Assembly: GCA_947034885.2 (NCBI GenBank)
Contig: OX344753.2
Coordinates: forward strand, 25,498,347-25,562,346
From: Thuidium tamariscinum
Lineage: Eukaryota > Streptophyta > Bryopsida > Hypnales > Thuidiaceae
Direction: 5' to 3'
DNA length: 64,000 nt
In this document: positions 1 through 64,000 of the stretch, one piece after another
How positions within the stretch are numbered: the first letter of the stretch is position 1
Layout: every line of letters starts with the position of its first letter
The notes under the pieces: model-generated
Database searches by the model: none
The model's input: the letters and a program-made list of their open reading frames with translations, nothing else
Told to the model about the DNA's origin: nothing
Position numbers and translations under genes: made by a program

Positions 1-76
<76 letters not shown>
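1..76. repeat. (TA)n microsatellite followed by a T run
   Basis: About 25 TA units run straight into a run of about 27 T. The tract appears to sit inside the left part of a family T transposon copy that continues to 698. Confidence 0.95.
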
Positions 77-698
77 CATGTATATACCTTTAAGAAGAAG
101 GTATCCCAAGAAAGAAAAGCATAAAAAATTCTTAAAGTAGGTGAATTAGAAAAGTGTAAAATCCCATGAAAATTGATACTTTCACATTTTAATTTGGAAA
201 AAATAGAATTTATTTATTTTTAAAAACTAAAAATATTGGACACTTGGGACAAGTTGATGGTGATGAGATTTTACTAAAAGAATGATCTTAAAACCATCTT
301 TGATGTTCATAAGTTGTGCACACAAGAGTGTGGTTTGCACTCATGTGGAGTTCATAGAATAATATATTTTTGGATGCCCTTTGTTATCCACAATTCCACA
401 TATCCCCCTATTGTGCAAAGAGACTATGAAAATTTCAGGTCTAGATCATTAAATTTAGGTACTCCTAACATAGTGAAAATTGAAACCCCTAAACTGCACA
501 TTATGACAATTATCAAAATTCACTATTAATTTTGAATATTTTTTTATTACAAAATAATGAAAGATCTACTTAACATCAAGTTAGACAACTCCAATAATTG
601 TTTCATATTCTTAAGACTTAGGATTCAAAAGTTATAGCAAGAAATAACATCACTTCAGTTGTAACATCAAATAGTACTAGTGTTTCTTGCAATGACCC
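1..698. mobile_element. Family T DNA transposon copy, left end cut by the window
   Basis: The segment from about 80 aligns with the inside of the family T copy at 10851-11579, including the stretch with CTTTAAGAAGAAGGTA and the part reading TAGAAAAGTG. Its right terminus is TGTTTCTTGCAATGACCC, the family's terminal inverted repeat. The right flank TGGTTTTG matches an uninterrupted site at 20152 in block B. By comparison with the other copy, the left terminus should lie some 30 bases before the window. No transposase is seen, so it is a non-autonomous copy. Confidence 0.7.
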
Positions 699-1027
699 TG
701 GTTTTGTAATTAGAGGCTAGACTACTTCAAAAATTTATAGAAATAAAAAAATCTATTGGAAAATTATAATTCCACTTGAACTATTTGATTTTTGAAAAAA
801 AACCATGTGCATTTTTGAAAAATATGTGCCCCTCTTAGAGTTGGCCCCAAGATATTTAGATTGCAAATCAAGATGGTAATAGGCTTCAAGGCTTACAATC
901 AACCTTACCAAGAGATCGGCATTAGAGAAAGTTTGGTCCTTATGGAAGGCCGTGCCATTTGATTTTTAGGTGGTGTGCAAATCTTTGGGGAAAAAAAAAG
1001 GCTTAAAAAATAAAATGAAATATTAGT

Positions 1028-1762
1028 GGGTGATTTCATGAAACATTTGTACTATTTTCCATCACTCGTCTTATGTTGGTCTGTTTTTTTACCATAACTA
1101 TTGCATTTTTGCTCTAAATAACTCAAGATTTCTATAAAACGTAGTCATGAGTTATGCCTATCATACACCTTACGTAATTTTTTCATAATTTTCAAAAATA
1201 TTTTAATATTGAAATAGTACTAGTGATTGAATGTTACAAATGACAATTTGGAGGTTTTTAGCACTATGGAGACTTACCTTTTTTTTAATAATTTTGAGAT
1301 GAAATTTGGATAAAATGGTCTTCTAGTGGACTTCTAGCTCTTTAAAGAAGGATATTTGAAAATAGTTAATTTTATGTGGTGTGAAAGTCTACAAAGTGAG
1401 CTTCTTTTTGCTTGTATTTTGAAACATATAAAATATTATTTTTGTCGTTTTTTTGGTGAATGACCATCTCCATAGAATTGTTGCAAATGGATTTTTTTAA
1501 TTTTTTAATTTACTTATTTTTATTATTTTTTCCTAATTAAATGTATTTTCTTGAAGTTTGGCACTTTTCAAGTTCTCCTACTTAGAGAATTTTTCTATAA
1601 AATTCCTTCTATAGGAACCTTTGTCTTAAACTCTTAAAGGTGTATACATATATTAATTTTTTTTAATTAGAAAAAAAATTCTAATTTAGTAGTACTCCAA
1701 AAAAATTCAAGAGTACTATTGCAAAACCCATCAAATAGTATAGGTGTTTTGTGCAATCACCC
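1028..1762. mobile_element. Family T DNA transposon copy with TAGT duplication
   Basis: Termini GGGTGATTTC and GCAATCACCC form the inverted repeat. The element is flanked by TAGT at 1024-1027 and 1763-1766. Block B has the empty site with a single TAGT near 21031, followed by the same CTCAAATGCTATGTG-like flank. The inside aligns with the copy at 10315-11739. It holds no coding sequence that I can recognise. Confidence 0.85.
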
Positions 1763-1969
1763 TAGTTTCAAATCCTATGTGACAGAAGAGGTTCTATATG
1801 TGGGCCAAAATTCATAAATAAATAAATATTTTTTTAATTGCACGTTTTCATGCAATCTAACAACCCTTTTACAAGGGCCATATTTCCTCCAATGCTTTTA
1901 TTAGTGAGTTGAAAATAATTATTTTGGTGCCGGTCTCTATTTCAAGATGCCGACAGTGAGACTTGCATC

Positions 1970-3459
1970 AGAGGATTTTTGAACCTTTAACTCCTAAAGG
2001 ACCATTGTCCCTTCAAGTGACAAAATGGATTTTGGGTAGGTTCCTACGACTTCAATTTTCAATAAAACCTTTTGAAATTTCCTAAAAAGATTTAAAAAAA
2101 TTGATTATCTTCATGGGAATGTAATTTTTATTTCAATTGGTGATTGGGAGCAAAAGTTATACCACCAAAAGCTCAAATTTTCATTTGGCGGGCAGAATTT
2201 TTTTTGCAAATAGTCAAAATTTAATTTTTAAAATTTTTTTCTCAGATAATATATTTTTTCCTACATGTGAAGATTTGATTCATTCTATTTGGACTTATAA
2301 TGAGAAAGTTATAGACAATCTTGTTTTTTGGGCAATCTAAACATCTTCTTGAAAAAATAACTTGTAGGATTCATTTTTTAATGCAATTTTCATAATTTTT
2401 CAAAAAAAATTGTTGGACAAGGTTATGTTTACTTGCTAGAACAATCTCACCATTGAAATTATTGTATTTCAATCCCATCTTAGAGCTATTAAACATTTAG
2501 TTTTTCTTTTAATCTTGGACCTATCTCTACTTAACAATTTTTTAAAGAATAAAAATCAAGTGCTTTTTGTGTGAATTTATTTTATAGACTCTCAACTCAA
2601 TTTTTTAACACAAAAAATTAAAAATTCAAGTTCTACGATGCAAATTCTTTTTACAAACATTTGGCGGTCAAGGTCATTTGAATTGCAGACCATAGTTCAA
2701 AAAAACTTGTATTTCCAACTTTGAATGCTCATATCTTCCAATCTACATGGTCAAACTTCATGAAATTTTTATCTCATGATCTTAGTACAGTTAAGTACAC
2801 AATCACATTGTTAGGTTCTTAAGAAAATTGTTTTTTTTGTTTTCTTGGATGAATGCAACAAAAATGACAGTTTTGAGAGTTTTTTTTATAGTAAACATGG
2901 CCTAATCCTTTAGGGGTTAAAGACACCTCTAAAATAGTCTCAATTGAGGACCTTAATTGCATTTAAATGCATACTTGTCAAGGAAGGTACAATTTTTTTC
3001 CCCTATTTCCATCCTTTTTTGACATCATGATGTTTACAAAAGTACTTGCCTTTTATTGAACAATGGGAGACTAAGTACTTCTTGTCATTTAAATCTTAAG
3101 TGTATTGAGGGATCATATTATATGGAAAAGGACAAATTTAGTGCAACTAAGTACTAATGGCTCTTGAGTTTTTAGTACTACGAATGAATTTTTTTATTTT
3201 TAAAAGATCATGGATACTTCATGCTCATGATGTTTGCACAATGAAATGCATCTTGTTAAACAATAACACATTAGGTACTTTTTGTCATTCAAGTCCTTGG
3301 TACTATAAGTGAATTCCTTATTTTAACAAATTCATAGATACTTGATGAAATTCACACAAGATAGGATAATATGTACTTAAGCTATCATCTCTAACCTTGA
3401 ATAAATAGTTTTGCACATCAAAATTCCTAAGGGCCTCTTTGAAGGTTCAAAAATCTTCT
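1970..3459. mobile_element. Family E DNA transposon copy E1, carrying nested P1
   Basis: The termini AGAGGATTTTTGAACC and its complement at about 3443-3459 form an inverted repeat. Without the nested 0.93-kb P1 it is about 560 bp, the same as E2 (4660-5535) without its own nested element. Block B is uninterrupted at the matching place (about 21850, GAGACTTCATTTATTGCCCC), so E1 arrived after the duplication. The target duplication is not clear. Confidence 0.75.
1987..2920. mobile_element. TTAA-flanked family P element P1
   Basis: The ends are TTAACTCCTAAAGGA and the complement of TTAACCCCTAAAGGA, with TTAA at both edges. E2 (4672-4680) has no insertion at the matching point, so P1 lies inside the older element E1. 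TTAA target sites with termini starting CC(C) are hallmarks of piggyBac-type transposons. No transposase is visible inside. Confidence 0.65.
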
Positions 3460-3469
3460 AATGATTTCT

Positions 3470-4560
3470 TGCCCCTGCAGCCCTGCTAGCTAAAGTGCGA
3501 TTAATTACCACTGCTTCCCTCTCCAATGTCGCACAGCACAGCAGGTGATGAGGGATCCATCGGGTCGATTCATCTCTTCAATCTATCCAAGTCCAGGAAA
3601 GGAACTCAGTCGTCCGCACTTCGCCCCAAATTCAGCAGTCGAAAATCCAATTCCAGGCAGGGCCTCTTCAACAGGCGAAACTGTAATTAATGAAACGGGA
3701 GGAGTTTTGGAACTCATTCAAGTACTACGTTTTAGTCGATATATCGGCATGATAAATCCAAGAAGCTCTTACAAATCTGAAGCTTCCAAACCTCAAGATT
3801 CCTACCTTACCTCGAAGTTGCACCAAGAGTTCTTTAATAAGATTATCGAAGTGATTGACTTTCATGCACCTACAATGCAAGAGCTCTCACTGCAAAAGGT
3901 GCACCAAGATTTATTTAATCACATTTCTGAAGGGATTGACTCTGTGCACCCACAAAACTCTGCAAAAGGTGCATCCAGATTTATTTATTCACATTTCTGA
4001 AGGGATTGGCTCTGTGCACCCACAAAACTCTGCAAAAGGTGCACCAAGATTTATTTAATCAGATTTCTGAAGGGATTGACTCCAGCGTGCACATACAGAA
4101 CTCTGCAAAGGTACACCACTGGAGAGTTCTTTGATGAGATTTGCTAGCTACGGTCCAGAATATGAACTCCGACATTACCGATATTTGAATGTGCGACAAG
4201 TGTACAACTTTCAGTCGACTCTGGTATGACAAATGTGCACGTCAAGAGATCTGACTAGGTGTGATTTCTTTTCCTCTCGATGTCCATCTCAGCCTCATTG
4301 CATGCATCATTCACGCTAAAAATGAAGCAAACAGTCCCCGAAGTCAATCACGTACTCACATCACTTTCATATATTGGTAACTATTTGCACGACTTTCGCA
4401 CCTTCCGACTTCCGAGGCACGCGCCTTGAAACCTCGGTCGACCCAATCATAGTTCTTGCTGTCTTAGTTTCTTTAGCGAATGATGCAGCTTCAAATCCCA
4501 TAGTTCCAGTCCTTTTGTCTTGCGGGATTTTGCCTGGAAGGTAGTACGCTAGCTATCCCT
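3470..4560. other. Low-copy conserved segment, possible decayed exon
   Basis: This segment is GC-richer than its surroundings and is well conserved in block B (about 21885-22200 and 22840-23920). It starts near a CCCTCTCCAATGTCGCAC motif. Two overlapping reading frames are open, one of 151 codons from 3545 with repeated HQDLFNHISEGID-like units and one of about 54 codons from an ATG near 3526. Neither frame is kept open in block B, which carries small shifts. I recognise no protein family. It may be a decayed gene or an old non-coding repeat. Confidence 0.4.
3892..4104. repeat. 70-bp tandem repeat, three copies
   Basis: Units start with GCAAAAGGTGCACCAAGA and end with ACAAAACTCT at about 3892, 3962 and 4032, with few mismatches. 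Block B has two units (23246-23390), so copy number changed after the duplication. Confidence 0.9.
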
Positions 4561-4659
4561 GTGGACAGAAATTGGCCTATGAAGCAAACTAAGTCAGCAG
4601 GGTGCCACACGTCCAAAATAAAACGGCTCATACTCTGGATGATAGTTCCATTCCATTAC

Positions 4660-5535
4660 AGGATTTTTGAACCCTTATAGAGGCTTCTAGAATGGTCTCA
4701 ATTGAAGACCTTAATTGGATTTTGATGTGTACTTGTTAAGGTAGGTACAATTTTTTCTTCCTATTTCCACCCATATTTGACATCATGATGTTTACAAAAG
4801 TACATGCCTTTTATTTGGACAATGGGACACTAGGTACTTCTTGTCATTTAAATCTTAAGTACATTGAGCGATTATTTTATATGAAAAAGGACAAATTTAG
4901 TTCAACTAAATAGCGAATTTCGTTAAAATGGCGGTATTCCTTATGCCATTTTTTCAGACTGCGGTCTGAATTGAAAAATGACATCTAGGAAAGGTATAGA
5001 TTTCAAACATTTAGGACATATGTAGATTTTCAAAATCTATGACAAGTTTAGATTTCAGATTGCATGGTCCAAAACATCTTGGACAGATGTAGATTTCAAA
5101 CATCTACAACACATGTAGATTTCAAAAATCTATGACAAGTTTAGATTTCAGGCTGTGCGGTCTAAATTGTCAAAAATGTCAAACTAATGGAATACTGCCA
5201 TTTTAACGAAATTTGCCATCTAAGTACTAATGGCTCTTGAGTTTTTAGTACCATGAATTAACCTTTCTATTTATAAAAAATCATGGGTACTTCATACTCA
5301 TGATGTTTGCACTTTGAAATGAATCTTAGTGGACAATAAGACATTAAGTACTTTTTGTCATTCAACTCCTTGATTCTATAAGTGAATTCTTTATTTTGAC
5401 AAATTCATAGGTACTTGATGAAATTCCCACAAGATAGGGACACACAATATATACTTAGGCTATCATCTCTAACCTTGAATAAATAGCTTCGCACATCAAT
5501 TCGTAAGGGCCTCTTTGAAGGTTAAAAAATCTTCT
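4660..5535. mobile_element. Family E DNA transposon copy E2, carrying nested M1
   Basis: The termini AGGATTTTTGAACC and AAAAAATCTTCT form an inverted repeat. Its body aligns throughout with E1. A shortened remnant stands at the same place in block B (about 23936-24088), so this insertion is older than the duplication. Confidence 0.75.
4910..5219. mobile_element. Family M MITE copy M1 with CTAA duplication
   Basis: This is a 310-bp element with long terminal inverted repeats starting ATAGCGAATTTCGTTAAAAT and ending GAAATTTGCCAT. The flanks are CTAA at 4906-4909 and 5220-5223. E1 shows the empty site CAACTAAGTACTAATGG near 3155. The inside consists of short hairpin units built on TAGATTTCA and GCGGTCTGAA. 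No coding capacity. Confidence 0.9.
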
Positions 5536-5554
5536 AATGTCTTGCAAACCTTGA

Positions 5555-5704
5555 GACAGTGACAATTAGAATATTCAGCTTTAGGTTGTGTGGTCTAAAA
5601 TGTATTTTGCTTCAAGATTTCAAGACCATGAGGTCTGAAATCTATACCTGTCCTAGAAAATGAATGGAAAAATGGCGTATGAATACCGTCATTTTAACGA
5701 ACTA
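5555..5704. mobile_element. Family M fragment
   Basis: It has the GTGGTCTAAAAT and GAGGTCTGAAATCTATACC motifs and a terminal-like part with ACCGTCATTTTAACGAA, but the left half is missing. No flanking duplication can be defined. Confidence 0.6.
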
Positions 5705-6020
5705 TCTGTTCCAGGTTCATTACTCGACGGAGAATGATTCAATCCTGAGTGAGCAATCCTCCACAGGAAATCAAAAAATCTTCAACTCAAAATGCTTGGA
5801 ACTCGAAGCTCGATTCAGGTCCTCTGAATCTCATAAAGTCAATTTGTAGCTGTGTGTCTTTGGGAAGAAAATTAATTCTAAATAGATTCAAATGCAACAA
5901 ACTCAGGAAAACATTGGTTTTTCATTCGAGTGCTCGATCATTCTTTGGACGACTTGAGTTCGGTGAAATGCTGAAGTTTTGAAACGCAAGGCGTGGCAAC
6001 CTTATTACCAGTACATGTAG

Positions 6021-6178
6021 CATTAGAGAAAATCTGGACTCTCCAGAGGGCCGTTAAGAAGTGGCAAAAGGGACCCTCGTTACACTTTATACAGAAATCA
6101 AGCTTACACAGAATTCCTTATATAGTCTGGCTTGTCAAAGTTCGACAGCCCTCTGGAGAGTCGATATTTTCTCTAATG
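6021..6178. mobile_element. Foldback MITE, 158 bp
   Basis: Inverted arms of about 30 bp start CATTAGAGAAAAT and share GACTCTCCAGAGGGC. The element lies in a 620-bp stretch that block B lacks (A 5975-6590). Confidence 0.65.
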
Positions 6179-6428
6179 TTGACTTCTCCCGAAGTCCAAA
6201 CGTCCTTCCATAGTTGGACTTACCGTAGTTCAAATTTCAAAAGCCCCTCCATAGCTGGATTTTAATTTCCCGTGGTACAAAAGTCGTTTCCAGAGTTGGG
6301 TTCCCGTACGTGACTTGCGGGTTGTGCTCTCCTTTTTTGCAACGAATATCGTTTAATATGCTTCAGAAAGGAAAAAGAAAGTTGATTCAAATGCCACATC
6401 ATCTGAGGTAAACCAGCCCACTCCAGAG

Positions 6429-6552
6429 TCCAGAGCAAATGGCAGAAAGCTCATTCCGGGCTAAATTATGTTAGTTGTGTACATTCAAGTTTGGAAATGT
6501 ACACCACTCACATAATTTAGCCCACAATGGGCTTGCCCCCATTTGATCTGGA
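6429..6552. mobile_element. Foldback element, about 124 bp
   Basis: Near-perfect arms of about 50 bp begin TCCAGAGCAAATGG and share GGGCTAAATTATGT. It is absent from block B and lies some 320 bp upstream of the thaumatin-like start codon. Confidence 0.65.
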
Positions 6553-6599
6553 ATGGGATCATAGTTTCATTATCTTACATCATGGGTCAGGTGTGAATC

Positions 6600-6875
6600 C
6601 TGAGAGCATGTCATGATACACTTGTCATGACATAAAGGTTTACGTCATCCGTGGCACCCCGTCATCAGCCAAATGTTCAACCCTCGTGAAGTAAATTGTC
6701 GTCAAGGAGCAGAGCAGTTCTCAAGAATAAATACATTCTCCAAATCATCAGCATCAGCATCCAGTTCATGGACGTAATTGAGATTCACATGCTTGAGTTC
6801 AGTAGTGTTGCCCAAGCTCACCAGCGTACATCGCATTGAAATTAGGTTTCCGAGTTGCACTTCTTCTCAGCCAAT
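6600..6875 (+). promoter_or_regulatory. Proximal promoter and leader of the thaumatin-like gene, copy A
   Basis: About 250 bp upstream of the ATG is conserved with copy B (about 24590-24873). It includes TTACGTCATCC at about 6651, an ACGTCA core of the kind bound by TGA/bZIP factors. In copy B the matching site reads TTCGTCATCC, which breaks the ACGT core. An AATAAATA stretch at about 6727 may serve as an AT-rich core element. The transcription start is not known. Confidence 0.4.
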
Positions 6876-8039
6876 ATGGCCAACTTGTCCGCGAAAATCC
6901 GATTGCCAGCCATGGTTCTCACGCTGCTAGCAATCAGCAGCGCTGTTCAAGGTAAACTTCAGATGTAATTTTGTTTGAGCTTTGTTTTTGAAACTATATC
7001 TCACTGAGTGTGTACATTCATTTGATAGCTTGAAATCATTATCGATACACTTGGCATTCATTCACATTTCCTTATATTGTTTGATCATGTTTTACGGTCT
7101 GATCATGTCATTGACAAATTTGCAATAATAATTTATCAATTTATTCCATTGCAGGCACCACAATCAATGTCCGCAGCCAGTGCTCGTTTGCTCTCACAGC
7201 TTGTGATCAAGCTCAAGGCACCGGAGTCACTTGCTACGTCCTCAACAACGGGAACTCAAATCTTCTCAATGTGGGTACTGTCTGGCAAGGAGGTCTAATT
7301 TGGGGATTCCCAGGTGACAGTGGTAATTCAGATATGGGAAACCAAGCCAAGCCTGAAGCAAATCTTGCTGAGTTCACCATCGGCCTCAACGGCCAGGACT
7401 CCTATGACCTGAGCAATGTGGTAAATAATCAGGGTTATCCTGAACTTCATACTCATGCACGATCTTCAAAGCTAGCACTAGATTTTAAACCTTAACGAGT
7501 TGATTCATGCTAATCCAACATGCAAGGCTAGCTATTATTGATTCCAGTGACCAATGTTGATTAGTTTTTCGTGTTAACTAGATCATCATCGATCCTCTCA
7601 ATAGCGAGTACTGTAATGGAACTTTCCTGGATCGATGTGATGTTGTTTTCATTCGATCGAAGTCTGTACATACTAATCGGTTGCTGGGATGGATCGATGG
7701 CTGGCTGGGTGATGCGCGCGCATGCAGAACGCCTACAACCTGCCTCTGAAGATCAACCCCACTCAAATTGCGGGTGGGGGCGTGCGCAACGGTTTGCACT
7801 GCGGGAGTCCCAGCTGCACGATTCCAAACCTGAGCAGCTTCTGCCAGTCTCCCAACAAACTCACCCCCGCACCTGGAAATGGCTGCTACAACACCGACGG
7901 GACTGGCAACGTTGCCACCGCTGGAACGGAAGCCTTCAAGACGGCCTGCCCTGATGCGTATTCCTACTCCAAGGACGACGCCAATGATGTCTACGGCTGC
8001 AACCTCGGCAGCGACTACGAAGTGGTATTCTGCCCATGA
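6876..8039 (+). CDS. Small thaumatin-like protein (PR-5 family), copy A
   Basis: Exons 6876-6951, 7155-7420 and 7728-8039 join in frame to 217 aa, with GT-AG introns. Residues 1-25 look like a secretion signal (basic start, then a hydrophobic core around MVLTLLAISSA). The mature part starts near GTTINVRSQC. It has the thaumatin features AEFTIGLNGQ, SYDLSNVNAYNLPL and a C-terminal ACPDAYSYSKDD with EVVFCP. It contains ten cysteines, as in the short thaumatin-like subclass, rather than sixteen. The family is secreted, often to the apoplast, and is linked to defence and glucan binding. That role is inferred. Copy B differs at a few residues (for example SYDLS here against FYDLS in B). The start is the only in-frame ATG ahead of a signal-like segment. 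Confidence 0.88.
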
Positions 8040-8345
8040 TCGATCGTGAAATCAACCACGGCTACAGCCACGAATGGATACTCAGTTCACAATGCAATTG
8101 TTTTGCCGGTTTGAGCAACTGCAGTTCAGAAGGAGAAGGAGAGGAATAAGAACTCTAGCCTCAGGCTGGCGTGAATTAATAAGAGTCTGTTAGTTCATCT
8201 TGGGTCCCAGGCACTTGACATCCTCTTGATGACAAGAGTTGCACCAAGACTACGTACCTTATCTCCATTAGGAGGGAGAGACTCTATACTACTGGATAGG
8301 CAAACCACATGTCAAAAGGTTCCTGGTGGAGTGCAGGAATCAGGG

Positions 8346-8351
8346 AATAAA
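8346..8351 (+). terminator. Candidate polyadenylation signal, copy A
   Basis: AATAAA lies about 300 bases after the stop. A second one follows at about 8374. The first is conserved in copy B at about 26344. Confidence 0.4.
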
Positions 8352-8708
8352 TTTTATGTGTGTTTTGTGGAAGAAATAAAAAGGGTTGAGTTTTTATGGG
8401 GAGATTTGTACACCTTCTCGGCAGTTTTAGAAGCTTTTTTCTAAAGGAGATACATAAATAAGTGACCTGGAGAGTGTGGTTATTTTCTAGTTTACTCTTG
8501 TGAAGGAGTGTCTATACATGTTGAATATTTAATTGGAGTGTTATTAATGGTATTTAATGTTTTGTTAAAGATGATTTGGAAAGTTTAAATTCTTCATGGA
8601 TGTCATGGTTGCGTGGTTGGAAGAAGTATAGTGCCCATGGCACTTCTTAAACTTATGAGTATTGGCGGCTCTATGTTCTAGCCATAATTTCTTGTACATG
8701 ATTGCATT

Positions 8709-9178
8709 TGCTCCCACTTAAATATAGGGCATCAAATGGTGTGCTCAAATTCTAGTGTTGCAATAGGGGTAAGGTGGAGTACCTATTCTGGTTGCTTTAA
8801 GCAATTCCACATACTTTGAGGTGAACTCAACCCTGACATGAAATTATTTTTAACATGTTGGCAATTGAAAATAATGAATTTTATATTAAAAAATGATCAT
8901 TTTCTAAATTTGTATGAATATGCTGCATATGAAGGAGTGCTTTCTTTGCCTCATACAAATCAAAGTGCCATGTCATCATATTTTTTAAATTGGATTTCGT
9001 CAAACATCCATCATGAAAGTGCTCAGTGATTTTGGTAGTAATGCCCAGGCTCTGTAATTCCACACATACTTGGATAAGCCTCAAGTGAGTGTAATACGAT
9101 TCACCTTGTGCCGTCAAATTCCTGTACTTAAAATTTTGTATTAATGTGATGAGACTTTGAGCTGTACATAATTGTATT
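8709..9178. other. 470-bp segment absent from block B, bounded by 15-bp repeats
   Basis: It lies between GTACATGATTGCATT (8694-8708) and GTACATAATTGTATT (9164-9178). Block B has one such repeat near 26681-26697 and nothing between. Either this is an insertion with a long target duplication or B lost the segment by recombination between the repeats. I see no poly(A) tail and no coding sequence. Confidence 0.7.
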
Positions 9179-9408
9179 GGGATGCAGTCACGATCCCAAA
9201 ACTAATCCACGAGATTCAGGGGACTCTAATGGACACTCTAGAGCAACCGAATCAGCAACTCAGTTCCTGTATCGTAACTTGGAACTTGTGCAAAGGGATC
9301 TTATATTCTTAATTTCTTATAATTAGCATATTCTTTGGTCAGTCCCTCACCCTGCTGTCCCTGCCTCACAGAACTTTCAGCTTATGCTCAGCTTTGGTAT
9401 CTTCACAG

Positions 9409-9697
9409 ATGGTGAATTTTGTTAAAATGATGGTATTCTACATGCCATTTTACAGATCGCACAATCTTAACTGAAAAGGGACATTTAGGATTGGTGTAGA
9501 TTTTCAAACATCTAGTACTCATATAGATTTGAAAAATCTATGATGAGTTTAAATTTCAAACTGTACAGTTTGAAACATCTTTAAATGGTATAGATTTCAA
9601 AAATCTCATTTTTCTGATTTAGATTTCAGACTGCATGATTTGAACTGTAAAAAGTGTCAAAGTAATGTAATTCCACCATTTTAATGGAATTTGCAAT
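9409..9697. mobile_element. Family M MITE copy M2
   Basis: The termini are ATGGTGAATTTTGTTAAAAT and GGAATTTGCAAT. The flanks ACAG/ACAT agree at three of four bases. A truncated copy stands at the same place in block B (27223-27262), so this insertion is older than the duplication. Confidence 0.8.
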
Positions 9698-10314
9698 ACA
9701 TGTGTAGATTGAAGTAAACATATTGACACTCATCATGCTCCTTAGCAGGAGATTGAACTCTAATATACATTTGACATGTGTCAAGGTATTCAAATCAAAG
9801 CGCTTCTGAATCAGGAATTCAGGATTCTACGCCCAAATAATAATAGACTGTCCTGTAAAACTGAACAGCCCAAACCGAATTTCTGATTTTGAAACAGAAC
9901 AATGAAGCATGTTGTTCGTAAATAATGGTAACATCAAATTTCTGGAGTGCCACTTTTGTGAACGAGGGTGATTGTTCTTATGATTCATATAAAAGAGACA
10001 AAAAATTTACTTGTTTTAGGTAGTGGCTATAAATTTTACATTCAAGCAAATACACCATGATTGGCATTGTCAACTATAACTATCTCTCTAGTAGGAGATA
10101 GATGTTGGGAATGCTTTGATTCATCAAACAATGTGGTGACAAAATGTCTTAAGTAGTGAAGATGTGTCAAAGGTGGCACTAAGCTTAGTCACTTAGTCTA
10201 ATATTTCCCTTAACCCCTGAGCGTGGGCCTATAGGATAGAATGTGGCCTCTCCCAAGTTTTTGGAAACCAAATGGGAACCAGGTCGTGGGTGTACTCAAC
10301 GGAATTCGAGTACA
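9698..10314. other. AT-rich spacer
   Basis: I see no gene. A TTAACCCCTGAGCG motif at about 10200 looks like one end of a family P element, but I found no convincing partner. Confidence 0.6.
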
Positions 10315-11739
10315 AGGTGATTGCAAGAAACACTTGTCCTATTTTGTATCACACGTTGCATGCTAATCTGTTTTTTGGCCATAACTTTTGTGTTTTAGTT
10401 CCAATTGACTCAAGATTTGTAGGGAAGGTACTCATAACTATCATAAGCCTTCCATAATTTTTTCATAATTTTATTATCCAAAAATAGACCTTGATTGGAT
10501 GTCACACTTGGTAGTTTAGGGATTTTTAGTACTGGGGAATACCTTTTTTTCATGATTTTAACATGAAATTTGGATGAGATGGTCTTCTAGTAGACTTCTA
10601 GCTCTCCAAGGAAGGATTTTAAAAAATAGTTAATTTTATGTGGTCTACAAAGTGAGCTCCCTTTTGCTTGTATTTTGAAACATATAAAATATTATTATTA
10701 TTGTTTTTTTGGTGAATGACCATCTCCATAAAGTTTTTGCAAATGGAAATCTTTTATTTTTTGAAAATATCTATTTTTACTATTTTTCCCTAATTAAAAC
10801 ATGAAGATATGCATTTTTTGGAGGTTTGGCACTTTTCAAGTTCTCCTATTGGGTCAATGCAAGAAAGACCGACCAATTTATGTAGCGTTTTCCACAGTAC
10901 TGCTGAAATTTTTGGGAGTACTGTATAATTAGAAAAAAAAATTTTAAAAATGTAAAAAATATGTTTTAGGTATATACCTCTAAGAAGAAGGTACCCTAGG
11001 AAGGAAAAGTGTAGGAAATTTCTCTAAGTAGGAGAACTAGAAAAGTGCAAATTTTCATGAAAATAGGTACTTTTACATTTTAATTTGTAAAAAATAGGAA
11101 AAAGAATCTTTTAAAAAAACAAAAATTGTCAATTGGGGAGAACTTTATGATGAAGAGATTTCACCAAAAGAATGATTTCAAAACCATCTTAAATGTTCAA
11201 AAGTATGCACACAAGGGAGGCCTGTTCACGCACTTGTAGAGGAAAGAGAATAATGATTTTTACGATTTCCTTTGGTAGAAACATGCCTACCTAGTATGGG
11301 AATAGGCCACATAAATTTCAGCTTTAGATCATTAATTTTGGATGCTCCCCAGTACTAAAAAACCCTAAACCGCAAAGTGTGACAAATTAGCTTAATTGAA
11401 ATTTAATTATAAAATGATTTTTGAAAATTTCTGAAAAATAAGGAATTTGATTGTTGTCATGTCAGACATCTTTATTCAAAATTTCAAGTTAATACAGTTC
11501 ACACTTTAAGAGTTATAATCAATAACAACTCCGTCATTCAAAGTGTACCGGTCTTTCTTGCAATCACCCTATTTAGAGAATTTTTCTATCCATTTCCTTC
11601 GGTGAAAACCTTCATCTTAAAGGTATATTCATTATTCATATTTTTCAAAAAAAATTAAAATTAATTTCCTAATTTTAAAGTAGTCCCAAAAAAATCAGCC
11701 AAACGCAACAAATAGGACAAGTGTTTCTTGCAATCACCC
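10315..11739. mobile_element. Family T DNA transposon copy with TACA duplication, carrying a nested T copy
   Basis: The termini AGGTGATTGCAAGAAACA and GTTTCTTGCAATCACCC form the inverted repeat. TACA flanks both ends (10311-10314 and 11740-11743). It is interrupted at 10851-11579 by another copy of the same family. Without that it is about 690 bp, like the copy at 1028-1762. No transposase. Confidence 0.85.
10851..11579. mobile_element. Nested family T copy with TATT duplication
   Basis: The termini GGGTCAATGCAAGAAAGACC and TCTTTCTTGCAATCACCC enclose 729 bp, flanked by TATT at 10847-10850 and 11580-11583. The uninterrupted relative at about 1578 reads CTCCTACTTAGAGAATTTTT across the same point, which shows the insertion is self-into-self. 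Confidence 0.85.
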
Positions 11740-11743
11740 TACA

Positions 11744-12300
11744 CTACTAAGAGCATCACCACCAATCGCATGTAGCGTTCTATGCAACAGTACTCCATGT
11801 TTGGCATGTTTTTTTAGCAGTCAACAACTCCAAACCATCTTGCCATACTATAAAATTTGGAGTGAATCACGCTAGATATACAATTGCACACCAAAGGAAA
11901 GGCTTTGTAGAGGGCAATTGTATACTTGAAGCTAAATGCTATCTTAGTCAATATAGAATCATAGACTATTCCCTCTTGGGATTCCCTCAATGAATGCCAA
12001 CATGGAAGCAACGGAGGGTTGTGGTGCGCGTGTAAGGAAAGGAAAGAATTTTTACGAGGTGGATGAGAAGCAACTTTGACTATATAGAGAAAAATAATAA
12101 AAGATGTCAAAGTTTTTTCCCATGTATACCCTTTAAGGATTTGGGGGTGCTTTGGAACCAATTGTTCAACAATGCACTCACCCATATAGTCTTGAAGGGA
12201 GGGAAAAATAATAAAAGATTTCAAAGTTTTTTCCCATGTATACCCTTTAAGGATTTTGGGGTGCTTTGGAACCAATTGTTCAACAATGCACTCACCTATA
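11744..12300. repeat. AT-rich spacer ending in a 114-bp tandem duplication
   Basis: Two copies of a 114-bp unit cover 12089-12300, each with TTTTTTCCCATGTATACCC and GGAACCAATTGTTCAACAA. Open frames across it on both strands (153 codons on minus, 86 on plus) owe their length partly to the repeat. I recognise no protein in either. Confidence 0.75.
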
Positions 12301-12518
12301 CACTAGTAGAAACCCCCGTTTAATGTGACGAGGTCTAATTTTTCTTAATAGATTTTGGTAGGCATCAAAAGTAACAACCCGTGTTTTTATGTTAGCATTG
12401 ATGTTGTGTTGACCATTTTTGTTGACATAAAAACACAAGTTGTTAGTTTTGATGCCCAGCAAAATCCATCAAGAAAAATTAGGCCTTGTCACATTAAACG
12501 GGCTTTTGGTTCTGATGC
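12301..12518. mobile_element. CACTA-ended foldback element
   Basis: It begins CACTAGTAGAAAC and ends TTTTGGTTCTGATG, a decayed form of the CACTAG...CTAGTG ends common among plant CACTA transposons. Two arms of about 95 bp pair with few mismatches around a loop of about 20 bases near 12407. A transcript would fold into one long hairpin. Confidence 0.75.
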
Positions 12519-12708
12519 GTGAGCTTGACACCCGCTTCCTCGACAGCATTAGACCTAGACCTAGACCATACCCAGTACTTGTATAGTTCACATCTTGCCT
12601 ACTTTAGGCGCCTCAAAGATGCGGTGCTTTGGAAATATGTAATCTCCACCTTTACGTGGTACTGAAAAAGATATCTGGGTATGGTCTAGATCTCTTCAAT
12701 TCCGACTA

Positions 12709-13116
12709 CACTAAAATTGGTAAATAGTGTTGACAACATTAATTTGTTGAGATAACATTAATTGTGATTTCCAAGGTTAGTGTTAGAAGATTATTAACTC
12801 AATCTAACACTATTTTAGCTTTATCATAAATTACAGTTTTTTAGGAAAGATTTTTGCGGTGGGAGGCAAAAAATTACAGTTTTCTTGGAAAGGAACAAAT
12901 TTTCATGGTGGGAGGCAAAAATTACAATTTTGCAAGGAATGGACAGATTTTTACGGTGGGGGGCAAAAATTATAATTTTGCAAGGAAGGGACAGATTTTT
13001 ATCGCAGCAATTAAGTGCCCCAATACTATTTAGACATAAGTTGGTAAATAGTGTTGGGGGGTAAAAAACAGGGAACAACACTAATTATCACCCAACACTA
13101 TTTACCAATTTTAGTG
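12709..13116. mobile_element. CACTA-ended non-autonomous transposon
   Basis: It begins CACTAAAATTGGTAAATAG and ends with its complement finishing TTTTAGTG. TA is present on both sides. The inside has short direct repeats built on TTTTGCAAGGAA and GGTGGGAGGCAAAAA. Non-coding. Confidence 0.75.
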
Positions 13117-15534
13117 TAGTGGGCCATGTGCCGATGCCACAGTCAGAACTGAAGTAAAAATAATTTCTTAATTTTTTAATTCATCAAAACTTTGAATTCA
13201 ATAACTTTCTCGCCATAAGTCAAAATGCCACGAAACCAAGCCCGTGCACCCCTCATTGCCGAGAGCTTTCCAATGGTGTCAAGCACGCAACCAGGGATGC
13301 ACGGTCCGGGAAATCTCAACGTGACAAACAAAACAAACAAAACAAAACAAACTACCTTCCTTAAGGTATAGATGTGCCAAAAGGCAAGGGTGTGTCTTCA
13401 TTAGTGGCACTTGAAGTAGCTACTATGAGTGCAATCACTACTATGTACAGTAAAATTGTAGCCAGACCGCATTGGCATTAAACATACTTTAGTGAAATCG
13501 ATAGATGCATGTGGTGGGATCATAACGACGATGTCATAGCTGCATGGGAGGGACCTCATTTCCCCACTTAGTCGAGAGCCTCCGCGTGTTCCCCTCCAAG
13601 TTCTCTAGTGACTTCCCAGGGGAACGTTGGCGTTCCTAGTGTTGGAAACGTCGACGTCCTTTGGAGGTCCCAAAAAGACGTGTGGGCCCCAAAGAATCAT
13701 TTAAAAAAACAATTATATATGTATCCTAAATGGTGTAAGTCAAAAATCAAGGAAATAGAAAATTAAGATGTGAACTATGTGTTTTAATTGCACTCAAAGT
13801 AGCAAAGAACATTCAAATATCAAATGTTATAGAACAAGCTAACACAATGCATCATGAAATTAATTTTCTTTCAAATCAAAACTAGTTTTTTCTTCTCACT
13901 TCTATGGTGATGTCAAGTATATTCTATACTTTTGAAATTTGTCAATTGATGCTCATGGTAAGGTTGTTTGAATGAAAACAAGTTAGATTTCATGGTATGG
14001 TTGTTTAAATGAAAACAATTAAGGTTTGTACTCAATTTTGTTAGAAGTTGTACAATAAAAGTGCAATTGTGCATTATTAAAATTTTGTAAAGAATGGAGA
14101 TATTATGCACAATAGTTTGATGTCAAATGAACACTTTTGATTTTGTTAAAGTAGGTAATGTTGTACAATGTGACAAAAAGTGGTGTACCACCCAGGTCAA
14201 TTAATTAGCTCCCCCTTCCTCTGTCAAAAAATTTATAGGCCATTGATTTTTAAAAACAAAACAAAACATACCTTTGTAATCACCGTTGATTTCTCAAAAA
14301 TTTCCAAGCCATTGATCATGTAAGATATAATCTAAACCATTCAGATTCGAATATGGATACAGATACTCTATATGTATTATATGTATTTGGTTTAGATACG
14401 GTCCAGATACAAATACATATACAGGAACATATGTCCCATAATGTTTATCAATCAAGTTGGTTTCAAGAAATTATAAGGGGAGAGGGGGGGAGGGAAATGA
14501 AGATTTAAAAGTTTGAAAGTTAAAATTTTTTTGGGATGTATAGGGATTGTGCACCCAAAAAAATTAAAATTTTAAAATGTTAAATTCTTTGCCCTATAAG
14601 AACATGCCAAGTGTACTAAATCCAAATTAAAATTTTAAGTTTTTTAGAATTGGTAGTTATTGCCACTTTTTGGTACATTGTTCACACAATGTACCAAGAA
14701 TTGGCAGTAACTGCCAATCCAACTTTCATACAATCATGGCAAAAGGGATGGTTTCTATGATCATCAACTAAAGGTTGAAAGATTCAATCAATTTTAAAAA
14801 TGAAGGTATAAATAAGAAATAAAAGACAATAATCCAATAATGTTGACAGTTGATAACAAATTTGTTCAACTTTTAACCCTTGAACATCAATGCAAATGTT
14901 CTATGTCTAATAGATGACAAAAATCGAGTCTACAAATGAATGTAGGAAAGCTACTTTTCATATGTTTTTTCCATAAGTATGAAAGCGGAGCCATTCTTTG
15001 CTCTAGAAGGTGAGAAATAAGGTTATTGAATGCATTAATAATTTCCACTGCTATAAATTGTAACACAACTATAAGAAGATTGAGAAACAAAATTTATGGG
15101 CCACTACTATCTTTCATGTAATTTTGAAGAGGGCATTTCTTATTGCCGGTTAAAAGTCTACAACCATTGATCTTTGAATGAATATAGACTCTACTTATTA
15201 CCTACATCATATATACATACACCAAATTGCAAACCCTACCTACTTGAATTACAACATGTATTACTTTATTTGGACCAAATGAATGCTACACTTAAAAACT
15301 TGTCTAAGAAGATGATGCACATGAGAGATTCTTTAGATCCCATCATACTCAATCTATTGAAAGACATCATGTGTAAATTTTTTTTGGTAGTTCTCCTAAC
15401 AAATTATTAAAAGATGCTTTGAAATCACTATCACTAATTTAAAAAATTGCATAAACATTTGTAGGAGAAAGAATGCCAATTTAAGAAAAATGTCAACTTT
15501 GCACCACAACCAATTGTTGCCTTTTTCAATGCTA
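13117..15534. other. AT-rich spacer without a recognisable gene
   Basis: About 13560-13690 carries a GC-richer patch with GGAACGTTGGCGTTCC that resembles part of the family F element seen at 15709 and 27290. A TTTAACCCTTGAAC motif at 14870 may be a lone family P end. The short open frames are unconvincing. Confidence 0.6.
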
Positions 15535-16194
15535 CACTAAAAAGGGTATTTAGTGTTGGCAACACTATTTGCAAACCATGACACTAAATATCATTTACCC
15601 TACTAAAGTAAGTAAGACTAAATGTAATTTCTAACACTAAAAGTACTCTATGATAAATCTGAAATATGAAGAGGTTTACATTTAGTGTTAGAAGGTAAGA
15701 AGTGACATAAGAGAATTTTCAACTGGTTTACAAGACTGCGAGTTCCCAAATGTTGGGAACGCATTGGGAACTCTAGGAACGCAGTGCTGATGTGGTCGAG
15801 TGACTACCACATCAAAAAATATTAATTAATTTAATTAATTAAATAATTAATTAATATTCTAAAAATATTTTCTTGAAAAAAAAATATTTTTTTAAATCAT
15901 TTTCTTTATTTTTTAAACATTCTGAATTTTTTAAAATTTTTAATTTTAATTTTTTTTTTCAAAACTCAAAAATTCAGACCAGCAAGGGGCTGGTTTGAAG
16001 CAATGGGAACAGTTTCTGGGAACACCCTTGAAACAGTCTTCTTCAGGGCCAGGTATCCTCTCATGAGACAACACAAAGGTGGCGCATTGAAGTTTAGCAC
16101 TACACTAATCGTCCTAAAATTGACGTTTAGTGTAGGGTCAAGTAGGGTGGTAATTACACTAAATGTAATCCAACACTAAATACCCTTTTTAGTG
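15535..16194. mobile_element. CACTA-ended transposon with nested family F element
   Basis: The ends are CACTAAAAAGGGTATTTAG and its complement, with TA at both edges. A family F element sits inside at about 15709-16062, leaving about 310 bp of the outer element. Confidence 0.75.
15709..16062. mobile_element. Family F MITE copy F1
   Basis: The ends are AGAGAATTTTCAACTGG and a complement of GAGGATACCTGG. Inside are GAGTTCCCAAATGTTGGG, TGATGTGGTCGAGTGACT, an AT-rich centre and GGGAACAGTTTCTGGGAAC. The copy at 27290-27642 matches along its length. Confidence 0.7.
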
Positions 16195-17417
16195 TAATGT
16201 GTTACCATCCCATTGGCAACCCGTAATCTAAATTCCAACTATACTAATTCAAAATAGTGTGACTTTGGTCTTTGGCAAATTTGTGTCACATGCACTTTGA
16301 AGACAAATCAATTTTGGAAGTGTTGTGTTTTTAGAGTAGTCACTTCTAGTGCTAGAGATAAAGAAGGAGGCTCGAAAATTCCTTAGGCTTGAAAACCGCC
16401 TACCTTCCAAAATGTACATGGTTTGTAGATGGGTTTTTTTTCATCTTTACAAAAATGTACAATCAATGTACATTTGAAGGGGTGAGTGGTTTTAGAGCCC
16501 TATGCCATGTCAACTTCAAAAAGTCATAATTAATTCCAAAAAGCTCAAAAAAATATGAAACAACTTGGGTTAGAGGTCAATTCTACCCATCTTTCAAGGA
16601 AATATTTTTGAAAAATAATTCAAGAAGTTTCACTTCTTTAGAATTCAATTTTAGATCTTAGATGGGTGCTTTTTGAACCCTCTCCCTTAATTATGATTCT
16701 CAACATTGGACGATACTTGCCGTGTAGCACACTATGCATCCCTTAATTATCAATGCATCAGTCATTGAAATTCTCATCTTCAAATTACTTTAAAAATTCT
16801 TGAATGATCCGCCATTTTTGTTCTCATTCTAATGCTTGGGGAAGGGCTACACTAAGGTACAAATTGGATAGTTTGCGTTAGAGCATTCCCATGCCATACA
16901 TGGCAAAGAGGGGCGCCAAAGCCTAATTTGGAGTGCTCTGTCAATCAACCCGAGCCTTGTGGTTTTCCCTTGTCCCATTCTTAAAACTTTATTTGACATG
17001 CCAAGAGAGGAGCTCATCAATTTCGCACAAGTACCCAAAACGGATAAGCTTCATTAGGCTAATGAGATGCATCTTACGAGTGACTTTGCACACAATACTC
17101 ACCTTTTTGTATTTACAATTCTAAGGACCAAGAACTAATCTGCAGATAGTACCTCAGTAACTGAATCAGATTACATAGCGTGCCACGCTTTACACACACA
17201 ATTTGGTTGTGCCCCCATCAAAGTATGGAGTTGACATTTGTTTTTTTCCATTTAGCAAGTCTGGCATGGGGCTCTCCCATAGCCTTGGCCCTCCCAATGA
17301 GCATGTTTTGCCTATTTAGCGTGTTGGCATGGAGATGCTCTTAAACTTCAAGTTTAACTATTCCTAATTAAATCCATGAAATTGAAGGACGAAGTTGGTC
17401 AGAGATTAATTGCATTC
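16195..17417. other. Spacer with a decayed family G element
   Basis: About 16395-16692 matches one half of the family G elements at 35389 and 42874 (AAAAAATATGAAACAACTTGGGTTAG-like core). The rest shows no gene. Confidence 0.55.
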
Positions 17418-17775
17418 ATTTGCACCTTCTACCTTATCGCGTAAAGAATATGCTATGCCACAGCATTGGATCCCATTTGACACAAGAGCACCAAGAAAGC
17501 AGCCACCAACCCAAACTTGAATTCCATATTCACATAAAAAAACGCAACCACTGCCAGGTAGAAGTTGTAATTCCACACCATGTACTGAGAAAATGGGAGA
17601 GCACTTGTCCACTGATGCAATTGCAACAGGGGGTTCGTGTACCCCAGCAGAATTAGAAGTGTGAAGAAGATCGGCCACACGAAGTAGATGTGAATTGCAA
17701 ATTGACAAGGTGATTGTGTTACGACTTGTAAAATGTAAACTGCTTCTTCAGGTTGAAGGTTCCGTCGTTTTCCAT
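17418..17775 (-). pseudogene. Mpo1-like (DUF962, YGL010w-type) protein fragment, broken
   Basis: From an ATG at 17775 on the minus strand the frame reads MENDGTFNLKKQFTFYKS, then a TAA, then HNHLVN. A one-base shift later it continues IHIYFVWPIFFTLLILL and runs through two hydrophobic segments to CQMGSNAVA before a TAG. This order (LxKxFxFY, HNxxxN, IHxxFVWPIFF, membrane segments, then C..GS) fits the N-terminal half of plant Mpo1-like proteins. That family includes the yeast ER dioxygenase Mpo1, which acts in alpha-oxidation of 2-hydroxy fatty acids. The C-terminal half was not found nearby. Two stops and a shift indicate a relic. Family assignment is from memory of motifs. Confidence 0.6.
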
Positions 17776-19130
17776 GACATCAAACTCCTTGAAATTATGA
17801 ATTATTCAAGAGTCTTGCAATGCAACCCACCTTTAGTTTTACTACTTATTTTGTATTATAAAAATGAAGCCAAGGTGTCAAGACTATGATTGTTGAACAA
17901 AATAATATAGTCTGAGCATACATGCACATGCATTCCAACCTCAAGGTTGGAATGCGTGCTCACTGTCTCTCTTTAGGTGTTGAAATTGGGATTGGAATTT
18001 TTAGGCAAGATGAAGTTTGTGCAAAGAGAGTTGAATATATAAATAGTGAAGTAGCGGTGTTGGATTTGTTGTGGTGGAGTTTTAAGTGTCGTCTCTCAGT
18101 CGGGAATTGGTTCACATGTTTCTTACTTGAGGTGTATTTGCGAGGTGCCGGGGTTAGTACACTCATGCATTTTGTAGTTTGAGACTGCTTAGAAATGGAG
18201 GGCATAAATGGAATGAAGCAGATCTCACAGGAGAAATGTCCATCTATGGATTTTTTAAAGAATTAATATCCTTAGTTACTATTTAGTAATGATAGAATAG
18301 GATGCACTGGGATTGCAAAGCGAATGTAGACACCTCATCATCCCCTTGTACCATTGCAACAAGCGACAAGTGAATACCATTCGACACGAGTACATACTTT
18401 TGGGTTTTTTCAATTTGTTGTATTCGTTTATATTTTGCATCAAATTAGCACAATCATACATTCACAGGCCCTTAGTGACGCAGCCAAGTGGTACCCAACA
18501 TCCAATTATCCAGAACCCAACTTGTGGCACTCATCTCTCGTGCTCCCAAATTTCTAGCAACATTCTTTCATTTCCTTAGTTTCACCAAAATGCACTTGTT
18601 CAAATGGGTACAGTAAGGAAACTGATAATGGAGTTTAGGTGCAAAAGAACTAGTATTCAACAATTATCTAGTTTGAAAAAAAAAATTCTCTCTGTTGATT
18701 GAAGGAAAATAAAAAATCTTGCGCGTTTGTCACACAAGCAAGATATAGAATCGAATAGTAGCTACCCAAACGATACATGAATTTGAATGTGCCAAAATAG
18801 AAAGACGAAAAAGCTCAACAAGCTCGCCACGAGCTGTAGGGGTTAACTCACTTAACTTCACCAACGGAACAAAAAAAGCTTCAAGAGACAGGAGCACAAT
18901 CATCAAAACCTGGAGGTGCTTCGAAGACAAAACGAGAGTTGCCAGGACTCGAGGAAGACTGGTGCGTAATTGACGTCAATTCGTGAGTCGCAACTTGAGC
19001 AACTGCTTTGCAAGTTTGTTCATAACCGTAAGTTGCGTCGGGATAACGTTCCCTTCACAACCTCCAGGGGAACTTCAGCGTTCCCAATGTTGGGAGCTAC
19101 CGGGACCCCTAAAAAATAGATTTTCCTATT
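17776..19130. other. Spacer without a recognisable gene
   Basis: It holds a perfect inverted repeat with 12-bp arms at 17931-17956 (GCATTCCAACCT), a 14-bp palindrome AATTGACGTCAATT at 18968-18981, and a GC-richer patch at 19040-19110 similar to family F ends. The open frames of 60-90 codons on both strands match nothing I know. Confidence 0.55.
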
Positions 19131-19374
19131 TTTTTACAAATTAAAATGTGAAAGTATCAATTTTCATGAGATTTTGCACTTTTCTAGTTCTCCTACTTAA
19201 AGATTTTTTCTATGCTTTTCCTTTGTAGGGTACATTCTTCTTAAAGGTATATACGTGAAACATATTTTTTATTATTTTTTAAATTATTTTTCTAATTTTA
19301 AAGCCCTCCCAAAGAAAAAAAAAGGGTATTGTGAAAACGCTACACTTTTTGGTCGGTGTTTCTTGCAATGACCC
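19131..19374. mobile_element. Truncated family T copy
   Basis: The segment is the reverse complement of the left third of the 10851-11579 copy and ends with the terminus TGTTTCTTGCAATGACCC. The other terminus is missing. Confidence 0.7.
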
Positions 19375-19581
19375 AGTGTCTATTCTTTAGTGCCCATTCT
19401 TCAAAGTCTAAAACATATTAAAATAGACTCCTCTAAATGCACCACCAATCCTAAACTCTCATCATTGCACTCTATGTACATCTTCTAAATCATCATGTGT
19501 AGAAGTTGAAGAAATGATTTTAGAAGCTCTACCAAAAAAACTTTGACTTTTTATAATTTTTGTATAAGAAATTCAAATGTT

Positions 19582-19796
19582 GACTAGAAGAAAATTGGCC
19601 AAAACTGTCATAACCATGTCAAGTGGGTTATGATGAAAATTGTGTTGTAAGTGCAGTGAAAATGCAAAAAAACAAAGAATTTGCATCTTTTGCGTTTTCA
19701 CTATGTTTACAACGTAGTTTTCAACATAACCCACTTGACACAATGATGTTGAAAAAAACACAATTTTGGCCAATTTTCTTCTAGTGCATCATATTC
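19582..19796. mobile_element. CACTA-ended foldback element, 215 bp
   Basis: Arms of about 100 bp begin (G/C)ACTAGAAGAAAATTGGCC and contain GTCAAGTGGGTTATG. They pair closely around a short loop near 19680. Non-coding. Confidence 0.75.
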
Positions 19797-20151
19797 TTTG
19801 GTGCATTTGAACCTCCTTTCACAAATCAATAAGAAGATATGAAAATTTGACTGATCTAATAGTATTACAATAGTGACTAGGCATAATAGCAAAAAATGGC
19901 ATTTAAAGTAGACAAACTCAATTCTATTTACAATCTAAGTAGCTAATTTCATCACGCTACTTTTGGCCTCCAATTCCATCCAAAATAACATGCAAATCCA
20001 TTCATTTTCTAACAAAATCAATGCATTAATACCAAACTAATGAGGTGATGTGTCAATCCTTTATTGATGAATATTTAAGTGCCATTAGGTTCATAGAAAG
20101 ACAATGATAGATTGTATACAGGACATTTATGATTCTACTCTATAACATTGA
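19797..20151. other. AT-rich spacer
   Basis: I see no gene or clear element here. Confidence 0.6.
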
Positions 20152-20346
20152 TGGTTTTGTAATTAAAGGGTAGACTACTTCAAAAAAAATTAGAAATCAA
20201 AATTTTAATTGGAAAATTATAATTCCACTTAAACTATTTGATTTTTGAAAAAAAACCATAATAAAAATATTTATTGCTCTTAGAGTTAGCCCAAAGATAT
20301 TTAGATTGCAAATCAAGATGGTAATAGGCTTCAAGACTTGTCTACC

Positions 20347-20890
20347 TTAACCCTAAGCGCCTAAGTGCCTATTTTTTGGTTGCTGTCCAAAGCCAAGTAG
20401 CATTTTTGGACAGAAAAAACTTTTTTCAAATTTATTTTTTTTCAAAATTTGAAAATACTGGATTGCCTTTTAATATTTATATTCAAAACTAGGATCAGTA
20501 TGGTCAAGCAAAAGATATAAGAAAAATAGCACAAAGTGTTTAATATTGCCTAGTGTTGAAAAATATACTATTTAGGAAAAGTATTGATGCTCTCATTAAT
20601 AAATATTTTTCATTTTTTTACGAATCAATGAAAATCATAATTTTGGCCAATCAAAAAAAATTTCAAATCCTAAAAATAGAAATTATATCTTTAGTGAATT
20701 TTTGAAGCTATATCTTCAAAATTCATTTGAAAAAAATCTAAAAATAATTTTTAATTTTGATTGTACGGATACTTTCTACTTTTTGTGCTTTACATTATCT
20801 TCTTTGATACTAACTTCAAAAAAGTTATAGAGCTTGTATTTTATAACACATTTGTATTTTGTACTAACCCCTTGGGCTATTAGGGGTTAA
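20347..20890. mobile_element. TTAA-flanked family P element P3
   Basis: The ends are TTAACCCTAAGCGCCTAAG and the complement of TTAACCCCTAATAGCCCAAG. Block A is uninterrupted at the matching place (about 905, CAACCTTACCAAGAG). Non-coding. Confidence 0.65.
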
Positions 20891-21128
20891 TAAGAGAATG
20901 ACATTAAAGAAAGTTTGGCCCTTATAAAAGGCCATTTGATTTTCAATTGATGTATAAATTTAGAGGGAATTTTTTTTAATAATTAAAAAAATATAAAATA
21001 TAAAAAAATATAAAAAATAATAGTCTCAAATGCTATGTGACAAAAGAGGTAATGCATGTGGACCAAAAATTTTATAAATAAATAAATAAATAATTCTATA
21101 ATTACACATTCTCATGCAATCTAACGAC

Positions 21129-21758
21129 ATGGCAAATTTCGTTAAAATGGCGATATTCCTTATGCCATTTTTCACACAGCAAGCTCTGAACTAAAAACTA
21201 ACATCTAGAAACGGTATAGATTTCAAACATCTAGGACTCATATAGATTTTCAAAATCTATGACACATTTAAATTTCAAACTACATAGTCTGAAATGTCTT
21301 CGACAGGTGTAGATTTCAGACAATCATCTACAACACATGCAGATTTCAAAAATCTATGACCATTGTAGATTTCAGACTGCGCGATCTGAACTGCCAAAAG
21401 TGTCAAACTAATGGAATAATGGGGAATTTCGTTAAAATGGCGGTATTCCACATGCCATTTTCACACCTTGACATCTAGGACAAGTATACATTGCTAATAT
21501 CTAGGACACTTTTAGATTTCTGAAATCTATGACAAGCATAGATATTAGACCAAACAATCTAAAAAATCTAGGATTGGTATAGATTTCAGAAATCTAGGAG
21601 AGTTGTAGGTTTCCAAAATCTAGTACAGGTGTAGATCCTAGGATAGAAAAAACGGTTCAGACCGCGCAGTCTAAACTGCTCAAAAGCGCCAATTTAACGA
21701 AATGGCGCCATTTTAACGAAATTTCCCATAATACCGCCATTTGAACCAAATTCGCCAT
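21129..21758. mobile_element. Family M MITE copy M3 with CGAC duplication, carrying nested M4
   Basis: The termini are ATGGCAAATTTCGTTAAAAT and CAAATTCGCCAT, with CGAC on both sides (21125-21128, 21759-21762). Block A has the empty site CTAACAACCCTTTTAC near 1858. M4 is inserted near its right end. Confidence 0.9.
21419..21729. mobile_element. Nested family M copy M4 with AATA duplication
   Basis: It begins ATGGGGAATTTCGTTAAAAT and ends GAAATTTCCCAT. AATA flanks both sides. Removing element and one AATA restores the family consensus GGAATACCGCC of M3, which is strong evidence for a 4-bp duplication. Confidence 0.9.
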
Positions 21759-21835
21759 CGACCCTTTGCAAGGGCCACATTTCCTATAATGGTTTTGCCA
21801 AGGACCGAGTTGCAAATATTCTGGCGCTGGTCTCT

Positions 21836-22285
21836 ATGGAAGAGAGACTTCATTTATTGCCCCTGCTTATAGTTACTAGTTACTCCTGCTTCCCTCTCCA
21901 ATGTCGCACAGCACAGCAGGTTATGAGGGATCCATCGGGTCGATTCATCTCTCCAGTGAACTCAGTCCGCACTTCGCCCCAAATTCTGCAGTCGAAACTG
22001 TATCGAATTCCTGGCAGGGCCTCTTCAACAGGCGAAACTGTAATGAAACGGCCGGGAGGAGTTTTGGAACTCATCCATGCAAGTTTTTAGTCGATATATA
22101 TACGCATGATAAAGCCAAGCTAAGAAGCTCGAACAAATCTGAATTGCGAAGCTTCCAAACCTCAAGATTTCATGGCACGATCCCGGGGCACGATCGAAAG
22201 AAAGCGGTGGAGTTGCACGTACGGCCGGAGACATGAACGGCGGCATGGTCTTCCAATTCATAGTCAGATCGATCTAGAAGATATT
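21836..22285. other. Block B copy of the low-copy conserved segment, left part
   Basis: It matches 3500-3800 of block A around MSHSTAGxEGSIGSIHL and the MRDPSGRFIS frame. The frames are shifted relative to A by small indels, so coding is doubtful. Confidence 0.4.
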
Positions 22286-22597
22286 ATAGCGAATTTCGTT
22301 AAAATGGCGGTATTCCTTATGCCATTTTTTCAAACTGTGCGGTCTGAATTGAAAAATGACATCTAGGAAAGGTATAGATTTCAAAAATTTAGGACATATG
22401 TAGATTTTCAAAATCTATGACAAGTTTAGATTTCAGACTGCATGGTCCAAAACATCTTGGACAAATGTAGATTTCAAACATCTACAACACATGTAGACTT
22501 CAAAAATCTATGACAAGTTTAGATTTCAGGCTGTGCGGTCTAAACTGTCAAAAATGTCAAACTAATGGAATACAGCCATTTTAACGAAATTCACCAT
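22286..22597. mobile_element. Family M MITE copy M5
   Basis: The termini are ATAGCGAATTTCGTTAAAAT and GAAATTCACCAT. The flanks TATT and AATA do not match, so a target duplication is not evident here. It is very similar to M1 inside. Confidence 0.85.
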
Positions 22598-22839
22598 AAT
22601 ATGAAGTTTCAAATCAAATATCATGCAATGTAGTAATGTGTACAAGAGCAAATTAATCAAATTAATGCTTGAATGTTTAGACGGTGCAGTTCAAAATGCC
22701 GAAATCATAATGTTCAAATGATCGACCAGATCTAGAGCTCTTAAAACTGTCTACAGCTTTTGACCGTAGTTAGCTTAGCTTCAGGTATGTCACTGAAACA
22801 AAACCAATAACACTGAAATCCACCATTTTATGTTGACTT

Positions 22840-23935
22840 TAAGAGCTTCCTACCTTACCTCCAAGTTGCACCACGAGTTCTTTAAGAAGATTATCGAAGT
22901 GATTGACTTTCATGCACATGGCGAATTTCGTTGAAATGGCGGTATTTCTTATGCCATTTTTCAGACCGCATGGTTTGAATTGAAAACTAACATCTAGGAA
23001 CTGTGTAGAATTCAAATATCTAAGACATTTGTAAATTTTCAAAATCTATGACTAGTTTAGATTTCAAACCGCACGTTTTTAAACATCTTATACAGATGTA
23101 CATTTCAAACATCTACAACACATGTAGATTTCAAAAATCTATGACTCTTGTAGATTTCAGACCGCACGGTCTGAACTGTCAAAAATGTCAAACTAATGGA
23201 ATACCGCCATTTTAACGAAAATAGCCATGCGCCTACAAAAGCTCTCATTGCAAAAGGTGCACCAAGATTTATTTAATCACATTTCTGAAGGGATTGACTT
23301 TGTGCACCCACAAAACTCTGCAAAAGGTGCACCTAGAGTTCTTTAATCACAATTCCGAAGGGATTGACTCCGCCGTGCACATACAGAACTCTGCAAAGGT
23401 ACACCACTGGAGAGTTCTTTGATGAGATTTGCTAGCTAGGGTCCAGAATATGAACTTCGACATTGTATACCGACATTTGGATGTGCGACAAGTGTACAAC
23501 TTTCAGTCGATTCTGGTATGACAAATGTGCACGTCAAGAGGTCTGACTAGGTGTGATTTCTGTTCCTCTCGATGTCCATCTCAGCCTCATTGCATGCATC
23601 ATTCACGCTAAAAATGAAGCAAGCAGTCCCCGAAGTCAATCACGTACTCACATCACTTTCATATATTGGTAACTATTTGCACGACTTTCGCACCTTCCGA
23701 CTTCCGAGGCACGCGCCTTGAAACCTCGGTCGACCCAATCGTAGTTCTTGCTGTCTTAGTTTCTTTTGCGAATGATGCAGCTTCAAATCCGATAGTTCCA
23801 GACAGTCCTTTTGTCTTGCGGGATTTCGCAGTACGCTAGCTATCCCTCTGGACAGAAATTGGCGTATGAAGCAAACTAAGTGAGCAGGGTGCCACACGTG
23901 CAAAATAAAACGGCTGCTACTCTGCATGATAGTTC
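22840..23935. other. Block B copy of the low-copy conserved segment, right part
   Basis: It matches 3805-4655 of block A, is interrupted by M6, and has two rather than three 70-bp tandem units at about 23246-23390. No gene is recognised. Confidence 0.5.
22918..23228. mobile_element. Family M MITE copy M6 with GCAC/GCGC duplication
   Basis: The termini are ATGGCGAATTTCGTTGAAAT and CGAAAATAGCCAT. The flanks are GCAC (22914-22917) and GCGC (23229-23232). The empty site CTTTCATGCACCTACAA is at about 3860 in block A. Confidence 0.9.
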
Positions 23936-24088
23936 CATTAGAGGATTCTTAAACCCCCAAAGAGGCTTCTAGAATGGTCTCAATTGAGGACCTTAATTGG
24001 ACTTAAATGTGTACTTGTCAAGGAAGGTACAATTTTTTTCCCCTTATTTCCACCCATTTTTGACATTGTGATGTTTACAAAAGTACAT
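23936..24088. mobile_element. Family E remnant
   Basis: AGAGGATTCTTAAACCC starts a copy matching the first 150 bp of E2. The remainder is deleted. The position matches E2 in block A. Confidence 0.65.
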
Positions 24089-24217
24089 GCTTGAAAATCA
24101 AAGCTCGATTTAGCCATTCAATTCCTCTGAATCTCATAAAGTCAATTTGGAGCAATGAAATCTTCGGGAAGAAAGTTCTAGATAGATTCAATTGCAACAA
24201 ACTCAGGAAAACATTAA

Positions 24218-24530
24218 ATGGCAAATTTTGTTAAAATGGTGGTATTCCATTAGTTTGGCACTTTTGATAGTTCAGACCGTGCGGTCTGAAATCTACATTG
24301 ATCATAGATTTTTGAAATCTACATGAGTTGTAGATGTCTGAAATCTTGACCTGTCCAAGATGTTTTGGACCGTGCGGTCTGAAATCTAAATCTATCATAG
24401 ATTTCGTAAATCTATATAAATCTTAGATGTTCAAAAATCTATACTAGTCTTACATACCAATTTTCAGTTCAGACTGCACGGTCTAAAAAATGACATTTGG
24501 AATACCACCATTTTAACAAAATTGACCAAT
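24218..24530. mobile_element. Family M MITE copy M7, reverse orientation
   Basis: The termini are ATGGCAAATTTTGTTAAAAT and CAAAATTGACCAAT. The internal GTGCGGTCTGAAATC units run opposite to M1. The empty site AAAACATTGGTTTTTC is at about 5910 in block A. The duplication is blurred by mutation. Confidence 0.85.
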
Positions 24531-24873
24531 TTGGTTTTAATTTTCAATCGATCGTTCATTCTTGGACGACTCGAGTTCGGTGAAATAGTGAGAGTATGAC
24601 ATGACGCACTTGTCATGACATAAAGGTGTTCGTCATCCGTGGCACCCAGTCATCAGTCAAATGTTCAACCCTCGTGAAGTAAATTGTCGTCAAGGAGCAG
24701 AGCAGTTCTCAAGAATAAATACATTCTCCAAATCATCAGCATCAGCATCCAGTTCATGGACGTAATTGAGATTCACATGCTTGAGTTCACTAGTGTTGCT
24801 CCAGCTCCCCAGAGTACACTGCATCTGTCTTCCCGTGGAAATTAAGTTTCCAAGCTGCCCTGCTTGTGCCAAC

Positions 24874-26048
24874 ATGGCTGACTTGTCCGCAAAAATCCGA
24901 TTGCCAACCATGGTTCTCACGCTGCTAGCAATCAGCAGCGCCGTTCAAGGTAATGGAGTAATTTTGTTTGAGCTTTGCTTGAAACTAGATCTCACTGTGT
25001 ACATTGATAGCTAGAAATCATTATCGATACACTTGGCATTCATTCACATTTCCTTCTATTGTTTGCTCATGTTTTGCGGTCTGCTCACCAATTACGTACC
25101 CAATCGATCATTCCGGCATGTCAATGACAAATTTGCAATAATAATTTATCAATTTATTCCATTGCAGGCACCACAATCAATGTCCGCAGCCAGTGCTCGT
25201 TTGCTCTCACAGCTTGTGAGCAAGCTCAAGGCACCGGAGTCACTTGCTACGTCCTCAACAACGGGAACTCACAGCTTCTCAATGTGGGTACTGTCTGGCA
25301 AGGAGGTCTAATTTGGGGATTCCCAAGTGACAGTGGTAATTCAGATATGGGAAACCAAGCCAAGCCTGAAGCAAATCTTGCTGAGTTCACCATCGGCCTC
25401 AACGGCCAGGACTTCTATGACCTGAGCAATGTGGTAAATAATCAGGGTTATCCTGAACTTCATACTCATGCACGGTCTTCAAAGCTAGCACTAGATTTTA
25501 AACCTTAACGAGTTGATTCATGCTAATCCAACATGCAAGGCTAGCTATTATTAATTCCAGTGACCAATGTTGATTAGATTTTCGTGTCAACTAGATCAAC
25601 ATCCTCTCACTGGCTAGGACTGTAATCGAACTTTCCTGGATCGATGTGATGTTGTTTTCATTCGATCGAAGTGTGTACATACTAATCGGTTGCTGGGATG
25701 GATGGCCGGATGGCTGGGTGGTGCGCGCGCATGCAGAACGCCTACAACCTGCCTCTGAAGATCAACCCCACTCAAATTGCGGGTGGGGGCGTGCGCAACG
25801 GTACGCACTGCGGGAGTCCCAGCTGCACGATTCCAAACCTGAGCAGCTTCTGCCAGTCTCCCAACAAACTCACCGGCGCACCTGGAGATGGCTGCTACAA
25901 CACCGACGGGACTGGCAACGTTGCCACCGCTGGAACGGAAGCCTTCAAGACGGCCTGCCCCACTTCGTATTCCTACTCCAAGGACGACGCCAATGTGGTC
26001 TTCGGCTGCAACCTCGGCAGCGACTACGAAGTGGTATTCTGCCCCTGA
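24874..26048 (+). CDS. Small thaumatin-like protein (PR-5 family), copy B
   Basis: Exons 24874-24949, 25168-25433 and 25737-26048 join in frame to 217 aa with the same intron positions and phases as copy A. The signal segment, ten cysteines, AEFTIGLNGQ, FYDLSNV and C-terminal EVVFCP are intact. Differences from copy A are few and cluster in exon 3 (GTHC for GLHC, TGAPGDG for TPAPGNG, PTSYSYSKDDANVVFG for PDAYSYSKDDANDVYG) and in exon 2 (SQLL, PSDSG, DFYD). The family consensus DAYSY in the C-terminal half is kept in A and changed in B, while FYD is kept in B and changed in A. Both copies look functional. A secreted defence-type role is inferred from the family. Confidence 0.88.
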
Positions 26049-26343
26049 TCGATCGTGAAATCAGCCACGGATCGGATACTCAGTTCACAATGCAATTGTT
26101 TTGCCGGTTTGAGCAACTGCAGTTCAGAAGGAGAAGGAGGAGAATAAGAACTCTTGCCTCAGGCTGGCGTGAATTAATAAGAATCTGTTAGTTCATCTTG
26201 GGTCCCAGGCACTTGACATCCTCTCGATGACAAGAGTTGCACCAAGACTACGTACCTTACCTCCATTAGAAGGGAGAGACTCTATACTACTGGATAGGCA
26301 AACCACATGTCAAAAGGTTCCTGGTGGAGTGCAGGAATGAGGG

Positions 26344-26349
26344 AATAAA
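26344..26349 (+). terminator. Candidate polyadenylation signal, copy B
   Basis: AATAAA lies about 296 bases after the stop, in the same place as in copy A. Confidence 0.4.
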
Positions 26350-26825
26350 TTTTATGTATGTTTTGTGAAGAAATAAAAAGGGTTGAGTTTTTGTGGGGAG
26401 ATTTGCACACCTTATTGGAAGTTTTAGAAGCTTTTTTTTCTGAAGGGGATACATAAATGTGTTGCTCAGAGAGTGTGGTTATTTTCTAGTTTACTCTTGG
26501 GAAGGAGTGTCTATACATGTTGAATATTTAATGGGAGAGTTATTAATGGTATTTAATGTTTTTTTTAGAGATGATTTGGAAAGTTTAAATTCTTCATGGA
26601 TGTCATGGTTGGAAGAAGTATAGTGCCCATGGCACTTCTTGTTATGAGTATTAGCGGCTCTATGTTCTAGCCATAATTTCTTATACATAATTGCATTGGA
26701 ATGCAGTCACAATCCCAAAACTTTTCCATGAGATTTAGGGGACTCTAATGGACACTCCAAAGCAACCAAATCAACAACTAAGTTGATGTATTATAATTTG
26801 GAACTTGTGCAAAGGGATCTTATAT

Positions 26826-27133
26826 ATGGCAAATTTTGTTATAATGGCAATATTCCTTATGCCATTTTTTAGTCTTCACAATCTGAACTAAATTTTAGCA
26901 TCTAGGAATGGTATAGATTTCAAACATCTAGGATACATGTAGGTTTTCAAAATCTATGACACCATTAGATTTTCATACCACGTGGTTTGAAATATCTTGG
27001 ATAGGTGTAGATTTTAGACATCTACAATGCATGTAAATTTCAAAAATCTGTAACAGTTCTAGATTTCAAACCGTGTGGTCTGAACTGTCAAAACTAATTA
27101 ATGGAATACTGCCATTTTAACGAAATTTGCCAT
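26826..27133. mobile_element. Family M MITE copy M8 with ATAT duplication
   Basis: The termini are ATGGCAAATTTTGTTATAAT and CGAAATTTGCCAT, flanked by ATAT at 26822-26825 and 27134-27137. Block A has the empty site GATCTTATATTCTTA near 9298, with a single ATAT. Confidence 0.9.
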
Positions 27134-27222
27134 ATATTCTTATAATTAGCATATTTTTTGGTCAGTCCCTCACCCTACCCCATAGAACTTTCAGCTTATG
27201 CTTAGCTTTGGTATCTTTACAG

Positions 27223-27262
27223 ATGACAAATTTTGTTAAAATGGTGGTATTTCACATACCAA
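27223..27262. mobile_element. Truncated family M copy (ortholog of M2)
   Basis: Only the left terminus with TTTTGTTAAAATGGTGG remains. The left flank equals that of M2 in block A. Confidence 0.65.
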
Positions 27263-27289
27263 GCAATATTCAAAGGACAATAAAGCAGA

Positions 27290-27642
27290 AGAGGATTTTC
27301 AGCTGCTGTACAAGACTGTGAGTTCCCAAACGCTAAGAACGCATTGGGAACTCTGGGAACGCGATGCTGATGTGGTCGAGCGACTGCCACGTCAGAAAAT
27401 AATAAATTTTTATTAATTTTAATTAAATATTAAATATTTTTAAAATATTTTTAAAAAATATATATATTTTTTAAAATCATTTTTTTTCTCTTTAATACAT
27501 TCTGAAGTTCTTTGAAAAAATAATTTTAATTTTTTTTTTTCAAAATTCAAAAATTCAGACCAACAGGGGGCTGGTCTGTAGCAGTGGGAACAATTTCGGG
27601 GAACACCCCTGAAACGGTCTTCTAGGGGCCCAAAAATCCTCT
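27290..27642. mobile_element. Family F MITE copy F2
   Basis: The ends are AGAGGATTTTCAGCTG and the complement of AGAGGATTTTTGGGCC. It matches F1 along 350 bp, including TGATGTGGTCGAGCGACT. Confidence 0.75.
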
Positions 27643-28570
27643 TATGATTTGCACTACTCTTCACTCAATCTACTTCAATCCCTATAAGTTAAAACGGTTC
27701 TCACAATAACATCCAAAAAGCATATTGAAGAGAAAGTACTCCCTCCATTTGCAAAATGTTGTATCCATTCTCAATGCAATCACCACTAAAATTTTTGTTT
27801 CCAAACAGGAGGGAGTAGGTCAAATGTTTACGCATTTGCATTTTTTTCTATCTCAAATTGCTTCCATTACAAAACAAATTTGGATTGAAAAGTACTGCAA
27901 TTTGGTACCTTCAAAGAAACCCAAAGCCAAGAAGCACCAAAATTCTACACCATTGGTCCCCAATTAGTTAAGTGTATGGTTAAATGGCATTAATCACTTG
28001 GTGTGGGTGGAGCCTTACAATATGCCAAGGTTCAATTAACAAAAATTATGTCATTTTGAAAAAAAGTGAAACGTGTCATCTTGTTACTAGTCTAAAGTAT
28101 CTAAAGTGACATGAACATTTGAGAATCTAACATGGAAATTCAATTTCAACACTCAAGTACTGAATCAAACCTTTTCACGTACGATAGTGGAATAAATGAG
28201 GCTTCCGTGTATCAGTGGAATTATGGTCTCTACAAACAAGTTGAACTGACCCATGAGAAGACTCACATGACATATTAGACTAGTTGTGAATCATTTCTCT
28301 GGTCTACAGAGATGGTAGAAAATAGATTCAGTAAGGAAAATATCCACCAGTTGCTCCCTCAGGTCACAAATTCAACTTCAAGCAACACTTTAAAAAGCTC
28401 TTGAACTCATTGCATCTTCACTTTACATCATTTACGTGGCCCAAAATTATAAAAAAAGGCTCTGGAACTTCCCTTAGTCACATCTGGTAACCAAAAGCGC
28501 TCTGAGAATATGACCTTGATCTTGGTCACAAGTCCACCTCCACTACCTCTCGAATCATCATGAAACCCTA
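27643..28570. other. Spacer without a recognisable gene
   Basis: A short motif ACTCCCTCCATTTGCAAAATG near 27738, together with AACAGGAGGGAGTAG near 27804, resembles the ends of Stowaway-type MITEs, enclosing about 80 bp. Nothing else stands out. Confidence 0.4.
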
Positions 28571-29324
28571 TTAACCCCTAAATGCTCAAGGCGTATTTTG
28601 AGCTTCTTGGACTTTGCTCTAAATTGAAAAAAGTCCAACATTTTGATCATTTGATTCAATTTTTTTTGAAACCCTATTAACCCCTAAATGCCCAAGGTCT
28701 ATTTTGAGCTTCTTGGAATTTGCCTTAAATTGAACAAAAATCCAACATTCTGATAATTTGAATCAGTTTTTTTAAATTGTAACCGTACAAATTCAAAGTA
28801 GACATGTTAGAGGTGATATAGGAAAAGAATACATAATAATATCACTTATAGATTGAAAGATTATAATGTTTAATCATGAAGGTGCAAGAATTATATAGGA
28901 AAATCTTTGAGCTCTCTTTTTGCATGTCAAATCTAAAAATTTGGTCACCAAAAAAATATGAGGTTGAAGGGCCTAACAAGCATAACCACAATCAATTTAG
29001 GGCTTCTCAAAATCTACTCTACAATTTTTTTGAATGAATTTTTAGTGTGATTTTTATTCCAAGCTCTAATGTATTTGAGGCTCATTTCCAAGAGCCCTTA
29101 ACACTACGGAATGTCAAGATTGCAATGGGTACCCGTGCACTAAATCTTGAATAGAAAAATCATCATCATTCATTTTCAAAGTTGGACTATTGATGCTAAA
29201 ACTAGACTTCAAAAAGAATCTTCTTAAAATATAAACTACTAAAAATAGAAATTTGGTAAGGTTTTATTTAACTTCAAAGTTTCTTTGACACCACATTTGG
29301 GTGCCTTGGGTATTCAGGGGTTAA
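28571..29324. mobile_element. TTAA-flanked family P element P4 with a doubled left end
   Basis: The left end TTAACCCCTAAATGC appears at 28571 and again at 28677, as part of a 106-bp tandem repeat (28561-28772). The right end is the complement of TTAACCCCTGAATACCCAAGG at 29321-29324. No coding capacity. Confidence 0.65.
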
Positions 29325-29551
29325 CAAACCTCTAACTTTCTAAGCTTATCATGCGTAAAAATTATGCTCATGGATGCAGCACAAGAGGTTTACACTTCAC
29401 ACAGGGTAAAGAATTCACTCGGTGTAACGTAAAAAGAGTGATCAGTTAGAGCGCGACCAGCAAAATCTTACTCCGTAAATTCACAGAAGCAGCTGACAAA
29501 TATCACGGTCACCCTACCTCACCCCCCACCCCCAAAATGTAATGATAACCA

Positions 29552-29786
29552 TGAAGCTATTTTATTTATTCTAAGCCTCAAAGAAGAGACTTAGTGTGGG
29601 AAGAATTTTTCAATACAACCTAATTGAAGACAGCATTGGGTTCTCCTGCAAATGGATCCCCAAAGAAGCTAAAATCGACTAATACTCTTATGGACACCCA
29701 GAAGGCAATCGTAATTTAGAGCTATTCTGTACACTCTCGCAGATGAAACCATAAGTCGATATGATACACTCAAACTGTCAACCCTT
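29552..29786 (-). terminator. 3' region of the IST1-like gene with polyadenylation signals
   Basis: On the minus strand, AATAAATAAAA-like signals lie at about 29555-29566, some 220 bases past the stop codon. Confidence 0.45.
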
Positions 29787-32700
29787 TTACTTCTTCGTTG
29801 CGAACATTTTAATCAAGGAATCCAGGTCCGGAGGTTTCTTGAAAGTGGGTTTGGAGGCGGGAGAGGAACCCTCGGCAGCAGATCGGGACTTCCGGTGCTC
29901 CGGCACAGATGATGATTTCGACGTGCCCAACAGCTCGGGGTCAGTCTTCACAGTCTGCAAGTTAGTCCGACATCGCGGCTCATTACGGGTGACAAAACCC
30001 TGGGGCTTGTCGCCTTTGAGGACCGGTGATCCTCGCACGTCTTCATCATCCACGTTCGGTTGACCGCCAACCTTTATAAAACGTGGAGGAGGTCGGCCAT
30101 CGTCGAACCGAGCAGGAACTTCGACCTTTCTTTGTCGGTCAGATCTATCCCTTGAAGCACGAGGGCTTGACGTGTAATCATCATCTCGCAAGCTAACGTT
30201 TGGACTAAAGCGAGGCGGTCTGTCATCATCATAATGAGCAGGAATGTCGACCTTGCGTTGTCGGTCAGTTTTATCTCTCTGTGATTGACGCCCTTCCATG
30301 CCATCTTCCTTTGACAGAGGTGCAGATTGTCTCCTGCTATCCACCTGCTTCTCTCTCTCTCCAAACCTACTCTTTTGAGAATCTGTAGTCTCCCGAGCCC
30401 TAGCGTGACGGATTTCCTCTGGTCCAAGTGTCGCTCGCCGCCTCACAGAGTCGTCGTGGTCATCATGGGGTCTATTCACTTGGTACTTTGATTTGTCATG
30501 ACCACTTCCTCCGGGCAAACTCATTCTCTTCTCCGAATCCTTGGAGCTAGTACTGAAGTGGTCGATCACAGGGTCCTCCCTGTCGGGCCTCCTGCCTCGG
30601 GAAGATCCTGGGTCATCTCGAGGGTCTCTCCTTTGCTCATCGACGATGGACAATCTGGAGGTCCTCCTTGTATCCTTGCGAGAACCCTCTTCTCCAGCCT
30701 CTGAAGACCGGTCTAAGTTTCGAAAGTCGGCTGTTGTATATCTTGGCTCAGGCTTTCTTGCACCGCCGCGTCGAGAGTCATACTCGTTCCCAATAGACTC
30801 ATACTCGTCCCCACTAGAGTCAAACTGAGGTGTATCAGGGGTGCCTCTCTCGTTAGGATACTTAGCAACCTCCTTCTTGGGAACAGATGGTTTGCTGCTC
30901 TTTCTCGACATATCTTCAACAGATGCTCTCCTATTTAAAGGATCCCGTCCTTTCCCAGAAGCACGATACTCATCCTCTGAGTTCCTGGGCACCCTTGTAG
31001 TTACAGAATTTCTGAAGTGCTCATCATCCTTGTCCGAGTGCTTGAACGTGTTGCTAGTAGATTCTCTCCGCCGTGGTTCTTCGCTCCGGTGAGGTACATG
31101 GTCAGACTCTTCGTCGGAGTAATCGTGCTTCGGCTTCTTCCCGGCGTACAGCTTATTCTCCTTGACCCTAGCACTAATCCGACCACGGGAACCCTCTTCA
31201 ACCGATGTCTCCAGAGAATGCATTTTATCTACAAAACCTTCCCCGCTGGAACCCCTCCTCAACTCGTCCTCCTCAGTATACTGAGCTTCATGTTGTGACC
31301 TTCCCTTTCTGGAACCATCCCTGTTTGAAACCCGCCCCAACTTGTCCTCCTCAGGATACGGATCTTCATGTTGTAACCTTCCCTTACTGGAACCATCCCT
31401 GTTTGAAACCCTCCTCAACTTGTCCTCCTCAGGATACAGATCTTCATGTTGTACCCTTCCCTTACTGGAACCATCCCTGTTCGAAACCCTCCCCAATTTG
31501 TCCTCCTCAGGATACTGGGCTTCATGCTGTGGCCTTCCCTTTCCAGAACCATCCCTGCTTGAAGTCTTTCGAAACTTATCCTCCTCAGTATACTGGTCTT
31601 CACTTTGTGACCTTCCCTTTCCGAAAACTTCCTTACCTGTAAACTTTTGGCTCGGCCTGCCATCAATTCCTGCTTCATACTCTCTGCCATGGCTACCCTT
31701 CATATCACTTGCTTCGCCAATGTCCTCTGATCCAGCTTCTCTCTGGTTGTGTTTCTTGTAATCCCGCAGTAAGGACTCGTCCACGTCACCGCGAGCGGAT
31801 CCGGTGTAAGACCGAATACTCTTTTCTCTTGGCACACCAATCGAGTTACGCCTTGAATCCTGAACTTCATGTCGTGCCTGCGGGGATGGGGCGATAAAAC
31901 TGTCTGATTCGCGCCTTTGATTCCTCCGAGATTGAGCCTCCCGGCTCCCTGAATCTATGACTGAATGTCCATCATCAAATTTGAGGTCCTCTGGCCTCGA
32001 TTGATCTCGTCCAGGGGGGTTCCTCGAAGGAGGCCCAGCTCTAGGGAAAGCACCTAATGAATCCGTCCTGTCATCACGTGGGCGTGACGAATTTGTTGGA
32101 TCTACGTTGTCGAACCTTCCCGAAGCTGGATTTGTGATATTTGCAGGCTGAGATACATGGGTTCCCAAAGTTGGTTTTTGATTCGGGACAGAGGGGAAAT
32201 CGTCTACCAAGAACGACGAGGTGTCAGCTCCAGAGACCACAGTCGGTCCAGGCTGCAATACCAACGAAAAATTCCAATTACTAAAAAGCTTGTGCATCTA
32301 ATACACTTGACAAGTATCACACGACTTGAAAAACCAGACAGCACAGACAACTAGTAGATACATTTTTACACATATTCCCATCTCTTAACAGTTGCTACTG
32401 TATAAAGAAAACAGGCACTTACAAGAACTTCATCGCGATCCACCCTGCCTTCCCTCTCAAAGGGAGCAGGATCCCAATCTACATTATGCTCCGCAGCTAT
32501 CTCCTTCAGCAACCTCAGCTTCGTTTCTCCTGTTGCACCATTCGAAGAGAGTTTCTCAACTACCTGCGGGCAAATCGGGACGTCCGGTAAAGATCACTTT
32601 CGATCGAATGTGAAAGGATACAGACATATTCAAACACAATCTCCACACAAGCAGAGGCAAGGGAACCGCTGACAGACACGTGGGCTAACAAGCGTAGAAC

Positions 32701-34426
32701 TGGACAACGCGAGTAATGTGACGGTCGAAATGAGCGGAAATCTCACAGCACCTACGGAACGTGCTTAATTTACCTTCGCATTCACCCCGCAGCCAGGACG
32801 CAGCTCAGTTGCTGCAGAAACGAACTCTTTTCCATATTTCGCGACAAACATAGGACGGATCTGGGCAAAATCAGGTAATTCAGCACATCTTGAAGACGCA
32901 TATAGCAGGGTCGATATATTTTCCTTGAGATCCGGAGGACAAGTCCTGTGTACAACAACAAATAAATAAGCGCTAAAGAATAGCCCATAAATCCAACGAA
33001 GAAAAGAAACACAATAGATGCTTCAGAAACACTCCTGCCGGTCAAACCGAGAGTGAATTGGGAATGTACATGAGCCTCAAATATTGGCAGAAATTTTACT
33101 TTTGAGAATCGATAACCGATAGCTGTGCCGCTATTCGCTCCGCATAGAGAGAAAGCAAGTCATAAGCTTCAATAAGATCCTGCTCTATTATCACATGCTC
33201 AACCTGTAATCACAAAACCCAATCATAAGAACTACTGGATAAAACATTCGATTCCCAACGTCATCCAACTATAGGCTTGCAGATATACTCTTTTCACTGG
33301 AAGTGGAGACACTTACAAGCGATAATATCAACAAGAAATGCAGCTATGAAAAATTGAAAGATAAACTTTACGAGATAACATCCTTTGCTGATAACAAGTC
33401 ATCAACAGTAGCATTGAGAAACATATTCATCACTGCGAGACAGAAGAGTGGACACACCAGTAATCGAGCATTGTTGTCTTGCTTATTCCGCAAGAGCTCA
33501 GCAACTTCTCTTCTGTCGGATGCAATCTGTGCCAATTTTTTGTTTCGCAACAGCTTGATTCGAGACGTCCCTAACCGAAGTTGAGTTTTGCTGCAGAATA
33601 GAAAACTTGTCTCAGTCAGCACCTAATGGCAAGATTTTCTTGACTCGGAAAAGTTTGAACTGAAGTTCACAACCCATGGTCTGGGTTAAAATTTCCCTTT
33701 TCTAAACAATTCATACCTGGACAGATCTGACGTGGCCCACCATACTTAAGTTTCGACTAGATCCAAGGGCAACTAATTACACTAGGAGACATATATGATA
33801 AAAGCAGAACTTAGACAGATCCTACTTCACATAGCAGCGAGCACGCAAGCCAGAATTCCAAATGCCAGTATAACCCTAAACAAAAGTGAACCTCCACGAA
33901 GGACTTTTTACACCCGATGAGCCTAAACACTGCGGTAGAGTACGTTCATAACGTAACCGAGCTCACGGTTCCAGTGAAATGCATGAATGATAACACTGCT
34001 GTCATAAAGTACAGTGGGAGGCCTCCCCCCGAAGGCCTCCCGCTGCGTTAAGCACTATTCAGCTAGCACTGTTTTTATCGTGCCTGGCACCGTAATCAGT
34101 GCCTGGCACGACCATAGGGATATTCTGGACTATAATATTGAGTATTTTATTAAGGGAACTCGCTGAATAGGGCTTAACGTGAAGAAAACAAATGATGCAG
34201 AAGATACTCAAAGTATTATCAGGCGGATTCCACATGACAAGGGAATTAGTGAACAAAGACCAAAACGAGAAGGGGCAATCAACCTAAGCGCATCCTGTTA
34301 TTCCGCTGCCCTATCTGCTGAATAAACAACTGCATGAATCATTGTGTCGTTACCATATGACAAAGAAAAGAGTCGGGCGTCTTACCACTTCGAGGCCTGA
34401 AAGCCTTTGACAAGTAAGGAGTTCAT
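29787..34426 (-). CDS. IST1-like protein (ESCRT-III-related, Vps4 regulator family)
   Basis: Six minus-strand exons join in frame: 34386-34426, 33458-33590, 33100-33203, 32774-32945, 32423-32563, 29787-32252, giving 1018 aa. Residues 1-175 form the IST1 domain, with MNSLLVKGFQASKCKT, SRIKLLRNKKLAQI, VEHVIIEQDLIEAYDLL and KLRLLKEIAAEHNVDWDP. In yeast and plants this fold binds ESCRT-III CHMP1/Did2 and modulates the Vps4 ATPase during multivesicular body sorting. The roughly 820-residue tail is one exon. It is rich in D, E, R, K and S, is predicted disordered, and holds five 26-residue repeats (about 407-530). It ends in a conserved-looking KPPDLDSLIKMFATKK. The tail is long for the family. The start is fixed by exon 1 restoring the K-C-K-T motif across intron 1. 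Confidence 0.92.
31236..31628 (-). repeat. 78-bp coding tandem repeat in the IST1-like tail
   Basis: About five units of 78 bp each encode 26 residues around KGRxQHExxYPEEDKLxR followed by VSNRDGS. The middle three units are closest to each other, which suggests recent expansion. Confidence 0.9.
34016..34041. other. GC-rich hairpin in IST1-like intron 1
   Basis: GGGAGGCC and GGCCTCCC pair perfectly around a 10-base loop. It lies directly beside a foldback element at 34046. Confidence 0.8.
34046..34179. mobile_element. Small foldback MITE in IST1-like intron 1
   Basis: The inverted ends CGTTAAGCACTATTCAGC and GCTGAATAGGGCTTAACG are separated by about 100 bp, with a further inner hairpin on GTGCCTGGCAC. 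Confidence 0.65.
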
Positions 34427-35100
34427 TTTTTTCATTCCTCAGTCGCCCACCCCACTTAAAACGTGCGCCTCAAAGCCACCCCACCCGAATAAACCCTCGA
34501 ACAACCTCGTCACCAATTCAGACCTTCTCCGACTCACCAAAAAAACGCATAACATAAAGTGACAGCAGACTGCCTATCTCTAGATCCGAGATAAACGCCA
34601 ACTAAAATGTGCTCAAACCTCGACGAAAACGTCAATAATAATCTACAACAAAACAGATTCAATCTAACAACAAGAAATAACAGCACGCAATCCTGGAGCG
34701 CCTCTCACAGACATCCTCCGCCACACCAAAATCGAACAACTAAGCTGAAGCACTCCATAGCAGAACCTTGTCTCTTTCACGCCATCTCGAAAACCCCAGA
34801 GACCAAGACTTCTACTCCACTACACTGCTCCGACCCTACCGCCCCGCGGAACCTGTTTGCCCAGAAATTTTCAAATAATAAAAACTAATCGCGAAAAGTA
34901 ACAACTGTGCTGCCGAGTGCCGACGAAAGTGACGAATAATTTAGGGAAGCACCTCCTCGAACACGGCGCGCACAGACTGAGACGCGTGAAACGAGCTCCG
35001 CGGAGTCAACGCAGACTAAGTTAGCCGATCGATGTCTGCAAGCGATCACCGATCTAGGGTTTTGAAAATTTGGAATGATGGGGGACTCAGTAAAGGGGAG
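34427..35100 (-). promoter_or_regulatory. 5' leader and promoter region of the IST1-like gene
   Basis: This is a GC-richer stretch upstream of the start codon. The plus strand contains CTAGGGTTTTGAAA at about 35055, whose complement is a short AAACCCTAG box common near plant transcription starts. The exact start is unknown. A 93-codon plus-strand frame here is not convincing. Confidence 0.4.
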
Positions 35101-35149
35101 AATGGCAATGTCAAGGAGAACACTGGCATTGCCGTGTAAGAAAATTCTG

Positions 35150-35388
35150 CTTCGGAGCTCGAAGTTGCCGTCGCGAGTAGGGCGGGAAGCTTGGAAGGAA
35201 CGGGGATCGGGGGACGGGGGGAGCACTTGTTGCGAGGGTTTTAACGGTCGCTGGTTCAAATCCCCGCTGGGACCCTTCAGCTTTCAGTTGGGCAGTTGTC
35301 CCTTTCGGCTGGTGGCGACACCTGGCTTTGTATGGATGGTCCCATGCGCTGCCTTTCAAGTTTGAAAAGGTCGTCGGCTTGTTGTGTC
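35150..35388. other. GC-rich patch with a tRNA-like B-box
   Basis: GGTTCAAATCC at about 35252 matches a pol III B-box. A paired acceptor stem and an A-box at the right distance are not seen, so this is not an intact tRNA. It might be the decayed head of a tRNA-derived SINE. Confidence 0.3.
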
Positions 35389-35717
35389 TAAGGTAAGAGG
35401 TCCTATAATGGACCATCTAAGGGCCGAAACAGAATTTCAGGGAGGTAAAACTTCTAGAAATATTTTTCAGTAAAATTTCCTTGACTAACAAGTAGAATTG
35501 ACATCTAACCCAAGTCGTTTCATATTTTTCTAAACTTTTTTGAATTAGTTATCAAATTTTGAAGTTGAAAGGGCATAGGGCTCTAGAATGGTGCCCTAGC
35601 TAAAATGTACACTCAGTACACTACTGAAGGCTATGAAAAAGCAACATGTACAAGTACTATACATTTAAGATAGGGCACCATTTTAGAACCCGCTCCATTT
35701 AAGAGCCTTTTACCTTA
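35389..35717. mobile_element. Family G MITE copy G1
   Basis: The ends are TAAGGTAAGAGGTCC and the complement of TAAGGTAAAAGGCTC. Inside are two inverted copies of a GGTGCCCTA block near 35590 and 35680. It is the reverse complement of G2 at 42874. Confidence 0.7.
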
Positions 35718-36259
35718 AGGTAAAAACACCTAAATATGACATTTATTTAAAATCTGCACATCTTGAAGGTAGCTATTGAATAAAATGATGTGAGCTTGTT
35801 AGGAAATGGTTTTAGAAAATCGGTATATTTGATTTCATATTTCTTCAACCTTGTATAATTTCTTAAAAAAACTACATAGATGCACCTATTATGGATATTA
35901 GATTAATACCAAAGAGGATACGGAAATACCCAAAAGTCACACAATATAAGCTTGGATCAAATAGAAGTGATTGGTCAATGTAAGATTTGGCTTTAATTAT
36001 GACAATGATAACTTTTTGGAACTTCACTTATTTACTTTTGAAATTCAACTATCTACTTTGCGTCTACTTGCATTTGGATTTAGGTCGTTTGGTAGGTATC
36101 AAAGAAAAACTCTTGTTACATTTGGAAGCTTCTACCTTAATAAGAGCATGAAGAAGCTACTAAAAGTACCTATTGTAAAGTAAACATGCCTATCATTGAC
36201 TAGAATTTACTATCTACAATATGTACTTTAGAAGAGCTATTTGTCAACTGACATATTTT
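35718..36259. other. AT-rich spacer
   Basis: I see no gene. The longest frame (70 codons at 35971) has no recognisable features. Confidence 0.6.
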
Positions 36260-37215
36260 TTAACCCCTACAAGTTTTTGACTATATTTTCACCAAAAGTA
36301 CCTCTAAATTGCAATTTCTAATACAATTGCAAAATCTTAGGAAAAAAACATTTTTTTGACACATATAATTGTAGGATCTTGTATTAATGTGGTTTGAAAA
36401 GATGTGGAAAAAATTTCAAAAATTTCCACTATGTAGATTGCAAGATATTAGCATTTAAATTGACAAAAATCTTTTTTTATCCCTACGAAAATCCAGGTAG
36501 CTGCACTTCACAAGGTCACATTTGCGTGAAAAAATGTTCAAAATGGTAGTTACTCTTTGAATTCATCCTTTAATGCAGGTTAGCTACGTGCTCAAAAAAA
36601 TTCAAATCATTTGGGATTGTACAACATTTAGGAAAAAAACAGTAAATAGAAAGAAGTAGAAAATGATTCAAAATACTAAATTGTGAACAATTTATTTATA
36701 AAAATGAAAAATGTAAATCCCAATTATGGTTGTAATATTTTAATAAACAATCTTCACACAATGTTTTAATTTTTTTTCAGAAATATTAAAAATTGAATTA
36801 AAGAAAAGATTTCAAACTATTTTTGTTCAATAGAGATTCTATAACTACCCACAAAGTACCCCGAACTAAAACTCCTCACAACTTTTGACTCATTAATCAA
36901 AATAGAATGATTCAAAGTTTTCTATATAGATATAAATCTTATAAAAAAAATTCAAATTTTATTTCTCAAAAAAATAATTTTTGAAAAGTTTTTTTAGCTG
37001 CCTTGGCTATCCACCAAATTAAAAAAATAACATATCATGCCATAACTATTAAACCATGAAATCAAAAAATTTGAAAATTGTTGGGCCTTAAAGATACTCT
37101 TTGGGCACATGTTGTGTGAAAATTTCAAAGAAATAAAATAAAAACTCCATTTGCAATGAGCTTCCTGAAATCACTATGTTGCTGAAAAAACATAGTTTAG
37201 GGCTTTAGGGGTTAA
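36260..37215. mobile_element. TTAA-flanked family P element P5
   Basis: The left end is TTAACCCCTACAAG and the right end the complement of TTAACCCCTAAAGCCC, both at TTAA. It is 956 bp, very AT-rich and non-coding. The ends match over only about 11 bp, so the boundary call is moderate. Confidence 0.5.
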
Positions 37216-38664
37216 AGATTGAGAAGTTTGGAAGAAGTCATTTGCAAGTAAAACCAAGACATTTTGGCTAGAATTGAAATTTTTTGTGATCCTTCAAAGT
37301 AAATTAGGACTAAATTGGTAATGCCTAAGTAGATCTATACCAAACTTCAAGTTAACATGTTCCTTCCCTAAATACATTTGTCATGATGCCACAAAGTTGA
37401 TAAAATTGTTTTAATGGCTAGGAGATTAATATAAATGGGAGAATTCAATAGATGTCAAAATTTAGTGACTAATGGCATTGGGTTGTTCTACCTTATATAA
37501 TTGACTACTAACAATAAGTCTCTACTCTAAAATTATGTTCACACAAAAGGATATTCATCACAAAAATTTTAGATCCTAGACACATTTCTCCCCAAAGATG
37601 TACTCTATAATTGTTCAAAAGCAAATATGTTTGTTAATATATTTATAAATAACGTCAATTTTATAACGTCAATTTTCTAGACACTTTTCAAACATCCAAC
37701 CCTTTGCACAAATCACCCAAAAAAATCTATAATCAAATCTACTACTCCATTCTTCCAATCTTTGACTTTGTCAATGAAAGCACACTAATTTGGTCAAGAA
37801 AAAATATATAAGGAAATTACGAATTAGACAACCTTGCCAATTTAGGTTGTCTAAAATAACATCCCCTTCTAAAACATGAACATGAACTTGTTTACCATGT
37901 TACATCATATAAAGGACCAATTTATTTTATCAATTTTTGTTTGTACAAATTAGAAATTCCTCAATGAATATTAGATGTTTTTCAACCATGTAGTAGATTG
38001 TTTTGGGATTGTTTCCCAAAACTGTTCCTTATACATTGTATTAATGAGTATTCGTCTAAAAAAATTTTAAAACCAAAAAATCAAAAATTTCAAAAATATT
38101 AAAAAATATTAAAAAAGTGAAAATTGATTTAATTTTTTTTTAAATCATTTTTAAAATATTTAATAATTATTTTTAAAATTTGAAATTTTATTATTATCTG
38201 ACATGGCAGTCTCTCAACCACATCAAACTGCCTATGTGGCAACATTCCTAAAGTTCCCATAGCTCAAGAACCCGCTATTTTTTAAATGTCCAAAAAACAT
38301 CTAATGTCACTTCAAATGCATTATTATCCCAATAATTCTCAAGCATTGAAGAAAGGCAAATCATTCAAACATCAATAAGTCCTTATCAAATAAATTTTGG
38401 ACCATAACTTCCATATCATATGTCCAAATTATACACCTCCTGAAATTTCAATATAGAAAATATGTCAAACAAGTCCACAAACATCTTTTTCTAGCCTACT
38501 TAACATCCATCTCTACTTTGCACACTATATAATTTATGGCAACAAATTGATAAGTTGATACATTTACTACTATTTTATTGAACCCACCTAAATATCAAGC
38601 CCTACACATCCAAAGATATAATAAAGTATTTCACGAAATATGTAAATTATTACCATCATATACT
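37216..38664. other. AT-rich spacer with a decayed family F copy
   Basis: About 37990-38285 matches family F in reverse (TTTCCCAAAACTGTTCC at one side, TGACATGGCAGTCTCTCAACCAC and GTTCCCATAGCTCAAGAAC at the other). The remainder shows no gene. Confidence 0.5.
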
Positions 38665-38850
38665 AATGCTCCAAGAGAAAGGGGTGTTTTTAAGTATAAT
38701 CCTAGTAGAATAGTCTTTTAAGTAATAACTTTTAAATAAGCCGTTTTTAGTAAATTTTTGATGAAAATTGCATTAAAGGTCATTACTTATAATTTGATGT
38801 TTAGGACTATACTTTAAAATTCACTTAAAACACCCCTTTCTCTTGTAGTG
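38665..38850. mobile_element. CACTA-ended foldback element
   Basis: The right end reads as CACTACAAGAGAAAGGGG on the minus strand. The left end CTCCAAGAGAAAGGGGTG is the decayed partner. Arms of about 80 bp pair loosely. Confidence 0.65.
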
Positions 38851-39226
38851 AAGGGAACTTTAAAAGGAAAGTAGCCCATTTAAGAGCTAAAATCCTTCCT
38901 TATGGAAAATGGCTTCAATGCACTTTGCAAAACAAAAAGAAGACTTTTATAGTTAATATGCCTTGCCAAATTTTTCATTTAAGTTGCAAAATCAAAAGTC
39001 ACTTGTCAATTTTATATGCCCTAACTACTCAAACTTTCACTTTATTGGAACTCTTTTCCTTAATGAAATAGGTTATAAACTTTTATGATATTTTAAAAAG
39101 TTTACAACATTATCTATGGTACCAAGACACACTATGAAAGGGCATGGTAGATTAAGATAGAACAGTCCCAATCTATCAATCACCCAATTCCAATATCTAC
39201 TCAACCTTTCCATTTACACTAGTCAT
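38851..39226. other. AT-rich spacer
   Basis: I see no gene or element. Confidence 0.6.
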
Positions 39227-39538
39227 ATGGTGAATTTCATTAAAATGGTGGTATTCCATTAGTTTGACACTTTTGATAGTTCAAACTGCAAGGTCTGAAA
39301 TCTACATATGTCATAGATTTTTGAAATCTACATGTGTTGTAGATGTCTAAAATCTAGACCAGTCAAAAATGTTTCAAACCGTGCAAGTTGAAATCTAAAT
39401 CTATCATAGATTTTAGAAATCTACATGAATCCTAGATATCTAAAAATGAATACTTATCATAGATTCCAATTTTCAATTTCATTCGTGTAGTCTGAAAAAT
39501 GGCATTTGAAATACCTCCATTTCAACAAAATTCACTAT
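39227..39538. mobile_element. Family M MITE copy M10, reverse orientation
   Basis: The termini are ATGGTGAATTTCATTAAAAT and CAAAATTCACTAT. The flanks TCAT and TCAC agree at three of four bases. It is more diverged than the block B copies, and so probably older. Confidence 0.85.
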
Positions 39539-39884
39539 TCACCCACTCACTACTATTACTATTAAGACTATTCAACTAGCTCATTACAAAAACTTTTCAT
39601 TATAGGGCACAATAAACCTATTATTTTGCCACACATTAGTGATGGTACTAGGTACGGTAATATGAAAATTATGGTCATTAGAAGAAAAACGTATTTGGCA
39701 CAACCGATTGTAATGCAACTATAGTCCTCTATATTTGCACCAAATTTGACATCTACATTGTTGTAGTTATAAACAATGGTTACAAAATAGTTGCAAAATG
39801 AAGTATAAGATTATAGGAATGAAAAAAGAAAAAAAATTGTGAGGTATTCTACATTCAATGTTCATTGGAGTTGTTGACTAGTAT

Positions 39885-40145
39885 AAAATTATTGTACAAC
39901 TACTATGCAACTATTGTATGACTCTGCAACTATTGGGTTGCTATTGTGCGATTGTGCAACTATTATACGACTACTTTGCAACTACTCTACAACTATGCAA
40001 CTATTGTGCAACTACTTTGCAACTATGCTACTAGTTGTCAACTATTGTATGACTAGCATTCAACTAGTGAGCAACTATAGTGCAACTAGTTTTCAACTAT
40101 TATGCAACTACAATATAACAAGTAAGCAAGAACAATGCAACTAAG
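39885..40145. repeat. Degenerate short tandem repeat on GCAACTA
   Basis: About 25 diverged copies of TGCAACTA(T/C)T-like words are spaced every 9-12 bases. A weaker patch with GTTGCAAACC recurs at 40490-40575. The 79-codon frame across it is a by-product of the repeat. Confidence 0.8.
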
Positions 40146-42291
40146 AAACAATTAGAATTAAGTCTTATATCAATTGTCCTAAATCAATTGTCAAGAGTAC
40201 CATTAGATTAAACATACAAAAACTATAAGTTAAATCACTCTTATATATAATGAATTTTGATAATGAAAACCTAATATATTTATATTTTGTACATTTTTAC
40301 AATTTGTAGATTACTATAGTTTATAGAAATTTACAAATTGTAGAAATCTACAAAATTGTAATATTTTCCAAAGTAGTGAAACATATCAATATCAAAATTT
40401 TGATTGCTAATCTAAAAAAGAGGATAGATCTAGAATTCAAAAATCTACAACTCATTGAGGTTAAAATTTCAAAATCTAGAAATCAACTACTTGTAAACTA
40501 TAGTTGTAATCTAGTTGCAAACCAATTCTAAACCAATTGCAAACCTGTTACAAATCAGTTGCTACAATCAAGTTCCACATCAACAACTATGTTAGAAGAG
40601 TTCATCGATAAAGTTCTACAAAGGCTATCGGATGAGAAACAACTTTGCCGCCTTTTACAACTACTACACACAATTTTAGCAACCCTTTAGCTCCATGACA
40701 AAGCACTTGGGGAGGAGACATGCCATCATGTGGTTTTAGCATGGGTCTACTTATGCCTCGCCAATTTAGTTCTAACAAAATTTGAAAAATTATAGAAGAT
40801 TCATCTTTTGTCAAAATGTCTTCATTCTCCAAATGACTTCTCTTAACCTTTAAAAGATGAACCTATAACCACTATTTTCAAGCGTCATTGCCCATCACAA
40901 AGTTTGTTTCCATTTTGGAACTAAATATGCATGAAAAATTTTATATTTATTTTTCAAAAATGAATTTATATGTATTTTGTACTTTACAAAAATTTCAAAT
41001 TTTTTTTAAGGAAAAATGATTTTTATTTGAATTTTTGAAGAGAAAGTAAATAAAAAATCACATCAAATAGAAAATTACCTCAAAAAATTTAGAAATTTCA
41101 CCATGTGTGTACATTATAATGGAAAACATCATGGTGTAAATTCAATTTCCTCATCTTTCTATAATTAGAATACAATAGACATTGAAAATAAAACCAAAGT
41201 TCAAATTGCAATAAAATATTCAATATTCCAATTAAAGTAGAAACTAGAGTAGATGACCTTCATTTTGTTAATTGAGCTCAAACTCAAAAAATGTCATTTT
41301 CAAGGAGAAATTTCATATTAAGAGTAAGGAACAAAATACACTAAAATAGCAAAATTTGCCATCCATTTTCTTAATTAACTTTTCATTTACGCGGAGACAA
41401 ACATTAACAAGACTACAAACTCGTTTAGGTACTCTTTGTAACCCTCTTTGAAAGGTCAACAAGCAAAAAATGAATGAGAAAACACCTCTAGCCTCTCTAA
41501 ACCACTTTTTGATCATCCAATAGCATTCAGTGGATAAACTTCACAATTTATAGAAAAACATTCTATAACATGAGTTGACAAGTAGCTTTTCTAAGGTAAG
41601 GAAACTAAATAGTAAATTTTCTTGATAATAGGCATGTTTACCTTATTGTTGATCACACCAATGAACGGAGAGAGTTGCTAGTTAGTCATTAGTTAGCCGA
41701 TTGATTTTGAAAATTTCTAAATGAAATCAAAATGTTCAAGAAGGGGTTTTAAGAGAAAAATAAATGTTTTTGGAAACGGGCCAATTGGACAAACAATGCT
41801 AGCATTTAGGCAAGCTCCCCTAGGAGTGTACATAGCAAATCACCAATTGAAAGGCATTTTTTACAATGGGGAGCCGACTGGGCATATCCTTTTTAGGAAT
41901 TTTTTTATTATTATGTATGGTATTTTGTTTTACCAAGTTATAATACCAAGCTCCTATTAATCAGGCAACCCTCATTTACAAGTTGACAAGCATCTAAAGT
42001 CATTAGTTCTTAGTATTGGGGAAATGAAGGGTATATGGGAAATTTAGAATCACTGCAATGATTGCACTCTATACCCTTGGATTCTTGGAGGAGTTGATAC
42101 TAATGGTAGTGGTATTAAGATTTCTTGACTCCCAATACTAATTATACTAACCAAACTTTGAAAAAGACTTGGACTCTTTGTAGATCCTTGTATATTCCAA
42201 AGGCTACATCTTTGGCCCTAAGATGATAGGGGCTTTGTCAGGTTCAAGGATACTTTGTAGACAAAAAATAGGGAGTGAATGAAAACATACT
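40146..42291. other. AT-rich spacer without a recognisable gene
   Basis: The open frames (76 codons on minus at 40602, 67 on minus at 41313, 79 on plus at 41721) have no features of known proteins. No clear element ends are seen. Confidence 0.6.
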
Positions 42292-42603
42292 TTAACCCTT
42301 AGCACTTGAAAGGAAAAAAAATAGGGAATGAGTGATAAGGAAATTTAACCCTTGAATGTCATAGGGGATGTTTTTCAGACCTTTGATTTTGAAAGACTAG
42401 ATTCATCAAACTTTATAATGTTTGCATCCGTACGATGAATTTCCCCCAAAGAAATGAATCTAGATTGATGAGGTTGTTGGCTATAGATTTGTATGGTGAC
42501 GAATGCAATAATCAATTCAAATTCAAGTTATGTTGCTTTTTTTAGAATGGTCCCGTCTTTAGAGCTGTTTAGTTTCTAACACTTAGGGGTTAAAGGGGAA
42601 AAA
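42292..42603. mobile_element. TTAA-flanked family P element P6 with a doubled left end
   Basis: Left ends TTAACCCTTAGCAC (42292) and TTAACCCTTGAATG (42345) lie 53 bp apart. The right end is the complement of TTAACCCCTAAGTGTTAG at 42600-42603. It is short and non-coding. Confidence 0.6.
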
Positions 42604-42873
42604 ATGGGGAGGCAATAAAAATCCACCACCAAAACATGAAAGCGACCCCATTTTAGACATTTAGGAAAGTGGATAAATGGAAGAAAAAAAATGCCAATTA
42701 ATTGCCTAAGTACATTACGGAACAGGAGATGTCAACTGGTAAAATTTGCACTCTTTAGACCCACTTCTGAGTAAAAATTGAAAAATCCGAGCCACCTCCT
42801 CGAAGCTAGAAAATTGTCTGTTTTTTCCCGGACTGTGGATCACACAAAGTCATCCACTTGCATAATCCATAAT
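42604..42873. other. Spacer
   Basis: I see nothing recognisable. Confidence 0.5.
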
Positions 42874-43205
42874 ATAGGAGGAGGCTCTTGAATGGAGCGG
42901 GTTCTAAAATGGTGCCCTATCTTAAATGTACAGTACTTGTACATGTTGCATTTTCATAGCCTTCAGCAGTGTACTGACAGTGTACATTTTAGCTAGGGCA
43001 CCATTTTAGAGCCCTATACCCTTTCAACTTCAGAATTTGATAACTAATTCTAGAGAATTCCAAAAAATATGAAACGACTTGGGTTAGATGCCTATTCAAG
43101 TTGTCTTTCAAGGAAAATTCTCTGAAAAATATTTCAAGATGTTTGACCTGCCCAAAATTCTGTTCCAGCCCTTAGATGGTCGGTTTCTGGACCTCCTCCC
43201 ATAGA
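42874..43205. mobile_element. Family G MITE copy G2
   Basis: The ends are TAGGAGGAGGCTCTTG and the complement of TATGGGAGGAGGTCC. The inside is the reverse complement of G1, including two inverted GGTGCCCTA blocks around GTACTTGTACATG. Confidence 0.75.
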
Positions 43206-44794
43206 ATCTGTGACTGACACCATTCAAGCGTTTTCAGTTCAGTTGCAATGAAAGCAGCCTTTGTACCCAACTTGGGTGAACTGCAATGAAGTGATAACTT
43301 GAACAAGTGGCCACATGTTGAGTATCCGGTACACGCGGACAAATAATTGACTCTGTACAGGCAGTTTTTTTAATTTTGTTTTCAAAATTTTGGGGCAGCT
43401 ATGAAAGCGATTTTCACAGGAGAACTCAGTCAAAGTGAAGCTATTTTCATCCATCCATATGGATGAAAATGCAAAACTCAGATGACAGAACACGTGTTCA
43501 TCCCAATGTCGGTAAAAGCATTGGAGCAACATCGTTCAGATCATGTAGCCAAATTGAGTGATTTCATTCATTGAAAATGAGGAAATTTGAGGATCATCAA
43601 ATATTCCCTCAAAAAATTGTATAGGTTTTGAATCAATAAATCATCCTGGAAGAAAAACATTGTGTAGTTAAGTCTAAGGTATTACACCTAAAAGCAATCC
43701 CATAAAGAAGTTGACTATGTTTTCTACTATTAATTGTTTTAATTTTTGTTGGATCATGTTGGCGATTTGAAATGAGATTCTAGATTCTTTTAGGGTGGAT
43801 TTTGGGGAATATGTGTAAATTTCAAAAATGTTGATTATAGATGCTAATTAAGTAAATAATATGTTGTCACGTTTAAAAAATATGCATTTTATGCACAAAA
43901 AAAGAAGTTGTTCGAGGCTAATTTTCTAACATTGGCATAATCTAGTGTGTATCTAAGAAAATAATGTTAATTAATAATATTAAGTCCTAAACAATATATA
44001 AAGGCATCTTCATCTAAATTCATTAGGTTGACTAAATAGAAACTAGACCATAGAAGTAACATATATATAATTGATTTCTTTAGACAATTTCATAAACTAA
44101 AAATTGGTGCAAAATTAAATTGCTATAATTATTTCCTCCCCAAACATTTCACCATATGGTAGTGATTTCTTAATTAGATACAATATAGTGATTCTTATAA
44201 AAAATAATGACAAATGAAGTGATAAATTCTTCTAACAAGTTTATGTACAAGATTCCTGTGCATATTGTACACACATCATTGTGGCATAATCTAGTGTGTA
44301 CCTTTACACATGATTTAATTTGAAATAAAAATAAAGTGATAAATTCTTCTAACAACTTAGGCATCTTGACACAATTCTTTTAAAATGAACTGATGTCAAA
44401 TTAAAGAAATTTAATACATAATTTTACCAATTCAATTTCAGAAAAAACATGTCTTTTTTGCAGTCAAAGCAAAAACAGGTAACTTCTCACCCTTATCCCC
44501 TAGTCTCGCCCTTACGAGAGACTGCTCTCATTGAATTGGAACCAACATGGTTCTAATAAATCCCTACATGGTTTCCGAAATCATCCCCAAGATTGTGGAA
44601 TCGCTAATAATCCTTTTCAACGTTAGAAAAACCCACATGCCTCATTGAATTCATAAAATAATCACTTCCCAATCCAATTCCAATCCTCTCTACCCCAATA
44701 CCACGCTTTGAGAACGTAATGAGGTTGTGAGAATAACTTTCACTAAATTAGGTTGCAAAATGGCGAACTCAATCCAACAGTAGGATTCACAAAT
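43206..44794. other. AT-rich spacer without a recognisable gene
   Basis: A 97-codon minus frame at 43239 has no known features. GTACACACATCATTGTGGC and GATAAATTCTTCTAACAA occur twice around 44215-44360 as a short local repeat. Confidence 0.55.
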
Positions 44795-45290
44795 GGGCTG
44801 GGGGATCCACGGCACTAAGTCCCAAGGGCATTCGGGGTTTCGTCTGGCTGCCCCGGCAGGTGGACGTTTCGTCCCTGCCCAAATTCAAATCAATCCACCC
44901 TAAGGTTGTCTTCAAAAAACGAAATGTTTTATTTAAGTTGTAGCACCTAAACCCTACGGAATGGAGTGAGTAGGGTCTAGGCCTGAAGCGGAGCGCCGTT
45001 AGGCGCATAGCTTCAGTACATGGCGCATAGCGCCGTTTAGGGTAAATATGAAGGGGTAACATCTATTACTAGCTAGGACCTTTTGGTTTTATAAAAAAAA
45101 TATAAAACCATTGACATCACATTACATTACAACTAGGACCCTAATCATCAAGAAAAAATTATACTCCGCAATGGTTTCCTCAAATAATGAGTGCGAGCGG
45201 GCAGGAGGGTGAAAATTCCACCTGACGGGCTGCTAGGCGGAACCCCGAATGTCCTTGGGACTTAGTGCCGAGGCTGGGGGACTATAGTGG
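44795..45290. mobile_element. GC-rich inverted-repeat element, about 500 bp
   Basis: Arms of about 75 bp at 44795-44868 and 45215-45290 share GGCACTAAGTCCCAAGG and CATTCGGGGTT. The loop contains a smaller hairpin on CTAAACCCTACGG and CCGTTTAGGG (44947-45043) and a repeated GGCGCATAGC. Its GC content and neighbours suggest a young element. Confidence 0.7.
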
Positions 45291-45374
45291 GCCTGCCTGT
45301 CTTATTCCAAAAATGAGAACATCCTCCTGAAGAGGGATTCAGAGTTATGAAACTGAGACATGAGCCAATTCAGG

Positions 45375-46752
45375 TTAACCCCTGAACGGCCCTCGGGGTC
45401 TGGCGGTACAACACCATAGACGTAGTATACGGTAACGCCCGATATTTGGGAAGGGCGTTCAGAGAAAAAAACAGACTGGTAGCCGTTCGGATTGGCTTCT
45501 TGGATGCTTGTTTGCCTGTATAAATTTTTGCAGGCGCGTGGGTTGCAGAAATCGTTAGATTTTTGAGGAAACGCATCCCAGATGAACACGCCCTGTCGGG
45601 TCTGACTTCCCCTTTTTTTATACAAAATTCTCCACTGCACCATCGCCGAATCGCAACGGTGGATGGAGTTGGGTTCTTACACGTACTGCAAGCCAAAAAT
45701 TTCAGCAACATCGGTGCAGAATCGTGCCCACGTGAGCTTCAGAATCTCTATAAGCAAAAGGCTCGGGGTCGCCCGAGAATCCGCCGGGTGCTCAAGCAAT
45801 ACGAGCGACGTGTAATCCTCACTGGCTTCCGAAGAGAGTACGACACCTTTCCAGCTCAACATGTTGGCAACGGAATGACATCCTGGTTGCGCGGCAAACA
45901 CAACCGCTTCCGGCACGAGAGCACGCTAGCAATGCATCCAGTCCCCGGTTGACAACTAACCGCTCCCACCCCGGCAGACACAAGCACACAACGACCTTTG
46001 CAAACAAGAATTTGAAAAGCCCAAGCGATTACATTCACAAAATTGGAATTTAGCACTGTGGCGTTGAATTCATAATATCCCGCTTAAGTTCTCAGTCACC
46101 TTGCTTTTGGTAAAACTTTTGCCGTTGTACATGCTTGCTCGATTGTGTAACTAGTTGCCAATGCAGGAAGCAACAAACAAGAGGGTACTGAAGCTCTACA
46201 AGTAATCCAACAGAGATTACACTAATATAACCGCCTAAACCGTAGCTCAAAATGGACGCAAAGGGGTGGGCTCCGAAGTGCAAAATTCCGCCTGCGAGTT
46301 CAGGCAGACACGAAGGCTTGCTTTTCCGAAAAGCTACAGCTGCTTCATCTCTCAAAAGCCAAGATTACAATCCAAAAAGCATCCAAATCCACAACTCTCC
46401 CTTTCCTTCATCGCCGTGCAAAGGAATCCGAAGTAGCCTCCCGCCAGAATTTTACAATATCCCGCCATGGCGTGCCAACGGACGCAGCCACGTTTGCCAG
46501 ACAAACCCTACAAACCACCAGGTCCCGTAATGTACCTCCAAAACCCGTAGCGTATGCAGACATGCGTATTCCCACAAATTCCCGATGCTCATCAACAAAT
46601 TTTGCGATTTGGAATACATACATTGATGCACATTTGAAAGGGCTACATCTTTGCCGAAACACCCAAACCCTAAAAGTGCCACTAAACTCCCCGTATACAC
46701 CCCAAACCCTGACATACGGCCGCAAAGGGCGTTCGGGCCGTTCAGGGGTTAA
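45375..46752. mobile_element. TTAA-flanked family P element P7, GC-rich, 1.4 kb
   Basis: The ends match exactly over TTAACCCCTGAACGGCCC in opposite orientation (45375 and 46752), with TTAA at both edges. The base composition is far richer in GC than the surroundings. Several open frames of 80-145 codons exist on both strands (for example plus 45563-45952 and minus 46408-46824). None resembles a piggyBac transposase or any family I know. Perhaps a non-autonomous element, or one carrying captured sequence. Confidence 0.65.
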
Positions 46753-47019
46753 GTTACCACCAGAGAAAACAGAACTAAAGCATATTGCCTCCATGATAAG
46801 TAACTGGCGAGCTTCCAATTCCAACTTCTAGCCAAGCGCCAACCCGTTAAGACAAATGGGCGAGGTGACCCTCCACCCAGTCGAATACACTGACACTCGG
46901 AATTCTCAATTTTAAGTCATCAAAACCGCAAGAATAAAAATGACAAGGCCAATCTCATATGAAAATGTAACCACACTTTCCCACAGTGCATTGGCTGAAA
47001 TCTGAAAATGGTAATTCTA
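46753..47019. other. Spacer, diverged flank of the eS10 duplication
   Basis: 46940-47019 still aligns loosely with 52890-52965, past the identical core of the eS10 copies. Confidence 0.5.
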
Positions 47020-47294
47020 AACTAATATTACATACATACAACACACTGCCCATCGCAAGGAACTGAAAAAACAGAAACCCAGTCACAACCTCCACAATAT
47101 AACTTCACTATCTTACACTCCGAAGAAAATACATAACCACCAAAATCAACAAGCACAAGAAAAAGAACACGAAAAAATCAGTCATATCATGAAATTGCGG
47201 TACGCTGTGGCTCGCACTTAAGAAAATTATCAAGGCCGAAACTAATCTCAGCCACAGAAAGAAATACACAAAGGAAAGAACTCAGTAGAAGAAT

Positions 47295-48627
47295 CTACTC
47301 GGCAATAGCACCAGGGGCGCCACCGCCGAAGCTGCCACCGCCGCGACCAAAACCACCTCGCCCACCACGGAACTCGGGACGGTACTCTCCGGGAGCTCCA
47401 CCCTTCTCTCCTCCGAAACCACCTCCACGGCCACCACTGCTGCGGTAACCTTCACGGTCACCACCAAACCGTGGCCTCTCTCCTTCCCTGGGCGGGCCGC
47501 GGGGGGGTCTGTCACCTCCAGCACCTCCCATGGGCCGGCTCGGTGGCCGTGCGGACTTCTTCAAAGTGGCAGGAACAATTTCGGACGGCAGATTCAGGTA
47601 GGTCCTCAGGTGCTCAATACCATCGTTGGTCAGGTACCTGCAACGAGAACAGGCTAAGTGGGCTACAACTTCCAGCAAAAGATTCCCAACCGTCGGAAGG
47701 GCTAACACAACCAAATGCTCTTCCACTCCGGCACATTACAAAATCGTCAATCAAGGAGTATCATCGCCTCTCGAATATCCCACTGCCTAGAGAGACTAGA
47801 AGAACATTCAGATTTCATGGAAACACTGCACTTCCATTCCAAAGGGCGAACTTAAGCGTGCGGTCTCCCATGGTGAGACAATCAAGCACGCAATCCGGTT
47901 TGGGCCTAACTATCTGAAACGATATCTTGCAAGTCGCGAGGTGAGAGTCGGACTTGCTCACAGTACGAAAGAACAGGACAAATTGCATCCAGAGAATTTA
48001 AGAACCTAATCCCTAAGGGTAAAGCTTCTAGATGATCATTTACGAAGAACCGTGGATACGGGTGCAGGGTGAGCAGGAGTGGGGAAAGTAAAGTCAGGAG
48101 TGAGACATCAATCTCTATCGCAAGTTCCAACAAATCACGTCACTCGCTTGTGAGGATTCACAGGAATGCACGTCTACAGATACAGTAGCTCCAAAGGCTC
48201 CGGGAAGACTATGAGTCCAGACCAGGCGGCCTCAAGTGGAAAATGTAACGAGAAAATTCGTAACCCTACTCGCACTGAAACAGCAACAAGGAATGCAAAC
48301 GACTGCATTGTAAGGTTAAGAATTCATACCCTAAATTACATACATCCACTCCCAAATTGTTCAGACAAATGCCGCCTCCAGAAAAAAATCGTAAAAGAAA
48401 ACTTCGCCAATGAAAACAAAGAGGACTCACCAGTAGTAGTGCCTCCAGGCGAAGCTCTCCTTCACGTACTCCTTGGACTTGAAGCTCTGCATGAGCTTGA
48501 TGACCTGCAGATTGGGCACCTCGATCTCGGGGTGCTTCGGGGCATTGTAGTCCTTCTTCGCGTACAGCACGCCCTCCTTGAAGAGGTACTTGTAGACCTC
48601 CACCCGATTCTTCTTGGGAATCAGCAT
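47295..48627 (-). CDS. RPS10: Small-subunit ribosomal protein eS10 (40S S10), copy 1
   Basis: Exon 1 is 48431-48627 and exon 2 is 47295-47637. They join in frame to 179 aa across one GT-AG intron of 793 bp. The protein starts [19 protein letters not shown] and contains [18 protein letters not shown], the aromatic [17 protein letters not shown] and [18 protein letters not shown]. It ends in a long R/G-rich tail (about 120-179). The length is usual for plant eS10. eS10 lies on the 40S subunit head near the mRNA entry side and is needed for translation. The start is the first ATG of the conserved frame, about 150 bases downstream of a telo-box promoter motif. The protein is identical to copy 2. 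Confidence 0.96.
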
Positions 48628-48773
48628 GGCGTCTGGCTGCTACGATCACTGCTCTGCGCGACGGCTTCGCAAAAAATTGAGCGAGCGAGCGAGCAACGCA
48701 AGACGCACTCTCTCTAAAGGAAGAGTGGCATCGTGTAGACGGAGAGAAAAGGAGCTCCCGTGCTTCGATTTGG

Positions 48774-48790
48774 ATTAGGGTTAGGGTTAC
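48774..48790 (-). promoter_or_regulatory. Telo-box promoter motif of eS10 copy 1
   Basis: On the minus strand it reads GTAACCCTAACCCTAAT, two telomere-like AACCCTAA units. Such telo-boxes are established promoter elements of plant ribosomal protein genes. Confidence 0.75.
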
Positions 48791-48810
48791 GTTCCCAAGT
48801 CAAAAGGTTC

Positions 48811-51800
48811 CTGTTCGCCGTTGTTTCGTGTGTGAAGAACGATTTTGGGTCGTAAAAGTGATTGATGAACGAATGACAATCACTTCATGTTTTGGATGAA
48901 TTCGGTTGCTAGATGTAACAACACCTCGTTTTGACCCAAAGTTTTGTGTAAAATGTATAACAATATTGTAGGTTTGGGAATGGAGATTTTTGGTATTAGT
49001 TTGTTTTTTGATTAAAAACTTTTGAAAAATCTTGTAAAAATAAGTATTTTATTGTTGTTTAAAATTCAGAGTCAAAAGTTGCATTCTAGATTTAAACTAA
49101 TAAGAAATATTATTTTATTCTATAGTGTTGTATTTAATATTTAAATCAAATATTTTTTGGGGTAGAATTTTTAGATTTTTTATAACACATAGCTTTAATG
49201 AAATTTTCAATTCTCTTATATTTATATTTAATTTTATATTTATATTTTCTTCATTATTTCTTCAAATATTCACAAGAATTTTTTATGTTTTCAAACTTTG
49301 TAAATAATAGATGATAAGCTATTTTGTCTTGAAAAACAAACTTTACATGATTTGTAGTGTACAATAATTTTGTTTTGAAAGCAACCAAATAAACCTTTGA
49401 TTATGGCTCCTATTACAAAACTATTTTAATTCTTTGTTGAATCAACTAGGCGTTTGCAATTCCATTCCAATACATCTTAACAAGTCTTTTCGGATGTTCA
49501 CTAAATTAATTTAGTTTATTTTGTAGAGTTGCTTTTGCACATAGTAGAATGTCATAAACTATAATTGATTTCTCATTTATGTAATGAATTCCAATTCATT
49601 CTTGATTGTTAAAAGGTATAGTTAGTAATTTTGTGACTTTAAAACTAATTAGTATTTGTTCTATCCATTTATTTACTTTTCTAAATTAAAATTATTCTCA
49701 TGCAAGTTTAATAATCTATTTCATTGTCTATGATCGATTCATAACTACTCCATCTTCTTGTTGCTTGTTAGTTAGTTTGCTAAGAATTTACTTGTTATAA
49801 AAGGTTCTAGGCCTTATTAGCTTTTTACTTGTGTTAGCTACACTATTGTGTTAGTAGTCTTGCCATTTAAAAAAAATTGTATTATATGCTTTTGTATGTC
49901 TTTAGTCTTTATTGTTATATCATTTTTCTCTTAGAAAATCCTTCTTTTAGTTTTTTTAGTTTTTTAAAAAAATTCTTGAATTTTTTTATAGATTTTGTAA
50001 TGGCTAATTGAGCAATCTTGATGATGAAACCTTATAGATTCTTTCAAGCTCCATCTCTTCTTCAAGATAACTTCTACCTTTTATAGTTGTTAGTTTCTAT
50101 TTTATAGTGCTATTAAAACCTTATTTATGCCATAAATCTTATTTCATAAAAATGGCATGTAATAAGTACTTCAATTCTTTTCTTTTTTATCTTACTATGA
50201 GTACAAACTTCTTTGTAGACAAATTTTAATAGTGTTTATAGTTTTCCCTTTCCATATTGACCATTTATATAAAAATTTGATGTGCTTATACATCCATATA
50301 TTTTGGCATGTCAATATTTCATGGGTATTTGTAGTGATGAATAAGAAATACATTTCTAGATTCTTGTTGCATTGGCTCAAATTCCAATATTTCCATAAAT
50401 TTGCATTTATTTTGTAGTTTTAATTCTTTAATAGATTATATGAATTCTTCTTTTAGTTGTCATTCAATTTTGTCTTTATAGCTTCCAAAAAAAATCTACA
50501 CAATATGTAGGGTTTTGATGGAGTTAATCTTCCATTAAGGATATTTTAGATTCAAAATCTCTTGAAGGCTAAGATATTGATTCAAGCAATTGATGATGAA
50601 GAAATCAAATTTGATACAAATGATGACAATTATATTAGTAGAGATTGATCTTAAGCTCATGGCATTATCATATCATCCATAGAACATTGGTCACACACTC
50701 ACACATACTGTCGTTATATCTAGATTCTTTTAAATTTATCATTATTAGAAGTAGTTTTAGAATCTTTATTAGATCTTCACGTCTATAATGATTAAGGAAA
50801 CAAGCCTTGTAAGATTTTCTTTATGGCTAAGGATCCTTTCAAGAATTTATCCATTTTAGTAGTTGGTGGAAAAATGTATTATATGACAACTATTTGAAAC
50901 ATTTGCATAAAGGCACACTTTCAAATTCTATTGAGGAAGCCATTTTCAAGTAGGTTCAACCTTTATGTTCTAGATCTATAACAAAAACCTATTCTATAAT
51001 TATAAAAGAGTTATGAAAGTCTACAAGATGCTTTTCCAAAGTGATCATCTTATTTATCCCCTTTGATAGGTATACAAACTCTTATGCTAAATCATATGGT
51101 TGACAATATATATCTTTTTGATATTCCTTCTAAGAAAACAACTTAGCTTATGTGGTTCTATTTTTTGAGACACTACCTCTTCTAAAGAAACAAATTTGAA
51201 AGAATATTTGGCATCAAAGGTTTACATGTCTTTATATTGATACAATCCATCACATGGCATCATCTAGACCAATTCAAGGTCTCTCAATATCTCATACATC
51301 AAAGGATTTACAATGAACATAAGGTAGGAGGCTCAAATCTTAATTGGGCTATAAAAGCTAATATGGTTTAGAGGTACATTTTGCTTTCTTCAATGTACCA
51401 ACTTTGCAAATTTCAAGAAGTGGTCACTTTTGATGACCACTATTGACTTCAATATCTCATACATCAAAAGGATTTACAATGAACATAAGGTAGGAGGCTC
51501 AAATCTTAATTGGGCTATAAAAGCTAATATGGTTTAGAGGTACATTTTGCTTTCTTCAATGTACCAACTTTGCAAATTTCAAGAAGTGGTCACTTTTGAT
51601 GACCACTATTGACTGTTACATTTCAACTTCAAAAATTTGTATCTACAGTGGAAACACCCAAAACTGTCCAAATAAGGAATTCAGCATAGATGGAGGCAGA
51701 GTTTTCTAATAATAATATTTTTGTGGTATTAGCGAGTGAAAATCATGAATATTAAAAAAAATTAGATTTTTCAGACACAGTATGTAATTTCTACAAATTT

Positions 51801-52950
51801 TCAAAGTGTTGGCTCCGTAGACCTGTAGAACCGTCATGTAGGTGCCCTCAAAACTGAACCCTGCGAAAATCAGCACTGAGCCAACCAGATTTTCTTATGT
51901 GTCCTTCAATTGTGTCAAAAAATTACAATCACACATGTGGCAAACACATTAACTACACTCTAGGGACATATTTGGGTAAATCTATGCGGGTCCAGTGCTG
52001 CAAGGAACAGGTGTGGGAATGGGTGTTTTGCCCTTAGTTCCACAAAGGTCAAAAAAATATGAAATGACTTGGATTCAATGCCAATTACATTTTTCTTCCA
52101 ACGAAAACTCACTAAAAACTGTTTCTAAAAGCTTAGCTTCCCTGAAGAGGTGATCAGCTCTTAAATGGTCACTTCATGAGACTCCTACCTTACATGACTA
52201 GGATGTGCTTACAGTAAAGCGAACGAGAATCCTTTCCTTTTCACGAAGAGCAGACCCATGAATCTTTTCCTGGTTCATACATAGTGACATTCACAGGCAC
52301 ATGCCTTCAACCTCCACACAGTGGATCACTTTACTACACGATGATTATTCCTTACAAGTTGGACTTTTTGATTGAGGCATGAATCTGAGGCTATTTTTTG
52401 ATTCAAAAAGGTCTTCCATGAGATTTTCAAAACATTTCAACATTCAGTTTCTTCTCTACGAACAGCCGATGGTGGTAAGTACACGGGAAAAAAAGGTTTG
52501 AACAATTCTTGGATGAAGACTATTTGACATGAGTTAATTGTACCATGTATACTCCACAACAAAACAATATTGCTGACACGGATCATTGCACTATCATGGA
52601 GATAGTGAGAAGTTGCTTAAATCATAGTAAAATATTTGGACATTTCTGGACGACAGACGTAGTTCATTGCTCTATTTATACTTTTACCAGGACTCATACT
52701 TGATTACTTATGAGTGTCCCTCCACAGGAGCTATTTACAAGAGTTAAACCCTCTATTTCACATATGAGGAGTTCTGAATGTCAAATAATCATTCTAAACG
52801 AAATAGATTACTCCGAGAAAGCACAACAGCGACTTGCTCAAACCCGAATTCCGGATAAACCGACGTTCATCGTTATCGGCAATCGAAGACGATAGAAGCG
52901 TTCTCATACGGAAACGCAAGCTGATCTTCCCAGACCGTGCATTCGTTGAG
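48811..52950. other. AT-rich spacer between the two eS10 copies
   Basis: About 4.1 kb without a recognisable gene. Frames of up to 61 codons are unconvincing. 50500-51300 has the look of a decayed coding sequence, but no frame stays open and no family could be named. A family G-like fragment lies at about 52000-52195. Confidence 0.55.
51283..51614. repeat. 166-bp tandem duplication
   Basis: Two nearly identical 166-bp units start TCAATATCTCATACATCAAA and end GACCACTATTGACT. Only an extra A near the start separates them, so the event is recent. Confidence 0.95.
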
Positions 52951-53245
52951 ATCTGAATACGGTAATTTCAAACTAATATTACATACATACAACACACTGC
53001 CCATCGCAAGGAACTGAAAAAACAGAAACCCAGTCACAACCTCCACAATATAACTTCACTATCTTACACTCCGAAGAAAATACATAACCACCAAAATCAA
53101 CAAGCACAAGAAAAAGAACACGAAAAAATCAGTCATATCATGAAATTGCGGTACGCTGTGGCTCGCACTTAAGAAAATTATCAAGGCCGAAACTAATCTC
53201 AGCCACAGAAAGAAATACACAAAGGAAAGAACTCAGTAGAAGAAT

Positions 53246-54562
53246 CTACTCGGCAATAGCACCAGGGGCGCCACCGCCGAAGCTGCCACCGCCGCGACCA
53301 AAACCACCTCGCCCACCACGGAACTCGGGACGGTACTCTCCGGGAGCTCCACCCTTCTCTCCTCCGAAACCACCTCCACGGCCACCACTGCTGCGGTAAC
53401 CTTCACGGTCACCACCAAACCGTGGCCTCTCTCCTTCCCTGGGCGGGCCGCGGGGGGGTCTGTCACCTCCAGCACCTCCCATGGGCCGGCTCGGTGGCCG
53501 TGCGGACTTCTTCAAAGTGGCAGGAACAATTTCGGACGGCAGATTCAGGTAGGTCCTCAGGTGCTCAATACCATCGTTGGTCAGGTACCTGCAACGAGAA
53601 CAGGCTAAGTGGGCTACAACTTCCAGCAAAAGATTCCCAACCGTCGGAAGGGCTAACACAACCAAATGCTCTTCCACTCCGGCACATTACAAAATCGTCA
53701 ATCAAGGAGTATCATCGCCTCTCGAATATCCCACTGCCTAGAGAGACTAGAAGAACATTCAGATTTCATGGAAACACTGCACTTCCATTCCAAAGGGCGA
53801 ACTTAAGCGTGCGGTCTCCCATGGTGAGACAATCAAGCACGCAATCCGGTTTAAACCTAACAAGAGAGAACTGTCTCAAACGATATCTTGCAAGTAGTGA
53901 GGTGAGACACATAGCGTCCTGAGAATTGAAAGCCTAGACCCTAAAGGTAAAGCTTCTAGATGATCATTTACGAAGAACCCCGGATACGGTTGCAGGTAAA
54001 GCAGGAGTGGGGAAAGTAAAGTCAGGAGTGGGAATACATTACATCAATCTCTATTGCAAGTTCCAACAAATCACGTCACTCGCTTGTGAGGATTCACAGG
54101 AATGCACGTCTACAGATACAGTAGCTCCAAAGGCTCCGGGAAGACTATGAGTCCAGACCAGGCGGCCTCAAGTGGAAAATGTAACGAGGATATTCGTAAC
54201 CCTAATCGTACTGAAACAGCAACAAGGAATGCAAACGACTGCATTGTAAGGTTAAGAATTCATACCCTAAATTACATACATCCACTCTCAAATTGTTCAG
54301 ACAAATGCCGCCTCCAGAAAAAATCGTAAAAGAAAACTTCGCCAATGAAAACAAAGAGGACTCACCAGTAGTAGTGCCTCCAGGCGAAGCTCTCCTTCAC
54401 GTACTCCTTGGACTTGAAGCTCTGCATGAGCTTGATGACCTGCAGATTGGGCACCTCGATCTCGGGGTGCTTCGGGGCATTGTAGTCCTTCTTCGCGTAC
54501 AGCACGCCCTCCTTGAAGAGGTACTTGTAGACCTCCACCCGATTCTTCTTGGGAATCAGCAT
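53246..54562 (-). CDS. RPS10: Small-subunit ribosomal protein eS10 (40S S10), copy 2
   Basis: Exon 1 is 54366-54562 and exon 2 is 53246-53588, encoding the same 179 aa as copy 1 through a 777-bp GT-AG intron. Exon 2, the 3' untranslated region and the 3'-side 270 bases of the intron look base-for-base identical with copy 1. The other part of the intron and both outer flanks carry substitutions and indels. Both copies keep start, splice sites, stop and telo-box, so both should be expressed. They lie in the same orientation about 5.95 kb apart. Confidence 0.96.
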
Positions 54563-54708
54563 GGCGTCTGGCTGCTACGATCACTGCTCTGTGCGATGGC
54601 TTCGCAAAAATTTGAGCGAGCGAGCGAGCAAAGCAAGATGCACTCTCTCTAAAGGAAGACTGAAATCGTGTAGACGGAGAGAAAAGGAGCTCCCGTGCTT
54701 CGATTTGG

Positions 54709-54725
54709 ATTAGGGTTAGGGTTAC
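54709..54725 (-). promoter_or_regulatory. Telo-box promoter motif of eS10 copy 2
   Basis: The same doubled AACCCTAA motif on the minus strand, at the same distance from the start codon as in copy 1. Confidence 0.75.
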
Positions 54726-54752
54726 GTTCCCAAGTCAAAAGGCTCCTGTTCC

Positions 54753-55960
54753 CTCGTCACTCTGGGTTCTTGCATGCTTGCCAAATTTGAGAACAATAGA
54801 CGGGTTTTTTTGGGTGTATTCTCTATTGCTCCAAAATATTGTGCATCATAATTTTTTATTCCGCCTCTCAATTGGAAAAAATTGTTTTCCTTTAAAAAGT
54901 CTTTTTTGACTTGTTAAATTAGTTTTAAGAAAATCATTCGAAGTAATCCTTGCAAAAAAGATACTCAAGTTTTTATTTAATTATTTCAAGTTCAGTTTTC
55001 ATTGGCAAAACATTTGTTCAAAGCTTATGAGGGACTCTTTATATTTAAAATAATCAAAGTATTTAGTAATAAATGTTCTTCTTAAAGATGAAGTAGCTTT
55101 ATTTTACTAGCTAAATTTATTAAAAGAATGATTATTTGGTTTGACCTCTACTATTGCTTCAACATTTAGGATTTTTTCAAAGCCCCATGTATTTTGTGAT
55201 TGGATATTTATGTGTTTGTCTATTTAAATTTGAAATGACTTCATTTTTAAAATCTACATCCTTGATTTATGAGTTAATTCCAATTGCATTTTACAACAAG
55301 TTCTTGCAATTTTTCAAAAATAGAAAGACCAGCTAGTTATAATAAAAGTTATAAAAAGTGCCCCATCATGTAATCCTTAATTAGTTATTTTAAATGACTC
55401 ATAAGTTATTCTAAATTGCATTTGCATTTTTATTCAACTTGTATTTTTTTGAAATGATAACATAATATACATAATTTGTATACTATTTAATCATATAGTT
55501 CGACCTCAATAAAAGAGAGGATAAAATGTTTGTTTGCTCATATACAAACAAGGCTAGTCCATTGCTACAAAGAGTAAAATACAACACCACACTTGGTACT
55601 CAAGACTTAACAAGCATTTAGCAAAGGCAAACCATATACACAACTACTGCATCATTACCACTTAACTAAGAAGTTTTTTACTTGTGAAACTTCTCTTCCA
55701 CAAGATCTATATGCATTCCTCAAAGACAATAATACTTGTCTATGACTACTTTATAGACTAACTCCTACAAAAATTTTGTCTAAAATGTACTATTCCTATT
55801 AATAAAAGTCTTTAGGATGTACTTATTTTTGACACTTTAAAAATTCATAGTTTATTCGTATGATATCAACAAAAATGCTTGAATAAAAAATTTAGATGAA
55901 GAAACTCTTTTGACTTCCTACAAAAAAATATGCAATTAAATAATAGGAACACATTCAGTC
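54753..55960. other. AT-rich spacer
   Basis: I see no gene. The duplication with copy 1 ends near 54752. Confidence 0.6.
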
Positions 55961-56060
55961 ATTCACCACGTCGACGTCATTCATTTAACTTGCCTTAAGT
56001 TAACCAATGAGGGAGTCTAAAGCTTCCTCCAATGACGTCGACCCACGTGGACGGGTCGGG
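55961..56060 (+). promoter_or_regulatory. ACGT-core cluster in the metal transporter promoter
   Basis: It contains CCACGTCGACGTCATT near 55967, TGACGTCGAC at 56033 and the G-box CACGTG at 56044-56049. These are typical bZIP/bHLH sites. The step from AT-rich spacer to GC-rich sequence here marks the likely transcription start region. Confidence 0.45.
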
Positions 56061-57753
56061 GAAGTGAGCGTGTCCGTCTCCTCCAACAGCCAGCATCTTC
56101 ACCGGCTGGGGGCCAAGCTTCTCCGCGATCCTCTCATCTTCCTGTCGCAGTGGTCGTGTTTGCGTCCGCTTCAAGTCTTCAGTTCCTACGCATTCGAATT
56201 GACTTGCCGATTTCTTTCTTTCATTTTCCAGCTCTTCGCATTTTCATTGCAAGTGGAAATTCTCTGACGGGCGATTCTTCGGGTTCGTTCCTGTGCTCAC
56301 TGTAATTGAAATTGTACTGTACTTGCTGAATCTTGTGCAACACAATTCGACAATGAATTTGATGCTTGGATGAGATCGGCACATTTTTCTCGCTTTGCCA
56401 TTCTGCATATTCCGTACATTGGTATATGCGCTGCTGAGTATGGTGACGAAGCTGAAATAGGGATACCTCGAGTGTGATCGTTTACTTTGGTGATTAATTG
56501 GCAGTGTAGACGGTTTTTCATCTTGTGCTGGAAATTGCGAGCTTGAGAAATTTCAGCCTGATTGATCTTTCGCATCGCCAGATTATAGAATTGTGGACGG
56601 TGAGAAGGACCTGAAAGGAAATTGTAATTTCGTTCCTGAATCTAGTGCAGAGCATTTTGAGGATGAATTTGCTACTTGATGAGCTCGGCACAATTTTCTG
56701 GCGTTGCCATTCTGTACATTGGTATATGCATCGTTGTGTTTGTTGACTTAGTTGAAATAGGGATGCATTGACCGTTCGGATGCGATCGTTCTCTTTGGCG
56801 ATTGATTGGCAATGTGGACAGTTTTCCATCTCTTACTGTGAAGTGTGCGTGGAGAATTTTCTGCTTAATTGACCTCTCGAATGACTAGAACATAGAATAG
56901 AAGACTGTGAGACTGTGACACATGTGAAGGAATTTGTGTATCTTGATAGCTCGATCGAGATCTGTCTGTTGAAGTACCTTGGACGCAACCCTAGATTATA
57001 CCTAGCTAGCTGCAATTGGCTTTTGCGGGCATGCTGGAGGGATGCAGGGAGTTTTACCTGAATATCAGACAAGTTTTCGGATTTATTTGCACCGTTATTT
57101 TACATGAATTAGGTGAAATCCAGTATCTAAAATAGGAGTGATCGGTTTGCGTTTGAGCGCTTTCTGGTTGACTGATCGAGAACGGATTGGCAGTGTTCAC
57201 AGTTTGTCATCTTGTGCTGGAGAGCATGTGTTGAATTTTTTCAGCTTACTGCATCGTTGACTACCAAAACATAGAATTGAGAACATTGAGAACGACCTGA
57301 GGGAAACTTGGATCTCCGACAGAATTTGAAGGATTTGATATGGTTTGATGGCTTGATCGACGTTTATCTATTTCGTCGCTTGATGTTAGTGCCTTGGACG
57401 CATCCCTAGATTTAGCTTAGCTAGGCTACAATTAGATATATGTTTCTTATGCAGAGATTGGTTTACTTGTGCCACACCTGAAAGGATTTAATCCTGAATT
57501 GCAAGATGCCAGAGTCCTTTGTTTGTGATTCTCCGTGTCGCTTCGCCTTTTCACCAATTGAATGCTCTCTAGATTAGTGCGTGTGGTTTCTGAACTTTAA
57601 GTTTCTATTGGTCGGTCATTGTTACAGGATTACGCAGGCGGATTGGGAGCTTTTATGTAATTTTTCCTGTTTTTCAAATGGCTGGCCAGGACGAATGGCT
57701 CTTTTGATCGCTTCAAGCAGGGCGTCAGAATTCGCTTAAAAAGATTTCGATCG
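56061..57753 (+). promoter_or_regulatory. Leader region of the metal transporter with three diverged tandem repeats
   Basis: This 1.7-kb stretch is of intermediate GC content and has no long frame. It holds three related units at about 56320-56600, 56635-56890 and 57120-57265. Each contains GATCG followed by TTGATTGGCAGTGT-like sequence, then GTTTxTCATCTTGTGCTGGA. It probably includes a transcribed leader with one or more introns, but the splice sites cannot be placed. Confidence 0.45.
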
Positions 57754-60700
57754 ATGCCGCCCCGATTCAGCTATGGCCTTTCCTCCAGACATACGAGTTT
57801 CTTCCTCAGTCGTATGGAGGATGTGCTCTGGACTGAGACGAATTTCTTCTTGATTTGGCCTTCGGAAATTCTGACGTTGAAGTGCCCAAATTTGCCTTTG
57901 GTCAGGACATTGTCATCATCTCGTGGTTTACATTTCAGCTCACACTCCAAGGAAGGATCTCTGAACTTTTCAAATCCTGCAGAGAACGAAGATGGAATAA
58001 ATAGAGCTGCGGCAAGATCCTCATCCTCATCTTTTTCTCATGGGAAAAACCGAAGTTTCAACGTCTTTGGGTCAAGTGGTGAGAAATTACATTCCAGTGT
58101 TGCTGACATCAAGGAATTCTCTTTTAATGGATCAAAATCTACCCCGGTTTTGTTTAGCGAACATGCCACGGCCTCGATGCGCGGCTGGAACGTTTCTATT
58201 GTTAAACCCAGAGGTTCAGAGGAATGGAGACGGGTTTGGAGTGATGGGAGACGAACTCACATGGGCCATGCCCATGCCCATGACGGCCATGAGGAGAAGT
58301 CTGGCTCTTACGGGGATAAGGTCTTGCGTTGGGGACTTTGGACGGATACGCTATTAACCATCTTCAAAGGCGCAGCAGGTTATATATCTGGTAGTACGGC
58401 TATTATTGCGGACGCGGCACATTCTGCGTCGGATATTGTGTGTGATCGGAACCTTGCATGATAGTACCCCTTGTTATCTTCTCAAATTTTAATAAGGTGC
58501 CTCGTTCCATTTGTAATCGTCACAGCAGTTCATGCTCTTGCTTGCGAAGTCGCTTGGATTTTCACGATTTGCAAGTGCTCGACAGAACAGTCGCTTCTCT
58601 GAGTACTTTCTGAGGATTCACGTTTAGGATTCGCTTCTTGTTTACTTGTGACCTGCAAATCGATGTGTTAGCAATATCATATACTTGTTGCTACAATATC
58701 TTCCACATGCAGGTTGGAGAGATGCTAGTGTTACTGCGATATGTCTTTGGATTACGCACTATGTTCTTCTGTAGGAAACTAGGATGATTTAGTGATCGTT
58801 GACTTGTGATTGGCATAATTTGGTCTAGGTTTTGAGTGGAGTTGCACTGTGGTCGTCCAGGGCATCGAGTGCTCCACCTGATAAACAGCATCCGTATGGT
58901 AAATGTCATGTACTTGACTGAATTTTTTTCACATACTTTATTCATAAAGTGCACATGTATGCGGAGCTTGTACGCTTTTGAGTGTAAGGCGAGTTAGATT
59001 GTTTTTTCTCCATGGGCATAAATGCTTAGAGGAATATCACGCAAAAAAACCTTGATGGATGTTCTGCGCCGCGCAGGGGATTTTGATGACATCGTGCAGG
59101 TTTAGTGATGTTTATTTCTCCCTGCTCACTTTTATTGGTGTTTTTCATTCTCTGTGATACAGGTCATGGTAAGATTGAGACAATGGGCGCGCTGACTATA
59201 TCAGGTCTGCTATTAGCGACCGGTGGTGGAATTGCATGGAGTGCAGTTGATACTTTGCAGGCATGGCACGATACTTTAGTACATCAGAATACTATGTTAA
59301 CCACATTGATTGTTTACGTTTAAGTTAGCACTAATACAGTTGCATAAGAATCTGATGAGGCCTTTTTCCATCAAGCTTGTCTCGTCCACCTCTAATGTAG
59401 GGCTTGGGAGCAATGCTGAAGACCTCGATCTGAAAGAGTAACCAGTCTCATAGGCCCCTCAGTTTGTTTAGTGCTCATGTTTTGTCTAACTTATGCACAT
59501 ACAATACATATCATGCGTGCTCACATTTGATCTGTTTTCTCTGAAGGTCATGATACCCGCAATGTTAGCTGTTCAAGACACAGTTCAAACAACAGTAGAC
59601 ATTGCTGCAAACCTGGGAGGTCACAGCCATGATCATGATCACAGCCACGGAGTTATGGGACATACGCATGGTCTTGATATGGAGCATATGGGGGTTGCGC
59701 TATTGGCTGCGATTGTAGGAATTGGGGCCAAAGAAGGGTATGCTCTTTGTATAAATACTTGTGTATACAATACTGACTCATCGGGGATATTGCAATTCAC
59801 TGTTGGAGAATTTTTGAATATTCAATTAATTTCTTTTGTAAAATTTCTCTCTGTGGATTGTCTGATTGACTGTACGTTGTATTTGCGACCTTTGGGCATT
59901 TTGGCTGCACGGAAATCTTAATCTCTTGCCCCGGTTTGACTCATCTTTGTCTGTTCTAATCCCTTTCTCTTCTCACTCTGATTCTTTGTACCAGACCTGC
60001 TGTGTGTTCTATTTGCATAATTTACATTTGTGAGTTGTTAATTTAAGCTTGTTTTTGTGGCAGCTTATACTGGGTTACTAAAGCTGCTGGAGAGAAGGCA
60101 GGAAGTGCCTTGTTGACAGCTAGTGCTTGGCATCACCGCAGTGATGCCATTTCATCCGTTGTCGCTCTCATCGGTGTCGGTAAGACTTTGCAGTACGCTT
60201 AACACTCGGTCACAGGGTGTAGGATTCATTAATGTGTCACATGTAACAATGTTCGGGACTTAACATTTTGATCATTTGAACAGATGACATCCGAATCGCA
60301 ACATCTAGTGAAGATGTTCTACATTCGCTAATACCTGTATTATGTTTGTTATTTCCTATCAGGTGGCGCTATGATGGGTGTTCCCTGGTTGGATCCAGTG
60401 GCGGCACTGCTTGTATCTGGAATGATCGTAAAAGCAGGCCTGGAAACCGGCTATCAGAGGTATATTATTGATGTGACTTTAGTTCTTTAATCTCCACCTT
60501 CTTTCGTTGCCAGGTTCATCGTTATACAGTGCTTTATCAATTTGTATTTTGGTTTACGCGTCTGTCTTAATCGGCCACGTTGTGTATATCTCATCAACTT
60601 AAGTTGCGTTTGACGACATGCAGTATGCAGGAGCTCTTGGACAAGGGGCTATCCGAGTCGGTCCTGGCGCCCATTCGCAAAACCGCTTTCGGAGTTGACG

Positions 60701-63011
60701 GTGTTGAGGTATTGAACCCGGCATGCTGAATTTATTCAGAAGCATTTGACTTGAATTGATCTTTTGAGTATATCCGTGAGTGTTTGAAACTCGTGTCGAT
60801 ATTCTGTTTCATTCTGTACCTTACGGGACAAAATTGAAATGCAGGGTCTTAGTGTACCGTACATTGCAACAGTTTCAATCTACGCAGAAAGCATGTTAAT
60901 TTATGCAGTCTAGGGCTGAATGACCGTAAACGTAACCCTTTTTTGAATTGTCAACCAAATTGTCAAACAGTCCTCACGAAATAATTTCACTTGTACGCAC
61001 TTGTGTGTTCTATGTCGTCTTGAGATGGAAGGATACTAGTCTAGAGTTGTGAGTATCTAGGCGACAAATTTTACTGTAATTTGAATTCAGAGTTATGGTT
61101 GCTAGTCGAGGGGATCTCTAGTGTGCGGTTTATGCATATTACATTATATTGTACCTACAGGGTATCCACCAATTGAGGGGCCGGCGTATGGGTTCCACTG
61201 TCCACGTTGATGTTCACATAGAGGTATGGCATTCTGTAGACGTTATTTAAGCACGATTAGCTTGAGCAGTAATCTTGAAACTTTGATTTCTTCGCACTCC
61301 ACTCTTGTCATGGCTTCGTAGGTTTGATATTCTTTTGTTACATATTCTTTTTGCTGTGTTAAATGTCGGGGGTATGCTTTGCTCTGCATGAGGAAGTTAC
61401 GGTTGAAGGAAGCTTGGTTTGGTTTGTTAGGTGGATCCATGGCTCAGTGTGAGTGCAGCTCATAATATTGGAGAAGCAGTTAGACAGCAACTGCGAATGC
61501 ATCATCCAAATGTCACTGAGAGTTTTGTCCATATAGGTTAGTCTAAAGGCCTTATTTCGCAATTGAAAAAGTTGAGTATCTTCTAAAGAAAATCTTCTTA
61601 GAAACTGTTTGTATCTATAAATCTGTTTGTTTCGTTTCTGCAATTTTGCACGTAGTATTTATGAATAGAAATAGTGAATCCATTAAAAAAATCTGCTTCG
61701 TATTGATACGTTATCATCTTCCAACACCAAAAACTCCAGAGAGTGAAACCTTTTCGCATTACTGCATATTTTCTTCTTGTAACTCAGTTTTCGTCCGCAT
61801 CCAGATCCAGCGGATGGACGACCAACATCATTAGCCCCTGGTGAGCTGGAGGTTGAGTCTGTTGCAGCAGACAAGCATCACTATGATGACCATCTGCACT
61901 CAAACCAGCATTTTCGAGGAAATCATCACGACATAAAAAACACACTTGGTCACTCCCATGCAAATAACCATGACAAGAGCACTGGTGGTGAAGTTGAAGA
62001 AGATGAACACATGAGGGACCTTACCGGAGTTGGACCAAAAGCTGAAACGTTTGCATGGGGTGGCACAATGTCAAAGGATGGACACGAGGCATTTAACGAC
62101 ACTGTGGGTACCTTGCGGCAATCTGAAGTAGAACGCTTTGTGCGAAACGTACTTCACGCCAATTTTCCTGAGGCAAGTTTCTCTAGACTCGTTGCAGCAA
62201 TTTCCAATCTCTATGGATAGTGGTGCATTTAATTTATGACTTTTGGTATGTACAGTAAGTACATTGGTGTATGTCATTTATTGTCTCCTGAAGGGGAGAA
62301 ACTAAGCAATGGTTTGAAAATGTATAAAGTTGTGGAACCCGATGAAAGCAAAACATGTTTATAAGCAATAGTAAGATGTTTGGGCCCATCATTTTAAAGA
62401 ATGAATTTCTTACGTCTAGTGGAATAGTGACATGTGGTTATAGGAGTAGCGGCACTCTTTGATTGTCGAATGGTCTCTAAATTTTCACTAAATGAGGGTC
62501 ATACAGAGGATTGTTTCAATCTTTATACTTCTTGATTCTCTTGAGAACTTATGAGTAGGAGGGGTTTTCTGGTAGTAACTTCCAATATAGAAGGCGGTAT
62601 TTCCAGAAATACACATGGAATAATTGAAGTAGTGGAAAGACTAACTAGGTTGCTTTTTAAATGCTGCTGCAGCTAGTGAAAGTAGAGGACGTCACTTGTC
62701 ATTTTCTGCACGGAAATGTGGTTGCGGAAGTGGGAGTCTCCTTGGACCCCAAACTTTCGATCAGGTATTGCCTGTTTACCCTACAAGTAATTTATTCCAG
62801 TTTACGTATTGTTTTCTGTTTTTCAAAATCATCTGCTTTTCACATTGGGAAATTTAAGAAATTGTTTCTTTCTTTCTTATTGTTTTGTAGAGATGCCATG
62901 CGACATGCAAGTGACATGGAGAATTGTCTCCTCCGTGAGTTGAAAGACCTATCAGCGGTCAGCTTACATCTGAATCTGAGCAATAGCAATTCATTAGTTC
63001 AAGGCCTTTGA
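57754..63011 (+). CDS. MTPC1: Metal tolerance protein, cation diffusion facilitator (MTPC1/MTP6-like)
   Basis: Twelve exons join in frame to 696 aa: 57754-58437, 58829-58898, 59163-59260, 59547-59737, 60064-60179, 60363-60459, 60624-60708, 61161-61223, 61431-61536, 61805-62172, 62673-62764, 62891-63011. The N-terminal 165 residues are serine-rich and could be an organelle-targeting region. The CDF core follows: GYISGSTAIIADAAHSASD (metal site HxxxD at 223-227), HPYGHGKIETMGAL, a His-rich loop at about 308-333, and AWHHRSD (HxxxD at 371-375). The C-terminal domain has GIHQLRGRRMGSTVHVD. HxxxD in both sites fits Zn or Fe/Zn rather than Mn members. The family exchanges divalent metal for protons across membranes. 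A second His-rich insert lies at 528-559. The introns after exons 3 and 10 appear to use GC donors. Closest in motif order to Arabidopsis MTPC1, from memory. Confidence 0.9.
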
Positions 63012-63261
63012 TCCTCTGATACCAGTAAGTCAACACAAATTGAATTGTAGAACCTCCTCCCAAAGTTATTTTAGGGTTGGAGTCAGAGTCGAGACTGCAG
63101 TTTCGACTGCATTCAGGTCTCGGGAGACATGATCTCGGACAACTCCTCAGAATGACGATACTTATTATTTAATGCAGGCAAGCTTCTTCGAACCCTGCTT
63201 TCATAAAGCCTCCGCACCTTGATTCCTTGATTCAAATGTTTGAAAAAAAATGGTATGAAGA

Positions 63262-63267
63262 AATAAA
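63262..63267 (+). terminator. Candidate polyadenylation signal of the metal transporter
   Basis: AATAAA lies 250 bases past the stop, in the last GC-richer sequence before AT-rich spacer resumes. Confidence 0.45.
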
Positions 63268-63299
63268 GGGGTGATAAATTGGTCTTATCATTTTAGAGA

Positions 63300-64000
63300 T
63301 ATCCTCTAGATTTAATGTTATATTCTTTTGACCTTGTGTGTGTAACTATATTTTTTAATCAATGGAGTACATCCTACAACCATAAACTAATTGTAAGTCT
63401 ATAAATTTGAATTTTCAATCATCACACATTGGTGGATTTGAGTAAGATATTGAGGTTGGAAGTTGATCACAAGTTCAGTAGTGAAGTGATGAAATTCTAA
63501 GAATTAGATAGAGTTGTGTCCAACTAAAGTAATGCAAGTGAAGAAATCTTGTATATTTATTTATTTGCATTTGTGTAGCTGCAAATAGAATTGAATAGAA
63601 TTTAGGGTTAAAAGAGGGGACTAGAGTGAACTTGAGTTTCCCAATTAAAACTCCAATGTTGGCCAATCAAACCTTGGCTTCAATGTAGAAACTAGAGTAT
63701 ATTTGAGTTATCCAATCAAAATTCCAAAATTGGCCAATCAAACTTTGATTTCAAAGTGAAGACTTGATAAAATTTGTAGAATTTAAAGTAGGACTAGAGA
63801 AACTTGAGTTGCCCCATTAGAACTCCAATTTGGTCAATCAATAGTTTCTTGTCACAAACTAGACCTTTGGATATTGAGAAGCATATGTAATTGACAATCC
63901 GAAATCATTCATGTACGTAATATAGGAGCATCTTGATTTAGACATTGGTTGTTGGTTTGAAACTTTTAACACTCTTAATTGTACCATTGTAACAATAGAT
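63300..64000. repeat. AT-rich spacer with a degenerate tandem repeat
   Basis: At about 63610-63850 some three units of 65-100 bases share AACTTGAGTT, AAAACTCCAA and GGCCAATCAAACTTTG. No gene is seen to the end of the window. Confidence 0.6.

Follow-up and report, generated by a model that had tools for sequence, protein, structure and literature searches.

Family M, a non-coding repeat of about 311 bp with 30-bp inverted ends (ATGGCGAATTTCGTTAAAATGGCGGTATTC), is a genuine MITE-type DNA transposon family. Its copies are numerous and flanked by duplications of 4 bp of target sequence, paralogous sites without the insertion are present, and one of its subfamilies has spread recently. The window, i.e., the whole 64,000-nt stretch of DNA analysed here, contains nine near-complete copies and two fragments (Table 1). 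The initial annotation had listed this same set, with inverted ends of about 30 bp, and an M element was indeed found at each of the nine coordinates.

The termini of the family read ATGG...CCAT. The 30-bp end was detected at both sides of all nine copies, and all 18 ends score at least 30.8 with a matrix that was derived from these same 18 ends; in 20 simulated sequences of 64 kb, the highest score was 19.0. A profile search recovered each copy with an E-value of 4.2e-71 or better, although the profile was made from the same nine copies, so that the result is circular and serves as a check of coordinates only. Across the genome, a 24-base pattern of the inner end has 1,056 exact matches (527 + 529) and its reversed control none (0 + 0). 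The exact pattern is absent from both the viral and the bacterial/archaeal contigs searched, no Rfam model reached its gathering threshold, and ARAGORN found no tRNA. Family M has inverted ends, a target duplication, a length below 800 bp (the MITE size limit given in PMC5199201) and a high copy number, the features by which MITEs are recognised.

Table 1. Copies and fragments of family M in the window, with their flanking bases and related sites.
Feature	Position	Strand	Flanks and related sites
M element, 310 bp	4910..5219	+	duplication CTAA/CTAA; empty paralogue 3032-3270
M element, 289 bp	9409..9697	+	flanks ACAG/ACAT; truncated counterpart of the insertion at 27223, in a paralogous segment
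M element, interrupted by nested 21419-21729	21129..21758	+	duplication CGAC/CGAC; diverged empty paralogue 1763-1940 (CAAC)
M element, young ATGGGG subfamily	21419..21729	+	sits in the right end of 21129; duplication AATA/AATA
M element, 312 bp, 97% like 4910	22286..22597	+	flanks TATT/AATA, 2/4
M element, 311 bp	22918..23228	+	flanks GCAC/GCGC; empty paralogue 3796-3993
M element, reverse orientation	24218..24529	-	flanks TTAA/TTTG, 2/4; right boundary uncertain
M element, 308 bp	26826..27133	+	duplication ATAT/ATAT; element-free paralogue 9187-9443, 8 extra bases
M element, reverse orientation, 312 bp	39227..39538	-	flanks TCAT/TCAC
M fragment	5580..5702	.	end-like site 5710 scores 17.4, within the simulated range
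Left-end M fragment	27223..27261	+	truncated paralogue of the 9409 insertion, in a duplicated segment

Target-site duplication and empty sites

Flank matching in the nine window copies peaks at 4 bp only, where 29 of 36 letters agree, against a background of 0.278 match per letter in mismatched flank pairs. A total of 29 was reached once when left flanks were paired with right flanks at random 100,000 times, and never in 20,000 random nine-site sets. Four copies have perfect 4-bp flanks (4910, 21129, 21419 and 26826), three agree at 3/4 letters (9409, 22918 and 39227) and two at 2/4 (22286 and 24218); for 22286, the flanks become ATAT/ATAT if each end is allowed one extra base. Lengths of 2, 3 and 5–11 are at background. 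When the boundaries were slid by up to three bases on each side, some settings of length 2 and 3 scored higher per letter, which we read as sub-windows of the 4-bp repeat and of the inverted ends. Of the 12 top-scoring settings listed, the best one with a length of 4 or more was the 4-bp repeat placed at the original boundary.

The picture was the same for 64 copies sampled from a single contig. The 4-bp flanks were perfect in 48, and matched at 3/4 letters in 12, at 2/4 in one and at 1/4 in three, so that three or four letters match in 60 of 64. A readable 4-bp repeat is missing in 2/9 window copies and 4/64 sampled copies. When 40 bases of left flank were compared among the 64 insertions, no two of them agreed at more than 30. 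A different duplication length, or flanks at chance level, had been named beforehand as evidence against the family's 4-bp signature; in the 64 copies only 4 bp stood above background, with lengths of 2, 3 and 5–10 all falling within it.

Paralogous empty sites back five of the window insertions, with small blemishes in two. The site corresponding to 4910 (CTAA) is clean, and that for 22918 (GCAC on the left, GCGC on the right) has a clean junction, with a 5-base gap slightly further along. The insertion site (AATA) of the nested copy at 21419, within the end of the 21129 copy, is spanned by seven alignments to the right ends of other copies, six of which read GGAATA. The site for 21129 (CGAC) is 76% identical, with CAAC instead and a 1-base gap, and that for 26826 (ATAT) carries the extra bases given in Table 1. 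At a sixth candidate, for 24218 (5813–5969), the duplication is unreadable. The five duplications initially proposed (CTAA, CGAC, AATA, GCAC and ATAT) were all correct, and the claim that they are 4 bp long without a common sequence is borne out by the empty sites as well as by the flank tests in window and genome. A satellite or LTR origin is ruled out by the inverted ends together with the paralogous sites that lack the insertion.

Transposon class and source of the transposase

The M repeats are very probably non-autonomous DNA transposons with terminal inverted repeats, which are mobilised by a transposase supplied in trans that cuts the target with a 4-bp stagger. A DDE/D-type transposase from an unseen autonomous relative would bind the shared ends of about 30 bp, move the element by cut-and-paste and insert it at a target whose two strands are cut four bases apart. 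Repair of the gaps would then produce 4-bp duplications of AT-rich, otherwise free sequence.

A transposase-coding relative with M ends was not found among the 64 sampled copies. Judged by their BLAST coverage and by reading, the five longest of these (363, 418, 532, 617 and 662 bp) resemble MITEs that have gained units or carry unrelated inserts, and a long candidate considered as one element (C1:29441823-29444452) turned out to be two separate MITEs. Pfam searches of 10 of the 24 window ORFs (at least 130 aa) returned no transposase, the results being cation efflux, S10/plectin and eight blanks. For three orphan ends (L049, L058 and L062, the last with degenerate outer bases), no partner lies within about 6 kb, and no transposase was recognised by eye in the longest ORFs near them; they could be part of long elements, or broken copies.

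Among known classes, Sola is the likeliest source of the enzyme, and we put it forward tentatively. A Sola transposase (a DDD enzyme producing a 4-bp duplication) would make the M repeats plant Sola MITEs, a special case of mobilisation in trans. According to PMC10741241, Sola elements have 4-bp duplications and inverted ends of 11–1124 bp, and occur in the moss Physcomitrella while seemingly uncommon in flowering plants; MITEs of Sola1–3 have been catalogued in insects (PMC5199201). The host of family M is probably a land plant, its eS10 fragment being matched best by a set of solved eS10 chains from plants. Family M agrees with Sola MITEs in duplicating 4 bp, in having short copies and in inverted ends that run to tens of bases, and is compatible with membership of that superfamily. 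For the comparison of element ends, Repbase asks for an equal duplication length and an alignment of positions 1–11 with no more than one mismatch (PMC4455052).

Second, and rather unlikely in our estimation, is a class of DNA transposon undescribed in plants, or anywhere. Apart from Sola, no class that can be checked by its defining features fits a 4-bp duplication of free sequence combined with ATGG...CCAT termini; against this reading, a 4-bp stagger is not confined to a single known class. A MITE survey of 207 plant genomes (PMC12550479) assigns its families for the most part to five superfamilies, with Micron in addition. That scheme therefore has a gap where a high-copy plant family that was active recently and makes clean duplications of 4 bp would belong, and family M points to a recently active plant transposase class, either Sola-like or new. 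The literature consulted on plant MITEs with 4-bp duplications and on Sola in plants does not describe the family, which may nevertheless be in print elsewhere.

Mobilisation by the integrase-like transposase of Ginger or GingerRoot is very unlikely. Like M, these elements have inverted ends, and their duplications of 4–6 bp and occurrence in plants (PMC10741241) would agree with it; the same source gives ends of 40–270 bp with TG...CA, compared with the approximately 30-bp ATGG...CCAT ends of M. Ginger1 and Ginger2 have TGTNR ends, with CCGG or CCGT/ACGG targets in the former and RTATAY in the latter (PMC2836005), whereas M has neither these ends nor these targets, inserting into free AT-rich sequence. 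None of the 48 perfect duplications is CCGG, CCGT or ACGG, and none is TATA. TTAA, the duplication of piggyBac and Kolobok (PMC9587614), is likewise found in 0/48. Sola and Ginger, both reported from plants (PMC10741241), had been omitted from the initial list of plant superfamilies, which was incomplete in this respect.

The five usual superfamilies of plant MITEs (Tc1/Mariner, PIF/Harbinger, hAT, Mutator and CACTA) resemble M in being short and AT-rich, with inverted ends and many copies, and differ from it in duplicating 2, 3, 8 or 7–12 bp rather than 4. The duplication is 3 bp in PIF/Harbinger and CACTA, and 8 bp in hAT. That of Tc1/mariner is TA, and that of Mutator 7–12 bp (PMC10741241). 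Lengths of 2, 3 and 8 are at background in both the window and the genome sample, as are those of Mutator up to 11 bp (7–11 in the window, 7–10 in the sample). Tc1/mariner, PIF/CACTA, hAT, piggyBac/Kolobok and Ginger1/2 can therefore be dismissed on the grounds of the length of the duplication, its target or the element ends, and so can Mutator for lengths up to 11 bp; the misfit with the five superfamilies noted initially holds in flanks, empty sites and the 64-copy sample. Most described plant MITEs belong to these classes (PMC12550479), but that M is one of them with a misread boundary is extremely improbable, given the background values at the other lengths examined and the paralogous sites that display 4 bp directly.

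Interior structure and subfamilies

The interior of M consists of 26-bp hairpin units, present in the window copies as had been proposed, and three GC-rich palindromes. The description of the element as palindromic holds loosely: window copies are 61–68% identical to their own reverse complement, scoring above all 30 shuffles in 9/9 cases, and the two copies that were folded are far more stable than shuffled sequence (z −9.65 for 4910 and −8.89 for 22918).

A sister subfamily has an inner end identical to that of M and is built from direct units of 21/22 bp, with lengths from 161 to 289 bp in steps of 21 bp. Some MITEs have internal tandem repeats of short units, and the interiors of M and its sister are similarly made of repeated short units; the sister subfamily differs in that its unit is similar to the inner portion of the terminal repeat, while its lengths form a 21-bp ladder. 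The internal units of both (hairpins and palindromes in M, 21/22-bp units in the sister) are probably protein-binding sites, which in the sister subfamily probably derive from the element ends, and they were probably multiplied by slippage or unequal exchange. An undescribed plant class whose transposase binds a site of about 21 bp (two helical turns) within the terminal repeat is an unlikely variant, under which elements would lengthen or shorten by whole binding sites, giving the ladder. The ladder is a natural series for asking how many internal units the transposase requires.

The 21419-type copies represent a recent burst: 13 sampled copies have a mean identity of 98.2%, and 12 of them have perfect duplications. 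The two arms of one element are slightly more alike than arms of different elements (mean 25.67 vs 24.94 of 30), a weak test in which 754 of 20,000 permutations reached the observed value. Transitions were counted at 43/174 CpG sites, 132/841 other C/G sites and 69/1735 A/T sites, and their occurrence at the latter two contradicts CpG decay as the sole cause of variation.

Copies and ends of the M family

The nine M coordinates of the initial annotation all carry the repeat and were recovered both in BLAST searches and with a profile made from those copies; the two fragments it proposed were also located (see table). A weak extra profile match (E 2e-4) was left out of the copy count. The window copies are 289–312 bp long, except for that at 21129, which reaches 630 bp because it is interrupted by the copy at 21419. 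A 30-base consensus, ATGGCGAATTTCGTTAAAATGGCGGTATTC, fits both ends of all nine copies, the minimum of the 18 end scores being 30.8, compared to a maximum of 19.0 in 20 simulated sequences. The fragment at 27223 is the same insertion as the copy at 9409, carried within a duplicated segment. The two versions of this segment align in pieces at 80–91% identity, with several M insertions breaking them, and can be used to date M insertions relative to the duplication.

Features of the window, with the sites lacking an element found for the M copies
Feature	Position	Site without element, or remark
M copy	4910 (start)	Clean
M copy	9409 (start)	No spanning site in window
M copy	21129 (start)	76% identical; CAAC instead of CGAC; 1-base gap
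M copy	21419–21729	Other family copies; 7 alignments span, 6 of 7 read GGAATA at junction
M copy	22286 (start)	No spanning site in window
M copy	22918 (start)	Clean at junction
M copy	24218 (start)	Unreadable
M copy	26826 (start)	8 extra bases
M copy	39227 (start)	No spanning site in window
Paralogue of 26826 site	9290–9320	
M fragments	5580–5702; 27223–27261	
Weak profile match	40422–40478	
Duplicated segment	3945–9447; 23228–27261	
Second repeat family	35387–35708; 42882–43205; 16490–16689	First two 87% identical
Inverted repeat	12310–12507	88-nt arms, 85% complementary; 22-nt loop
Direct duplication	46953–48816; 52902–54751	94% identical

Target site duplication

With the element boundaries set at ATGG (left) and CCAT (right), a four-base comparison of the flanks of the nine window copies finds 29 of 36 places identical; lengths 2, 3 and 5 to 11 stay at background. 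This rise at length four only supports the 4-bp duplication claimed previously. The 4-bp flanks are perfect in four copies, have one mismatch in three and two mismatches in two (22286 and 24218); with one extra base permitted at each end, 22286 shows a perfect ATAT repeat, and it was not counted as perfect. At least 29 matches were seen in one of 100,000 random left-right flank pairings, and 29 was not attained in any of 20,000 random nine-site sets. When both boundaries were slid, some lengths of 2 and 3 gave a higher per-letter score than the 4-bp repeat, which we read as sub-windows of that repeat or of the inverted ends.

In the 363-Mb assembly (19 contigs, the window being C5:25498347–25562346), exact matches to a 24-base end pattern number 527 forward and 529 reverse (reversed control, 0), and a second pattern, with ends differing in base 31 and meant to point to unusual elements, occurs at 44 + 40 places. 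The family sample was drawn from the first 100 places among the matches listed, all on contig C1. Its 60 stretches cover 73 of these places; six places in a repeated segment and eight loci repeating stretches already among the 60 were left out. Because the selection used exact matches on a single contig, younger copies are favoured in the sample. The tabulation of genome flanks proposed in the initial annotation, carried out on the 64 end pairs in these stretches (eleven partnerless ends set aside), gave 48 perfect 4-bp duplications, 12 matching at three letters, one at two and three at one. The mean flank match at length four was 0.910, against 0.334 for mismatched pairs, with lengths 2, 3 and 5 to 10 at background. 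Compared over 40 bases, no two left flanks among the 64 share more than 30. The perfect duplications are mostly A/T and comprise 38 different words (ATAT five times, ATAA three, others once or twice); TTAA, CCGG, CCGT, ACGG and TATA were absent from the 48.

Outward-facing end pairs, about 880–914 bp apart, were seen four times within 217 kb (L010 and places in C1:29763911–29980476), suggesting that they are part of a larger repeated segment. L010, the one locus sampled among them, carries two elements of the M family.

Empty sites were sought by joining the flanks of each copy, minus one copy of the four bases, and searching the window. All five duplications previously read from such sites stand; the sites for 21129 and 26826 carry small blemishes. 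Other M copies serve as the empty site for 21419, because it is inserted in the right end of a family copy. The extra bases in the paralogue of the 26826 site resemble a local tandem duplication.

Anatomy and subfamilies

M is arranged as a 30-bp end, a CAGACCGnnCGGTCTG-type palindrome, TAGAT/ATCTA hairpin units spaced at 26 bp, a second palindrome, further units, a third palindrome and a 30-bp end. Allowing up to six mismatches, three palindromes are present in six of the nine copies, two in two copies and one in the last; the consensus has two interior halves that can be aligned with each other as repeated modules. Both copies chosen for folding lie well under their shuffled counterparts (z −9.65 and −8.89). 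Transitions are richer at C/G sites (132/841 outside CpG, 43/174 at CpG) than at A/T sites (69/1735), an excess that would be expected of methylated, silenced DNA.

The 21419 type, with ATGGGG/ATGGGA-type ends, accounts for 13 of the 64 sampled copies, 12 of them with perfect duplications. The 13 are 95.8–99.7% alike (mean 98.2%), and 97.4–99.4% alike to window copy 21419, a similarity that we read as a recent burst. A sister subfamily, assigned by its ATGGTC-type end letters, includes 29 copies (20 perfect duplications), among them L013, L018, L038, L045, L056 and others within L009–L068. It has the inner end of M, but its interior consists of direct 21/22-bp units resembling the inner part of the end; spacings between unit motifs are 21 or 22 in 110 of 186 cases, 19 in 23 and 42 in 20. 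The 27 sister copies shorter than 300 bp fall into lengths of 161–163, 184–185, 205–206, 224–231, 246–248, 268 and 288–289 bp, a ladder with a period of 21.0 bp (Rayleigh R 0.936; nominal p 5e-11, before correction for the scan over periods). One of the 27, L040 (288 bp), has few of the 21/22-bp units. Reading of the two longer copies (418 and 662 bp) indicates that they contain unrelated sequence. The remaining 22 sampled copies (16 perfect duplications) were grouped without individual classification.

Class of the family and other repeats

The most likely reading of M is as a family of MITEs mobilised in trans by a putative transposase with a 4-bp stagger; no autonomous partner was found among the 64 sampled C1 copies. 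Sola, a candidate source class, fits by its published description in duplication length and in its occurrence, being reported from a moss and seemingly uncommon in flowering plants (PMC10741241). Sola MITEs are known in insects (PMC5199201). The usual plant classes and Ginger1/2 are excluded by the features tested.

Palindromic stretches mark a second repeat family in the window, which also carries a separate inverted repeat. The direct duplication contains a coding sequence for ribosomal protein eS10. The host is probably a land plant, since the best matches of its eS10 fragment are six solved eS10 chains, which we take to be from plant ribosomes.
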